A stretch of DNA of 64,000 nt from Botryosphaeria dothidea (taxonomy: Eukaryota > Ascomycota > Dothideomycetes > Botryosphaeriales > Botryosphaeriaceae): NCBI GenBank assembly GCA_011503125.2, contig WWBZ02000001.1:3906001-3970000 (forward strand). The letters are read 5' to 3'. Shown here in pieces: positions 1 to 64,000 of this stretch. Both the position numbers and the translations under genes were made by a program. The notes beneath the pieces were generated by a model, which was given only the letters and a program-made list of their open reading frames with translations, did no database searches and was not told the DNA's origin. The number at the start of each line of letters is the position of its first letter. The stretch's first letter is position 1.

Positions 1-1150
1 AACACCCCTCTCCTCGCTGAACTCCTCTACCATCCGCCTCGCACGTTCCATCAACGTTTCCAACACGCGCTCAGTGTACTCAAAACTGCCGTACTGCCGC
101 AGAAGAGAGACAGCATACCTCTTGACATCGTCATCCCGCGGCCTCTGCTGCACGATGTTGAGGAGGCGGTAGTCCGAAGTGTCTGCCTGAATGCCGTGGA
201 TGATCAGGAACGAGAACTTGCCTTCGGTAAGGTCCTCGCAGAGCCCCTTGGCGTCGCTGTACTGCGCGCTCGCCAGGTTAAGGTAATCGTCTCGGATCTG
301 AAAGAGGACTCCGATGACGTCCGCTAGGGCGCAGAGATCCCTGGGTGATTGGTTAGTGACGGGCTTCAAAAGAAAGCGCTGCGGGGGGTAATTTGACCAC
401 TTACAGCTTGCAGTCGCTCTCCGCCTGCATCAGCTTGATGGCCAGCCGGAATAGCCCGCCGGTCTTCTGAGCCACCATGCTGACGTATTCAGCCTCGGTC
501 GGACACCTGAACGAATCCCGCCAGAACAGATCCAACCCCTGGCCACGGTGCAGCTCGACGAGCTCTTCGCCAAAGATGCGCACAGCGTCTGGATTATCGA
601 GCTTGAGAACTTCCTGCAGCGCAAGGAAGTAGACGTAGTTGGCGCTGTTGATCGTTTGCGCCTCGCCGTAGATGCTGTGCGCCACAGGGATGCCGCGGCG
701 CAGCGTCGAGAAGTCCTCAATGTCGTCGACGAGCAGCGAGGCTGTGTGCAGCATCTCGACCACCCGCGTGATGCCTTCCAGCTTCTCGGTGGGGACGCCC
801 AGCCACTCGTTGAACGCCTGGATCAGCTGTCCGCGGATGTTCTTGCCTTTCTGCTGCAGCAGGTAGTTGTAGGGAGCCAGCAGGACGTCTTCTTGCCGCT
901 TCGTCCACTCCCGGCCTTGCTGGGGGTCGAGCTCTGCAGTTCGGCTTCCATCGTTCAGCGCGGAGTCCGTCGTGTCAGTGGATGCGTCTGAACTGGCGTC
1001 TTTGCCCTTGGGAATCCCAGGTGCAGGAGGCATAGCCCTTGGCAACATGGAGCTCTGGTCGCGGGACTGCCGCCATATCGACATGGATCGCAGGTTACTC
1101 AAGCTGAGCCGGCCCTGCGGATGGGGCTTGTACGTGCTCATTGTAGCCAT
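1..1150 (-). CDS. Geranylgeranyl diphosphate synthase (3' end off the window)
   Basis: Condenses FPP with IPP to GGPP, the probable precursor for the cyclase at 4603. Exon 1 runs 1150-405 and exon 2 340-<1, with an intron at 341-404. The first Asp-rich motif DDIED lies in exon 1 and the second (RDDYLN) in exon 2. Family landmarks [23 protein letters not shown] and KTGGLFRLA are all visible. The first 80 or so residues are a low-complexity extension before the catalytic fold. Two ATGs nine bases apart (1150 and 1141) could start the protein. The stop lies left of position 1. The residue after the first motif is Phe where many fungal GGPPSs have Asn. It may be a cluster paralogue or a housekeeping copy captured by the cluster; proximity to the cyclase favours the former. 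Confidence 0.93.
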
Positions 1151-2268
1151 CTTGGAAGGTGATAATCGGGAAGATCTGTATGGTGTTTCAACAAAACGAA
1201 CAATGAGTGTTCGAGTGGTCTGATCATCTGCGGCCTCATACTAATATCTAATCGGGACGGACAAAGAACGTGGAGCAATATCTAGACGGACAAAGCACGT
1301 GCAACAATACCTGGAACATCTCACAAGCAGCATTGCCCGATGCAGGCATTCTGGCCAGCAAGCTCTTTTACCCCTCCCCTCGTTTTCTCGGGCCGCGAGG
1401 ACTGAAGCGTCGGACCGACTGCTTTTTTTGCCACATGGGGTTAGCAGCCTGTCGGTATTGCGCACGTCGTACCCTTGTCCAGACAGTCCGGAGGAACCGG
1501 CACAATGGTTGAAGTCCTTCGAAGTGAGGCATTGTGTGTATCTGAGAAGAGGTTCAAGAGATGTGTTGCATGGGTAGTGATAAAGCACTCATGAAAACCA
1601 GTTGCGGCTGCAGCACAGACCGGGCACTCATCATCGCTCGAAGACTACATTTAAGAGTTTACATACTTTCTCTCTTTCTAGATGTGCGCTAAACTGCTCA
1701 TACTGTGCTGGAAAATTAGGACATCGATGTCACTGGTCATATGATTTACTTTATCAGAGCTAAATACACGCAAAGTAATCGGAAGATCGAATTTTCAACA
1801 GTCAGGACAGCCTTGGTATACATTTCATTGAGTCCAGGGATAGAGGTACAAAGGGATATAGTGTGGTGGCAAAATTCCATGTAAAAGTCGAACAAAGCAA
1901 GTCATAGGCAGAAATCGTAGCAATCATGTGTTACAGCTTTGGCTCATATCAGAATTTACTTCAATGCATTGATATTGACACTATGAAAACATAAATCCTT
2001 CCAATCTTCTCAATCTTTACTAGTGTGACACAAAACGGTTGATTGCTCCCAATCCCTCTCTATCATCTCTAATCTCTCGTTCCCCTTCCCTTCTACTCTT
2101 CTTGTCCTCCCTGTGACCTCGGTATATGCATTTTCGACACAGTTGAAGATTTAAATAGATGCTGCAAAAAGTCAGGACATTAGATTGAGCTAACAAGTCA
2201 GTCTTGCTCTTCGAGCGCACCTGGGGACGTTCCATGAACGCTTATCGAGATCACGCTAAGAAGCTCTA
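1151..2268. other. Intergenic between GGPP synthase 5' end and P450 3' end
   Basis: No convincing gene; only short unsupported open frames. Apart from the tandem duplication near its left end, it is A+T-richer DNA holding the GGPP synthase promoter and the P450 terminator region. Confidence 0.6.
1256..1313. repeat. Imperfect 29-bp tandem duplication in the GGPP synthase promoter
   Basis: Two adjacent 29-base units, 1256-1284 and 1285-1313, match at 24 of 29 positions and both begin GACGGACAAAG. The second unit contains CACGTG. The pair lies about 105-165 bases upstream of the GGPP synthase ATG at 1150. Confidence 0.6.
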
Positions 2269-4126
2269 TTATTTCACCAGAACCCTAAAGCCCTTGGACT
2301 CCAGCTTGGGGAGCGGAATGAGGAAGTCATGAGTCTGCATGATATCAGACTCGTCCGTCTCATACAACTGAAGGTTGGGGCCACCAGGACGGAACATGAG
2401 GGCCATGAGGATGTTGAGTTCTCCGTAGGCCAAGCTGCAGTATGTCACGTCAGTCATTAGGGCCCAATGGATCAAAGTGGCGAGAAACGTACCTCATGCC
2501 GAGGCAAGAGCGCGAACCCTTGGCGAAGGGGACGTAGTTGCGCTTCAGGGCCGGGTTGACGTTGTCGCCCAGCCACCGCTCGGGAATGAACTCGAAGGGT
2601 TTCTCGTAGACTTTGGGGTCGGTGTGCATCATGAAGGCGGACATGCCGACAGGTACGCCGCGCGGGATGGTCCATTCCTTGTACTGCAGAGCCATGTCGG
2701 GCGATACGCGGGGCAGGCGGTGCATGACACCGTAGCTGAGACTATGGGTCACGTTAGTTAATGATGTGGAGCATGAAGAGAAGTCATGTCTTACCGAAGA
2801 CCCTCATGGATGACTGCCTGAAGGTAAGGCAGCTTCTCGATCTGAGCCCAGGTAGGGAACGTATTGGGATAATCGGCCATGATATCCTTGAGCTCGAGCT
2901 GCAGTCTTTCCCTGATGTGTGGCTTCTGAAGGACGTAGAAGGTGATAAAGTCGAGGGTACGGGCAACGCTGACACTGCCAGCGCCGAAGAGGATCTGTGC
3001 TTCCTTGACGAGGCGGTCGACGGAAAGCTCGGACTCAGGCATGTCGCTGTCAAGGACGTGGCGGAAGAGGGAGGTGCGGCTGCCGTCTGTCTTGGCTTCC
3101 TTTCCACTGCGCTTGTCGGCCATGGCCTTCTCAATGCTTCTCTTGGCAAACTTCCAAAGAGTCAGTCGGAATCGTAGTGACAATGCTGCAGAATGGTAGA
3201 CCTACCTTCTCAAAGTCCTTCGGTCCTTCGCTGTGCGGCAGGATCCACGAGACGACGGATTCGGGGATCCAAGTGATGATCTTGACAAGCCAAGGGAATG
3301 CAACCATGACGGGAATGGACAAGATGACACCGTGGACCAGCTCAAACCAGTCACTGGCGAAGTTGGGATCATCCAAAAAGTCAGGAGCATCATCGGTACA
3401 GATTCTGGTGATGACGTCTCCGGAGAATGCGAAGAAGGCATGATCCAGGCGGACGACGCGGCCGGAGCCACTTAGCTCTTGAAGGCGCTTGTCAAGCTTC
3501 TTAGCGAGTTCGCGGAGCATGGGCTCCATCTTGGTAGCTCCAAGGCGGGAGAAGAAAGGCTCAAGTGGCTTTCTGCGTCTGCGGTGGAGGTCGTGCGGAG
3601 TAGTGAGGAAATGAGAGTCTACACAGTCAGCGTACTGATCAAGCGCGGTAAGAATAAGGTCTTACCTTCAAAGTTCAGGCCTTTGACAAATTCGTGATAG
3701 TTCTCGGTGCGACGGACGCTGCCAGCGACGTAGAGAGTATTGTAAAACTCTCCATCATCGATGGACAGCTCATGGGGATTGATGCGCACAATGGGTCCTT
3801 TGAAATATCAGCAGAGGTGACTAGCAATGGCGAAGACTGGCCAGCTTACCATATTTGTTGTGAAGGTCCTTGATTTTGAAGACATACTTGCCCTGCTTGA
3901 TGACGTCGTAGTAGAACTCGTACCAGCCAGTAAGAGCGGCGATTTTGGGGCCAGGGAAGCGGGCCAGCGGGGAAAGAAAGAGGCGGTAAACGGAAAGCCA
4001 GACCAAGTAGCCAGCAGACAGAACGGCGCCACTCAGGGCTGCTCTGCCAACGAAAGTCTGGGGAAGACGAGCGAGCGCGGCCTGCGTGACCGCAGCAGCA
4101 TTCACGGCGTCAATTGCAGGCGGCAT
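2269..4126 (-). CDS. Cytochrome P450 (trichodiene-oxygenase-like), cluster oxidase 1
   Basis: Probable ER-bound monooxygenase decorating the terpene skeleton. Six exons (4126-3850, 3797-3666, 3618-3206, 3150-2795, 2741-2493, 2434-2269) join in frame to 530 residues, normal for a fungal P450. An N-terminal membrane segment is followed by the Pro-rich hinge RFPGPK. The K-helix ExxR is EGLR, the meander contains PERW, and the heme loop is FAKGSRSCLG with the Cys ligand. The I-helix reads GAGSVSVART, so the usual acidic-Thr pair is not present. It is divergent from the terpene cyclase across 476 bases, suggesting a shared promoter. The exact substrate cannot be read from sequence. Confidence 0.92.
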
Positions 4127-4602
4127 TTTCAGAACACCATGAAAAACATGAACTTGAAGGTTTCGCGTGTTTGCAACTCGAGGAATATGACATTTAAAGG
4201 TACCTGTAGTCTGTTGTTGTTGGTGTTATGTCCGCCCGGCCGGCGATACTGTTGTGCCAACACTTGCGCTCTCCGACATGCTCTTCGGCCCACGGTGCTA
4301 CTCCGAGAGAAAATGCCCCATTAAGCAACGCCGCAAGTAATTCCACCACCGGACCTTCCCGATTATTTTCCGGCGCAGGAACACCATGCCAATGGCCGAC
4401 TCCGCAGGCCGCTAAAACACAGGACTCTAGCGCTTCTCATGTTTCTTCGACAACATCTATTTAGTTCAGAACGCCGGCCTGCAAGCTGTCGTTCACTTCA
4501 AAACCACCTCCATGAGCGCCAGTGACTTCGTTTATCTTACTCTCCTCAACGTTGTCCTTCTCAGCTTCTACATTCTTCTCCAGATTTCTCTCGCCCAGCA
4601 AG
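4127..4602. promoter_or_regulatory. Bidirectional promoter, P450 and terpene cyclase
   Basis: A 476-base gap separates the divergent start codons of the P450 and the cyclase. It contains a CTTCGG core near 4283 related to the cluster motif described below, and a TTTAAA stretch near 4193 that could be a TATA-like element for the P450. Co-regulation is an inference from the layout. Confidence 0.5.
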
Positions 4603-5879
4603 ATGCAGCTCCTCTACTCTAAGCTTGTCGACCCGTCCGAGTACGACATGGACGGGCTCAGCGACCCTCAGCTGGACCTCCGTATCAGCAAGTACGCCGA
4701 CTTCGAGGAGATTGGCACCATCCGCGCCCAGGAGGACTGGAGAAAGCATGTTGGCGGGATCTCCGAATTCTACCGTGGCGGTCTGGGCCCTAGGTTCAAC
4801 TTCATGGCCATTGCCGTGCCTGAGTGCCTGCCTGAGCGCCTCGAGATCATCTCTTATGCCAACGAATTTGCTTTCCTTTACGATGGTTAGCCACCCATGA
4901 ACAACCGCTCGCAAGCGATGAAGCTGACGGAGGGATGCAGACATGGTCGACAACGTCAGCAAGGAGGATGGCGATGAATTGAACGACCAGTTGATGGCTG
5001 CCTTTGCTGAGGCTGCCAAGACGGGCAAGATCACGCAAGCATTGACAGGGAAGAGATATGTTCAAGCCCAGATGCTGCTTGAGATGATGGCCATCGACAA
5101 GCCTCGCGCCCTCGTAGCCATGAAGGCTTGGGCCGAGTTCGTCCAACTGGCGTCCGGTCGTGAGCACTTTACCGATTTCCCCTCCCTGGACGACTATATT
5201 CCTTACCGCATTCTCGACGTCGGTGAAATGTAAGTATAGAATCCCCACCAGAGCCCCAGGCTCGGGTGTCGGTTCCAGATTGAACGCGCTGCTGACTTTC
5301 TCCAGGTTCTGGTTCGGCATGCTCACATTCGGCATGGGCCTGACAATTCCGGAGGAGGAGATCGAGGAGTGCCGCCGCCTCAGCCGCGACGCCTACATCA
5401 TCTTCGGTCTGCAAAACGACCTCTACTCGTGGGACAAGGAGGTCGCAGCGGCCGAGAAGATCGGCCAAAAGCACGTCGTCAACGCCGTGTACGTCATCAT
5501 GAAGGAGCATGGCTGTGGCGTCGAGGACGCCAAGCAGATCTGCCGCCGCGTCATCCGCGAGCACGAGGCCGAGTACATCAAGATGCTGCGCGTCGTCGAG
5601 AAACGCACCGACCTCAGCCCAGATCTCAAGCGCTTCGTCGAGGCCCTGCAGTACAGCTCCACCGGCAATGTGCTCTGGTCCGTTCTGTGCCCCCGCTACC
5701 ACAACCATGTCGACTTCAATGAGCGCCAGTACTACCGCATGAGGCACGGCGCTACCTCCGTCCCGCCCACCCATGACTACGGTATCAAGACTGTCTTCGA
5801 GCCTCCGCAGCCTTTCCTGGCCGCGCCCGCCACTTCCTCCATGGTGACCCAGTCTGTTGAGGTCAAGGCGTCTGCTTGA
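4603..5879 (+). CDS. Stand-alone class I terpene cyclase (fusicoccadiene-synthase cyclase-domain type)
   Basis: Ionises a linear prenyl diphosphate and cyclises it; this is the probable scaffold-forming enzyme of the cluster. Exons 4603-4885, 4941-5229 and 5306-5879 join in frame to 381 residues. The metal-binding motif DDMVD and the second motif NDLYSWDKE are intact. Segments such as GPRF, PECLPERLE, SYANEFAFL and DVGEMFWFG resemble the N-terminal cyclase half of fungal chimeric prenyltransferase-cyclases such as fusicoccadiene synthase. In those proteins a prenyltransferase half follows; here the protein stops after a short tail. GGPP would come from the gene at 1-1150. The ATG at 4603 was chosen because homology starts there; an in-frame codon at 4522 is also possible. 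A C20 substrate is inferred, and a C25 substrate cannot be excluded. Confidence 0.92.
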
Positions 5880-7555
5880 TCGTAGAAAGAGCTATCATGG
5901 GACTTACTCGACATTACTATCTAGCGATTTTCAGCGGAATACTTGCTCGTGTCTTTCGGCACACTCGCAATGGAAGAAAGGAGGACCGAGCAATGCGGAA
6001 GTTTTTGGCTGGGCTTGATTACTAGTCATCGAAGAATTTCACGCGTCAGATTAAGGTTGACATCCAGCCTCAGAAGTACGACGTTTGGCGCACTGGGTTT
6101 CAACGGAAATTGGCAGCATTACTTTAGATTCAGACCTTTCAATGGAACTCAACTCCTGCATGTACAGATCAGTCGTACGAAGATGCTTAGTGATAACCCT
6201 CCTGTTGATTGTATTGACTACCTTTCCACCAACAGAGCTTTCATTTACCCCTTGCAATCCTTTTGAGGCATCGTGGTTTCTTGCCATCTGGGGCCTCTTC
6301 ACCAGGTAAACATTCTTGCTTCGGCTACTATAACGTTAAAACATCTAAAAATGCGCATCAAATGGCTTGTAGGCATTTGGAAGCGGATATTGGTGCCTTT
6401 ATATTGAATCCTTAGAAGAATCCAACATAGGAGTTCGAATAAAGGTAGGGTTAATCCTCGGGATGCAAGTGTTTGAACTCAATGGATTATCCCTCTAAGG
6501 GTCTCTACAAGTCAGCTAACTACGGAAGATTCAGACGTATGCGCTAAGCTCCTTTCGGATGTTCTGTTTAGACTAAGCTACTTGTGGAGCTGGGAGACTT
6601 TCAACAGCAAGCATCTATTTGATTCTGTACAACTGTGTGAGAAAAGAGTTGATTGCTGGTATCTCATAATTATCGCAAAACGAAGTTTTAATGAATAAAT
6701 TATTATAAGGAGATATGGTTCGTCATGACCGTCGGCAAAAAGCGAGGCTGGCCATCTCGGCGGAGGTGTTTATCGAAATCCGTGTTCTCCAGAATAATTC
6801 CGGACATACGCACGTTTAAAAGAGCAGATTAAGCTGCTGAGCGAATGAAACTCTTGCTTCCGCCACCATTACCAACCAAGGAAGCCATATTCAATTGCAG
6901 CGTTCAATGCGCTAGCCCAAGAAGGAGGTTCGAGGTTCACTCAAAACTGTTTTCTGCCCGACGGCAGCGCACGCCTGCCCAGGAAGAATGAAAGACTATT
7001 GAGCAACAGAAGAGGAAGCGTGATAGATACCTTCCGCAAAGTGAACGGATGAACGGAACATACGTGTTCCTCGGACCTTCTGATTCGGGTAGGTTGTCAC
7101 TACCCTCCCGCGCGACTCATGAAGCTTCCGCGTCGATGATACCCGGAGTGTCGTGGCAGTCGCGGAATAGGACCAACCATCCAAAATCAATTGCGGACAT
7201 TGGAAAATTAGTTTTCTTCTCACATTCGGATAGAGCAGCAGTTGTTTCTCGGGATTTGATGTTCTTTTGTGGCTCGCCGGTCTTTTTCGGCTTTCGCGAG
7301 CAAAATTTACTCGATGCGGACTGAGTGCGAACCGTCTCCGAAGTGGCTGCGCCCCCCCCCCCCCGAATTTGCTCGACATCGCGGCCACCTGTCCTTCATG
7401 GTCTGTATCTGGGTCAGTCCCAATGAGTGGCAGAGTTTAAAGCTATTAAAGACAAACCCAGGAGTTCTCAACAGCACACGGCGGTAGTCATACGAGTCCA
7501 TTTTTGCCTTCGCTCTTTATTCAGCCGAAATCCTTTTCCGTACTCGGTCACCAAC
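5880..7555. other. Intergenic region upstream of HMG-CoA synthase
   Basis: About 1.7 kb without a supportable gene. It contains a run of 13 C at 7352-7364 and a CCGAAGT site at 7338-7344. The stretch 6500-6800 is A+T-rich. No repeat or transposon signature was recognised. Confidence 0.6.
7338..7344 (-). promoter_or_regulatory. Candidate cluster motif ACTTCGG upstream of HMG-CoA synthase
   Basis: CCGAAGT on the + strand, 212-218 bases upstream of the HMG-CoA synthase ATG. It is one of nine intergenic copies in the first 30 kb. Confidence 0.4.
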
Positions 7556-9209
7556 ATGGCACCTCAAAATATCGGTATCAAGGCAGTTGAGCTCTATTTC
7601 CCTGCTCAATGTGTTGATCAGGCCGACCTCGAAAATTTTGATGGCGTGGCCCAAGGCAAATACACCATTGGGCTCGGTCAAACTCGGATGAGTTTCTGTG
7701 ATGATAGAGAAGGTTTGTGCCGCCTTGATCTTACTTTTCTCAGCACCACTGACTTGATTCTGCATAGACATCTACTCTTTGGCTTTGACTGCCGTTTCGT
7801 CGCTGTTGAGAAAGTACAATGTCGACCCCAACAGCATTGGGCGTCTTGAAGTCGGCACTGAGACCCTAATCGACAAGTCCAAATCTGTGAAGTCCGTGCT
7901 GATGCAACTATTCCCGGAGAATTCCAACATCGAGGGCGTGGACACGGTGAACGCCTGCTACGGCGGCACAAACGCCGTCCTCAACGCCGTCAACTGGATC
8001 GAGTGTTCGGCCTGGGATGGCCGTGACGCCATTGTTGTAGCCGGAGACATTGCGCTTTACAAGAAGGGCAACGCGCGCCCAACTGGTGGTGCTGGTTGTG
8101 TCGCCCTGTTGATTGGCCCGAATGCGCCCGTTGTCTTGGAGCCCATCCGCGGCTCTTACATGGCGCACGTTTACGACTTTTACAAGCCCGATCTTACCAG
8201 CGAGTATCCGTACGTCGACGGCCATTATTCCATTCGTTGCTACACCGAGGCAATCGATGCCTGCTACAAAGCGTACAACTCTCGCGAGAAGCTCGTCCTT
8301 TCCAATAGCACGTACACGAAAAACAGGACGAATGGTGTCAACGGAGTCAACGGACACAAGCCCGTAAACGGGACGAACGGAGCCAATGGAGTCAACGGCC
8401 ATAACGGTACCAACGGGCACAGCGCCGCCGCCGAGGCGAACGGCATCAACAGCGTCCACAAGGAGGTGCCACTGGACAGGTTCGACTACATGGCCTTCCA
8501 CGCCCCCACGTGCAAACTCGTCAGCAAGTCGTACGCGCGCATGCTGTACAACGACTACCTCTCGGACCCGAAGAACCCCCTCTTCGCTGAAGTACCCGAG
8601 GGCGTCCGCGATCTCGACTACGCGGCTTCCATCTCCGACAAGACCATCGAGAAGACGTTCATGTCTCTGGTAAGCCCGAGCCCACAGCCGCAACGCCCGG
8701 CCCGCAAGCTAACGTGCAGCAGTCGAAGAAGCGCTTCGCCAGCCGCGTCCAGCCGGCCATCCAGGTGCCGACCATGTGCGGCAACATGTACACCGGCAGC
8801 GTCTGGGCGGGCCTGGTCAGCCTGCTGAGCAACGTCGGGTCCGACGAGCTCCAGGGGAAGCGCATTGGCCTCTTTAGCTACGGCAGCGGTCTCGCGTCCT
8901 CGCTGCTATCGTTTAGAGTGAATGGCAGCACGGCGGAGATAACGGATAAGGTGGACCTGCACCGACGCTTGGATGCGCGCGAGGTGGTCGCTCCACAGGT
9001 GTACGATGACGTAAGTAGCCCTCCGGCAACAACCAATGGAAAGATGCAGCCGCGCTGACAGTGCCGAAAAGATGTGCAACCTCCGAGAGGAGGCCCACTT
9101 GAAGAAAGGTTTCAAGCCAAAGGGAGCTGTTGAAAGGATCCTGCCGGGTACCTACTATCTGGAGGAGGTGGATGAGATGTTTCGAAGGATCTACGCCATT
9201 AAAGCCTAG
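7556..9209 (+). CDS. ERG13: HMG-CoA synthase, cluster copy
   Basis: Condenses acetoacetyl-CoA with acetyl-CoA to HMG-CoA, the second step of the mevalonate pathway. Exons 7556-7712, 7768-8669, 8720-9010 and 9072-9209 give 495 residues. Catalytic Cys lies in [10 protein letters not shown], and the His region is [34 protein letters not shown] and [13 protein letters not shown] are further family blocks. Between about residues 238 and 275 is an Asn-Gly-rich insertion built of repeated NGVNG/NGTNG units. The first intron has a weak donor (GTTTGT) but is required for frame. With the thiolase, reductase and mevalonate kinase of this window it forms a cluster-borne early mevalonate pathway. A housekeeping copy is expected elsewhere. 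Confidence 0.95.
8331..8420 (+). repeat. Asn-Gly coding repeat inside HMG-CoA synthase
   Basis: About 90 bases of degenerate AAYGGN-type repeats encode an NG-rich loop. The reading frame is kept. Several fungal HMG-CoA synthases have low-complexity loops in this area, so it may be a lineage feature. Confidence 0.6.
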
Positions 9210-9702
9210 ATGTCTGTGATGACTGCTGATTGGAGTCTTCGACTTGTGGCGTTATGTTGCTTTTTCTTTATGGTTCTCTTTACGCATTTACTTCATCATT
9301 TTTTGTTACTTTCGTTTGCAACATAACGGAATATAGAGTTAGATTCCTCATCTAAAGTCCATTTGAACACAAGGAGTACCCAAGCTTGCGCTTCGTTGAG
9401 ACACCAGTTATGCGATAATATTGATACTTGACAGCTGCTCCGATTAAGATGGGTTCTATGAAATTTGCGGTGATTGCGCTGCCATTTCGGAGGTTAGGGG
9501 ATGCCGCCTTTGGTTATGATGGCGCTCGGCCCGAGCGGGCACATGTCCATTGGCGCGTGGGCTTTCTTTTCCAAGTATCTTGTCATTTTGCATTTGGATG
9601 TTCCTGGTCTTCTTTTTTAATATAGCCCCCATCGTTTTGCCCATCTGCAGTGAGGTTTCGATCCAATTGTCCCGCTTACAATTGGCGCGACCCCTGTTCG
9701 TG
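9210..9702. promoter_or_regulatory. Intergenic region and promoter of P450 2
   Basis: Contains the HMG-CoA synthase 3' region and the P450 promoter. A perfect inverted repeat, CGCTCGG-C-CCGAGCG, lies at 9523-9537, about 165-180 bases before the chosen ATG. Its inner 13-mer recurs at 12571. Confidence 0.5.
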
Positions 9703-11456
9703 ATGACGGCATCATTCCTTCAGCTTGGTCTTGTAGGCGCCTTGGCGCTCTTCTCGTCAATCATCCTTATCATTATCTGGTGGTCTTTTGAGTTTTGGAG
9801 ATACAACAGCACTCTGCGCCAATTTGCTTGGGTGGACGTCAACAATAAGGAATGGTTCCCCAAATTGAAAGCATTTCTGCGAGGGTTCTCAAACGCGCGA
9901 GATGTCATTACCAAAGGATACGAAGAGGTAACCAGCCGATTTTCAACGCGAATTATCAATACTGACTTCCTTTCAAGTATAGCAAGAATGGAAAGATGTT
10001 CGTGACGATCGACCAGACCGGCCGCCCGCAAGTCTTTATTTCTCCTGCGCACCTGGACGAGGCATTGAGAATCGACGGCACAGTCCTGGACGAGCATTCT
10101 TTCTTCCCAATGACCATAGCCGAGAAGTACACATTTGGCGGATACGGGCAACCAATTGGCATCAACGGACAGCATGTTGTCTGCATCCGCGGACTTACCC
10201 GGAACATGCATCGTCTCTCAGAAGACCTCAGCGATGAGACCGAGTATGCTCTGGGGAAGTACTGGGGGCATGAATCGCAATGGAAGGAGGTGAAGCTTGT
10301 CGAAACTTGCAAGTTTCTCACTGGTGCAGTAACGAGCCGGATGCTTGTTGGCTTGCCATTGTGTAAGTCTTTAAGGTTCATATCGTGGATCAAACTAAAG
10401 CTGATATGGTACAGGCCGGAACGAAGAATATCTCGATGTATCCCTCAGGTGGAACAACAGCCTCATGCTTACTGCTGGGCTTATCAACCTCTTTCCTGAC
10501 TCTCTGCAGCCGTACGTCATAGCTACCCTGATTACATACTGGCCACTAACCTCACACCCTGCAGGCTCATTGCACCTCTTCTCATGATCCACACGAAAAG
10601 ACTTACCGACCAAGGTCTCAAGTTTCTGGCCCCTCCTGCTCGAAGCCGTATTTCGGATCGGGAGAATCAAACAGACGGCAAAAGCTGGGAGGAGCCCTTC
10701 GACTACATGAAATTCCTCCTGGACGAACCGAGCGGATTCAATAACTGCATGAACAACAATCCAACCGCTTTAGCCCGGGGCGTCATGATGATCAACGCTG
10801 CCGCCTTCTTCGCATCCGCATACGGCGTCGTGAACGCCTTGCTCGACATCCTGTCCGCGCCGCCGGAGCTCGACCTCATGGAGAAGCTGCGTGCGGAGTG
10901 CGAAGCCGTAGCCAACGATCCGGAAGACAACCTCACCAGCAAGGTCGGCATCAACAAGTTGGTCCACCTCGACTCGGTGGTGCGGGAGAGCATGCGCTTC
11001 AACGCCCTCGACTACACTGCGATGCACCGCTTCGTCAAGCCGAGGGAAGGGTACACGTTCTCCACCGGCGAGCACCTGCCGCAAGGAACGCACATTGTCT
11101 TTCCGTCCGGCCCGTACCAGCACGAGGACGAGCTTTACCCTAATGGGGCCGAGTTTGAGCCATTCCGCTTCTCCGATGAGACTGAAGGGGCTCCCAAGCA
11201 TCATGTAAACGGCCCGGTCAATGCGGTTTCCACTGGTAAGTACCACTTCCCGTGGGGCATTGGCAAGTCGCAGTGCCCCGGAAGGTTCTTTGCGGTGCAC
11301 GAGATCAAGATCATTCTTGCCCACATTCTCTTGAACTACGACATCAAGCCGATGGCTAGGAGGCCTGCGAGCATGCCGATTGGCACCTTCGCGCTTCCGG
11401 ACGAGAGCATCACCATTTCTATCCGGCGGAGAAGCACTGAGAAAATGGAAACGTAG
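9703..11456 (+). CDS. Cytochrome P450 (ent-kaurene-oxidase/GA-type superfamily), cluster oxidase 2
   Basis: Membrane-bound monooxygenase, probably acting on the cyclised terpene. Exons 9703-9927, 9978-10362, 10415-10511 and 10565-11456 give 532 residues. A long hydrophobic anchor (GLVGALALFSSIILIII) opens the protein. The K-helix motif is ESMR and the heme loop is FPWGIGKSQCPGR. Overall spacing resembles fungal diterpenoid P450s of the ent-kaurene-oxidase kind. The I-helix region, NAAAFFASAYG, has no Thr where relatives have an AAIHTTS-like sequence. The ATG at 9703 was preferred because it starts directly before the anchor; an upstream in-frame ATG at 9598 is possible. Regiochemistry is unknown. 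Confidence 0.92.
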
Positions 11457-11997
11457 GGCAGTTCTTGTTGTCACGTAGTATAGTCACCAATGTTTGTTAG
11501 AGTGCGGGCGGACTAGGTTCAAATTTTATTTTGGTTAGCTATTTTTGCGAAGCGCGAGCTGCGCTGGGATGTGACAACACGCGCACATTGCTGCTCTTTG
11601 AAATTATGTACATACGAAATCCTTAGCATAGAATTGCAGCATTGTTCCACAATCTTTGTAACGTGCGGGGTATGTTGTTAACACGTAACCCTGAAGGAAG
11701 AGTCTGCCAGAAGAGGTGTAAAAACACCCGGACCTTCGGCGAAGACGTGGTGGTCTGTTACACGCAGATTTTGCTCATGAAATCACCTACATACAAACGT
11801 AGTAATGACCGACACTCTTCAGGCCGACCAAATCCGGACCGAAGTGCTTCGCTGTTCGTGAGCATGGACGAATCCGGAGTCGCGGTGGTGTATAAAGGCA
11901 GCCTGATATTCCTGTGCCTCTACTATACCACAACCTAATCAAATCAATCCTTTACTATTCCAACTACATCTACCCGAAAGATACAAAGACGACCATC
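11457..11997. promoter_or_regulatory. Promoter region of the SnoaL-like gene with TATA box
   Basis: Contains TATAAA at 11891-11896, about 105 bases before the ATG, CCGAAGT at 11839-11845, and CCTTCGGCGAAG near 11733. No gene is seen. Confidence 0.5.
11839..11845 (-). promoter_or_regulatory. Candidate cluster motif upstream of the SnoaL-like gene
   Basis: CCGAAGT, about 155 bases before the ATG at 11998 and 46 bases upstream of the TATA box, a sensible place for an activator site. Confidence 0.45.
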
Positions 11998-12369
11998 ATG
12001 CCTTCCGCAACCGAAATCAAGAAGAACTCCCTCGACATCTTCTCCGCCCTCTGCGCCGGTGACTTCACCTCGCCCGTCGCGCAGAAGCACCTCTCGCCCA
12101 ACTTCACCTCGACGCACGGCGACGAGCCAGCAACAACCAACCTCCAAGACTTCATCGCCAAGTGGCAGGGCGCCATCGGGCAGATTCCGGACCTCAAGGT
12201 CGAGGTGCTCGACAGCGTCGCCGAGACGGACGGGGAGAATGGCAAAGTGTGGATCTACTCGCGCCTGACGGGCATGCCGGGCGTCAAGTTCGTCGACAGC
12301 GTGGATATCATGGGCTGGGTTGGGGATCTGTGCGTCAGCAACAAGGACGTGCAGCGCGTCGTGGTCTAG
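11998..12369 (+). CDS. Small SnoaL/NTF2-like protein
   Basis: Single exon of 123 residues with no signal peptide or membrane segment. Size and pattern (a helical N-terminus around NSLDIF, then FTSTHGD, IPDLKVEVLDSVAE, VWIYSRLTG and a VDIMGW strand) fit the NTF2-like cone fold of SnoaL-type proteins. Such small proteins occur in fungal biosynthetic clusters as cyclases, isomerases or stabilising partners. The catalytic residues cannot be assigned from sequence alone. The ATG at 11998 was chosen because it follows a normal TATA spacing; the open frame continues upstream without homology. Confidence 0.7.
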   Translation: MPSATEIKKNSLDIFSALCAGDFTSPVAQKHLSPNFTSTHGDEPATTNLQDFIAKWQGAIGQIPDLKVEVLDSVAETDGENGKVWIYSRLTGMPGVKFVDSVDIMGWVGDLCVSNKDVQRVVV

Positions 12370-12997
12370 AAGCGTCGTCCAGAATTCTCTTGTACACTAG
12401 CGTTAAGCATACGAAATACGATATGAAACTCTCTCCTCATACTTTTTTGTCGATCCTTTGTCGCGCCGCAAAACAAGAACTGTGAGATGAGTCAGAACGT
12501 GCTCACGGAAAGTGAAATTGAGGGGGTCGTGTCGAAATCTTGGCGTTGGTTCCGGAAGGGGAAATTTCTCGCTCGGCCCGAGCCGACGTTGCCTAATTTA
12601 GCGCGCTCCGACTGTTGGCCGCTCTTCGGGCCGGACGCTGCATGCCCTTCTTCGGAAGGAAAAATTACTTAGGTAATGTTGCAGACGATGGAAATCTCCA
12701 AGAACAGTATGTCTACATTAGCATGAACTTTGATGGACCTTCACGACCCCATAGGCCGGAAAGGAATCTCGTCAATGAAGAGAAGGGAGAACGAGTCGGA
12801 GAGTTTGGTCGGCAAAATATGCATTTTTATGGACATCAAATTAAGTTTATCTAAAACGAGAGTGACTTCAACCGCCTTTCCAGCAAAAGAGGAACGGTGA
12901 TAGAGAAAGGAAAAAGTCCCAACGCACACTCCCTTGAACCATCCCCGACCTATCATACACATCAATCCCATACACAACAACGCACGACCGAAACCCA
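12370..12997. other. Convergent intergenic region, SnoaL-like gene and MFS gene
   Basis: No gene. It holds the inverted repeat GCTCGG-C-CCGAGC at 12571-12583, identical over 13 bases to one at 9524, and two TTCGG cores near 12625 and 12650. Confidence 0.5.
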
Positions 12998-15006
12998 TCA
13001 CACATCGACCTTCTCCCCCGGCACCACCACCCCCTCCGCCTCCACCCCCGACACCGTCTTCTCGCTATCGTCGTCCTTCTTCACCAGCTCCAGCTTCGTC
13101 CACGGCTGCGTCGCGCCCGCAAGCGTCGCCGCCGCGCCGCACGCCGTCGCGAAGATGAACGCCCACTTGAAGCCACCGACGTACGCGCGCAGGATCGCGT
13201 CGAGCTGGGCCCCCTCGAATGACTTGTCCAGGTCCTTCGCGCCCGCGGCAATCACGGCGTGCGGGTCGAGGTCGGGCGCGTACCGCGCGATCAGCGCGAG
13301 CAGGCGGTTCTGGAAGAGCGACTGGCCGGCCGAGACGCTGAGGGCGCCGCCGATGGTTTGGAAGACTGGAACGCGTCAGTGAAGGCGGGAAGGCGGGGTG
13401 GTGGCGTGTGACTTACAGAGCGCCATGGCGGTCGCCGTCGACGTGTCGGCGGTCGCGGCCGTGTTCTGCACGGCCGTCATGGGCACCTGGAAGGCCAGGC
13501 CGTTGCCGATGCCCGCGATGATCTGGTAGCCGATCCACTTGCCCGAGGGCGTGTGCAAGTCCCAGGTGTACATGAGGCCGCTGCCGATGGTGACGAGGCA
13601 GCCGCCGATGACGAGGAAGGGGACGAAGTGGCCGATCTTGCCGATTATACCGCCGGAGAGTATGGTTGAGAAGGCTGGGTGCGGTTAGATCTGAATGTTG
13701 GTTGAGTGGTATGAGAGCGCGCGACTTACTGTGTCCGAGGATGAAGGGGATGAGACGCACGCCGGAGGAGATGGCGTCGGTGCCCTGGACGGCTTGGAAG
13801 TAGATCGGGAGGTAGTAGAGGAGCACGTAAAACACGCCAGCGAGCCTATTCGGTCAGTTCTACAAGGAAAGTGAAAAGAACGCAGGTGGGTTTACAGGAA
13901 GTTGAAGGCAAACGCGTGAGCCAGTCGACGGTTCTTGAGAAGTCTGGCCTGAAGGAGGCCTCTTTCTCCTTGAATCCAGAAGTTGTTGTAGATGAACGCC
14001 GCAGCAATAAGAACGAAACCAATGAGAAGGCCGAAGACCTCGGAATTGTTCCACGCCTTCGACACGCCTCCCCATTCAAGCGCCATCAGGTAACAGGCGC
14101 CCGCAGCACAAATGAGACAGCAGCCGATAGGGTCCATCTGGAGAATCTTCTCCATCAGCGGGGCATCTACCGGTTTCGCGGCATCGGGAGCGTGGAAGAA
14201 CATGGCAATGACGGCCGCCGCCGCACCTCCACAGGGAAGGTTGATGTAGAAGCTGAATGCCATCAGTCAGCGTTACCTAAAATCAATGCGGATTTACATA
14301 CCACCAACGCCAGGAGACGTGATCGGTGAAGGCACCGCCGAGAAGGGGTCCCACGACCGACGCAATACCGTATGCCGCTCCTAGAAGACCGAGCATCATC
14401 GGCAGCTGGTGCGGCGGGCTGGAAAACTTGATGATGATGAACGTTCCCGAAACCAAGCCGGCGAGACCAACGCCGACGACGGCGCGACCGGCGATGAAGG
14501 TCGGGCTGTTTTGGGCGACACCTGTGCAGGACACCTCGTTAGCAGTGGGACGCGGGTATCACTTGGAGAAAGGTGACTGACCGCACAACAGACTACCGAG
14601 TACGAAGAGACCCATAGCAACGAGGAAGACTATTTTCAAGGGAAAGTATTTGTATGCCTTTCCCCAGACAGCCTGGGTGGCGGCGACGGTGAGGAACAGC
14701 GCTGAGCCATACCATCCAACTTGGTCGAGACTTTGAAAGTCCTCAGTAATCTTTGGGATGGCCGGCGTGATGATGGTCTGCGTCGAAGTTTAGTAGAGAG
14801 TAAGTCTGTCACTGGACAGATGCTGCTCACCGAATCTAGAGAAGCCTGTTGTTTGTCAGCCCAAACTTCATCGCCTTTGCATTAATTGAGGAGTTTTCTC
14901 CACTCACCAAAAACATTGAAAGACCTAAAGACAGCACAATGGCGAAATAGGAGAACCCGGTTGGGTATTGCGGCGGAGCCGCATCATCTTCTTTGATGGA
15001 ACCCAT
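12998..15006 (-). CDS. MFS multidrug-type transporter (DHA14, 14-TM)
   Basis: Plasma-membrane or vesicle exporter, likely for the cluster product. Eight exons (15006-14908, 14845-14831, 14777-14582, 14521-14302, 14252-13896, 13845-13730, 13674-13417, 13365-12998) give 542 residues. The second exon is a 15-base microexon encoding five residues (ASLDS), which restores the conserved first-helix motif before TIITPAIP. Other DHA features include [35 protein letters not shown] and repeated Gly-rich helices. The C-terminal tail is acidic and Val-rich. It lies between the P450/SnoaL genes and the regulator, with candidate motif sites in its promoter. Confidence 0.93.
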
Positions 15007-16870
15007 CGTGGAAAATCAGGAGACGCACTTGACACCGTGACAGAACGGAGGCTGCGAGGAGAGAAAAGGCGCGGCTTCAAGAGCCAGCGTTGGCTCAAAG
15101 AACACGAGACGACTTTCAGAAAGCAGATAAAAGCAGGACTCCGGCGATACTTGTAAAGCAAGGCGTTGCCTGTGCAGACCACCGAGTCAGGCCGAAGTGC
15201 CTGCTGGCATGTGTTGAAAACGGTATAGGTGCATGAAGTCCATGCCGAGTCGGGCCTCAGAGTAGCAGACGGACGGTATTTCGGACGAAATACTTCGGAC
15301 CGGCTGGGCTTTTACTAGGGCGCGAGGACGAAATCCGGATTGGCAGGTCGGAGGGGCCCCCGGGCAGTTTCGGGTTTACCAGATAGGCGCCGCTATTTGA
15401 AGAGTCGGGGGGGGGGGGGGGCACACGCCCCGTCTGATAAGCCATTTTCTTTTCCTCTTCAAAAAAAAGGGTAAGTTTTTCGATTGTTGACTTTGCGCGA
15501 GATGATCTGTGGCCTTGATATCAGGCAAATCCGGGTTTCATTCGCTCCCACCTCGATCCGACCCGACTCGGTGCGGCGTTGGTGGCGTCGGCACGACCCG
15601 CCGTGCTCAATCTCGGAGTAGAGCCCAGTTGGTCCTTTCGGCATCTCCAAACAAAGTAGGTTGACGGCAAGCCGCCCAGGCAATCGATACTTTGTGCTAT
15701 GCAGCAATCCACAAACGCCTCTTCAATCCTTCACGCAAGCGCGACCCCGGTCCCGCACGCCTCATCCAGCGCCATGTTGCGCATCCCGCGTGCGCCACCA
15801 TTCTGCTGCAAGTGGGGATATTGTGGGGGTTACGCAATCCCCGGCATGCAGAAATATAGGAGAAAAAAAAAAACCCTTGCATGTTGCGTGCCAGGCAACA
15901 ACTGCGGTCCCGCATCGTGCTCCTCAAACGAGGTTTCGGCCCCCAAGATCAGGCCATACTTCGAGATCGAGAACCCTTGTTTCCAAGAACCGGAACGACT
16001 TCCGTTCGCGAAGACCCTAGAAGGATGCTGAACCCGGTTTTCCTCGTTCTTCCCGCACGGCGTGCATTATCAAAGGGACAATATGGGAGAGGCGTTGCGG
16101 GCGCGATGCGCCACCGCCAGTCGTTCTTCCGTCGGCTACGCGTCCAGGACCCTCTCTGTACGCAGGGAAAGGATTCCGTATGTCCGACGGTAAGTGGGGT
16201 CTCCTGGAGGGGTGACAATCTTCCGCCTAAGGAAAATGCGGTGTTATCTAGAAAGAGGGAGAGGGGAAGAAGGAAGAAAGAGACAGAGAGACAGCTAGCC
16301 GATGAGACTGTTTCGTGGGGCTGCGCAGCGATCGTTTCACCGGCTAATTGGTTGGGCCTTTTTTTTAGGCCCATTCCTTTGCTCGGAATTCGTTGGTGCC
16401 CTAAGCGCTAGGTTTGTTGCTTAACGAAACCCCGCTTCGCGGAAGGTTGAAAATAAGCGCTGAGTTGTAACCTACCCGACGATGCGGTTGACTCTCACGC
16501 CAGGAGCCCTTCCCGGCGGTTTATCAGTTTGTCCGTGACCTTCAAGGTTAATTCATACAAGCCAGGAGGTAGGTCAAGGCGTCGGAATGCCCACAGAATG
16601 GTGTGGATGGGATTGAAAATTGATGGTTACATAGAAAACTTCGTTGCAAAAGTAGTAATTACAGCAAGATATCGTGCTACGAGATATATCTAGATAAAGT
16701 ACTTGGTAGAAAGGCTCTTCTGAAAAGGAATGCCGCCCATCAATGTTGCCATCTTATCATATGTATGTAACCAAACACCTGGAGAGCCAAAACTAACTAT
16801 GTACGTTGCCCTCATGGAAATGCGCCGGATTCACTACGCCTGCTAAAGTCCATGCGAGAAGTAGGGAATG
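15007..16870. other. Intergenic region between MFS 5' end and regulator 3' end
   Basis: About 1.9 kb without a supportable gene. It contains a run of 15 G at 15407-15421 and short A and T runs. Open frames on both strands lack domains or plausible splicing. Confidence 0.6.
15192..15298. promoter_or_regulatory. Two candidate motif sites and an inverted repeat upstream of the MFS gene
   Basis: CCGAAGT at 15192-15198 and ACTTCGG at 15292-15298 lie about 190 and 290 bases upstream of the MFS start. Overlapping the second is a perfect inverted repeat at 15276-15293, arms GTATTTCG and CGAAATAC around GA. Confidence 0.5.
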
Positions 16871-18343
16871 CTAACAAACGGAAAATGGAGTGCTGCGTTC
16901 AAAGTTCGTCATGAAAGTCCGCAGCCGATCCTCGAGTTGTTGTATTATCTGAGCCTGCGACTCCTCCTTGGACGAGTTCACCCTCGCCCGCACTTTCATC
17001 AGCAGCCGACCGAGCCGCGATAGCTGAAACAGAAGCAATACGTCCATAACCCGCGACCACTCCCCGCTAGAGTCGATCTGGTAGTCGCCAAGGGAGAGGC
17101 GCCTGTATTCCTGGTGGGCAGCGTTCACGACTTCTTCTTGAAGGATAGAGGACGATGAGGAGGAAGAGAACGGACCGACGCGGGACTGGCTGAAGGCATG
17201 TATCTGCCGGAATGAGGTAATGAGCTTGTCGAAGATCATGAGCACCAGCATCATGACCGATGAAGGCGAGGCGCACCGCGTACACGCCAACAACGTCTCG
17301 CACTGCGTAAGTGATTTCTTGTGTGCTGCGAGCGCCGACTGTGCTAGTAGGAAACTCTCTGTCTCTGTCCATACCGCGGCTTCTTCAAGGGCCGTTATTG
17401 CCAGCTGGACACACTCGCACTTCGGAGAAGACGAAGATGTGGATGAAGTTGACATCGAGGAAGAGAAATTTGCCGCAGAGGACGAAGTAGTGTCAGTATT
17501 CAAGTGAGCGTTGGTGGATTCCGTGATTTGCGTTTGCGGTGGAACTGCCGCTGTAGCCGTAGACTCCTGCGACGGTAATGTCGGCTCGAGCCAGCCATTG
17601 CTCCAGATAGTGGAGGCGAGAGGGGAAAAGGAGTCCAGGCCGTAGAACTCAAGCTCGGCGGGTGAAAATTCACAGTCAAAGTCCGAAAGGTCTGAGAGAA
17701 GCACCGTTAGCAGTGAAAATGGAACTCAGAAGTAAGTCGCGCTCACTGAATGCTGGATCTGCATCTATAGACATTGCATCAGCGCCGATGGATTGTGAGC
17801 GGCTCTCCCTGCAGGACCCATTCGACGTTTCGACCGGAGTTGGTAATTGGTTGTCGCAATCGAGTCCGTCCTCCACGAGCGTAGTCGTCCCGAACATCTG
17901 GGCCTCCCCTGATGCCGAAAGAGCGCGGTCTGGCTCGGCAGAGCTCGGTCTTGACGGTGCAGTGTTTGGGACATCTGGGATCAGGTTCTTGGTGTTCTCA
18001 GCCGCCGACTTCGGGCTGCTTGGTGACCGATCTTTGTTCTGGGCTGGGCCATCGGCCGAAGCGGTGGCATTTTTATTTGACCCAGCACGGCTAGCCCTCT
18101 TGGGATACGTGCACTCAAGGCCCTTGAGCTGGCAGCGTTCACATGCCGGGCAGTCGCCGTTGCACCGAAGCTGCTACAATCAGCACAATCGAGTAAGATG
18201 GAGAGGCTAGGCCCAATTACCTTTTTCTTCCGGCAGTTGACGCAGGCCAGGCGCGATATAGTTGTCGACGCACGTCTGGATGGGGCAGTATTCCCCACTT
18301 GGGACAGGCTGGACTGAGGACGATACTTGAGAGTTGCAAACAT
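16871..18343 (-). CDS. AflR-like Zn2Cys6 transcription factor, probable cluster regulator
   Basis: Nuclear DNA-binding activator candidate. Exons 18343-18221, 18170-17747 and 17691-16871 give 455 residues. The zinc cluster near residues 34-61 reads CVNCRKKKLRCNGDCPAC followed by two further Cys in the spacing expected for a Zn2Cys6 domain. A Ser/Pro-rich middle follows. The C-terminal half (CECVQLAITALEEA, ACTRCASPSSVMMLVLMIFDKLI) matches the pattern of aflatoxin-regulatory (AflR) C-terminal domains. The first intron falls inside the zinc cluster and ends in tandem acceptors TAGCAG; the distal AG restores the normal C-x6-C spacing. It is divergent from the HMG-CoA reductase gene. Confidence 0.9.
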
Positions 18344-19529
18344 ACTCCTCGCGCGGGGCCGGGACCAGGTATCAGGGTAATTTGAGTTTGACTAGGCTAA
18401 CTCTCCAGCAGAGCGGACCAAGGCGCTCTTAAAAATGCATGCCTCGCCAACTGTGTAGGATTGTTCAGCCGGATGTGAGGAAGATAACGGCGAGTAAGCT
18501 GTACGAGTCGGGCTCGCTTCAATGAAATGCTCGTCTCACCAGGGTGCATCAGGCGAGTCGTGGGAGCAAGGATACGCTGTCACGGGCTTCGTGCATCTAG
18601 TTACCACGGGTGGCAATAGTACAACGCTGCAGCAAAAGCCTCGTCACTTGGGCGCCTGAACAGGCAGCTTCTCCGTATACGTATAGCATCGCGGCCCACA
18701 TGTCAGCAATCCTCTGAAGAAGTGGATATTGGCCCCTGGAGACCTTCTTGTATGTAATGGTGCTGCCTGCGCTGAACATGAATGGCGGGTCTGGTCATAG
18801 GGAGCAGGCAAAGGCATGAAGCGGGACTGTAGCCAATGGCATCAGATATGCCCCTGACAAGCGTGCTACGCGAAAAGCCGTTTAGGCAATCGCATCCTTC
18901 CCAAGAGCAGATGGCTTGGCCGGTAAGATGTATTGTGGCTTCTCAAGTTGCGACGGGAAGCAAGAGTGGAGGGTTGGAAGGGAGGGTTGCGGTAGGAGTC
19001 GGAGGCATCGTATTGGGTTAGATTCGGGCATGGCACTCCCGCCGGGAGGCCGTCGGCCAGTACAAGAGGACTGCGGGGTGTACCGAAGAGTACCGGGTAG
19101 GCTGGAGAGCGATCCAGGGACCGCGTGAAGCACCGTGCTCGTCGGTTGCTGCCGTTGCTGGATTTTCGGCACTCCTGTTGATTCATGCGAACTATTTCGA
19201 ACTGGCCCAGCGAGCCGAGCCCGGAGTTGGCTCCCACCTGAGCGCTCTGGGCCCGAGGAGATGGCCATGAGAGATATAGAGTGAGGCAGTCAGCACGGAA
19301 AAAAAAGTATACGACAAGTCCCTTTGTCGCTTTCCCACGCTTATCACGCTTCCCCGTGTCAGTCTTCACAACCAAGCGCCACGGTCCCGCTGTGAGCTTC
19401 AGCGGGTCCACGGACAGATGGCAGAGCCTCGTCGCGGCCTTCTCTTCAACCAACACGATAACCTGGGTTTTCACCGTCCGATTGGCCATCTTTGCGCTAG
19501 CAGTCCACGGGCTGCCCCGGGCGCAAAGT
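18344..19529. other. Divergent region between the regulator and HMG-CoA reductase
   Basis: Probably promoter DNA. It may also hide 5' exons of the reductase: a hydrophobic open frame in phase with exon 1 runs from 19281 and predicts an extra membrane helix (TITWVFTVRLAIFALAV). No intact sterol-sensing domain could be read on the + strand. The long minus-strand open frame at 18866-19591 has no recognisable domain. Confidence 0.45.
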
Positions 19530-21112
19530 ATGCTGTTCCTTGCACTGAATGGGTTGCTCTGCGCAGAGGGGTTGCTAGCATTGGGACTCAAATTACAACG
19601 TAAGTCAACAGCGCTGCATTATTGTTGGATACGGCCGAGGCTGACTAGGCAGTGCACCTGGTCCGGCCGTTTGTGCGCTTGACAGGGTCCATCCACCTTC
19701 GATTAAGCCGCAAAGGCGCGCCGGACGCGGAAGTGGTCACTATGGTCAAGTGTACCTGCGGGATAACAACACTAAGCCGGGACGATAACGACAAAGCTGC
19801 TGAGCCTCCAGTGGCAGCCTCCAAGGACGCGGCAAAGAAGTCGGAGATTTTCTCCATGGCCATCAGCGGCAAGCTGCCGATCCACAGCCTCGAGTCGGCG
19901 GTGGGCGACCACACGGCGGCGGTGGAGATCCGAAGGGCGGTTGTGTCGCAGTCAGGGAGCATCTCGCAGTTGCCGTTTGCGGGCTACGACTTTGCGGCTG
20001 TGCACGGCAGGTGCGCGGAGAACGTGATTGGCTACATGCCTATTCCCGTTGGTGTTGCCGGCCCGCTGGTGTTGGACGGGGCCCGCTACTTCGTTCCCAT
20101 GGCCACGACTGAGGGCGCGCTGATAGCCAGCACGTGTCGCGGCATCAAAGCCATCAACGGCGGGGGAGGAGTTCGGGCTGTGGTCACGGACGACGGAATG
20201 ACGCGTGCGCCGTGCCTGCACTTCCCCAGCGTAACTCAGGCGGCCGCCGCCAAGGCCTTCATCGACTCGCCTGCAGGCCAGTCATTGCTCCGCCAGGCGT
20301 TCAGCTCCACGACACGGCATGGCTCGCTGACCAGTGTGACGACGCGGCTCGTGGGCTCGGACCTGTACCTGCGTTTCAAGGCGCGGACAGGTGAGGCCAT
20401 GGGCATGAACATGGTCGGCAAAGGCGTGCTGGAGGCGCTGACGCGGTTGCAGCAGCTGGCGTTGCCCGAGTTCGCCGAAATGCAGGTGGGCGCGCTGTCG
20501 GCCAACATGTGTGCGGACAAGAAGGCAGCGGCCATCAATTGGATCGAGGGCCGTGGCAAGAGCGTGTGCGCTGAAGCCATCATCCCCGCGGTGGTGGTAC
20601 ACAAGGTGCTCAAGTGCGGGGTGAGCGAGTTGGTGCGGCTCAACACGCGCAAGAACCTGGTCGGGTCCGCGATGGCGGGCGTGTCGGTGGGCGGTTTCAA
20701 CGCGCAGGCAGCCAACATCGTGGCGGCCATCTTCATAGCCACGGGCCAGGACCCGGCGCAGGTCGTGGGCAGCAGCAACTGCATGACCCTGATGGACGAG
20801 TAAGCCCCCCCTGTCTCGCTGAGTGAGCTGCATGCTGATCCGACTTGCAGGTGTCCGAACGGGGATCTCAAAGCGTCGGTAACGATGCCGTCGGTCGAGG
20901 TTGGCACCGTTGGCGGCGGGACGGGGCTGCAGCCGCAGGGAGCCATGCTGGAGCTGCTGGGATTGCGCGATCAGGCGGCGCCGGCAGGCCAGAACGCGGC
21001 GACGCTGGCCAAAATCGTGGCAGGGACCGTCTTGGCTGGCGAGCTCAGCCTGTGTAGTGCGCTGGTGACTCAGGACCTGATCAAGAGCCACATGGCGCTA
21101 AACCGCAAGTGA
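19530..21112 (+). CDS. HMG-CoA reductase, short form (5' end uncertain)
   Basis: Reduces HMG-CoA to mevalonate with NADPH, normally the flux-controlling step. Exons 19530-19599, 19653-20799 and 20851-21112 give 492 residues. The catalytic domain is complete: Glu in [12 protein letters not shown], Lys in [14 protein letters not shown], Asp in [13 protein letters not shown], and the C-terminal His in [12 protein letters not shown] single hydrophobic helix ([19 protein letters not shown]) precedes it. Housekeeping fungal reductases are about 1000 residues or more, with a multi-helix sterol-sensing region. That region is not found here. The ATG at 19530 is the first in frame; the frame is open back to 19281, so upstream exons remain possible. 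Confidence 0.9.
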
Positions 21113-22354
21113 GGCGAGATAGTGGTGTTTGTATGGGAACACGAGCCTTATCATCGCACGATTGTGTGTTGCAGCAGAGAGTCAGTGAAGTGCAGAAGAT
21201 GTGGCGTCAGATCCCACCCGTGCGTTCCCGCCCCGTCCGTTGGCTCCCAAACTCCAGCCGGCCTAGTGCGTGCTGAGCTTGGCCGAGAGCTTGATATGGA
21301 TAACCCTGCCTGCGCGCGTACCTGCCTTGGCCAGCGGTCGAGACCGCCCAAATCGTACCTACGTGTCTCGCATTCGCAACGGCTGGCAGGCCGACTCGCC
21401 CCTGCCGCGTCCAATCAGCGCTGCGGCAGTTCGGAAGTGGCAGGGGCAAGCGAGACGCAAACCTACCAACGCACCCCGCAGAAACAGACCGCACATTGCC
21501 TTTCGTACACGGCAGCTGTAGCATGTCTCATGTCTGGCTCCTATACTCCAATTGCACAAGTCCGGCTGACTCATTGGCCGAACCATCTCCAGACGTTATT
21601 CAAGCAGTGATTGATGAGCAGATTAGCAAGCTGATCCTTCTTCCCATGTGCTCGCCCATTGAATCTCATAGGTCGAAATCCTCACCAACAGCATTCATTG
21701 ACTTTCCCAAGCCGGAACCGCTCGATCAAATCCGCTGGATTCAAGTAGATCGGCGGACCTTCTCGGATAGAGCATGTACGTACGTGGAAACTTATCCCGC
21801 AAATTCGCGCAGCTGCTGCGCATTAACGCGTATGCCACTTCGGTCGGCCCTATCTTCTCGCCCGAGTCCGTTCGGCAATCCGGAGAAGTTGAGAACAGCT
21901 TCACGGACTCCACTTTCGCCCCCCCAAGCAAGGTTATATTTCGGTTGGACAATGGGCCAGTGAATTGGCGGTGACATGAGCCATATCATACACCACCATG
22001 CTGGCGAGCAATTCCCTGTAATGCCGAAGATTAATGCTCATCGAGGGAGAATGGAGACATGGAATCATCATCTGTTATGCAACCTTTACACCGTCATCCG
22101 AGACAGTCGCTCTCTTTTTGTAGAATCATTTCCCGTTCATTTGGGAGAACTTCAATGATACATTCTCTGCATGGTTCAGCACATCAGAAAGTAAAAGGCT
22201 TTTCACTATAGGCTCCCTTTTGTCGTTACCTGGAACTTCATAGTCACCCTAGCTGATTCGCACGATATGTTGCCATAAGCATGATTGAAACCATGCAAGT
22301 CTAATCCACAAAGTAAATCATAATCAACCAATCACGCCGATACCCATCTTTGAT
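21113..22354. other. Convergent intergenic region, HMG-CoA reductase and mevalonate kinase
   Basis: About 1.2 kb with no convincing gene. Overlapping + strand open frames at 21122-21610 and 21496-21963 show no domain. One ACTTCGG copy lies at 21837-21843. Confidence 0.55.
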
Positions 22355-23849
22355 TCATCGCCTCCAGAATCTCCAACCATCCTTGTCAGCCACTGTGGCC
22401 TTGCTGTCAGAAGATGCTGCGGCTGCGTTCACGCCGACCAACTTCTCGATGGCCTCCTTGCCCCGAGTCCCGAGAAACCTCTCCCTATCAATGTCCACAA
22501 CCCTTTCTTCATCGTCGGATCGGATACACAGCACCGCTGGCCAGAGCACGCCAGCACCATCACCCGCGAGCGTCGTCTCGAGCATCTCCATCCCCTCATC
22601 CGCCAGCATCCTCTCCAGCTCCACCAGCTTCCGTGAGCCCAACCCCATCTTTTCGAGTGGCCCCTCGCCCTCCCCCTCATCCTCACCATCGCACAGTTGT
22701 CCCACCGCAGAGTGACTAGCAGGCTTCAGCAACACGATGGCACACCCGCCACCACCAGCCCCCGTCAACTTCGCCCACCCAACATCCAGCTCCCCAACCA
22801 GCGCACTCACGCGGTCCAGCTTCGGATGCGACACCCCCAGCGCAACCAACAGCCCATGGTTAATCGCAACGAGCTGTCCCAGCCTCCGCACCGCCTCCCC
22901 GCCAAACCTCCCCCTCGCAGAAATGAGCCTATACGCCGACCGCGTCGCCGCATCAATCGCCCCCATCACCGCATCCACCGCCGGCGGCGCCTCCGCCCGC
23001 AATCCCCTGACCGCCGCGATCCTCTCCGTCGCGCTCCGCGCCTCGCGCGTGTCCACGACCAAGAGCGGCAGCTCCGGGAAGCGGCGCAGCGGCAGCACCG
23101 TCGGCGCCTTCAGGGGGTCCTTGCGCTGGTACAGGACCGCCTTGCCGCCGCTGGCGACGGTGTTGTCGACGCCGCTCGGGTTGCCGTGGATGCACGTCTC
23201 GGCGACGAAGGCCCAGCGGTTGATGAGGTCGATCTGCTGGGCCGTCTTGCGGGCAGGGTGCGCAGCCGGCGGGCGCAGCGCTTTCGACTGCAGGAGGAGC
23301 GCGGTGGCGAAGCAGACGGAGAGGCTGGCGCTGCTGCCGAGGCCGGCGCCGACGGGGATGGTGGAGCGGACCGTGTAGGTGCAGGCGTCCAGCGCGCCGG
23401 GCGAGCTGAGCGAGAGGAGGAGGTAGAGGAAGGCGAAGGCGGAGGATCGGTGGATCTTGCGGGCGTGCTCGGAGAGGGTGGGCGAGACGGCGTTGATGTG
23501 CGGCTGGAGAGCTTCGACGAGCTCGAGGTCGAGGGTTGCCAGGTATTGGTTCTTCTGGTTGCGGCCGAAGCGAGCGTCCCAGGGGAGATCTTCGATGTTC
23601 CAAGTATGGTCCAGATCGATATCGGGGGAGACGAGGGAGATGGTGCGGTTGGACTTGGGAAGGAAGGACACCAGGAGGTAGGAGCGAAGGGATATCGCGG
23701 CGGCGATGGCAGCCTGGATGTTTATTAACTTTGAACAGGGGCTGAAGAGGTATCCTGACCTTGCCGTATACAACAGCGTGTTCTCCACAGACGATGACCT
23801 TTCCAGGTGCCGAGACCATAAAGGAAGGAGCGGGGGTAGATGGCTTCAT
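22355..23849 (-). CDS. ERG12: Mevalonate kinase, cluster copy
   Basis: Phosphorylates mevalonate to 5-phosphomevalonate; GHMP kinase family, cytosolic or peroxisomal. Exons 23849-23760 and 23713-22355 give 482 residues. N-terminal SAPGKVIVCGEHAVVYGK, the ATP loop IPVGAGLGSSAS, HGNPSGVDNTV and the C-terminal GHMP motif KLTGAGGGGCAIVLL are all intact. The intron falls directly after VVYGK and splicing rejoins the conserved AAIAAAISLRSY. Arg/Ala-rich stretches reflect high G+C in the gene body, which creates a 343-residue antisense open frame. It is divergent from the FPP synthase over 1.5 kb and convergent with the HMG-CoA reductase gene. Confidence 0.95.
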
Positions 23850-24476
23850 AATGTGTGATCGTTGATTGAGACTCCTGATGCTGGCTACCTGAAGTTCTGT
23901 TCTCCCAAAAGGAGGAGGGAAGTGGGCATGCTGGGGATGAGATTGCGACCACGGTGACTTAAAGAAGATAAGGTTGAGAAAGAAGCCAAAGAGCCGACAC
24001 ACAATGACGATGAGAAATCGGAGCTAAGGGGAATGAATCCTTCAGGGGCCAGTGCGATAACAGGCCGCAAGATTTATCAATGCGGCGTCTTCAACGCGGA
24101 ATACTGCGCCTACTTCCCGCGCATTGAACGTGGTCTCGGATAGTAAACCGATCATTCAGATCATGTTTGTAAAGGCCGATCCTCGCGAGTATCTCTGCTT
24201 CAAAGCAGTCCAGATAAGTTTGCCGGTTATTAACAGTTACATGGAACATTGACTTTGTTTCTGTGCGCAGTCTTTTGAGCTAAATATCCATCGCATGGAA
24301 CCTCTTCTGGGATAAACGGCGCTTTTGCCCTACTATGCATATCAAATACTATTCGAGATGAACACCGACCCGCTTCACATCCTCAATATGAAACACCTAA
24401 ACACCTTCAACATCCCCGACACAATCTCTCGTAATGATGTCTACAAAAGGGCTAATGTTTTAAAGGTGTATTGAAT

Positions 24477-24576
24477 ACTTCGGGTGTGATTTTTGGGCCG
24501 GTGGAGATGACCTTGATCTCCGAAGTTGCAATATTTCATGGGAGGTAAACTACCACTTCAAGAAGCCGTCCGAAGT
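24477..24576. promoter_or_regulatory. Cluster of three candidate motif sites
   Basis: ACTTCGG at 24477-24483 and CCGAAGT at 24520-24526 and 24570-24576 fall within 100 bases, midway between the mevalonate kinase and FPP synthase starts. Confidence 0.45.
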
Positions 24577-25173
24577 CAACAGACCTAGCCTATGCAATGT
24601 CACCCAAAGTATATCGGTAAGACGAACAAAGAAAAGATCATGGAAAGCAGAGGTGTAGTGATGCTGACAAAAAATTTCGGCCTTACTCGAAGAGGAAATA
24701 TCCGAACGCACGGACATCCCTTTTCTGATCAAGCATTGGGGGCTTCATAGCATCACGTCACGAGAAGACTTGGTTGATTTCGGAATTGAGTCCCAGTGTT
24801 CCTCATATTCTTTGTGCTCTGGGATGGGTGCTCTAGGATGGGTACTCGGAGAGGAAAGTCGTGTCTATGATACCGGTCTAACTTTGCTAAATGTCAAGAA
24901 ATGGTTTGATGACTGCTCTTTGCAGACACTCCCGATTGAATTTGATGTAGCCATATCCATCGCCTCTCATATTTCGGCCGCTGTGCCTATCTGAGTGGTA
25001 TTTCATGATGTTTCTGAAAGGAGAAGCGGCCGGAGGCCGAACAGGTTTGTGCCGAAACGGAGTCTGTTTGCCGAGATTGGCATGCAACCTCCAGATCGTG
25101 ACACTTACAAAGGCTTAGTCACAAAATTTAAGCCTCATGAAATCCATAGACGTTGGAAAAGGTTCAAATAACT

Positions 25174-25180
25174 ACTTCGG
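25174..25180 (+). promoter_or_regulatory. Candidate motif site in the FPP synthase promoter
   Basis: ACTTCGG, 155-161 bases before the ATG at 25335, followed by GATCGAAG. Confidence 0.45.
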
Positions 25181-25334
25181 GGCGATCGAAGCAGGTCCGG
25201 CTTTGGCTCAATCTGCGTGCATTCTACCGTTCTCAAACTGTTGAGCAAAGTTAGTATACAGCTTCATTGCCACTCCGCTATGTGGGAAGTCACCTATCTG
25301 ACGTATCTAAAGCATACAGCGACACACCATTATC

Positions 25335-26419
25335 ATGGCCGTTAGTCTTGAGGAGTTCGAGGGCGTTTTCCCAAAGTTGGTCCAGGACCTACTTGCCCAC
25401 TGCAAGCAAAATGAAGCACCTGAGAATATCATCAATTGGTTGGAGAATGTACGTAAAAAATATCCCAAACCGATCTTAAGCCACAACCGCTGACAATTTA
25501 GAACCTGAATTACAACTCTCTGGGTGGCAAATGTAACCGTGGGATGGCAACTGTTGATGCCTGCTCAATCTTGCTTGGCCGCGTCTTGAGTGAAGAGGAG
25601 TTCTTCTTATCTGCTACCCTTGGCTGGGCTGTGGAGCTTCTCCAGGCTTTCTTTCTCGTTTCGGATGATATCATGGACTCGTCCATCACACGTCGCAACA
25701 ATCCGTGCTGGTACCTTTTACCCCAAGTCAGGATGATTGCGATAAACGATGCCTTTATGCTCGAGTCCTCCATCTACGTTCTCCTGAAGAAATATTTCCG
25801 GAGCCATCAGAGCTACGTTGACCTCCTCGAGCTTTTCCACGAGGTCACCTTTCAGACTGAGCTTGGGCAGGCCAGCGATTTGCTCACTGCCGAGGAGGTC
25901 AGCTCTTCCAATTTCTCTCTGGAGAAATATGTCTTCATCGTCACCTACAAGACCGCATACTACAGTTTCTATCTTCCAGTCGCTCTTGCTCTACACTTCT
26001 GCAACAAAGCCACTCCGAAGAACTTACGAACGGCAAAGGAGATCCTCATTCCTATGGGAGAGCTCTTTCAAGTGCAGGATGACTACCTTGACAACTTTGC
26101 TGATCCAGCCGTACTCGGCAAAGTTGGCACGGATATCAAAGATAACAAGTGCTCATGGCTTGTTGTCCAGGCACTGATGATTGCTACACCAGAGCAACGC
26201 AAGGTGCTTGAGGACAACTATGGCCGGAAGGGAGATAGGGAGGAGGCTGCGGTGAAGACGCTGTATGATGAACTCAATTTACAGAAGGCCTATGAAGATC
26301 ATGAGGAAAGGCGAACAAATGAAATCAGGGACCTGATTTCGAAAGTTGATGAACATGAGGGCCTGGAGAAGGACGTGTTTGAGATGTTTCTCAAGAAGAT
26401 CACCAAGCGTAGTAAATAG
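25335..26419 (+). CDS. ERG20: Farnesyl diphosphate synthase, cluster copy
   Basis: Makes FPP from DMAPP and IPP, supplying the GGPP synthase. Exons 25335-25448 and 25502-26419 give 343 residues, standard for the family. The first Asp-rich motif is [11 protein letters not shown], preceded by QAFFLVS with the aromatic residues that limit chain length to C15. The second is QDDYLDNF followed by [12 protein letters not shown]. No mitochondrial presequence is evident. A housekeeping copy should exist elsewhere because FPP is essential for sterols. Its presence beside a C20 synthase suggests a dedicated FPP pool, although an FPP-derived side product is an alternative. Confidence 0.95.
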
Positions 26420-26800
26420 CTGCATTCTAAAATTGAGTTCTTTGCTTGCAATATGAGAACATATTCTCGAATGAAATCTCTTCCATGACTATGGCACTTG
26501 ATGCTACTATCCTCATAGATAGCTGTCGCGTCCTGATATCAACATCCCTCAATGTAATAAATTTACTCAGCTTGACCTCAAATAAGACATAGATAGCTTG
26601 TAAAAAGGACAGATAGCTCTATCCCGCTGAGAGCGAGTACACACGATCTTGGGATTGTCGAACTTGAGGCTGCAGAGAGCACCCTCAAACAAAAAGAAGT
26701 CAGCAAAGATCTGGCAGGAAGAAGAAAGGGAGCACAGTCGAAGGATCGATGGAATTCAAGGGCATGAAGATATTGATTCAGCGGGAGATAGCAAAGCTAT
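26420..26800. other. Convergent 3' intergenic region
   Basis: Gap of 381 bases between the FPP synthase stop and the thiolase stop. Nothing else is seen. Confidence 0.6.
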
Positions 26801-28157
<1,357 letters not shown>

Positions 28158-29047
28158 GATACGCCGAAACTATTCGAACTTGATGGAAGAAGCTCCCAGA
28201 TGATGCAAGATGTTTGTCGATTTTTGGAGGGATCGAGACGAGGAATCTACAGCACACATAGTCATTTGATCTGGGCCTCCAGCCCGTAGATAATCTTCTT
28301 ACAAAAACGGGCTTTGCTGAGGTTCATGTTATCGATCTAACCCCAATAAGCCTGTGATTCTACACTTGCGAAAGAGCATTTCGATGGCGAGAGTGTTCTA
28401 GGGCTTGTACGGGCAGGACTACTCAAAAAGGCATGGTACAGCATGACGAGATAGGTTCGGGGCCGAAATCCCCGCCCCGAAGGGTCTTACCCAATCAGGA
28501 ATTCAGCCGAACCGTCCGAAGCAGCCACATGGCGCGGAGTTCGGCAAGTCCTTATATTGATAAAGCCGAGAAGTGACAAGACGTGTCGAAGGTGAGGATC
28601 ACTACAGCATAGTTACTTTGGCGTCTCCTGGCAGAATAATCTGGGAAAAGCGTTTGGGTGCACTAAAGATACCCGGACAGGTGGGAATATATTGGTAGGA
28701 GAGTGACGTGCCGTCACGTTCCTTTGAAACAAGCTGAATTGTACTCATACTGAAATGGAAGGAAGACGAAGACATTGTAACTCTACCTATATAATACATG
28801 TTCCAGAATTAAATTTATCAACGGTAAAATTTCTACATGAAATCCTTACCACGTCGGGTAATATTCGACCCGGAAAAATACCCACGATCCGAAACTCCTC
28901 CAATTACATTGAAGCGAGCGAATGAGAGTGGGCCAATGAAACAGCCACCAAGTTCAGCTTATAAGAACTGATTCACCATTCTATTCTCTAGGAGTCATTT
29001 CTTTACAAAAGTTACATTTTTTTCCATTGACTTCTTTTTCCGTCATC
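28158..29047. promoter_or_regulatory. Divergent promoter region, thiolase and SDR
   Basis: Holds CCAAT at 28933-28937 and TATAAG at 28960-28965, well placed for the SDR start. CCGAAG cores near 28478 and 28516 are near-matches to the cluster motif. No gene is supported. Confidence 0.5.
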
Positions 29048-29985
29048 ATGCACGTGATCCTCACTGGTGCTACAGGCCTCATCGGCTCGGGTGTTCTCGC
29101 CCAGTTGCTCGCGCACATGAAGTCTGGTGGGCCAATCACTCGTGTCTCTATCCTCAGCAGAAGCCCTGTACCGATGGCTGAGGGCAAGGCAAATGTGGTG
29201 GTTATTCGCCATGCTGATTTTAAAAACTACCCGCCGGAGGTACTGAAAGAACTGTCTGGTGCTGAGGCATGTATCTGGGCTCTTGGAGTCAGCCAGACGC
29301 AGGTTGGGAAAGAGTAAGCTCATAACACTGCGCGCATCATTAAGCTGATGATTGAAGAAACTAATTTCGGCACAGGGAGTATGTCACAATCACGCAGGAT
29401 TATCCACTTGCAGCTGCACAGGCCTTGTCAAGACTATCTGAAGTGTTCAAATTTGTCTACGTATCAGGTTCGTTTTTCTTCATGTCTGCAATGACAACGT
29501 AACAGGGACTCACGGCTTTCCAGGAGAGGGTGTAAGTCCAACCTCCAAAGACGGGCCACTTTTGTAACCATGAGAACATGCTCTTAACCTCTTACCTCAA
29601 GGTCACACAAACACCAGGCTACTTTACTCCCTTCTTCGCTCGCGTCAAAGGAGAGACTGAGACCCAACTATTGGCCCTCCCGAAGACGTGCCCTTCTCTC
29701 CGGCCCTTCTCCATACGGCCCTTTTACATCGACAGAGCCAACCATCCGGAGGTCATCGAAGCCCAGCGACACCGTCCCAGCATGAGTGACTACTACGACA
29801 TACTTGGCCCGGTCGTTCGTCGTTTCACTAGTATACATTCTCCAACAGAGCTGTTGGGTGACTTCATGATCAAGTTGGCGGTTGGTAACGGGGCACCGCT
29901 CCAAGGTGACGATCTCTTGGGTGGTGGGCGAATCATACCAAACAAGGCGTTCCGAAGAATTATGAAGGAAGAGACAGGTGCTTAA
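29048..29985 (+). CDS. Atypical SDR, NAD(P)-binding epimerase/dehydratase-like
   Basis: Rossmann-fold oxidoreductase of unknown substrate. Exons 29048-29313, 29376-29467, 29524-29531 and 29602-29985 give 249 residues. The nucleotide-binding loop GATGLIGSG is at the N-terminus. SVSILSRSP-like strand 2 sequence and the motif VYVSGEGVTQTPG are typical of the HTATIP2/YbjT-like atypical SDR group. The third exon is only eight bases; without it the frame breaks, and with it the conserved GEG is restored. There is no canonical YxxxK; the Tyr-Lys pair may be YFTPFFARVK. It may be the right border gene of the terpene cluster. A role in product tailoring is inference. Confidence 0.82.
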
Positions 29986-30897
29986 CGGTTAATCGCGCCG
30001 ATTCTTCACTGGAGAGGAAAATTATCTACTCTTTGACAGTGCGTTGAAGATGCTCTTGAGCTTGATTTTTGGCTGACTACTCTACCAGGACAAGAGATGA
30101 AGGATATACAACAGACAAGCAGCTTTGAAGTAGTCCTCCTTACATCCCAAAGCGTTGCAAGGTCATTATGAAGCCGTTTTCAACGGAGAACACTTAAGAG
30201 GCTAAGAAGTTGAGCTCCTGTCTCCTGTCGACACGGTTCACATCGTTTGATACAGGAGCCGTCACGCGCATCCACTACTTGTTCGACACGTCAGTTAGAT
30301 CAAGAAACTTTGAGAGAGTTCACGTATTCAATATGACAACTACGAATAAAGAAGTGGAGCATTCCAAGGTGTTTCTACACAATGACTCATGCAACCTTCC
30401 GGAAAATGCTCACCCGGGAGCCACACGAGCTATGAAGCAACAGATTGTTAAACATCGTTCCGTTTCAATGAGCTCTTTTTCTCTGCAACTACCACGAGCT
30501 GACCCAGATGCCAACGAGGCCGTTCTTCAAGTCTAGCGCATGCTTGTAGTCCTTGTACATTCGATGTCTTTGCAAGAAATGTATCATATGTACAGGCAGA
30601 TGACTAATCAATAGCGAAGGCCTTTCTCGCCTCGACCCCTCTCGACTTACTCGTCTGACGATCCATGTCAACCTGATCCCCTTGAACCAGCTTCGACATG
30701 TTATAGAGTCACGTAGGCATCCACCATGATGGTTTCGGGGGATCAGAGCTCTCGGTAAGCCGTCAGTACTGCTACCATTTCCGTTAGCGCGTCCTTTTTC
30801 CACCCAGCTAATCCAAACGACAAGACTCGACACAAAGACGTGCGCGCAGTCTCGCGCGAAAGAGCTCATATCGGCCGCCGCGAACGATCCGACGATA
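29986..30897. other. Intergenic region
   Basis: About 0.9 kb without a supportable gene. A 108-codon + strand open frame at 30210-30536 shows no domain or splice evidence. Confidence 0.55.
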
Positions 30898-31413
30898 ATG
30901 GTGCAAACATGCGAGCTATACGAATTCGCCGACACCCTCCCTCCGCTCACATCCCAGGAACTTATCGGCGAGTGGTCGGGAGGCGGGTTCAGCACTGAAC
31001 ACCCGTTTCATATCTGGCTGAGATCTATCAACTGGATTGGCGTGACAATCCGGGCTGAGGACGACGTCCAGCCCATCGTGGTTGCCGCACATACGAGAGA
31101 CGGACCGCACAAAAGAAGAAGATGGTTGGATGAATGGGGAAACGGAGAGGTGAGTCCTTCTCACGGCCCTTTTGCGTGCTTGAGCATCAGAAACAGAACA
31201 GAACTGCGGATAATGCAAAATGGGAGCAGCAATAACCCGGAATGACAGGTTCTCGAAGTCAAGTACAGAGGCGTTGTTTCTGCAGCATTATTTTGCGACA
31301 ACCACCCTGTCGTCACTCATTTCCGCAAAGTCTCTGATACAGCGCTGTTGGGTATCATGACCGGAAAACTTTACCGCGAATCTGGGCCGTTCTTTTTCTA
31401 TCTGACTCGATAA
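30898..31413 (+). CDS. GXWXG / DUF4334 domain protein
   Basis: Small cytosolic protein of unknown function. Exons 30898-31149 and 31249-31413 give 138 residues. The N-terminal GXWXG motif is GEWSGGG (residue about 24), followed by an INWIGVTI segment. The second half, with LEVKYRGVVSAALFCDNHPVVTHFRKV and a C-terminal FFFYLTR, follows the DUF4334 pattern; both halves normally occur together in this family at about this length. No signal peptide. It lies just outside the SDR gene; membership in the terpene cluster is uncertain. Confidence 0.8.
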
Positions 31414-31585
31414 CACCACAAGATCATACGAGCACCCCTCTGCCCATACCCGGAGACCCCACCTCCCCAGTTTGCAAAATTAGAAGTAGGCATGAGGAGT
31501 CACCATCGGAAGAGACGCTGGAATTTTTTTTTTTTATGAAAGAGGAGGCCCAAAAAGGCACGTGTTGGCGTTTGCAATCCGGAAT

Positions 31586-32277
31586 CTATCGTTTTTCTTC
31601 CGGATCGTCAGTTTCTTTCCCCTGGGCTTTGAGTCTTTCCAACTTTTGAGCGTACACATCGAGCTTTCTGTGGTCGAATGCATTCGTTTCATCCGCGATG
31701 GTTGATTTTCTGGGAATCAAGTGTTGATAGAGGCTCAAATTAGCGCTGAAACAATTGCACAGCCTCTCCGCCACTCTACACCTCCATTGAGCACGAGCAC
31801 CACCGGGCGCACGGACCCACTTCTTCATGCCGAAACCCTGCTTCAACTCCATCAAATCGCCAAGCTGTTGACCGTCCGACCATTGGGGTAGGTCTTCAAG
31901 GGACTTGGTCATGTCGTATCCGGAGGAGCCGGTGGTAGCATTGGATTCGCGGAGCACTTTATGAGGGTGAATCTGCAGACGCCAGAACCCTCACCGCACC
32001 CTCTCGGGAACACGGATGTCAACATCGGCCGAGACAGATATTGCGCCGCCCTGCGCCGCTTTGACACAGGCAGCACGTTCAGCGACAATCTCTGAATGTT
32101 CTCTTCTTCGCCATCCTCGCAGGCAGTCGTCTCTGCCTCCGTCCAGAGCCTCACGCAATGACTGGTTCGCCCGAATTGGAACCATTCTTGTGCAGGCACG
32201 GCGGCACAGTAGTGCTGAGCCTCCACGCCGCTTTGAGATGGATCGCCAATATTTCCTGGTCTCCACTCGTAGGTCAC
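31586..32277 (-). pseudogene. Possible degenerate or unspliced hypothetical gene
   Basis: Overlapping minus-strand open frames (32277-31909 and 31957-31586) have protein-like composition, including a charged, probably helical C-terminal tail. I could not find splice sites giving one clean product and recognise no domain. It may be a relic, or not coding at all. Confidence 0.2.
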
Positions 32278-33385
32278 GGGCTCATCGTCAACAGGCCGTG
32301 CATTGTGCTGAAGACACTGCTTAGCAATGGCTTGGAGGGTGACAAGGCATTGGCATCTTCAGTGTGGGTATGGATGATATAAAGTCACTTCGAAGTCCGC
32401 GTTAGACATTGACATGTGTAAGGGTCTGATCGACGTTTTTTTTTTATAAGAATTCATATGTAATCGGCGAATCCTGCGAGAAAATATCTGCTTGACTTTC
32501 AGCTAAATACTCGGGTCTCTTACAACGTTGAGCGGCTCCTGCGGACGCTCTCGTACATGGAAATCTTCTTTAGCGGTGAAACGTGAGAAAACAAGGGCTG
32601 GAGCAGAGAAAGATGACGCAACAAAAGGCAGCAATGCAGGGTACAAGAACCGAGTCTTGGAGAGATAGATGCTAAGGCGTTTCGGGCAAGTGGCTGGCTG
32701 AAGCTATCTGAGTAAGCGGCAAGGCTGAGCACCCCAAACACGGAGGACGATCAATCTTCACGAGAAGGATTCTACGTAGCTTTTTTGACTTTCTCCGAAG
32801 AATCCTTCGGCGATGCTGCAACGTTGATGTCTTTTTGAACCAATGAGAGACGATTAGTATGTACAACGGGCAATCATGCTGTTGAATACGTGAGCTGGCA
32901 ATTAATTGCGGAGGTGCTCCGCTACGGTCCTGCACGGTCCTTGAGCACTCTCTCAATGCCGTCGAAACTTAACCTTAATCCCCACCAATCGCCAGCACAG
33001 CGGCCAACTGGCGGCCTTTGAATTCCTCCATCAAGAATAAATCTTCCACAACCGAGCTGCCCCATTACTCAGGACACCTTCCGCTCTTACGGCAGCACTA
33101 CCAACGTGAATGCCTGGGGTCGGCTGATACAACCAGATGCGGGGCCTTTATCGGAATCTATTGCCTCAACCCCTGCGGAACCCCGGACCGCCAATCACGC
33201 TGGATTCGCACATGCTCACTGAGGATCAAATCCATAGAAACCCTCGTATAGGATGTCTGCCTACGGCAGCCTGCAGATTCCATATTGAATTCTGCATCTG
33301 CAGCTGCCCATATTAAATGTGCGCCTTTCCCGCATGCAAAGTTGAAGCCACCTTCGTCGTCCCAACGCCTTTCACAACCGCCAGC
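32278..33385. other. Intergenic region upstream of P450 3
   Basis: No gene supported over 1.1 kb. Short T runs near 32440. Confidence 0.5.
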
Positions 33386-35284
33386 ATGGGGATCTTTTCG
33401 AGCCCAGTTGTACTCGCAACCTTGGCCGTGGTGGTGACTTTGGGGCTATACAAGCTCTCGCGAGTCGGCCGCCGCGAGCCTGGCCTCCCTCCTGGACCGC
33501 CGACCATTCCAATCCTTGGAAACATCCACCAAATTCCAATGAGGGGCATCCACAAACAGTGAGAAGCTCTCTTTGCCCTGCCGCGTTGATAACGTGTGGA
33601 TATTGACATCTCCCCAGACTTCTGGAATGGGCTCGGAAATACGGACCAATCTACTCTCTCAAGATTGGCCCGGGGACCATGGTCGTCCTCACCGGCCGCA
33701 AGGAAATCCACGACATCATGGACAAGCGCAGCGCCATCTACTCCTCCCGGCCGGCCGACTACGTGGGCGAGCTCATCACGGGCGGCGAGAAGATGGAGCA
33801 CATGCCCAACAACCACATGTGGCGAGCGCAGCGCAAGATCGTCGCCCAAACCGTCACAGTCCGTGAATGCTCTCCCGAAAACCGTCACTGCCAATACTAA
33901 AAAGCAGCACCCAGCCACGCACGCTCGACGCCAAAGTCGCCCCCCTCCAAGAAGCCGAGTATCCGCACCCTCCCCCTCCCCTCTCCAGCAAACCCACTAA
34001 CCCGCCAACCAGAAACGCCGTCCTCCTCCACGACCTCCTGCGCACCCCCGCCGACTTCTCCCAGCACGTCAAGCGCACCGCCGTCTCCGTCGCCAACATC
34101 ATCGTCTGGGGCCACCGCGGCCCCACCTTCGCCTCCTTCTGGGGCGGCACGCCATACCGCTCGCTGGCCGGCTTCTCCGCGGCCATGGAGCTCGGCGCGA
34201 ACCCGCCGATCGAGCAGTTCCCCTTCCTCAAGCTGCTGCCCGCGCGCCTCGCGCCGTGGGTCCGGCGCGCCCGCGTCCCCAACGCCGCCATGAAGCGCAC
34301 GTGGGGCAAGGCGCGGCGGCTGGCCGAGGCGCGGCGCGCGCGCGGCGTCCGCCGCGAGGCCATGTTCGACCGCATTGTCGACGGCGAGATCGTGCCGGAC
34401 GTGCCCATCGGCGAGGCCGGGCTGAACCACTTCCTGGGCACCATGGTCGAGGGCGGGTCGGAGACGTCGGCGGGCCAGATGTTGACGTCGATTCTGCACC
34501 TGGCGCTGCATCCCGAGGTGCAGGCGAAGGCGAGGGAGGAGTTGGATGTCGTGTGCGGGCCGGATAGGTACGTGGAGTGAGCTCGGAGTATGGGTTCCTG
34601 GGCTGACGGCTTTTGCGTAGGGTGCCGGTGTGGGAGGATTTCGACCGCCTGCCGTATATCAACTGCATCGTGAAGGAGGGAGTGCGGATTCGTCCAGTGT
34701 ACGTCCTCTATTGGAAATGTCCCTCAGTGGATGAGCTGCTAACTTGGCGGAAGCGGCGCTCTCGGTGTGCCCCATAGCAACACCCAGGATGACTGGTACG
34801 AGGGCATGTTCATCCCCAAAGACTCGATGATAGTGCTGCCCATCTACGCGGTCAACCGGCTAGAGTCGAACGGGTACAAGGACCCAGCCGTCTACAACCC
34901 CGACAGGTGGATCGGGCAGACTCGTATAGCGGCAGAACTGGCCGGACTTGCGGACTACGAGAACAGAGATAAGTGGCATTACTTTCCCTTTGACATGGTT
35001 CCAGGGACTGACAGCCGAGTGCACATCACTACAGCTACGGAGCAGGAAGGCGTGTTTGTCCCGGCATGCACCTGGCGGAGAGGACCATGTGGCGTATGAC
35101 AGCGAAGATTCTCTGGGCTTTCGAAATCATCCCTATTGATGTCGACCCGGAGAACTATGACGAGGGCATCATGCATGCTCCGGAGCCGTACAAGCTCGAG
35201 TTCCGGCCGCGCAGCGATGCGCACGTGAAGACCATCATGCGCGAAGCCGAGCCGGCACTGGAGTTCTTGGCAAAGTACGAGTAG
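33386..35284 (+). CDS. Cytochrome P450 (fungal O-methylsterigmatocystin-oxidoreductase-like type)
   Basis: ER-anchored monooxygenase. Seven exons (33386-33558, 33618-33858, 33915-33958, 34013-34567, 34621-34698, 34754-34972, 35035-35284) sum to 519 residues in frame. N-terminal anchor LATLAVVVTLGL, then LPPGPPTIPILGN. The I-helix EGGSETS keeps the acid-Thr pair, the K-helix is EGVR, and the heme loop is YGAGRRVCPG. The donor of intron 2 is ambiguous (33852 or 33858), and the last intron uses a weak GTGGCA donor but restores the heme loop. About 4 kb separate it from the terpene genes, and it differs from them in keeping the I-helix Thr, so it may belong to another pathway. Confidence 0.87.
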
Positions 35285-35480
35285 TTTGTAGTTGACATGG
35301 TCGAGTTTAACTAATGGCCAAAGGCTTGAAGAAAGTCAGATATAATGTACGAAGGAGAAGGGGTTAACTCAGAGGGGAGGGAAGTACTCACTTTCGGATA
35401 TTCCTGATGCATCCGCTATGTAGAATGCGATCTGGTCACAACCAGAGATTCACCTCCTCAATGACGTTCCTTTCCAAATA

Positions 35481-36611
35481 TCAAAAATTAAGCGACAAGC
35501 TCGCTGAGCAAATGCTATCTTTAATCCTATCCTCTACATTCTTCATCTCTTCCACCACATGGTCCCTCACGTCCTCTTTGATGCCCATCAGCTGCTCATC
35601 TATCCGCAGATCGATCTGCTCGTCCGTCCTATCCTGCAAATCCTCCCTGTCATCGTGCGCTTCGTCTCTAAGCTGCTCTGCTACGTAGTCAATTCTCGCT
35701 TCGAGCTTGTCCTCCAACTCCTTCAGGCGATCCTGCATCTCTCGGCGCAATTCACTTCTAAAACCATCAAACGCTTTCTTGCATAACGACGCTACGAGAT
35801 CTTCAAGGGCTTGCTTCTGGGCATCCAGGTCCTCCGGCGACGGATCTAGCCTAGGCCTCTTGGCGCGAGGGCCCTGGGTGTGGGAATCAGGCACTCTGGC
35901 CTTTGATGACTCTGCCGGCGGAGGGGGCGGCGAGGGAGCGAGCTCGTCGTAGGACGGTGGGCTGTCAGCCGGAGTAGGTACATAAAGGTCGACGCCTTCG
36001 ACAATATCGGCACCCTTCCCGCCGTTGAGACTTGTCAGGTCCAACTGGCTGGTAACGGGTTTAAGTCCTCCATCACGCGCCATGCTACATAATGTCGACA
36101 ACCGCTGGTGCGACATGTGTTTGCTCGGGAAGAGCAAGGTGAAATCAGTAACCTGGGCGAGCGACTGCAGCATGTTCAGGATAGTACCCGAGGCGGTGGT
36201 CGCGGGTGCGAGGGACGTCGATGCAGGCACAACAAGCACGGATGGCTTGGAGAGGGAGAACTGGAGGCGGGTGATATCCTCAGACGAAGAGCACGCGTTC
36301 GCCTGCACTAATCCCCGGCGCACAGGCTCGGGTATGTTTGCATCTGAGCCAGGAGCAGTGTCAAGGCTTAGGATGCGTTCTGGGAGGATGAAGACGAAAA
36401 TGTTCGTTTTCTTGGCGCATGCTTTGAGAGCGACAGGGAGACGGAGCTTGAAGAATGCGGCGCGTTCAGACTCTTCAAAGCGGATCTCAAAGGCTACCTG
36501 GCAGACAGGGCGAGGATGGCGGTGGCCGATGTAGGTGGTGGCATTCTGGTCGGGGCAACGCCATTCCACGAAGGCGGGGACGAAGGCAACGGGGCGCGTG
36601 GAATCGGGCAT
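35481..36611 (-). CDS. Hypothetical protein with C-terminal coiled coil
   Basis: Single exon of 376 residues; no family recognised. The N-terminal 170 residues are mixed alpha/beta with no catalytic motif seen. A Pro-rich linker (SPPPPPAESS) and a basic patch AKRPRLDPS, a possible nuclear signal, follow. Residues about 270-360 are a long charged helix rich in Glu, Asp, Arg and Leu, a probable coiled coil for oligomerisation. The start is supported by an uninterrupted frame to position 36611. Codon use is like the neighbours. Confidence 0.65.
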   Translation of the reverse strand: MPDSTRPVAFVPAFVEWRCPDQNATTYIGHRHPRPVCQVAFEIRFEESERAAFFKLRLPVALKACAKKTNIFVFILPERILSLDTAPGSDANIPEPVRRGLVQANACSSSEDITRLQFSLSKPSVLVVPASTSLAPATTASGTILNMLQSLAQVTDFTLLFPSKHMSHQRLSTLCSMARDGGLKPVTSQLDLTSLNGGKGADIVEGVDLYVPTPADSPPSYDELAPSPPPPPAESSKARVPDSHTQGPRAKRPRLDPSPEDLDAQKQALEDLVASLCKKAFDGFRSELRREMQDRLKELEDKLEARIDYVAEQLRDEAHDDREDLQDRTDEQIDLRIDEQLMGIKEDVRDHVVEEMKNVEDRIKDSICSASLSLNF

Positions 36612-37375
36612 ATATACAGATCTGCGAGGAAGAAGAAGTCAGCAAGCGCGGCCAACAAATTGAGAGCCCCTGCGCGATAATCGCACGCAGGAATCCCGCC
36701 CACCCAGGCTTTGCGGACGTGTTTCAGTCCGGAGCAGCCTTGGCTCCCGGCGCCCACGCTGGCAAACCGGACGACGCGCGGCGGAGAGCGCAGAGACGCA
36801 GACGGTGGCCGAAGCCCCTACAGACCCCAGGTCTTTCGACAGAGCGAGCGTCTGACGAGAGCCTGGCACAGCTGGCCTGCTTGCGAACATCCGCGGATCC
36901 CCAGCGCGCCATCCAGCAGACAGCCCGGCTACCCGTCGCAGGCGCGAGACAGCGACGGGCACCTATGGAACAGCCCAATACCCACCCCGCCACCCTCCGG
37001 GCTCTTGATGACGAGCAGCCCTGGCTCGTTTGTACAGATCGAGGAGTGTATGTACCACATGCGGAAGGCGGTTGCGGCGCGAGAAGCAGCTCGGCGGGGA
37101 AAGGCGTATGTGCGTGGCGATGGGAGTTGGATGCGACCGATGGTGATGTGGGTGACGATGATGAGAGGGCGGCCCTGTGGCTCAAAGGTTGGAGGAGGCT
37201 GGGGCTTGGCAAAGAGGCACGTGCACTCGCGTTCGTGTTCGCGTCCGACGCGTCGCCCCCTCTCGCTTCCCAAGTACCCGGCGAAGCTGCAATTTCATTT
37301 GGATGGCTGAATTTTCCACTCAGCTGCACTACTGGCATGAGAAGGTAACTATTATTCCACAGCATCTAGCCTGAT
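36612..37375. other. Intergenic, G+C-rich
   Basis: Several overlapping open frames on both strands arise from high G+C. None shows a domain, so none is annotated. Confidence 0.5.
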
Positions 37376-40300
37376 CTACGGGATCAAGTAGGCATCAGTC
37401 AAAGCAGAGATAACGCGTGTGCTCCCCAAGCACAAGGCTCTCGACTGCATCTGTTCCACTACCTCGCGATAGAACCATTGCGGTCTTAGATCTGGGAACT
37501 CGCGCAAAAACACTCCATAACCTTGCTCTACAGAATTGAAGCAAACAGAAGCCAGCCGATGCCGTGAGTCTTCTACATCGAGTCTGCTCGACGTGAAGAG
37601 CATGTTTGCGCAGGCTATCTTCCCCGTTAGTTATGGCAAAACAGAGCGCCGTCCATTGCCAGTTGTCTAAGGCATTCACATTCGTTGGTTCGTGATCTAA
37701 AAGGATCCGTGTACTGCCTTGGTTGCCATAGTATACCGCTTTCATCAACGTAGTCCGGCCATTGACATCCGGCACGTTGGGGTTAACACCAGCCTCAAGG
37801 AGAACTTCGACAACGCCACTTTCATTCATCCTGACGGCATGGGAAAGTAAAGTTTCGCCGAAATTATCCCGGATTTCCAAGTCGAATCTTTGAGTCGAAA
37901 TGCAATAATTGACGAAGTTCTTCGTAATGAGACATCTGGGACTGAGAATGATCATACGCATGAGAGGTGCCCGTCCATCAGGATCGGCCAGGTCTGGCTT
38001 TGTCTTGCAACATTGAAGAAAGCAGTCAACTATTTCCGGGCTCTGAGACCTCAAAGCAGCCACGAAAGGCGTCAACCTCTCTTCTAATGTCTCGTTAGGG
38101 TGGTTCCCATCTTCCAACAACAGTTTTACAGACCTCTTGCTGCCACCGCGGAAATCTCGATGAACAGCACAAAGACATATCTCTTTGGCCATTTTGTGGT
38201 CTTCCATAAGGATCCTCAGCAAATCTTCATTGCCATTAATCGAGGAACATTCCAGTGCTTCGATCCATGACTCCGGAAAGTACGGATTCGCCCCTGCATT
38301 TTTTAATACCGAGACCATCTCTTGATCTTTCCTGGCCTCTGCCATCCAGATGGGGGAGCCCGGCATATGACCGCTCCCCACACAAACTTGGTTCACTTCG
38401 GCCCCGGCACTGATCAACCGTTTTGCAAGGTCGACTCTTCCATAAGCCACGGCCACAAGCAGGGGACAAAGGGGCCCTGACGGGTCCAAATTGACGTCCT
38501 CGGTCGTGAGATACTCTGGAAAATCCTCCAGACTTATATCCGGAGTCGCTAAAAGTGTGGTTAAGAGTAAAGACTTTTCCACGCTTTGCTTCTCATTGCA
38601 GGTTATGGGTACTTTGACAAATGCCTGTCTCCTCATGCTCCTCAAAGCGCTCCTGATGCCGGCAAGTGAAAAGAGGATCAAAAGATCGGGAAACGTTTCA
38701 AGACTGATCCAAGCACTGACCAGAGCGTCGTAGAAGGGATCAAAATTGTCTCCCCAAGGATTCCATGACCTCTCGAATCCAAGAGGGCACTTGCGATACT
38801 CATTTTTTGGGTCTTCCTTATCACAGCCCCAGGCATCCTTAAAACGAGCATTATCCTCATGAAAAATATCAATGATATTCTCGTACCAGTCGACATCATC
38901 AGCTTCACCCTAAACTGGATGCATGAGTAAATGTAATCCAGGCATCTTGTTTTCGTTGTTCTGGAGATATTCCAGGAAGTTCTTTTGGTCGATATCTGTC
39001 GATTCCACGTGCATGGTACGCAAGATCCAATAGTTACGAATATACTCGGCGAGAGGGAACCGCTTTTCGAAGGCAGAGAGTAGCTCCCGTTGCTCACGGT
39101 CGGGTTTCAAAGGAGGGACCGACATTTCAGGTAAGAGGGCATATCTCACACAGGATCGAGAGATGAGAAAGTGACTTTCTCCAACCACAGAAATCCGGCT
39201 GGTCGACTTGATAAGTTCTCCAAGGCCACCTTCTGTGATTAGATAATCAGATACTGACTGGTGGATGAACTGGGCGATTTTAACCCCATAATGCCCTCTT
39301 ATTTCCGCAAGGCCTTTCGAAAACGTTGTTGTACCTTTTTCTGGATCGACAAAGTTGGGGCTGTTATGGAAATCGTGGATTGAGCCAGGCATATCCTCAT
39401 CTGCGACAAGAGCGTATTGGAGTTCCTCAGCGGTGAGAGGCCGGATAGAAAAAAGAATCCAATGTAGCAACTTGACAGTTTGACGCTTCTCATCCTCTTC
39501 GATAGCTTGCAGAAGGGAGGCGTATAGCTTGTGGAGATCTGAGGGTAGCTCTTCGATAATTTTCTGAAGAGCGAAAATCGAACTTCCCAGTTGCCGGTGC
39601 TTGTCGATAATAGACCTCGTGACCAATATTGCCCACTGAAACATTCCATTGGCCCTTCTAAGAATTGACTCTTCGAGGCTGCTGGCGTCGCCACAGTTTT
39701 CGAATTCCTCACCCAGAAGTGAGCGTACCACAGTTTGAATGTCGGCTTCATTCCCCTTCTCCATGGATATTAGCCTGCAACCTGTCTGCAAGATTGGATA
39801 TCTTCGACACGAAAAGATACTTTTGACTTTTGTCGAGGTTGTCATCCTCCTGAGAAGATTGACTATGTTCTGTGCAGTTTCCTCTCCGCTTTCATCTAGA
39901 GCATCGACGAGCAGAAGTATTCGTACGTTTTCATCGAGCTCTCTAATGATATGTGTGAGAATTCTTTCCAGCTCTGCTTCTGTCCATTGGATTTCTGCCT
40001 CCTTAACCGCGGTGCTTTTCTCTCCATAAAACTGCAAAAAGATCGCGAGTGAATCCACGAGACGGCGCAGTACCTGATGGAGAATGGAACGCAAGAAGCC
40101 AAGTTTGGTCTTTTGTAAGGCAACGCCACGCCCGTGAAAGAAGTAAGAGATAAGCACGTAGTCGATGTGCCACTGTTGCTCTATGACGTTGAATACATAC
40201 TTCATCATGGTAGATTTGCCTGTTCCCGGATTTCCAACAATCCAGAGGAGTCTTTCCATTTTGTCTTGCGGATCGAGCCATGTATTGAACGTTTGGTTTT

Positions 40301-41702
40301 GAAGAAGCCATTCGCATGTGCTTTCAGCAGAGCTGATCTCATCCCGACGCCAGTGTTGTTCAGGGAATCCCAATGAACGGAGAGCGGTTTTCTCGTTTTC
40401 AGCCAGTTGCGGATGGTGTAAGGGTTGCTTTCTTCGGCACGATTCTTTTAACTTCCTCAGTCGATTAAGGACAACGAAATAATCGTTGTGCTGGTATTGA
40501 AGCTTCACAATCTCCGAATTGTTTCGGTTGATCGGCAAGCTGACATTACAGCTTAATGTTGCGGAATGCTTCGAGACCAAAAGAGCCGGGGGACCAGTCA
40601 TTCTCCATCTCTGTGGTTGCGGTACCTACAGTGTGCTATTAGAATCAAGGTGACAGGGTCAGATGAGCCAGACGTACCTGCTCCACGGTGGGTGTTTCTA
40701 CTGTTTCAAAGAAGGCAATTACCTCCACATTCCTCAACTTCAATCGTGCCGCAGCGTAGTCTTTCTGATGAAGTTCGAGAAATTCCGATTCCGTCTTCAA
40801 ACAGGAAATAAGACTTTCGTTCGGCTGACCCTGGACCATGGGTAGTAATGGTCTATTCAACATCCCCACATGCGGAACTCCAAACAACAGAAGTCCTTTG
40901 AGTGCTCGGATGATTTCTCTGTTATCACGATCATCCTCCACAAGATTGACTATTGCCTTTCATCCATAATTAGCGTGAATGCCATGATTTATGGAGTTAA
41001 ATGTACCCACCTACTCGATTATGAGACCCATAAGACTATGGCCGATCAACAGAAGAGCCTTCGTAGGCATGACTCTCCATCTCGGGCCTGTAAAAAGGGC
41101 TTGGAGAGTTTTGGCAAATCTCGCGCCTAGATCCAAAATGTTTTTTCTGGAAAGGCTGGCGATCATGCTGGTATCATAGCCGTAAACATATACCCTGGTG
41201 TTTGGTAGATCTTTTGGCAACGCATCCCAGAGCCACATAAAGTTTTCTGACTTTGATTTGAATGAGCCAAAAGCGTGCGCGTTCAGACCTGAGAGAGCAA
41301 TGCAGCTTCATGATCATCAGTAAATGCTACGAGGCCCTCAGTCGCTCTGTCGCGGTGCAGATGAACTTACCACGTGTCGCAGTCCTCGTCTGAAATATGA
41401 TGCAATGGGGTAATTCCATCGAAATTTGTATCGAACACAATATCCGGAGTGCCATATTGATGGAGAATGCTATCCTGGAATAGCCATTCATTCGTCCCGT
41501 TTTCAAATAAGGTTGGTCGTTCCTGTAGATTCAATGTTGCGACCTGTTCCGTCTCTCGGAAGGGATGGCCTGCAAGTGACCGCACCCAGATCGCGCCAAC
41601 ATCCAGGCCCAGCAACCGAGCGACCAGCTGAGAAACCTCAGCCTTTCCATAGTGATCCGGTATCCCCCTCAGTCTGTATGTGATGTCCGATTGCGACACC
41701 AT
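37376..41702 (-). pseudogene. Decayed NOD-like receptor: hydrolase - NACHT - ankyrin
   Basis: Fungal NLR architecture, normally a self/non-self recognition protein. Segments 41702-41371 and 41305-41015 encode the N-terminal part and an alpha/beta-hydrolase domain (GLNAHAFGSFKS, VYGYDT, nucleophile motif GHSLMG). Segments 40956-40678 and 40625-38910 complete it and add a NACHT NTPase with Walker A GNPGTGKST and Walker B LLLVDALDE. Ankyrin repeats follow to 37376. Three problems appear. The hydrolase exons do not join in frame at 41011-41015. A TAG at 38912-38910 lies between NACHT and ankyrin parts that share one frame. A one-base shift in the C4/G4 run at 37622-37625 separates the last repeats, whose ending continues in the next frame. 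Removal of the TAG by a weak GTGGAA intron is conceivable. Confidence 0.75.
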
Positions 41703-42127
41703 GCCTCGATAGATCGGTCGGGATTCGTGGTGGAGGTGGTATTACAGGCGGGGCCGACAAGATCCACGCAAAAGATGGGAGTTACAAAGACATGAAAAGA
41801 GATGTGAGATTTGCCTTAGCCGGGCTTGTTCCCTGTTGGATTCAGTGTCATTCTGAGAAGCATGTAATGATAGAGGTGGTCTCCTCACAGAGATTAAGTG
41901 TTGCTGAGAGCTGACGTGGGGCAACACGAGGCCAAGTCGATCTTGGGTTACACAAACAATGGGTTGCCTGCCTCGGTTACCTTGCGCTTCTAGCCAATGG
42001 ATACTGCAGGGGCAGACCAGCTACCCTTTCTTTGTTCGATTGCGGGTTTCTGTAGGGAGCATCTTGATCCCCATGCAGTTGCACATGATTTATCCGGGTG
42101 AGGTCGATTTGCTCAGAGAGAAAACTT

Positions 42128-42146
42128 CACACACACACACACACAC
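42128..42146. repeat. CA dinucleotide microsatellite
   Basis: About 9.5 CA units just beyond the rhamnogalacturonan lyase stop. Confidence 0.9.
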
Positions 42147-42194
42147 CGGCCAATTGGCATCAAATGAACAGAAAATTATAAATCAGTTCTGAAT

Positions 42195-44426
42195 CTACTG
42201 CAACTCGAGCCTCAAAGCGTCGTACTGGACGTAGACCTGCTGCGGCAGGACCGCCGACTCGTAATCCATAGCATCAGCTGGCAGCCGGAGAATAATCTCG
42301 TTATCCTTCTCTTTCAGCAAATCCGTCTCAAATACGAATTTGTGGGCAATGTTGTAGCAGCTGATGGCAGAACGAACGGCGCAAGAGCTGGAGTGGAAGT
42401 ATCTGCACACGATTAGTAAAGCACGCAAAACATAGAAATGCACAAACTTACGGAATGACCCACGGCTCCAGCTCATTCCCGTTGACCGTAACCACATACG
42501 GCAGATTCGAATACGGCTGCGTCGCATTGAACACATCCGTATTTCCCGCCGCCGTCTTCGCGCCCGCCAACTGCACCGTGAACGTCGCCTCATTCTTTCC
42601 CTCCACACTCCTCTGCAACTCCGCGGCGGCCGCATCAAACACGATCGTCCAGTTGTTAATCGTCGGCGAAAACAGCGTCTCATTCCTGATCGCATTCGCC
42701 TTCCCACCCACCGAGCTCCAATGCACATAATTCCAATCCACCCCCTCCTTGCTCTCCCCAACCTTGAACCTCACCCCCTCGGGGAAATCGGTCGGGAAAT
42801 CATACCGCGCCCAGTAAATCCGATACTGCTCGGGCCGCAGCGGCCTCGTCGCATCCAGCTCGACCCCATGCCGATACTCGCCGCTCGACCGATCCGGCGT
42901 CCCGATCCGCCACAACTCCCGCCCGGCGCTCTCCTCGACGACCGTCGCGTTCGTCACCGCCACCTCGCCCGCCCGCACCACGACGCCGTCCTGCACGTAC
43001 CCGCCAAACAGCCCGTCCGCCAGCACCGTCAGCCTGTACGTGCCCGCCCTGACGCGCGGGATCTCGACGTGCGCGACGCCCGCACCGCCAGCCGCGACGT
43101 CCAGGTCGCCCCAGTACTGGTACGCCCGCGTGTCGACGGCGTTGTCCTGGAAGTCGACGCCCGACGCGGTCAGGACGGCGAGCGGGCGGCTCCACGCCGC
43201 GGTGCGGTTGTTGCTGGACGCGGGCAGCGCGATGCTGCCGCGCCACGTGCCGCGGCCGGCGGAGGGCACGTAGTTGGGGACGTGCGGCGCGATGGCGTCG
43301 TAGAAGCGCGCGTTCCAGGACGGGTCGGCGAGGGGCAGGGCTTCGGCGCGGAGGGCTTGCAGGGTGGTGCCGGGGCTGCCGCGGTTGAAGTGGTAGTAGA
43401 ACTGGTGGGTGGGGTGGTTAGTGGGGTGCGTTGCGTGTGCGCGGGAGGGGTGGGGTGCTCACGGGGCCGAAGGTGCGGTCGAAGCCGTCTGTGATGTTGG
43501 GGGTGCCGTTGCCGTGGTGGTTTGAAGCTGGGGTGTGTTAGTGGCGCGGTTTGCCGGGGGTGGGGGAGTGGTCTGTTACCGATGTAGTTGTAGACGATGC
43601 CGTCGACCGTGAGATCGGAATTCTTGGGCCCGTTGAAGTACGTGTCGACGCTGTTCATGACCAGCCAGGCTCCGAAGGTGTTATTGGAGTTGCTGGTGCT
43701 GCCGTCGGAGAACAGACCGTGGACCCTGTGGTCTCTCCATTGGGCCTGGAAAGTGTACTTGGTGAAGTAATCGGCCCATTGCGTCACATAAGGATCGTCG
43801 GGCGTATTCAGAAGGGACCAGGTAGCGTCTTGCACAACAACTTCGTTGGCAACGGCGTTCTTGGACGGCAGAGGCGCGTATGTTTTATCGTTGGTAGCCA
43901 AATGAGTCCAGAGCTCGGTGTTGGGGCGGAAGAGCGTCCGGAACTCCTGCAAGTTCCGGAGGAAGGGCGTCGTTTCGTTGTAGTACGCCAGGCGGGCGAA
44001 GTTGTGGATGCCAGTTTCTCCTTCACGGACAAAATAGTAGAATTCGAGCAGTTGGCCGGTCGCCGGGTAGGTTTCGCCCATCACCACTCCAGCGTACGGA
44101 ACACCCTCCGGGTCGACATCCTGGAAGATTTGATACTGCGGGTCTCTGCTGCCGGGAGTGTAGAAGCCCGACGGGGTGCAGTAGCAGTCGAGGTAGGGAC
44201 CGATGCCGGTTGAACCAGAAACAGGACCGAGGAGGTCTTGGTCGTCGAGAGTGAGGCCAGAAATGACGCCCTGAGACTTGTCCAGTGCCACATAAAGCCG
44301 GTCGTTCGCAATGACAATCTGCGTGGACGTCTCGTTGACCGTGAGGACAGCTAGCACGTCGGCGCTGAAAACCAGAAGCGCAAGGAGCAGGGAGCCAAGC
44401 ACGCGAGGGAGGCCCGAGTTCGCCAT
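42195..44426 (-). CDS. Rhamnogalacturonan lyase, polysaccharide lyase family 4
   Basis: Secreted enzyme cleaving the rhamnose-galacturonate backbone of pectin by beta-elimination. Exons 44426-43580, 43527-43463, 43401-42452 and 42402-42195 give 689 residues. A signal peptide (VLGSLLLALLVFSADVLA) begins the protein. The catalytic domain is followed by a fibronectin-III-like segment (AGTYRLTVLADGLFGGY) and a C-terminal jelly-roll carbohydrate-binding part (WNYVHWSSVGGK to YDALRLELQ), the three-domain layout of PL4. Multiple N-glycosylation sequons are visible. It neighbours an L-rhamnose mutarotase on the same strand, consistent with a rhamnose-use locus. Confidence 0.93.
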
Positions 44427-44830
44427 GGATGATTGCGGACTTCTGAGGGATGCCTGGGGTTTTCTGAGCGGCAGACGCGTGCATTTAATACTACATGATC
44501 CATGATTCAATATCCGAGCAGCTGGTTCCTGCAGACGTGCGTAATCACGGCGAATACGGGGGACTGGGGTAAGGGTGTGGAGAAGTCTGGGGGAAGGCGG
44601 ACCTGCATAACTCGGGGAGAGATTGCCCGAGAGCGACACCGCTCATTTCTCCGCAAGCCACCAATACTCGCGTAGCCCATATGCCATGTCCGAGCCTCCG
44701 TTTCTTGGCTAAATCCTTCAGGTGTTTGCTAGCGAGGATGTGAGGCTGATGTCAACAAGAAACATCTATTTCCATGAGCCTATTTCGAAACACAATCCCT
44801 GCGTCGCGCGTTTCTGGTAATAATGCCCCG
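44427..44830. promoter_or_regulatory. Spacer between lyase 5' end and mutarotase 3' end
   Basis: 404 bases, carrying the lyase promoter. No gene seen. Confidence 0.5.
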
Positions 44831-45292
44831 CTATTTCACGTAGAAGACCTCCTCAGCGACCTTCCACCACGGGCCAGCGGCACTGCCCTTTGCGCCTGGG
44901 TGCGGGCTTTCCTGCATCTTGTCGGTCATTGCCCACCACTCCTGCACCTTTTTGTTTGCCGACATGCGCGCCATATCTGCATCCCAATCCTCGCCCACCC
45001 ATTTGAATGACGCAAACAGGATGGGGCGGGGTTCGTCCGTGAAAAAGATTGAGTCTTTCATCATTGTCAGCCTTGTTGCATCTTCCAAATCACACCTCGA
45101 TTAATGAAGCAACGAGTAATGCTCAATTGGATGATGTCACTGCGAGAACTTACAATCCACAATGTTCGAGTCCTTAATCTGTTCAAGGACCTCGGGCCAG
45201 ACCGCAGCGTGGCATTTCTTATATTCCTCCAAGTGTTCGGGCTTCAAGTAGACGAGCTGGCCGATGCGGCGAGGCTCTTTGGAGGAAGACAT
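44831..45292 (-). CDS. L-rhamnose mutarotase
   Basis: Interconverts alpha and beta anomers of L-rhamnose, feeding catabolism. Exons 45292-45154 and 45054-44831 give 120 residues, close to the bacterial RhaM length. Motifs RIGQLVYLKPEHLEEYKKCHAAVWPEVLEQI (split here as RIGQLVYL and CHAAVWPEV), FASFKWVGEDW and NKKVQEWWAMTDKMQ match the family, including the His of CHAAVWPEV. Splicing recreates VDYSIFF. An in-frame ATG at 45346 would add 18 residues without homology. Its position after the PL4 lyase suggests coordinated use of pectin-derived rhamnose. Confidence 0.93.
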
Positions 45293-45801
45293 GATGAACA
45301 GAGGCGCTTTGAGAATTTTGTGGTGATTCTGAGTGATGGAAGGCATCTGAAGGTGAGGGGCTCTTTAGCCTATGGCCGTTTCGGTCACTCGGCCAGACTA
45401 CGTCCGAATTCGGGTTAGCTCTCGCCGCCTCCAGCCGAGGGTCCATTGCACCAGGAAAACAATATATCATGTCACAGCACTATCGATGTCTTCTAGCAAC
45501 TCCTACTCCCATGCTTTAAATCAAGAGCCTGAATCCGAACAAAGTGAGAAATGATCTGTGTTAAAGCGCCACAAGATCTCTTTGATAATTGAATTCTACG
45601 CAATTCTGCCTTACCGGCATCAACCATATTATAAGTAACAGCACCGATTTCAACAATCTATTTCCCAACCCGTCCATCAACTTCAAGGCACAGCACTAAA
45701 ACCTTCATCAATAAGTCAACAATCACTCCTGGGACAAAAAAGACCCCACAATCAGCAATCCTCCAAAAAAAAAAAAAAAGACCCCTAAAAAGAAACAGCA
45801 C
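45293..45801. other. Intergenic between mutarotase 5' end and the chitin-binding gene
   Basis: About 0.5 kb, A+T-rich, with an A14 run at 45766-45779. No gene seen. Confidence 0.5.
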
Positions 45802-46854
45802 TTACACAGTCTGAACCGGCGGCGCGATCGTCGGCAAAAACACCGTGCCCGTCGTGGGGAAGGGGAAGTCCGTGCCGCTCGCCTCGGGATCGAAGTCGCC
45901 GCCGCACGACCCGAACTCCTCCTGGCACCCCTCGCCGCAGTACACCGCGCTGCTCCCGCAGAAGCCGTAGGGCGAGCAGCACCGGCCCCACACGGGGTCG
46001 TTCGGCGGGCACGACTCGAACGGGATGGCGCCGTGGCCGGTGCCGCAGTAGGCGTTTTCGCGGACGGCGGTGGGTCCGCTGGACGGAGAGGAGGAGGTGG
46101 TGGACGTGGACGTGGAGGAGGTGGATGAGGAACCTGGGGGAGAGGGAGGGCCGGAGGGGCGGCCAGAGGGGAATCCGGACGCGAGGCCAGACGGGGGAAG
46201 AGGAGGGCCGGAGCCGGAGGGCCGGGGGCCGGGTGGGTAGGGACGGGATGTGAAGGAGAAGGCGGATGACACGGGGGCCGAGGAGGATGAGGAAGAGGAG
46301 GAGGAAGAGGAAGAGCTCGAAAGATATCCGGAAGAAGCGAAATAGAGAGATGAAACCGAGCTAGAGGGATATGCAGAAGAGAGGGCAGGAGATGATGACG
46401 GAGCAGGGCCAGCGCCAGGGTTCTTCGCCGCGTAGCAGCGCCCGCCCAGAGCGCCGCTCTGCTGGGCTACCGGTGTCAATAGGACGCACTTGTCTTGTGC
46501 GTTGAAGTCCCAGAGTGCGACGGTGCACTTTTCTGCGAGCTGGTTGCAGAACGATATGCACGCTCCATAGTCATCAATTGACTTGGCGATTTCGGCGATG
46601 ACGTATGGTGAGAGCCCGCCTGGTGAATCGGCCTGCTCACAAGCGACGGTGAAGACTGTGTCCCCGAACGTGTAATTTCCAGGAGGGTAGTCGAAAGGTA
46701 GGGCAGTGGGCGTGGCGCCGGTAGTCAGATCCAAAATGTTAAAGATCGAGTCCTCTTCGGCGGTGGTGGTTGGCACGGTATCATCCTGGCCATAACAGAT
46801 CTTGGACAAGAGCAGAGCGCCCAGTGAGAGGCGAACAGGACCGAAGCTGGACAT
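45802..46854 (-). CDS. Secreted Ser/Pro-rich protein with a hevein-type chitin-binding domain
   Basis: Single exon of 350 residues, probably cell-wall or extracellular. Signal peptide VRLSLGALLLSKICYG. Residues about 60-150 have paired Cys (FTVACEQ, ACISFCNQLAEKC, KCVLL, GRCYA) in a PAN/apple-like pattern. A long Ser-rich then Pro/Gly-rich linker includes a run of about 15 Ser. The C-terminal domain (NAYCGTGHG ... GRCCSPYGFCGSS ... YCGEGCQ) has the eight-Cys CBM18 layout. An upstream in-frame ATG at 46881 would weaken the signal peptide. It could bind chitin fragments; an effector role is only a possibility. Confidence 0.85.
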   Translation of the reverse strand: MSSFGPVRLSLGALLLSKICYGQDDTVPTTTAEEDSIFNILDLTTGATPTALPFDYPPGNYTFGDTVFTVACEQADSPGGLSPYVIAEIAKSIDDYGACISFCNQLAEKCTVALWDFNAQDKCVLLTPVAQQSGALGGRCYAAKNPGAGPAPSSSPALSSAYPSSSVSSLYFASSGYLSSSSSSSSSSSSSSAPVSSAFSFTSRPYPPGPRPSGSGPPLPPSGLASGFPSGRPSGPPSPPGSSSTSSTSTSTTSSSPSSGPTAVRENAYCGTGHGAIPFESCPPNDPVWGRCCSPYGFCGSSAVYCGEGCQEEFGSCGGDFDPEASGTDFPFPTTGTVFLPTIAPPVQTV

Positions 46855-47485
46855 TCTTGCAATATCCTGAGGACGAAACAATCTGTTACTGAAAGTCGGA
46901 TGGTTCAGTGTGTTACTGAGATGCGATTGCGTGATATCCGCTCAGTATTAAGTACAGCGCCGTTAAAGGACCTTGAAGGCAGGGAACCGAAAAAGTTCTT
47001 GTTAAATTCCTCGCTTGTCTGCAATGACAGGCTACTCGAAGAGATGGCTTAAAGCAGGAACGGGGGAAAAGCAGGTTGGTCAAATGAACGAGCATTCCGA
47101 CCCACATTCTCGCAACGGCTTCTCTGAATGGAGTTTGAGGGGCCGCGGATCTCACAACAAAAATGCACTGAACTAACTTTCAAAACTAATTCGAGCATAT
47201 GAAGCAAGAAGGTATGAAGTGACTGCCATCTTTATTCTTCAGCAAGAATGTCCGCATCCAGTGTTTCAATCACTACAGCAGCAGCCACTGCAGTGCTATT
47301 ATATCTCATGAAAAGCTGTTTTCAATTGATGAGACGTCAGCCGAAACAAAAAAAGATCTTCCAAATTCGCCTGTTGAACGCTTGCAAAGAAGCCATGAAC
47401 AAAGCAGGTCCTAAAGAACCCACAATATATGTAAAACCAAACAGTAGGCCTGTATGAGAAAATTAAAAGTAATCATCCAATGGGT
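46855..47485. other. Intergenic
   Basis: About 0.6 kb. A 69-codon + strand frame at 47248-47457 with one hydrophobic segment has no other support. Confidence 0.45.
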
Positions 47486-48716
47486 TCAGCTCCGACTTCT
47501 CTCTTGGAGCTCGACATCATAGTACTCCCTGTCTTCTCCAAAGTGCTCCGATGGACCGGCTCTCGGGTATTCACGGGGTTCTTGAGATTCTTCAATATGC
47601 TCCGAAGACTCTCCCTGCCCCGTCATTTCCTTCTTTGCTTTCTTGGTCGCTTTTCTTTCTGCCTTGAACGCCTTCTTTTCCTTCCGCGACAGTCTCGGAA
47701 ATTCGCTCTCGGGTCCCACAAGTGAGCGGCCAGGATGGAACACGGCCAGAACCAAGATGGCAACCATCATCGGAAAAGCGTCGAGGGAGTAAGAGTACGC
47801 TTCATGGAACGGGATGGGGTTCGACGGCTTGACTCCACCAGCGAATTCGCAGATACGGTAGATGATGCGGACCTGGTTAACAAGCGCGTCAGCAGAAACC
47901 ATCGAGGTAGCCCGGTTGCAATCTTACGGTGACAGCGACGAGAGCGCCGTAGAGCGCGAATAGCAGCGCCCGCCAGCTATACTGACGGTGCGTGAGGCCG
48001 CACGCATCCAGCTTCTGCGCCTGCCGCTGGAACACAATCATGAGCCCAATGAAGCACAGGATGAACGCCTCCTGCAGCCCCATTCCGCCCATGTAGACGT
48101 TGATGCCCGTCTTGATAATGTCGGCGGAGGCGCTCGGGCTCGCCATCAACCCGCCGACGGCCTGCACCAAGAAGGCGACGATGTCGGCCCAGACGAAGTA
48201 CTTGGCCAGCGACACGCCTTTGATGCGCCAGACAGTCTTCTCGGGCAAGAAGTAGTGGACCATGCGGGCGAAGGTCATGTAGGCGAATGCGTTGATCCAG
48301 AGAGGCGCGAGGAGGTAGAGGAGCTGATGCGCGGTTGCGTAGCCGATGTTTTGCTGGTCGTGGGATCCGAGGGCGTGCATGATAAATGCTATAAACTCCC
48401 ATGACGCTCCCATCACGATGACCCAGCAGTAGCGCTGATGAGCGTTGGTGTTACTTCATCGTCTTGGCAGTTGAGCTTGATCGGAGGCTTGATTTACCTT
48501 CTTGAAGACTATTGCCAGGACGAGATGAGCGCATGTCAGAATCCCGAAAATCGCAGATACTGCAATGGCAGGAGCAAATTCGGGGTTGAAGTTGTAGTAT
48601 GCGTTGCAGGCGTCAGGAGGAACGTTGCCATATTTGCCGGGCACTGCTGTGGTGCAGCTGGGCTCTGAAGTTGCAGAGGTGGCTGACGCCGTTGCGTTCG
48701 TGGTGCTGGTAGCCAT
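47486..48716 (-). CDS. RTA1-family seven-TM membrane protein
   Basis: Lipid-translocating exporter-type membrane protein, associated in yeast with sphingoid-base or aminocholesterol tolerance. Exons 48716-48498, 48434-47928 and 47872-47486 give 370 residues. The N-terminus is Ser/Thr-rich with CTTAVPGKYGNVPPDAC. Seven hydrophobic helices follow, including LLYLLAPLWINAFAYMTFARMV, FVWADIVAFLVQAVGG and YRICEFAGG, all typical of RTA1. A basic then acidic cytosolic tail (LSRKEKKAFKAERKATKKAKKE) ends the protein. Confidence 0.92.
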
Positions 48717-49759
48717 CACTGTATAGGACAGGCAATACGATGGCCTGGAATTTTGTTATGAGATGGGACAAAAAGCGACTGGGTAAGAGGATTTGGAGCC
48801 TGCCGTGTGAGGCTTTAATGTGTCTTCTCCAAAAGCCGTCTCCCAAGACGGCCTCGCCAAATGTGGATGTATTCTTTCGTCGCGGCCATGGCGGCTGAGA
48901 TGCATACGTTGTCAACACAGCCGTTGGCGGCGCAGTTTCATTCGTTGTAGCACTGACCGCAAAATGAAGGAGGCTGCTCCGATTGTACCTGTGTGCAGGG
49001 CGCCATAAGCTCAAAAGGCTTCAGAATAAGCTTGCAGGATGCGGAGGATTTGCATCCTGGAGTTGGATCTTGACTCTTGCGGCAGCTTTGACGCAGGACA
49101 ACGACTGTCGTGGGGGCGCAGTCAGCAGCCCTCGAGACACTGCCACGATCCAACGCTGTTGCCTGTTGTGTTGTCAACATCAACGCGCCCTACGCTTGCA
49201 AGATCTTCGAAGCTTCACCGCTGTACAAAATAGAACTTTGGGATTTGAAAGTTTCTCATAGCGCGCAGTTGGTGGATTCTGCCTACTCTTCTTGTGGACG
49301 ACGGTTGATGCGTTCTCGCTTCCTCCAACAATCGCCCTTGCGTCTACAGCCAGCAAAGCTATGCACTTTTAATTTTAGCAAGGGAAGGGAACCGGTATCC
49401 GAATTGACGGCATTGAGAATGTGCCAACGGACGAGTGATCTACAACTTGAAACCGGACACACAGCGTGACCACCACATGATTACGCTTGGGCCTGGAATG
49501 TGAACGAGAAAGACCACGTTTTTTTCATGCTTCTACAGAAATAATCAGGCAGATCATCATATGCTGATTCCATGCTGAGAATTCCGTTCGAATTCAGTCC
49601 TTCACAAGTGGAGCTTGCGACAACCCAGAATGCCTAATTCTTGCACACAATCCTTCTTTTTGGCTACTCCACGTCAACAACTGGTAGCGTCTTCGCCGAA
49701 TGTACTCCTACTTTTGGATCATTTACATTGAAAAAAAAAAGGGAAAACAAAGTGCACGC
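48717..49759. other. Intergenic
   Basis: About 1 kb between the RTA1 gene and the DUF1996 gene. No supportable gene; A+T-rich near 49500-49740. Confidence 0.5.
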
Positions 49760-50731
49760 TCAGTAGTTCGACCACGTCCTCCTCCTCTCCATAATGCTCC
49801 TCGCCTTCCTCGCCGCCCTCCTCAGCTTCTTCCCCATCATCGAAACCGACGTCGCATAATCGTCCGTACCGCCGTTCGGATCGGCATCAGTGGCAGTGCA
49901 GGTAGGACCGCTCTTCCCATCACCATGCTCGCCGTCGACCTGCGCGAACTCGCGCTTGTCCGACGCCTGCATCATGTTCTGCGCCGCGTCCTCGAACCAC
50001 CCGTTGATGAAGTCGCCGTGCATGCTGTAGCTCGGCCCGGACGCGAGCTCGAGCGGCGGGGCGCCGCTCCAGCCATCCGGCAGGATCTTGCGGAGGTCAT
50101 AGCGAATGGAGAACCTGAGACGCGGGATGCGGCTGTAGCCGTCCGGGCAGTAGTTCTCAGTACCAAACGAGCCGGAGCTGTAGGTGCTGTTGAGCGAGCC
50201 CGCGTCGACGCAGTCGTGGAAGCGGAAGATGGTCTGCAGGTGCGTCGAGCAGGTCGCGGTCGGGAAGGCGGCGTCGTCTTTCTCCTCGCCGTCGTCGCCC
50301 TCGCAGAACCAGGAGAGGCCGGTGTCGGAGTCGAGCTCGGCCTGGGTCGTCGCGGAGCTCTTGCCGGCGATGACGGAGAAGTCCTGCGGGATGGGGGCGT
50401 CGGCGTAGCCGATGTTTTCGTAGTAGGTCGAGAAGCGCATGGGCTGGATCTCGGTGCGGGTGTCGCCGTCGACGTGGTAGAGGGTGGGCACCCAGTAGAC
50501 GGACAGGTCGTTGGGGTTCTCGCCGGAGGCGCAGCCCTTTTGCAGGTCGGCGGAGGTGGGCTTGTCTTTGGTGATGGCGTCGGAGCCGAAGAAGGAGTGC
50601 ATGTGCGACTTGTATTCGCCGGGGACGACTAGAGGGTCGATGTTTTTCTTCATGAACTGCTCGTGGGTCACGACAGTGTAGGCGTTGGCGGCGCTCACGG
50701 CCGAAAGAACGGAAAGGGTAATGCCCAGCAT
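49760..50731 (-). CDS. Secreted DUF1996 protein
   Basis: Single exon of 323 residues of unknown biochemical role; fungal DUF1996 proteins are often secreted or wall-associated. Signal peptide GITLSVLSAVSAANA. Conserved landmarks are KSHMHSFFGSDA, VYWVPTLY, MRFSTYY, WFCEGD, IFRFHDCVD, NYCPDGYSRIPRL and SMHGDFINGW. A short basic tail (KKLRRAARKARS) follows, without a GPI-type hydrophobic end. The frame and start are unambiguous. Confidence 0.92.
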   Translation of the reverse strand: MLGITLSVLSAVSAANAYTVVTHEQFMKKNIDPLVVPGEYKSHMHSFFGSDAITKDKPTSADLQKGCASGENPNDLSVYWVPTLYHVDGDTRTEIQPMRFSTYYENIGYADAPIPQDFSVIAGKSSATTQAELDSDTGLSWFCEGDDGEEKDDAAFPTATCSTHLQTIFRFHDCVDAGSLNSTYSSGSFGTENYCPDGYSRIPRLRFSIRYDLRKILPDGWSGAPPLELASGPSYSMHGDFINGWFEDAAQNMMQASDKREFAQVDGEHGDGKSGPTCTATDADPNGGTDDYATSVSMMGKKLRRAARKARSIMERRRTWSNY

Positions 50732-51608
50732 TGTGAATATTTCAAGGAGTGTGATTGGCGAGCAACTGAAAGACTAAAAGCAAAAACGATAGAAAGGTAC
50801 AGGACGAAGAAGTGCGCTGTCAAGCTCAACGGTAAGACATCTGCTGGGCGTTTATAGTGAGCACATTGGGGAAAAGCGGACCTCCCGAAAGGAGCCAATC
50901 TCTTGGCAGTGTTTGGTGTTCACTGGGGAGGCGTTTCAAACAAGGCAGCCCCGTGACGGAGCGAGTATACCAGAACGGTGCCAAGACTGCAATCGGTGGA
51001 CTGGGCGTTTGGAGTTTTCGAGGAGGGTGCCCCTTTCGAGAAAGTGCATGCAGCATACAGCCAATGGAAGATTTCGTTTCCCCCCAATCAAGTTAGCGCC
51101 CGCCAAGGATGAATCTCAGGATACGATGATCCACAACCCGAGGACAGCGCTAATCTTGAGCGCCTCCTTGCCGCCGCCGTTATCAACGTCATGCAGGCGC
51201 CCAAGCTATAAGAGGCACCCGAATAGCTTCGTGTTTTCCGTTTTCAGGCGCCCATTGATCATGCAACGCACAAGGGAATATAGCACAGCAGCATTGAAGG
51301 GTCGTGGTCTCGCAAAGGAACTTTTTTGGGCGTGCATATATCAGCGAAAATAGATGCAGATCATATTGACACTTGAGGAAAAGCGCGAACGGCACAGCAA
51401 AGAATGTGCGGAGATCTCTTCGGAGCTCCTGTTTCAGATTGCAATGCAAAGCAGACCCACACGCCTCGCGGAGTACCGGCAACGCCATCGGAAGTATCCA
51501 AGCGGCCTCCACTTCGCGGATAATCGGTTCAACATCAAGGGATATAGCGCAGATGTAAGCAGAAAAAAAAATTTTTTTTTTTGACAATGCCTCTGGTTAA
51601 CGCCGCTT
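50732..51608. other. Intergenic
   Basis: About 0.9 kb; A and T runs near 51565. No gene supported. Confidence 0.5.
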
Positions 51609-53095
51609 TCAATGGTCCATCTTGTCTAAGGCCTGCGGGTCGCCGCTCTTTGCGAACAACGTCAGGAGTAACGCCGCTTCCACGCCGCCCTCCTCGCCCC
51701 AGAAGCTCGGCGATTCGGCCTGCTGCATGGCTAGATGGTAGCAGTTGTCAAGCAAAGCGTTGTCCGTCAGCCGGCCGCCTGTCCGTAAGCGCATGCCGAT
51801 CGCCATCGTCATGAATACGTAGAACCGAGCCATCCGCAACGAATAAGGGGTTATCAAAATCTCGGCGAGGCTCGGGTCCTGGGTCCGCATGTCTTCTCCG
51901 GAGAGGTCGTACACGAGATCGAGACAGGTCTGGTAGAATCCGTGGTCAACCGGGCGCTGACTTTGTTGAACTTTATCGAAGAAAATGTCCGATAGCGTCT
52001 CCGCTTCGAATTTTGTTGGCATCTTGGGACTTTGCACCCCGGTCGGTGTTGTTGCATGAGGAGTTGACGAGTTCTGAGAGCCCCGTGACTGTGGCCGAAA
52101 TGACTCTGGGAAGTAACCCGGAGATGGAGGCTGATCCTCAAAGGGTGAGAACTGAAGACTGATGGAGTTGAAGTCGTTATCCAGGCCAAGTGATGAGATG
52201 GACGAACGTCGAGAAACAGACGTCTTACTATGGTCGGGCGGGCTGAGATACCCTTCGTTCCCGTCTCCATGGGATAGTTGCTCCCAAGGAGGACGTTGAC
52301 ACGCGGAGACGGGGGGCGAGACAGCAGATCCGAGCATGGGCAGCGCGAGAGAGGGTCCTATCACAGGCGTGGTAATCGAGTAAGGTTCCGGAGTGGAGCA
52401 ACGAGAGTTTGCCGAGAGGAGCGAAGGGGCAGGGGACAGCATGGTTGGAGACGGGCCTCCACAGTCAGAGATTTCGATGGTGGGAATTCTCCGCTGTGTC
52501 GAGCTCTCTGCACCGGCTGAGTCCGCAAAGTCAAAAGAGAAGGAACGCTGAGGGGGATCGAAGCTCGTGTCTACGTGCAACGACGGCGGGGCAGGCCGTG
52601 GAGTTGATGGACTTGAGTTCCACAAGTCTTCTCTCCAAGCCGGAGAGCCTACAGTGGAATGCGCGTCGCCCATCTCAGCCAGCTGAGCCTCGAGGAACTG
52701 GATGCGGCTCGCCAGGGCCCGATGGGCACCACTGCATGCTGTCTGTTAACCACCGTACATCTTCGGGAAAGAGAAATGTTGACAAGAACTTACAGGCCCA
52801 TTCTGTCCTTTATTTTTGGCGGCCGCACACAAGCCACGCAGAAACGGATACACGTGGAACAGGGGCCGACCTCTCCATCGCAGCGGATTTTCCTGCGCCT
52901 GCATCTCTCGCAAGCGTTCGAGACAGACTTGGCACGAGGACGCCACCGATGGGTGGATGACGGCGAAGGCGTCTCACCGATGGTGGCGCGCCTCTCAAGG
53001 GGGCGAGCAGCAATGCCGTCATCTGCAGCAGTCGCAGAAGCAGCACTGCCCGGTCCGTCGGTCGTCGGCGTCGAGGAGCTCATGGGTTCTCGCAT
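51609..53095 (-). CDS. Zn2Cys6 transcription factor
   Basis: Nuclear regulator of unknown targets. Exons 53095-52794 and 52731-51609 give 474 residues. The binuclear cluster near residues 62-90 reads ACERCRRRKIRCDG then CSTC and a final Cys after six residues; one additional Cys occurs in that last loop. Splicing places a short leucine-containing helix (ALASRIQFLEAQLAEM), a typical dimerisation coiled coil, directly after it. The rest is Ser/Pro-rich with a helical C-terminal region (FYQTCLDLVYDLSGE, MARFYVFMTMAIGMRLR) like the start of a fungal middle homology region, so the protein is short for the family. Confidence 0.88.
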
Positions 53096-54506
53096 CGCCC
53101 AGCTGACATTGGTGTCACGGATGATGATGATTAATGTGGCGGCTGGCTGGAGAGAGCAAGTGGTCTCAGCGTGGCCAGCAGTGCTGTGACGCCGCGCCCC
53201 ATTCAGCCTCGATCAAGTGCGTCGGGTGTGTCGCAACCCGCAAACTGCGCCACGGTTGAGGCGGTGGCACCGGGGTACCTGCGTGTCGAATGGGCGATGG
53301 TGGAGTACGATGTGCTGGTCGAAGTGTGCAGGAGCGCCCGATCGCACTGAGCGCTGCTCCGCAGAACCCGGTAGGCAGCCGGGAGTAGAGAGGGAAATGC
53401 TACTGGTCTTGCCGCTTTGCTTGCCTCGTCGCCTGAGTCCGCCAAAACCTGAGGGCGATGGTTCCATAAGAGAGAAGAGCCGCCAAGAGCAATGCCACAC
53501 TCCGCCCAGCCGCCTCGACCCCTCTTAGCTCGCTCTTGTCTGCCATCGAGAAGCCACCGATGCTGGCCGTCGGGAATTTGCCAGTGAGACATGGAAAATA
53601 CAGGACTTCGTCGTGTTGCTTTACGGTCGTAGCCCAGGCCTCCAGCGGCGAATATTGCTGCGCCCTGAGCGGCGAAGAGCTGAAGGCGGCGGCGAAAGCA
53701 TTCAGCACTCAGCAGCAGCGCTCAACACAATGCTCGGACTGGGAGCAGTTTAGCCGGGCGTGAATGGTGCCATGGCCGTCCCGCGCTGGGCACGTGGGAT
53801 GCAGGTGGGGGATGGAGGAGGAGGAGGAGGAGGAGGAGGAGGTGAGGAGGAGGAGGAGGAGGAGGAGGAGGAGGTGAGGAGGAGGGCGAGGTTCGATGAT
53901 GTCGGCTGCTGAGTTGAAGATGCCTGGCCTGTTTGAAGGAGCAACCCCGCAAAGCCAGAGAGCCCCTGGACGTCATTTCACTTAATCACGCAGCCAGAGA
54001 TCGCCGTCCGCCTGGCAGCCCGGGATGGGCTGGCCTGTGACGTGCTCGGCGGCCGCAGTTGCGCCTGGGCCTGCGGCTCCTCTCGCTCGCAGCGCGGAGG
54101 CTGCGCCCACGCCAAGAAGGCGCACTTCGGGCTGCTTCATGGGCGAAGAGAGAAACTGCCTTGTGCCGAAACCGAAATGGTCGGACGTGCCGCAGCGGCA
54201 GCCGACGCCCGCCTCTTCTCTCCTTTGCGCGGGGCGGAGGCCGGCCATGTTCAGGCCTGCACGCGCGGGCTTGGCCTCCGCCCTTGGCACCACCGCTGGC
54301 ACTCACTGGCGAGTTGGCGCCATGGCTGCTGTTGCGCGCTTTGTCGCGACGGCCCTGAGGTCCGCTGGGGCTCGCCATTGGGGGCGAGCACAGCCCCGTC
54401 GACATCCAGTAAAATACCCACCCAGATCCGGCCTGCTGGTTGCTGGCAGATCCAATCTGGCTCCACGCGCCACCACACCCCGGGTTGATGCAGCATAGCA
54501 TCCACC
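53096..54506. other. Divergent promoter region, Zn2Cys6 factor and Ca2+-ATPase
   Basis: About 1.4 kb, G+C-rich, with several spurious overlapping open frames on both strands. It includes the GGA tract below and one ACTTCGG at 54124-54130. Confidence 0.5.
53814..53887 (+). repeat. GGA trinucleotide tract, purine-only strand
   Basis: Two long (GGA)n blocks separated by GGT/TGA interruptions, about 620-690 bases before the Ca2+-ATPase start. The strand is almost all purine, so it could form triplex or G-rich structure. Confidence 0.85.
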
Positions 54507-57500
54507 ATGGCTTCGAATATTCCCCCGGCCGGCAACGGCCTTCCGCAGATTACCATCGAGATTCCAGTATGTGTGCAACAGTGAGCTCCCCTTTCGGAAC
54601 TACTTTCCTGACTTCTTGGTCCAGGATGGCGACAGCAGCAACACTTCCAACAACAATAACACCACACCTCCCGCCACCGACTCACCGGAGACTGCCATTT
54701 CTCCGAGCAACCTGACAGCAGAACCCGTCGGCGGCTATCGCGACCGCGCCATGAGCGGTAGCACTTTGGCGCCCGGCAGCCCCCATCTGGCGCCGCCCAA
54801 ATCCGCTGGAGGCACATCAATCAGCAGTGGTGCCAGCCTTTTTTCCTATGAAGAGCAGCAGGATGCGCTGAGGCCTGATCCTGGACAAGAGGCGGACTTC
54901 CAGGTCGAGAACAACCCCTTCGCCTTCTCGCCCGGCCAGTTGAACAAGCTGCTGAATCCCAAGTCGCTGCCGGCATATGTGGCTCTTGGAGGTTTGTCTG
55001 GAATAGAAAAGGGTCTGCGGTCTGACCGGAACGCCGGCTTGAGCATTGACGAGACCACGCTTCAAGGCAACGTAAGCTTCGACGAGGCTACAAAGGCTTC
55101 TTCGAAGGCATGGGAACTAGAGAATGGGGGCACGAATCCAACGGGAACCGCAACGGCCACAGCTGCTACCGATACGCCCGCTGCCGCCAACTCCAACGCC
55201 TTCGCCGACCGCATCCGGGTTCACAAGCGCAACGTTCTTCCCGCAAAGAAGCCCACGCCACTCTGGAAGCTCATGTGGCTTGCGTACAACGACAAGGTCC
55301 TCATCCTTCTCACTGTTGCCGCCGCCATTTCCCTCGCTCTTGGCCTCTATGAAACCTTCGGTGTCGATCACCCGCCGGGTTCTCCCATGCCTGTCGACTG
55401 GATTGAAGGCTGCGCTATCTGTATCGCCATCGTTATCGTTGTTCTCGTCGGAGCTCTTAACGACTACCAAAAAGAGCGCGCTTTCGTACGGTTGAACACC
55501 AAGAAGGAGGACAGGGAAGTCAAAGTTATTCGCTCTGGCAAGTCTTTCCAGATTTCGGTCCACGATCTCCTCGTCGGCGACGTCGTCCACCTGGAACCCG
55601 GAGACCTCATTCCTGCGGACGGTATTTTCATCACTGGACACAACGTCAAGTGCGACGAGTCCTCGGCAACGGGCGAGTCGGACCAGATGAAGAAGACCGC
55701 TGGCGAGCAGGTCATCCGTCTCCTCGAGCAGGGCCATGCGAAACACCAGGATCTGGATCCGTTCATCATCTCTGGCAGCAAGGTCCTCGAGGGCGTTGGT
55801 ACCTACATCGTAACTTCGGTTGGTGTCAACTCGAGTTACGGCAAGATCCTTATGGCAATGCGCCAGGACCCCGAACCCACGCCTCTCCAAGTTAAGCTGG
55901 ATGGCCTTGCTGGTGCGATCGCCAAGCTCGGTAGCAGCGCCGCTGCGTTCTTGTTCTTCGTTCTGCTGTTCCGGTTCTTGGGCACGCTCCCCGGCAGCGA
56001 GCTGACGGCGAACGAGAAGGCGTCCAAGTTCATGGACATCCTCATCGTCGCCATCACCGTCATTGTCGTGGCTGTTCCCGAGGGTCTACCGCTGGCTGTG
56101 ACTCTGGCCTTGGCCTTTGCGACCACCCGCATGGTTAAGCTGAACAACTTGGTCCGTATCTTGAAGTCCTGCGAGACGATGGGCAACGCCACCACTGTCT
56201 GCTCCGACAAGACCGGTACCCTCACGCAAAACAAGATGACCGTTGTTACCGGAACATTCGGCGAGGATTCATTCGACGACAAGAACCAGCGCGGCGACGA
56301 GCGCCGTTCCACGGCCTTTGCCAGCGACCTGCCCTCGGAGCACAAGCGAGGTCTCATCGAGGCCATTGCCATCAATTCGACGGCCTTTGAAGGCGAGGAG
56401 GCGGGAGGAGAGGGGTTCGTTGGTTCCAAGACTGAGACCGCTCTTCTCGGCTTTGCGCGCAATGTGCTTGGTATGGGCTCTCTTGGCGAGGAGCGCTCGA
56501 ACGCGCAGGTTGTTCAGCTCATGCCCTTCGACTCCGGCCGCAAGTGCATGGGTGCAGTACAGAAGCTGTCGAACGGCTCATACCGCTTCCTCGTCAAGGG
56601 CGCTTCTGAGATTCTGCTTGGTTTCAGCACCACTCTTTTGACTGCCAGCGGAGAGGTCGCTCTTGACCAGGGCCGCCGTGAGCGCTTCGAGGCCATCATC
56701 AACAACTACGCCGAACAGTCCCTCCGTACCATCGCCCTCACCACCAAGGACTTCTCTCAGTGGCCTCCGGCTGGAACTGCGTCCGAGGAAGACCCCAGCA
56801 TAGCTAACCTCGACCTCATCCTCAAGGACATGACGCTTCTCGGTGTCGTTGGTATCCAGGACCCCATCCGCCCCGGTGTTCCCCAGGCTGTTGACAAGTG
56901 CAAGCACGCCGGCGTCTGCGTGCGCATGGTCACTGGCGACAACGTCGTTACCGCGAAGGCCATCGCCACCGACTGCGGCATCTACACCGACGGCATCGTC
57001 ATGGAGGGCCCAGTCTTCCGCACTCTCTCGGACGAGAAGATGACCGAGATCCTGCCCCGCCTGCAAGTCCTCGCCCGCTCGTCCCCCGAGGACAAGCGCA
57101 TCCTCGTGACCAAGCTGCGCTCCATGGGCGACATCGTGGCCGTGACCGGTGACGGTACCAACGACGGTCCCGCGTTGAAGGCTGCCGACATTGGCTTCTC
57201 CATGGGCATCGCCGGCACTGAAGTTGCCAAGGAAGCCTCCGCGATCATCCTCATGGACGACAACTTCACGTCCATCCTCACCGCGCTCATGTGGGGCCGC
57301 GCCGTGAACGACGCGGTCCGCAAGTTCCTCCAGTTCCAGCTGACCGTCAACATCACCGCCGTCATCCTGACCTTCATCTCCTCGGTCTCGGACTCGGAGA
57401 TGCGCTCCGTGCTCACCGCCGTCCAGCTCCTCTGGATCAACCTCATCATGTAAGTGTCCTCCACAAGGCTGAGCCCTCACCGTCGACAAAGGAAAAAATG

Positions 57501-58220
57501 CTGACACGCCCACGCAGGGACTCCCTCGCCGCCCTCGCCCTCGCCACCGACCCGCCCACCGAAGAAATCCTCAACCGCAAGCCCCCCGCGCGCAGCGCCC
57601 CGCTCATCTCGATCGTCATGTGGAAGATGATCATCGGGCAGGCGCTCTTCCAGCTCGGCGTCACCCTGATCCTGCACTTCGGCGGCCCGCGCTTCCTGTC
57701 CTACCCGGACGACGAGCTGCGCTCCATCATCTTCAACTGCTTCGTGTGGATGCAGATCTTCAACATGTACAACAACCGCCGCCTCGACAACCGCTTCAAC
57801 ATCTTCGCCGGCGTCCACCGCAACTGGAACTTCATCGTCATCAACTTCATCATGGTCGGCTGCCAGATCGCCATCGCCTTCGTCGGCGGCAAGGCCTTCA
57901 GCATCGTGCGCATCAACGGCCCGCAATGGGCCATCTCCATCGTCGTCGCCGCCTTCTGCCTGCCCTGGGCTGTCGTCGTGCGCCTGTTCCCCGACCGCTG
58001 GTTCGAGGTGAGCGCCAAGTTCGTCGGCAAGCCCGTCGTGCTCGTGTACCGCCCGCTCAGCCGCGGGAGCGGCCGCCTCGGCCGCTGGATCAAGAGGGTC
58101 ATTTTCAGGCGGAAGCCGAAGGATGCCGAGGCGGAGAACGAGGACGCGAATGGAAGCGACTCGGAGGCCGTGGCTGTGCGCGGTAACGAGGATCCGGAGA
58201 AGGGCAGAGGGTCGGCTTAG
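54507..58220 (+). CDS. P-type Ca2+-transporting ATPase, PMC1 type
   Basis: Pumps Ca2+ out of the cytosol, by homology into the vacuole. Exons 54507-54566, 54625-57449 and 57518-58220 give 1195 residues, usual for fungal PMC1. TGES (about residue 368) is the phosphatase loop, PEGLPLAVT marks the ion-binding helix 4, DKTGTLTQNKM (about 548) holds the phosphorylated Asp, and GDGTNDGPAL (about 862) the hinge. The C-terminus carries helices such as FNCFVWMQIFNMYNNRR and an acidic tail. The low-complexity N-terminus may be regulatory. A 20-codon first exon is spliced to the main one. Confidence 0.96.
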
Positions 58221-60386
58221 ATTCCCGGTTCATGTGCACGTTCGGTACTGTGTTTTTCTGATGGCGTTGTTCCCTTTTTGTTGGTCCTCATGTCCGATAC
58301 GAATAAATCCTGAATAGATTGTGTAGAATTCATATACCCAATACATAGCTTCACACGTATTTTCCGACGAATTGACCTGCTGGTTGTGAAATCATTGGTG
58401 AACACTTGCGAGCGACCTGGGGCTCGCAAGTCTGTCAGGTGAGGGCGGCTTTCTGCGCCGCTACAACTTTGCATTGGGGCTCAGAGCCCTCGCGACTCCC
58501 AGCGCGCTGACGTCCCACAGTCAACGCCCTGCCGTCTTTCTCAAGTCAAACTCCGTATTTTCTTTTCGCGGCGCCGCGCGCTGCTCCCGGTCGTACCCGC
58601 ACCACTCGGGCAAAATGCCGCAAAAAACGAGTCCGCTTGTCTCGCACACCCAAGCCTCTTGGACGGTGTTCCAGAACCCCTGCCAAACGATTCGTTCAAG
58701 GCAGACCAAAAACCGAGAAAGGAGGCAGCCGAGAAGACCGAATCCGCCAAGCGTCTTCGTCTGCATAGCCCCCTCTTGTGCCTATCATGCCAACGAAGTT
58801 TTTTTTTTCCTCCCTTCCCTGGCCAGCCAACGAAGCCGCATGCATGTCATTCCGCCTTGCGGACAGCCTCGTGGCAGCGTCCCCGATGGGTGAGCGCTCC
58901 GGGATGTGAGCGACTGCCGAGAGGCACGAAGGCTACAGCATGATTCTCGTGCTTTCCTTGATTGCGAGACGTGTACGTAGCAGGAGATGGTGGAGCTGTG
59001 TCGGGGCTTCTCCTTGCTCTCGCGCTTCCTTGTTTTCGAGATGTGTACGTAGAAGAGTGCCCAGCGGGAGAGGGGCTGAGTCAGCCCTAGACACGTGGAC
59101 CTTGGTACGATTTGCCTCCCCTATCGAGACCGGAGCGTGGCTCGGGCGGCCAAGATGTTAGTGAAGAACGAGCACAGCCCGTCTCATTTCGGGTGTTGGA
59201 GCCCAAAGGCTGACGCTTTGATCTTGGTGACGGAGGTGGAGATGTTGTGTCTTGGACGTGACCGGCTTCCACAAGTCCTAACGTAGACGGATGTTCAGAC
59301 CAGACAAGGCACGTGTTGGAAACAACGCTGCCTGATTCGCAATGGAGGTGATCCGGCGCTTGGGTGAGATCCTCGATTCTTGCAGAACGTGAGTGTTTCC
59401 ACCATTTAGGCAAAATCTCTACTTCGGCCTGATGGCGAAGGTCCAAGCCTCCGATTCCGATATAGGCCCGGTGTATAGTGGCTACATCCGAGATTTAGAT
59501 TTTCAATCTGGATTACATCTTACTCGGCAGCACAATAGGGGTGGACTGGTGGCCTTGCCGTGGAAACGGGAGATCTGGCCGCCTCGGAGCTTCCGGCGTA
59601 AAGCGGTGGATGAAGCTTTTGTGCGTCTGGAAAAAGCCGCAAGTACAGGCTTATGATTTTCACTCAACGTGTGAAGATAGGGCCAGAAAGGCGGCATGGT
59701 AGACCTGATCAAGGCTAGACTTTCCTGGGACTTTTGTGTGGGTATTCCATGACATGAGGTCCGGTTGTGCTTCGTGGCAGTTTTCCTGGTCGGTAATCCA
59801 CACTGCCTCGATGGTGCATGATTTTTCCTGGAGCAAGGTTTGGTAAAATTCCGAGAGTGTATTGAATCCAGGAGAAGCCCGCGTCCTTGCCTTGTGTCAG
59901 CCTGGGGAGCTATTGTTGGAAAGCCAGCGGCGATGGGCGATCTTAGACATGACGTATGCTTGGCGTCTGCGCGGTACTGATAGACCCTGCACGGATGAAG
60001 CTGGAATGGCTTAGCGGAGTGCAGAGGAAGGTATACCTGTGTACGGAACAGCTGGATGTGATGCTGTGGGGGAAGTTGAGGCTCGAAGTGGGCGAGGCAA
60101 GGCTGATGAATGAGCCTTTCTCCGGGTAGATCGGCAGCCAGACCGGAACATCGGCACTGTTTCGTGTCAGCTGCACGTCACTGCGCTTTGCACTGGACAT
60201 ACATACATTTCTCAACCTCAAACCGAGAATCTGATTGGCTCTTCGAAAAATAGCACTGATATTTCCTCTATGCAATACATCTTCTCTCGCCCTACTCCTT
60301 TTGACACTACTCTTCATGCACCTGACTATAGTCTCTACAACATAGACTAGGCCCCAAAGGAGCAATTATCAGCCTAGTTTCCTTTC
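58221..60386. other. Long intergenic region
   Basis: About 2.2 kb without a supportable gene; open frames on both strands are short and domain-free. One ACTTCGG occurs at 59420-59426. No transposon, tRNA or rRNA was recognised. Confidence 0.5.
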
Positions 60387-61263
60387 CTACACCCGCACAC
60401 CACCATCCTTCCCGCAATCCCAACCCTTGCCCTCATCATCGACCAAAAACAGCGCCGCAGCCACCGCCTTGACCACCACGCTGACCAGCAGCGCCAACCC
60501 GGACCCCCTGCCCTTGAACGCCGCCGCGCCCGCGAAGCTGCCCGAGATCAGCGCGAGCAGGAAGCCCGCCCGCCTGTTCCTGCTGCGGTTCTTCGCCACG
60601 CCCGCGAGATTGCCCGGGTCGATGCAGATGTCTACCCACGCTGCCGTCGCCATCGCCGTCGTCATGTCCGTCACCTTCAGCTCGCGCACCATGGCCACCT
60701 GCGCGCCGGCCGCGAGCGCGAGCAGCGCGAGCACGGCCTTGCCCAGCGCGGTGGCGTTGGTCGTCGCGGCGTGCGGGTGGCGGTGCTGCAGCGCCGCGGC
60801 GGCGGCGCTCAGGGCCGTCTGGGCGAGGCTGGAGGCGAGGAGCCACCAGCGCGCGTGCGTCGCGCGCAGGAGGTTGGCGAGCTGGCCGAAGGCGAGGACG
60901 CCGCCGAGGAAGCAGCCGAGCGAGAGGAGGATGGTCGGGACGGACAGCATGAGGGAGGAGGCGCGGTCGTCGAGCAGGCCGACGGCGAGCATGACCGTGT
61001 TGCCTGCAGGGCTTGTTAGGTGCGGCGGGCGCCCGGGGAGCTGGTGCGGGCTCACCTGTCTGGTTGGAGGCGAAGCATTGGAAGTCCGGGTAGGAGACGG
61101 CGTCTTGGATGCCGATGGCGAAGGCGAGGAGCAGGAGGTTGAGTTCGAGCAGGTGGGAGCGAGGGTTGATGTCGCGGCGGAGGAAGTCTGCCAAGGCCTT
61201 TCCCGGTTTGGTGATGCAGGGGAGTTTGGGTTTGGACCGGCCTTCCATTGCGATGAGGTGCAT
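60387..61263 (-). CDS. DUF1275 (YoaK-like) membrane protein
   Basis: Small multi-pass membrane protein of unknown transport or structural role. Exons 61263-61056 and 61003-60387 give 274 residues. Family landmarks are NLLLLAFAIGIQDAVSYPDFQCFASNQTGNTV and, near the middle, TDMTTAMATAAWVDI. About six hydrophobic helices are visible, and the intron lies inside QTGNTV. A second ATG at 61245 is equally plausible. The last helices are Ala/Val-rich and the tail short. Confidence 0.9.
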
Positions 61264-61445
61264 AAACGTTTGAGATTGACGCTCAGGTTAAGTCTAATTG
61301 AATCAAGGTTATACACTTATAGGGTATGTGGTACGGTTTCTACATGATGGGCCAATGGGAAAGGGACTCGCCGAGCTTCGGGGACCTTACGTGCAGACGG
61401 CGATGTCTTGATAGACGGCGTCCTCGGCCAAGATCTCTCCTGATC

Positions 61446-62544
61446 TCAGCCAAGGAAAAATGCTGTCAGGATGCCGCTGCCAAACATTGCCGCAACGCTG
61501 ACGAAGCTTGCCCAGGAAAAGGTGACCAGTCCACTGATTCCATGTCCCGATGTACATCCTCCTGCCACACGAGCACCGAACACCATGACCAGCCCGCCGA
61601 AGAAGGCTGACACGGCCGAAACATCTCCACTTCCAGCCACGATTGCGTCAATCGCTGACTGCGGCGCTGCCCTCGTCACCAGCGCACTGCTGGAGAGGAT
61701 ACCCGCCGCGAACACCAGGGATGGAGTGCAACGTGACGCAGCACCACCGAGACCGACCACACTGTAAATTGCTTGCGCAGCATTCTCATAAGCAGTAGAC
61801 ACGCCAATCGTGTGTCTCGTCAAAAGAACCGTCGCCGCCTGCGCACCACCAATCATACAACCACCAACAATCGGCGTTACAAGACCTGCACCGCTACCTT
61901 CATCACCACCCAAGGTATTCGCCAACTGAATAAACAACACACACATCACCTCCCAAGCCAGTAGCAGCACATTGGTGCTGAGTCCAAAGGAGCCTTGCAA
62001 CGTGGGTTCTTCGGCGGAGCTGGTGGACGCCGACTTGTTGAGAGGTGTGGTCTCAGTCGGCGCGTCGTCCCGCTTGGGATGTAGGATGGGAGAAAGTGCG
62101 AGGTGCGCGAGGCCGCCGGCCACGCCGCCCAGAACCACGTAGAGACCGCTGCGGAGACCTGAAGCCATCTGAACCAGTGATGTGCCTGGGCAGGCCCCTG
62201 TGAGAGCCATGCCCATTCCGAGGAGTGCGCCGCCGATGAGGTTGCCGTCGTAGGTAAAGAGACCAAGGTACCGCGGGACCCGAGGCTTGATCGGTGCGAA
62301 GCTTAGGCGGTCTGCGAGATGTACTGCAAGGCTGCGGAAACACTTGTGATAAGTATGAGAGGTACGGTGGCAAGTGTTGGACGACTTACGCTCCAGATGC
62401 GCTCGCGGCGACGAAGATCTTGAGCATAGTGAAATCTGCCAGGTGCATCTGAGCCCTGATAAGGGCAGGCGAGTAGATGCCGGCGGCGGAGAGGGCTGAT
62501 CCGAAGAGCGCTCCGGCTGTGAATTCGCCAGCGATGCTCGACAT
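61446..62544 (-). CDS. YeeE/YedE-family sulfur-compound transporter
   Basis: Probably moves thiosulfate or a related sulfur species across a membrane; bacterial YeeE/TsuA is a thiosulfate importer. Exons 62544-62390 and 62331-61446 give 346 residues. Two repeats of the family signature are present: FTAGALFGSALSAAGIYSP/GMGMALTGACPGTSLVQ in the first half, and GGLVMVFGARVAGGCTSGHGISG in the second, with the conserved Cys in GACPGT and GGCTSGH. A charged loop (KRDDAPTETTPLNKS) separates the halves. It is divergent from the persulfide dioxygenase over 332 bases. Confidence 0.92.
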
Positions 62545-62876
62545 GGTGGCGATATCGGGATGATGTCAGCGTAATAGGTACCGAGTCTGCATTCAAAGTT
62601 GTGCTCTGAAATTTCGTGCTTTATACTGAATGAACGAGTGCTCGATTGGAAGTTGGGTGGTGAGAGTAAGTACATGGCTGTGCGTATCCGGAGATCAGTG
62701 GTCGCCGAAAAGAGGTCGCCGAGAGGGTTCAGATGGTCGCCGACATTAGCACGCCTCAGCACGCAACGCCGTCGTACCCTTGGCATCTAGCGTAGATAAA
62801 CCGTGCATTAAAAAGAGGCTATCTGGAGCTATCTCTCGTGCCATAGCTGATCTGGTCTCGCTAATCTCTAGCCAAA
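62545..62876. promoter_or_regulatory. Divergent promoter, sulfur transporter and persulfide dioxygenase
   Basis: 332 bases between the two start codons, suggesting co-regulation. No specific site is recognised. Confidence 0.5.
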
Positions 62877-63818
62877 ATGACCACATCCGCTTCGGCCATG
62901 ATGTCTTCTAAACTTCAACCAATCATCCACACACACTTCGAGCGCGTTACCGGCACATGGCAGTACATTGTGGCGGATCCGAGTTCCAACCACGCGGTCG
63001 TGATCGACCCCGTCCTCGATTTTGACCCCACAAAAAATGCAATCTTAACCACTTCGGCGGATCTCCTTCTTTCCAGCGTCGCCGAGAACGGCTACACAGT
63101 GGACCGCATCCTCGAAACCCATGCCCACGCTGATCACATCACCGCAGCGCACTACTTGAGAACTCAACTTGGAATGAAGCAGTCCTCCGTGCCTCAAGTA
63201 TGCATCGGCGAGGGCATCTCCTCCGTGCAGGCTTTGTTCGCCAAGAAATACGGACTCCCCGAAAATGAGTGGAGGAACTCATTCGACCACACCTTCGCCG
63301 ACGGAGAGAAGTTCCGGATAGGAGCGCTCGAAGCACAAGTCGTCCACCTCCCAGGACACACGCCCGACCACGTCGGATACCTCGTCGGGGATAACGTCTT
63401 CTGCGGCGACTCCATCTTCAACCCGGACATCGGTTCCGCGCGGACCGACTTTCCACAGGGTTCCGCAAGCAGTCTCTGGCAGAGCATGTGCAAGCTTTTG
63501 TCTCTTCCGCCGCACTACCGGCTCTACACCGGCCACGACTACCCGCCGAAGGACCGTGTTCATGATGGCACTGAGGGACAGCCCCGTCCGTTCGCCACAG
63601 TGGAGGAACACAGGCAGAACAACAAGCACGTCAAGGATGGCACGAGTGAGGAGGATTTCGTCAGCTGGCGGACAGAGCGCGATGCGTCTTTGGCGAATCC
63701 CCGGCTCATTCACCAGTCTCTACAATTCAACATTCGCGCTGGACGCCCGCCAACTATCTCTCCTGACGGTACACGCGTTCTTCACATGCCGCTGGATGTT
63801 CCGGAGCATGTATTTTGA
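62877..63818 (+). CDS. ETHE1-like persulfide dioxygenase (metallo-beta-lactamase fold)
   Basis: Oxidises glutathione persulfide to sulfite, a step of sulfide detoxification. Single exon of 313 residues. The metal motif THAHADH is at about residue 82, with HLPGHTPDH and CGDSIFNPDIG supplying further ligands, and YTGHDYPP the last His, as in ETHE1/Blh proteins. PVLDFDP and FNIRAGRPP are additional family marks. No strong mitochondrial presequence is seen; ATGs at 62898 and 62901 are alternatives. The stop is followed by 182 bases to the window end without a gene. Confidence 0.93.
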   Translation: MTTSASAMMSSKLQPIIHTHFERVTGTWQYIVADPSSNHAVVIDPVLDFDPTKNAILTTSADLLLSSVAENGYTVDRILETHAHADHITAAHYLRTQLGMKQSSVPQVCIGEGISSVQALFAKKYGLPENEWRNSFDHTFADGEKFRIGALEAQVVHLPGHTPDHVGYLVGDNVFCGDSIFNPDIGSARTDFPQGSASSLWQSMCKLLSLPPHYRLYTGHDYPPKDRVHDGTEGQPRPFATVEEHRQNNKHVKDGTSEEDFVSWRTERDASLANPRLIHQSLQFNIRAGRPPTISPDGTRVLHMPLDVPEHVF

Positions 63819-64000
63819 ACACATCTTTTCAAAGATTCCCCGCAACTGTTTGTTTTCATGTGGGATTTTTGCTTTACGTCGGCGTTCGATTATGATTCAC
63901 GATACCTGAATTTCAAATGCCAATTTCTCAAGACTCCGTGTCATTCAAGTGATGTGCTCGGCCCAAGTCACTGCGGACCGGCCGATCTGCCGTTCGGAAT

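Follow-up and report, generated by a model that had tools for sequence, protein, structure and literature searches.

A probable diterpenoid biosynthetic gene cluster with a proposed dedicated precursor line in Botryosphaeria dothidea

Fungal terpene clusters carry GGPP synthase (GGPPS) genes and sometimes an HMG-CoA reductase (HMGR) gene. At one locus of the plant-associated fungus Botryosphaeria dothidea, genes for much of the mevalonate pathway lie beside a terpene cyclase gene, raising the question of whether these are housekeeping genes or a dedicated supply of precursors for a secondary metabolite. We examined a stretch of 64,000 nucleotides (the window) together with its left flank.

Gene content and limits of the locus

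We recognise 14 genes in the cluster, which spans about 31.4 kb: window positions 1-28157 and a further 3.2 kb leftward (Table 1). The precursor genes, for acetoacetyl-CoA thiolase (AACT), HMG-CoA synthase (HMGS), HMGR, mevalonate kinase (MK), farnesyl diphosphate synthase (FPPS) and GGPPS, alternate with those for the cyclase, two cytochromes P450, an MFS transporter, a SnoaL-like protein and a Zn(II)2Cys6 regulator; both prenyl diphosphate synthases, the P450s, the transporter and the regulator adjoin the cyclase. Those named in the sequence-only reading (the prenyl synthases, cyclase, P450s, transporter, Zn2Cys6 regulator, HMGS, HMGR, MK and AACT) are all present with Pfam support. That reading ran the cluster to position 29985, which we replace with 28157, the AACT start codon; near 29048 lies no more than a weak NAD-binding open reading frame, with no demonstrated tie to the cluster. 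The left edge is outside the window.

Gene models are from our own gene finder, with predicted starts and splice sites, and families were called by Pfam profile search of the predicted proteins. Spliced open models were obtained for 12 of the 14 genes; the two with approximate limits are the regulator and, at its 5' end, HMGR. The final AACT and MK models are intact. Pfam matches mostly span most of the profile, the exceptions being P450 B, the SnoaL-like protein and the AflR part of the regulator. Of the cluster gene models scanned, none was recognised as a PKS or NRPS core.

Table 1. Genes of the B. dothidea cluster, in window coordinates unless a left-flank position (L012) is given
Feature	Position	Strand	Profile evidence and model
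GGPPS, second copy	1..1150, extends to -56 (C1:3905944)	-	PF00348 E 1.1e-71
GGPPS start codon	1033 or 1150	-	
Cytochrome P450 A	2269..4126	-	PF00067 E 3.6e-52; 6-exon model
Class I terpene cyclase, stand-alone, 381 aa	4603..5879	+	PF19086 E 2.3e-25
HMG-CoA synthase, second copy	7556..9209	+	PF01154 E 5.5e-92, PF08540 E 1.8e-102
Cytochrome P450 B	9703..11456	+	PF00067 E 4.1e-25, C-terminal part of profile only
Small SnoaL-like protein, 123 aa	11998..12369	+	PF12680 E 0.003, weak, below cut-off
MFS transporter	12998..15006	-	PF07690 E 1.3e-47, PF06609 (TRI12) E 3.1e-9
Zn(II)2Cys6 transcription factor that probably regulates the pathway	16871..18343, exon limits approximate	-	PF00172 E 2.5e-9
HMG-CoA reductase, second copy	19440..21112, 5' end approximate	+	PF00368 E 2.9e-129
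Mevalonate kinase, second copy	22355..23849	-	PF00288 and PF08544 (matches from an earlier model without the GEHA segment); two-exon model including GEHA segment
Farnesyl diphosphate synthase, second copy	25335..26419	+	PF00348 E 4e-77
Acetoacetyl-CoA thiolase, second copy	26801..28157	-	PF00108 E 2.7e-58, PF02803 E 7e-45 (scores from a model lacking the first exons); final model of four exons
Mevalonate diphosphate decarboxylase (MVD)	L012:6759-7997, left flank	-	outside window
IPP isomerase (IDI)	L012:8521-9385, left flank	+	outside window

Diverged second copies and the phosphomevalonate kinase step

We checked whether any of the eight isoprenoid genes occurs just once in the genome, and none does: each has a diverged paralogue elsewhere, with local identities of 51-87%, prenyl synthases included. 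The other copies (given as contig:position) are HMGS at C29:3995367 (72-87% per piece), HMGR at C2:801131 (56-60%), MK at C12:4119512 (52%), FPPS at C1:4993827 (69%) and MVD at C1:3286884. AACT is 77% identical to C7:501257 and 44% to C18:1092731; the paralogues of IDI and GGPPS are on C8 and C18 respectively, and other PF00348 loci are present in the genome. Recent tandem copying of housekeeping genes is unsupported at identities of 51-87%.

Between acetyl-CoA and IPP/DMAPP there are seven steps, and the cluster encodes six of them, each by a second copy. It had been suggested that the late genes, including that for phosphomevalonate kinase (PMK), could lie left of the window; MVD and IDI were indeed found there, but PMK was not. 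A TIGR01219 profile search detects one PMK locus in the genome, on a different contig (C29:471547-473008), where it is matched as two pieces, each under the whole-protein cut-off of the family. With PF00288, seven genomic loci are matched, the two in the cluster being MVD and MK. Neither search places a PMK in the cluster, and the idea of one hidden among its genes was set aside; because PMK is absent the precursor line is not self-contained. The proposal of a self-supplied line is supported as to the diverged paralogues and two of the three suspected leftward genes, but the line is not closed.

The cluster HMGR consists of a catalytic domain and a short hydrophobic N-terminus. PF00368 is its only Pfam match (in the model starting at 19742), and the N-terminus from about 19449 matches the Lasiodiplodia theobromae protein P0242. 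The sterol-sensing domain is absent, whereas the other HMGR carries it (PF12349, E 2.1e-15), so the cluster enzyme should escape sterol feedback.

We propose that this is likely to be a biosynthetic gene cluster with a dedicated precursor line, its product most likely a diterpenoid, and that the line is probably free of feedback. On activation of the cluster, the extra enzymes would convert acetyl-CoA to mevalonate, with HMGR evading sterol control, and then to IPP/DMAPP; mevalonate phosphate would pass to the lone housekeeping PMK and its product would return to the cluster MVD and IDI. GGPPS could then make GGPP either from the FPP of the cluster FPPS or from DMAPP, and GGPP would be folded by the stand-alone cyclase, oxidised by the P450s and exported by the MFS protein.

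Product class, expression and alternative roles

The solved relatives of the cyclase bear on the product. The nearest is fusicoccadiene synthase (9b3t, E 7e-116; cyclase-domain entry 5er8, E 2.9e-113), a C20 enzyme, and stellatatriene synthase, a C25 enzyme, is also among them. So is TvTS, a C30 enzyme (PMC10563020, in the part available). The metal-binding motifs are kept (DDMVD at residue 94, NDLYSWDKE at 228), and the protein is 84% identical to Macrophomina phaseolina P0001. It lacks a prenyltransferase half: Pfam shows terpene synthase domains only, and the gene model that follows, starting at 7556, encodes HMGS. By their own solved relatives the left prenyl synthase is a GGPPS and the right an FPPS. 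The former, with its metal-binding motifs DDIED and DDYLN kept, best matches 6v0k ('Terpene synthase', 365 bits) and 9q3i ('Copalyl diphosphate synthase', 362 bits); GGPP synthases, 9zb8 and 2q80 among them, reach 335 bits. The latter retains its metal-binding motifs and best matches FPP synthases (1fps, E 1.4e-98). We also considered that GGPPS might be a detached prenyltransferase half of fusicoccadiene synthase (PaFS), which is unsupported (190 bits to that part of PaFS versus 335 to GGPP synthases and 362 to the prenyltransferase part of a copalyl diphosphate synthase); a separate GGPPS would instead replace the half found in the single PaFS chain.

The presence of distinct FPPS and GGPPS genes in one cluster, the C25 and C30 relatives of the cyclase, and the 13 terpene synthase matches genome-wide, many at other loci, could all indicate that the mevalonate genes also feed a sesqui-, sester- or triterpenoid, a meroterpenoid or sterols, with the cyclase as one consumer and FPPS as an output branch. 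We regard this as unlikely, since the cyclase is clearly nearest to the C20 fusicoccadiene synthase (391 bits versus 305 for TvTS) and a GGPPS is encoded in the cluster.

The regulator had been described as AflR-like, a label that is weakly founded. The Zn(II)2Cys6 domain is borne out, but the AflR domain (PF08493) scores 19.2 bits, under the 24-bit cut-off, on pieces hand-joined from reading frames. The cluster promoters show no enrichment of AflR-type sites either: TCGN5CGA is present in 1 of 14, compared with 2 of 26 controls, and TCGSWNNSCGR in none of 14, compared with 4 of 26. Two other words are frequent in the promoter set, in which divergent promoters overlap: TTCATG (12/14 versus 2/26) and CCGGCC (8/14 versus 1/26). 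In non-overlapping intergenic stretches they give p values of 0.00075 and 0.0022 among 2079 words, and were dropped as a common regulator site; when all 2079 six-base words were compared between 13 cluster intergenic stretches and 31 controls, only C-runs stood out after correction for multiplicity. The lack of a common signature in both the promoters and the intergenic stretches weighs against the proposed supply line and would suit a cluster that was once assembled but is now unexpressed or decaying. That explanation seems rather improbable given the open spliced models of 12 of the 14 genes, with most Pfam matches covering the greater part of the profile, and the retention of MVD and HMGR in Lasiodiplodia at 74% and 78% identity (67% over a longer HMGR stretch).

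In statin-type clusters an HMG-CoA reductase gene is proposed to be an insensitive target copy, and the extra enzymes here could likewise confer self-resistance if the product or an intermediate inhibited the mevalonate pathway. A second-copy HMGR near a biosynthetic core has been used to predict HMGR inhibitors, including in a cluster family with a sesquiterpene cyclase, with the caution that matches near other sterol genes may be merely sterol genes (PMC10734572, in the portion available). The low identity of the cluster HMGR to its paralogue agrees with such a role, which is nonetheless very improbable: resistance needs a spare of a single target enzyme, and here six steps and two prenyl synthases are duplicated beside no recognised PKS or NRPS core. 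That housekeeping genes came together by chance, or that the locus is an assembly artefact, is scarcely credible, as the dispersed paralogues of all eight genes refute the former, and against the latter the window is free of N within a 6.1 Mb contig and an HMGR match that covers 79% of the query at 99% identity also occurs on contigs of up to 46 kb; other contigs do appear partly duplicated, with nothing at the cluster itself favouring an artefact.

Relatives of the supply genes and comparison with known systems

Two of the supply genes, MVD and HMGR, have near relatives in Lasiodiplodia. In a tree of 27 of the 120 listed MVD matches (P0121 being the cluster protein) and one protein of our own, the cluster MVD and two Lasiodiplodia proteins form a clade (support 100/100) apart from the other sampled MVDs, including the second one of B. 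dothidea. An AU test does not reject a tree in which the cluster MVDs join the other Botryosphaeriaceae MVDs in a single clade (p 0.217), so the MVD tree does not decide between duplication inside the family and transfer. A quick tree without bootstrap, of 33 of the 120 listed HMGR matches and two of our own, with the short model for the cluster, groups the cluster HMGR with that of L. theobromae and not with the other B. dothidea HMGR; the short Neofusicoccum parvum HMGR (P0243, 65% identical) groups with Pyrenochaeta and not B. dothidea. The L. theobromae MVD (P0122) and HMGR (P0242) are each assigned to a contig of 953742 bases, which makes it probable that in this species, too, a single contig carries at least two of the genes.

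Supply genes are seen in Botryosphaeria and, for MVD and HMGR, in Lasiodiplodia, and the cyclase type of the cluster in Botryosphaeria and Macrophomina. No entry named Macrophomina, the source of the nearest cyclase, is among the 120 listed MVD or HMGR matches, and no Lasiodiplodia among the 120 listed of the 129 cyclase matches; each entry stands for a 90% cluster, and the observations are weak either way. On these listings the cassette and cyclase are not seen travelling together. We tentatively raise the possibility that the supply genes are an old, separable mevalonate module of secondary metabolism, skipping PMK alone, free of sterol feedback and paired with different cyclases across the Botryosphaeriaceae, as a fungal counterpart of Streptomyces cassettes. 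If so, the lone PMK would be the point at which primary and secondary isoprenoid metabolism meet. The cluster makes it testable whether the isoprenoid flux to secondary metabolites is kept apart from that to sterols in fungi, and which step needs no copy; it offers a natural design for terpenoid supply (a reductase without sterol-sensing domain and a common PMK), and suggests that extra mevalonate-gene copies could mark terpenoid clusters in fungal genome searches.

Searches of one open-licence library found no fungal cluster of equal completeness. PaFS, of Phomopsis (Diaporthe) amygdali, fuses cyclase and prenyltransferase, whereas the B. dothidea cyclase is separate and homologous to the PaFS cyclase domain. 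In N. parvum, a related fungus of the same family, co-expressed gene clusters belonged to the mevalonate pathway, according to the available text of a review (Massonnet et al., via PMC9415585). The ent-pimaradiene cluster of Aspergillus nidulans (AN1592-AN1599), regulated by PbcR, similarly combines an extra GGPPS and HMGR with a diterpene synthase, a P450 and a Zn2Cys6 regulator; its HMGR and GGPPS genes rise with the diterpene synthase, and precursor supply was proposed (PMC3323652). HMGR is the sole mevalonate-pathway enzyme in the portion of that account available, compared with six steps in B. dothidea. The PbcR cyclase is of the CPS/KS type and not class I of the fusicoccadiene synthase kind, and its HMGR (AN1593, a 416 aa reductase, P0315) falls in a different clade from the B. 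dothidea cluster HMGR in the quick tree. In Streptomyces, mevalonate-pathway genes likewise adjoin an isoprenoid secondary-metabolite cluster and serve it (PMC4650096). As described in the available part of that source, these cassettes contain six genes (HMGR, HMGS, IDI, PMK, MVD and MK) in hosts that otherwise use the non-mevalonate pathway, whereas the B. dothidea cluster lacks PMK, includes AACT and sits in a host with a complete mevalonate pathway of its own.

Gene content of the cluster

The Botryosphaeria dothidea (Botryosphaeriaceae) terpenoid cluster at the left end of the window and in its left flank contains 14 genes spanning 31,399 bases. Spliced genes were predicted with a purpose-written dynamic-programming gene finder, and the cluster models were checked by Pfam, three of them also by comparison with solved structures. 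The sequence-only reading had noted mevalonate genes within a terpenoid cluster and suspected phosphomevalonate kinase (PMK), mevalonate diphosphate decarboxylase (MVD) and IPP isomerase (IDI) to the left; the observation is borne out and enlarged by profile matches to MVD and IDI in the left flank, but PMK is absent from the cluster. A TIGR01219 profile search of the genome finds a single PMK locus (C29:471547-473008), matched in two pieces that each fall under the whole-protein cut-off, and a PF00288 search gives seven loci, to which the cluster contributes only MVD and mevalonate kinase (MK). Of the seven enzymes leading from acetyl-CoA to IPP and DMAPP, six have copies in the cluster; for the remaining one, PMK, these searches detect a single genomic locus. 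Specialists would be surprised by the completeness of the set together with the single omitted step.

Genes of the terpenoid cluster and their paralogues (unprefixed position p is C1:3906000+p; L012 is the stretch left of the window; AACT, acetoacetyl-CoA thiolase; HMGS and HMGR, HMG-CoA synthase and reductase; FPPS and GGPPS, farnesyl and geranylgeranyl diphosphate synthase)
Gene	Position	Strand	Match	Paralogue	Identity to paralogue
MVD	C1:3902759-3903997 (L012:6759-7997)	minus	PF18376 E 4.9e-59, PF22700 E 1.2e-54	C1:3286884	62%, local
IDI	C1:3904521-3905385 (L012:8521-9385)	plus	TIGR02150 165.1 bits; NUDIX E 2.2e-17	C8:466954	75%, local; first exon 54%
GGPPS	-56 to 1033 or 1150	minus		C18:2606381	51% across most of length, 57% in shorter piece
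P450 A	2269-4126	minus			
Class I cyclase	4603-5879	plus			
HMGS	7556-9209	plus		C29:3995367	72-87% per piece
P450 B	9703-11456	plus			
SnoaL-like protein, 123 aa ORF	11998-12369	plus	weak, E 0.003, below cut-off		
MFS	12998-15006	minus			
Zn2Cys6 factor	about 16871-18343	minus			
HMGR	about 19440-21112	plus		C2:801131	56-60%, local
MK	22355-23849	minus		C12:4119512	52%, local
FPPS	25335-26419	plus		C1:4993827	69%, local; two more relatives at 58-61%
AACT	26801-28157	minus		C7:501257	77%, local

The SnoaL-like reading frame could be a candidate tailoring enzyme. Leftwards, the first gene model beyond MVD ends near -8085, and to the right of AACT, up to 33317, there is only a weak NAD-binding reading frame near 29048. 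A further P450 gene (33317-35284; PF00067 E 2.4e-42) lies about 5 kb past the thiolase. Outside the cluster are a leftwards-transcribed polysaccharide lyase family 4 gene (42195-44426; PF14686, PF14683), which we take to be of the rhamnogalacturonan lyase type, and a large gene model (53812-58220) whose translation contains DKTGTLT and TGDGTND, presumably P-type ATPase motifs.

Second copies and probable precursor supply

The paralogues of the eight isoprenoid genes are dispersed over seven contigs of the 51.7 Mb, 78-contig assembly, including the cluster's own C1, on which the MVD and FPPS paralogues lie hundreds of kilobases from the cluster. Chance gathering of eight such genes is not credible, because the cluster is only 0.06% of the assembly by plain arithmetic.

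In the cluster HMGR the catalytic domain is preceded by a short hydrophobic N-terminal stretch, and Pfam finds no sterol-sensing domain in this protein; the C2:801131 copy has one (PF12349, E 2.1e-15). This domain functions in sterol feedback, from which we infer that the cluster enzyme would escape such control. The regulator has a Zn2Cys6 domain, with an AflR domain match under the cut-off. Neither the AflR-type site TCGN5CGA (1/14 cluster promoters versus 2/26 controls) nor TCGSWNNSCGR (0/14 versus 4/26) is enriched, and among other promoter words only C-runs survive a test on non-overlapping stretches; the sequence therefore supports co-regulation no further than clustering itself does. 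Overall, precursor supply is the best interpretation of these genes, and we consider it quite probable.

Elsewhere in the genome, within C2:801131-808428, a terpene-synthase-like match at C2:808030 (E 1e-6) is about 6 kb from the full-length HMGR gene, and within C58:3644104-3647272 an extra FPP-synthase-like gene (58% to the cluster FPPS) is about 2 kb from another such match, possibly marking a further terpene cluster with its own FPPS. Three pairs of family matches have equal scores on separate contigs (C36:3072639/C78:2186954, C36:746242/C69:2080412 and C36:3721828/C78:2836153), and parts of the assembly therefore look duplicated.

The cyclase and relatives of the mevalonate genes

The best solved relative of the 381-residue cyclase, across most of its length, is the cyclase half of fusicoccadiene synthase (9b3t, E 7e-116; 5er8, E 2.9e-113, residues 1-339), and both metal-binding motifs are kept. 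Fusicoccadiene synthase also has a prenyltransferase half, whereas the cluster cyclase does not. A stand-alone cyclase is not new in itself, since fungi commonly carry such relatives: 129 proteins match at E <= 0.001, and many of the 120 listed are of 300-400 aa. Among those 120 the nearest by far is from Macrophomina phaseolina (84%; the next <= 54%). More distant relatives include C25 and C30 enzymes; the product is likely C20.

In a careful phylogeny of 28 MVD proteins, that of the cluster forms a clade (100/100) with Lasiodiplodia theobromae P0122 and L. hormozganensis P0151, and the other B. dothidea MVD is placed with those of Neofusicoccum and Diplodia (100/98). A single clade of both groups is not rejected by an AU test (p 0.217, or 0.283 when Phyllosticta and Saccharata are included). 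In a quick tree of 35 HMGRs the cluster enzyme pairs with L. theobromae P0242 (SH-aLRT 99), nested in a wider set from N. parvum, Pyrenochaeta, Phaeosphaeriaceae, Aureobasidium, Elsinoe, Phoma and lichen fungi, and apart from the other B. dothidea HMGR and the Aspergillus cluster HMGRs; full-length housekeeping reductases are mostly missing from this tree because the search admitted only proteins 0.55 to 1.75 times the query length. P0122 and P0242 are each listed with a contig of 953742 bases and are probably on one and the same contig. The short HMGRs P0243 (Neofusicoccum parvum), P0244 (Pyrenochaeta sp.) and P0353 (Phaeosphaeriaceae) form a clade (SH-aLRT 100, quick tree); these fungi belong to different orders, and transfer of an accessory HMGR is possible.

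These searches rest on third-party gene models in 90% clusters, some without names. No named Macrophomina entry is among the 120 MVD or 120 HMGR matches listed, and no named Lasiodiplodia entry among the cyclase matches listed; these are weak hints that supply genes and cyclase may have been differently combined.

Precedents

The portions examined of a 2026 review of the fungal mevalonate pathway (PMC13412983) describe no such cluster, nor do those of PMC13293291, PMC10563020, PMC8336260, PMC7603203 and PMC10175467, a weak absence with subscription journals mostly uncovered. A related cluster may already have been reported from the Botryosphaeriaceae, and a review (PMC9415585) mentions co-expressed N. 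parvum gene clusters linked to the mevalonate pathway. PMC10734572 gives 26 fungal matches in which a terpene synthase or cyclase lies near HMGR, several of which adjoin other sterol genes or are no clusters, and one family of which is read as possible inhibitor clusters. Mevalonate cassettes are described in Streptomyces (PMC4650096), and the Aspergillus nidulans PbcR cluster has extra HMGR and GGPPS genes, with the same supply argument (PMC3323652).
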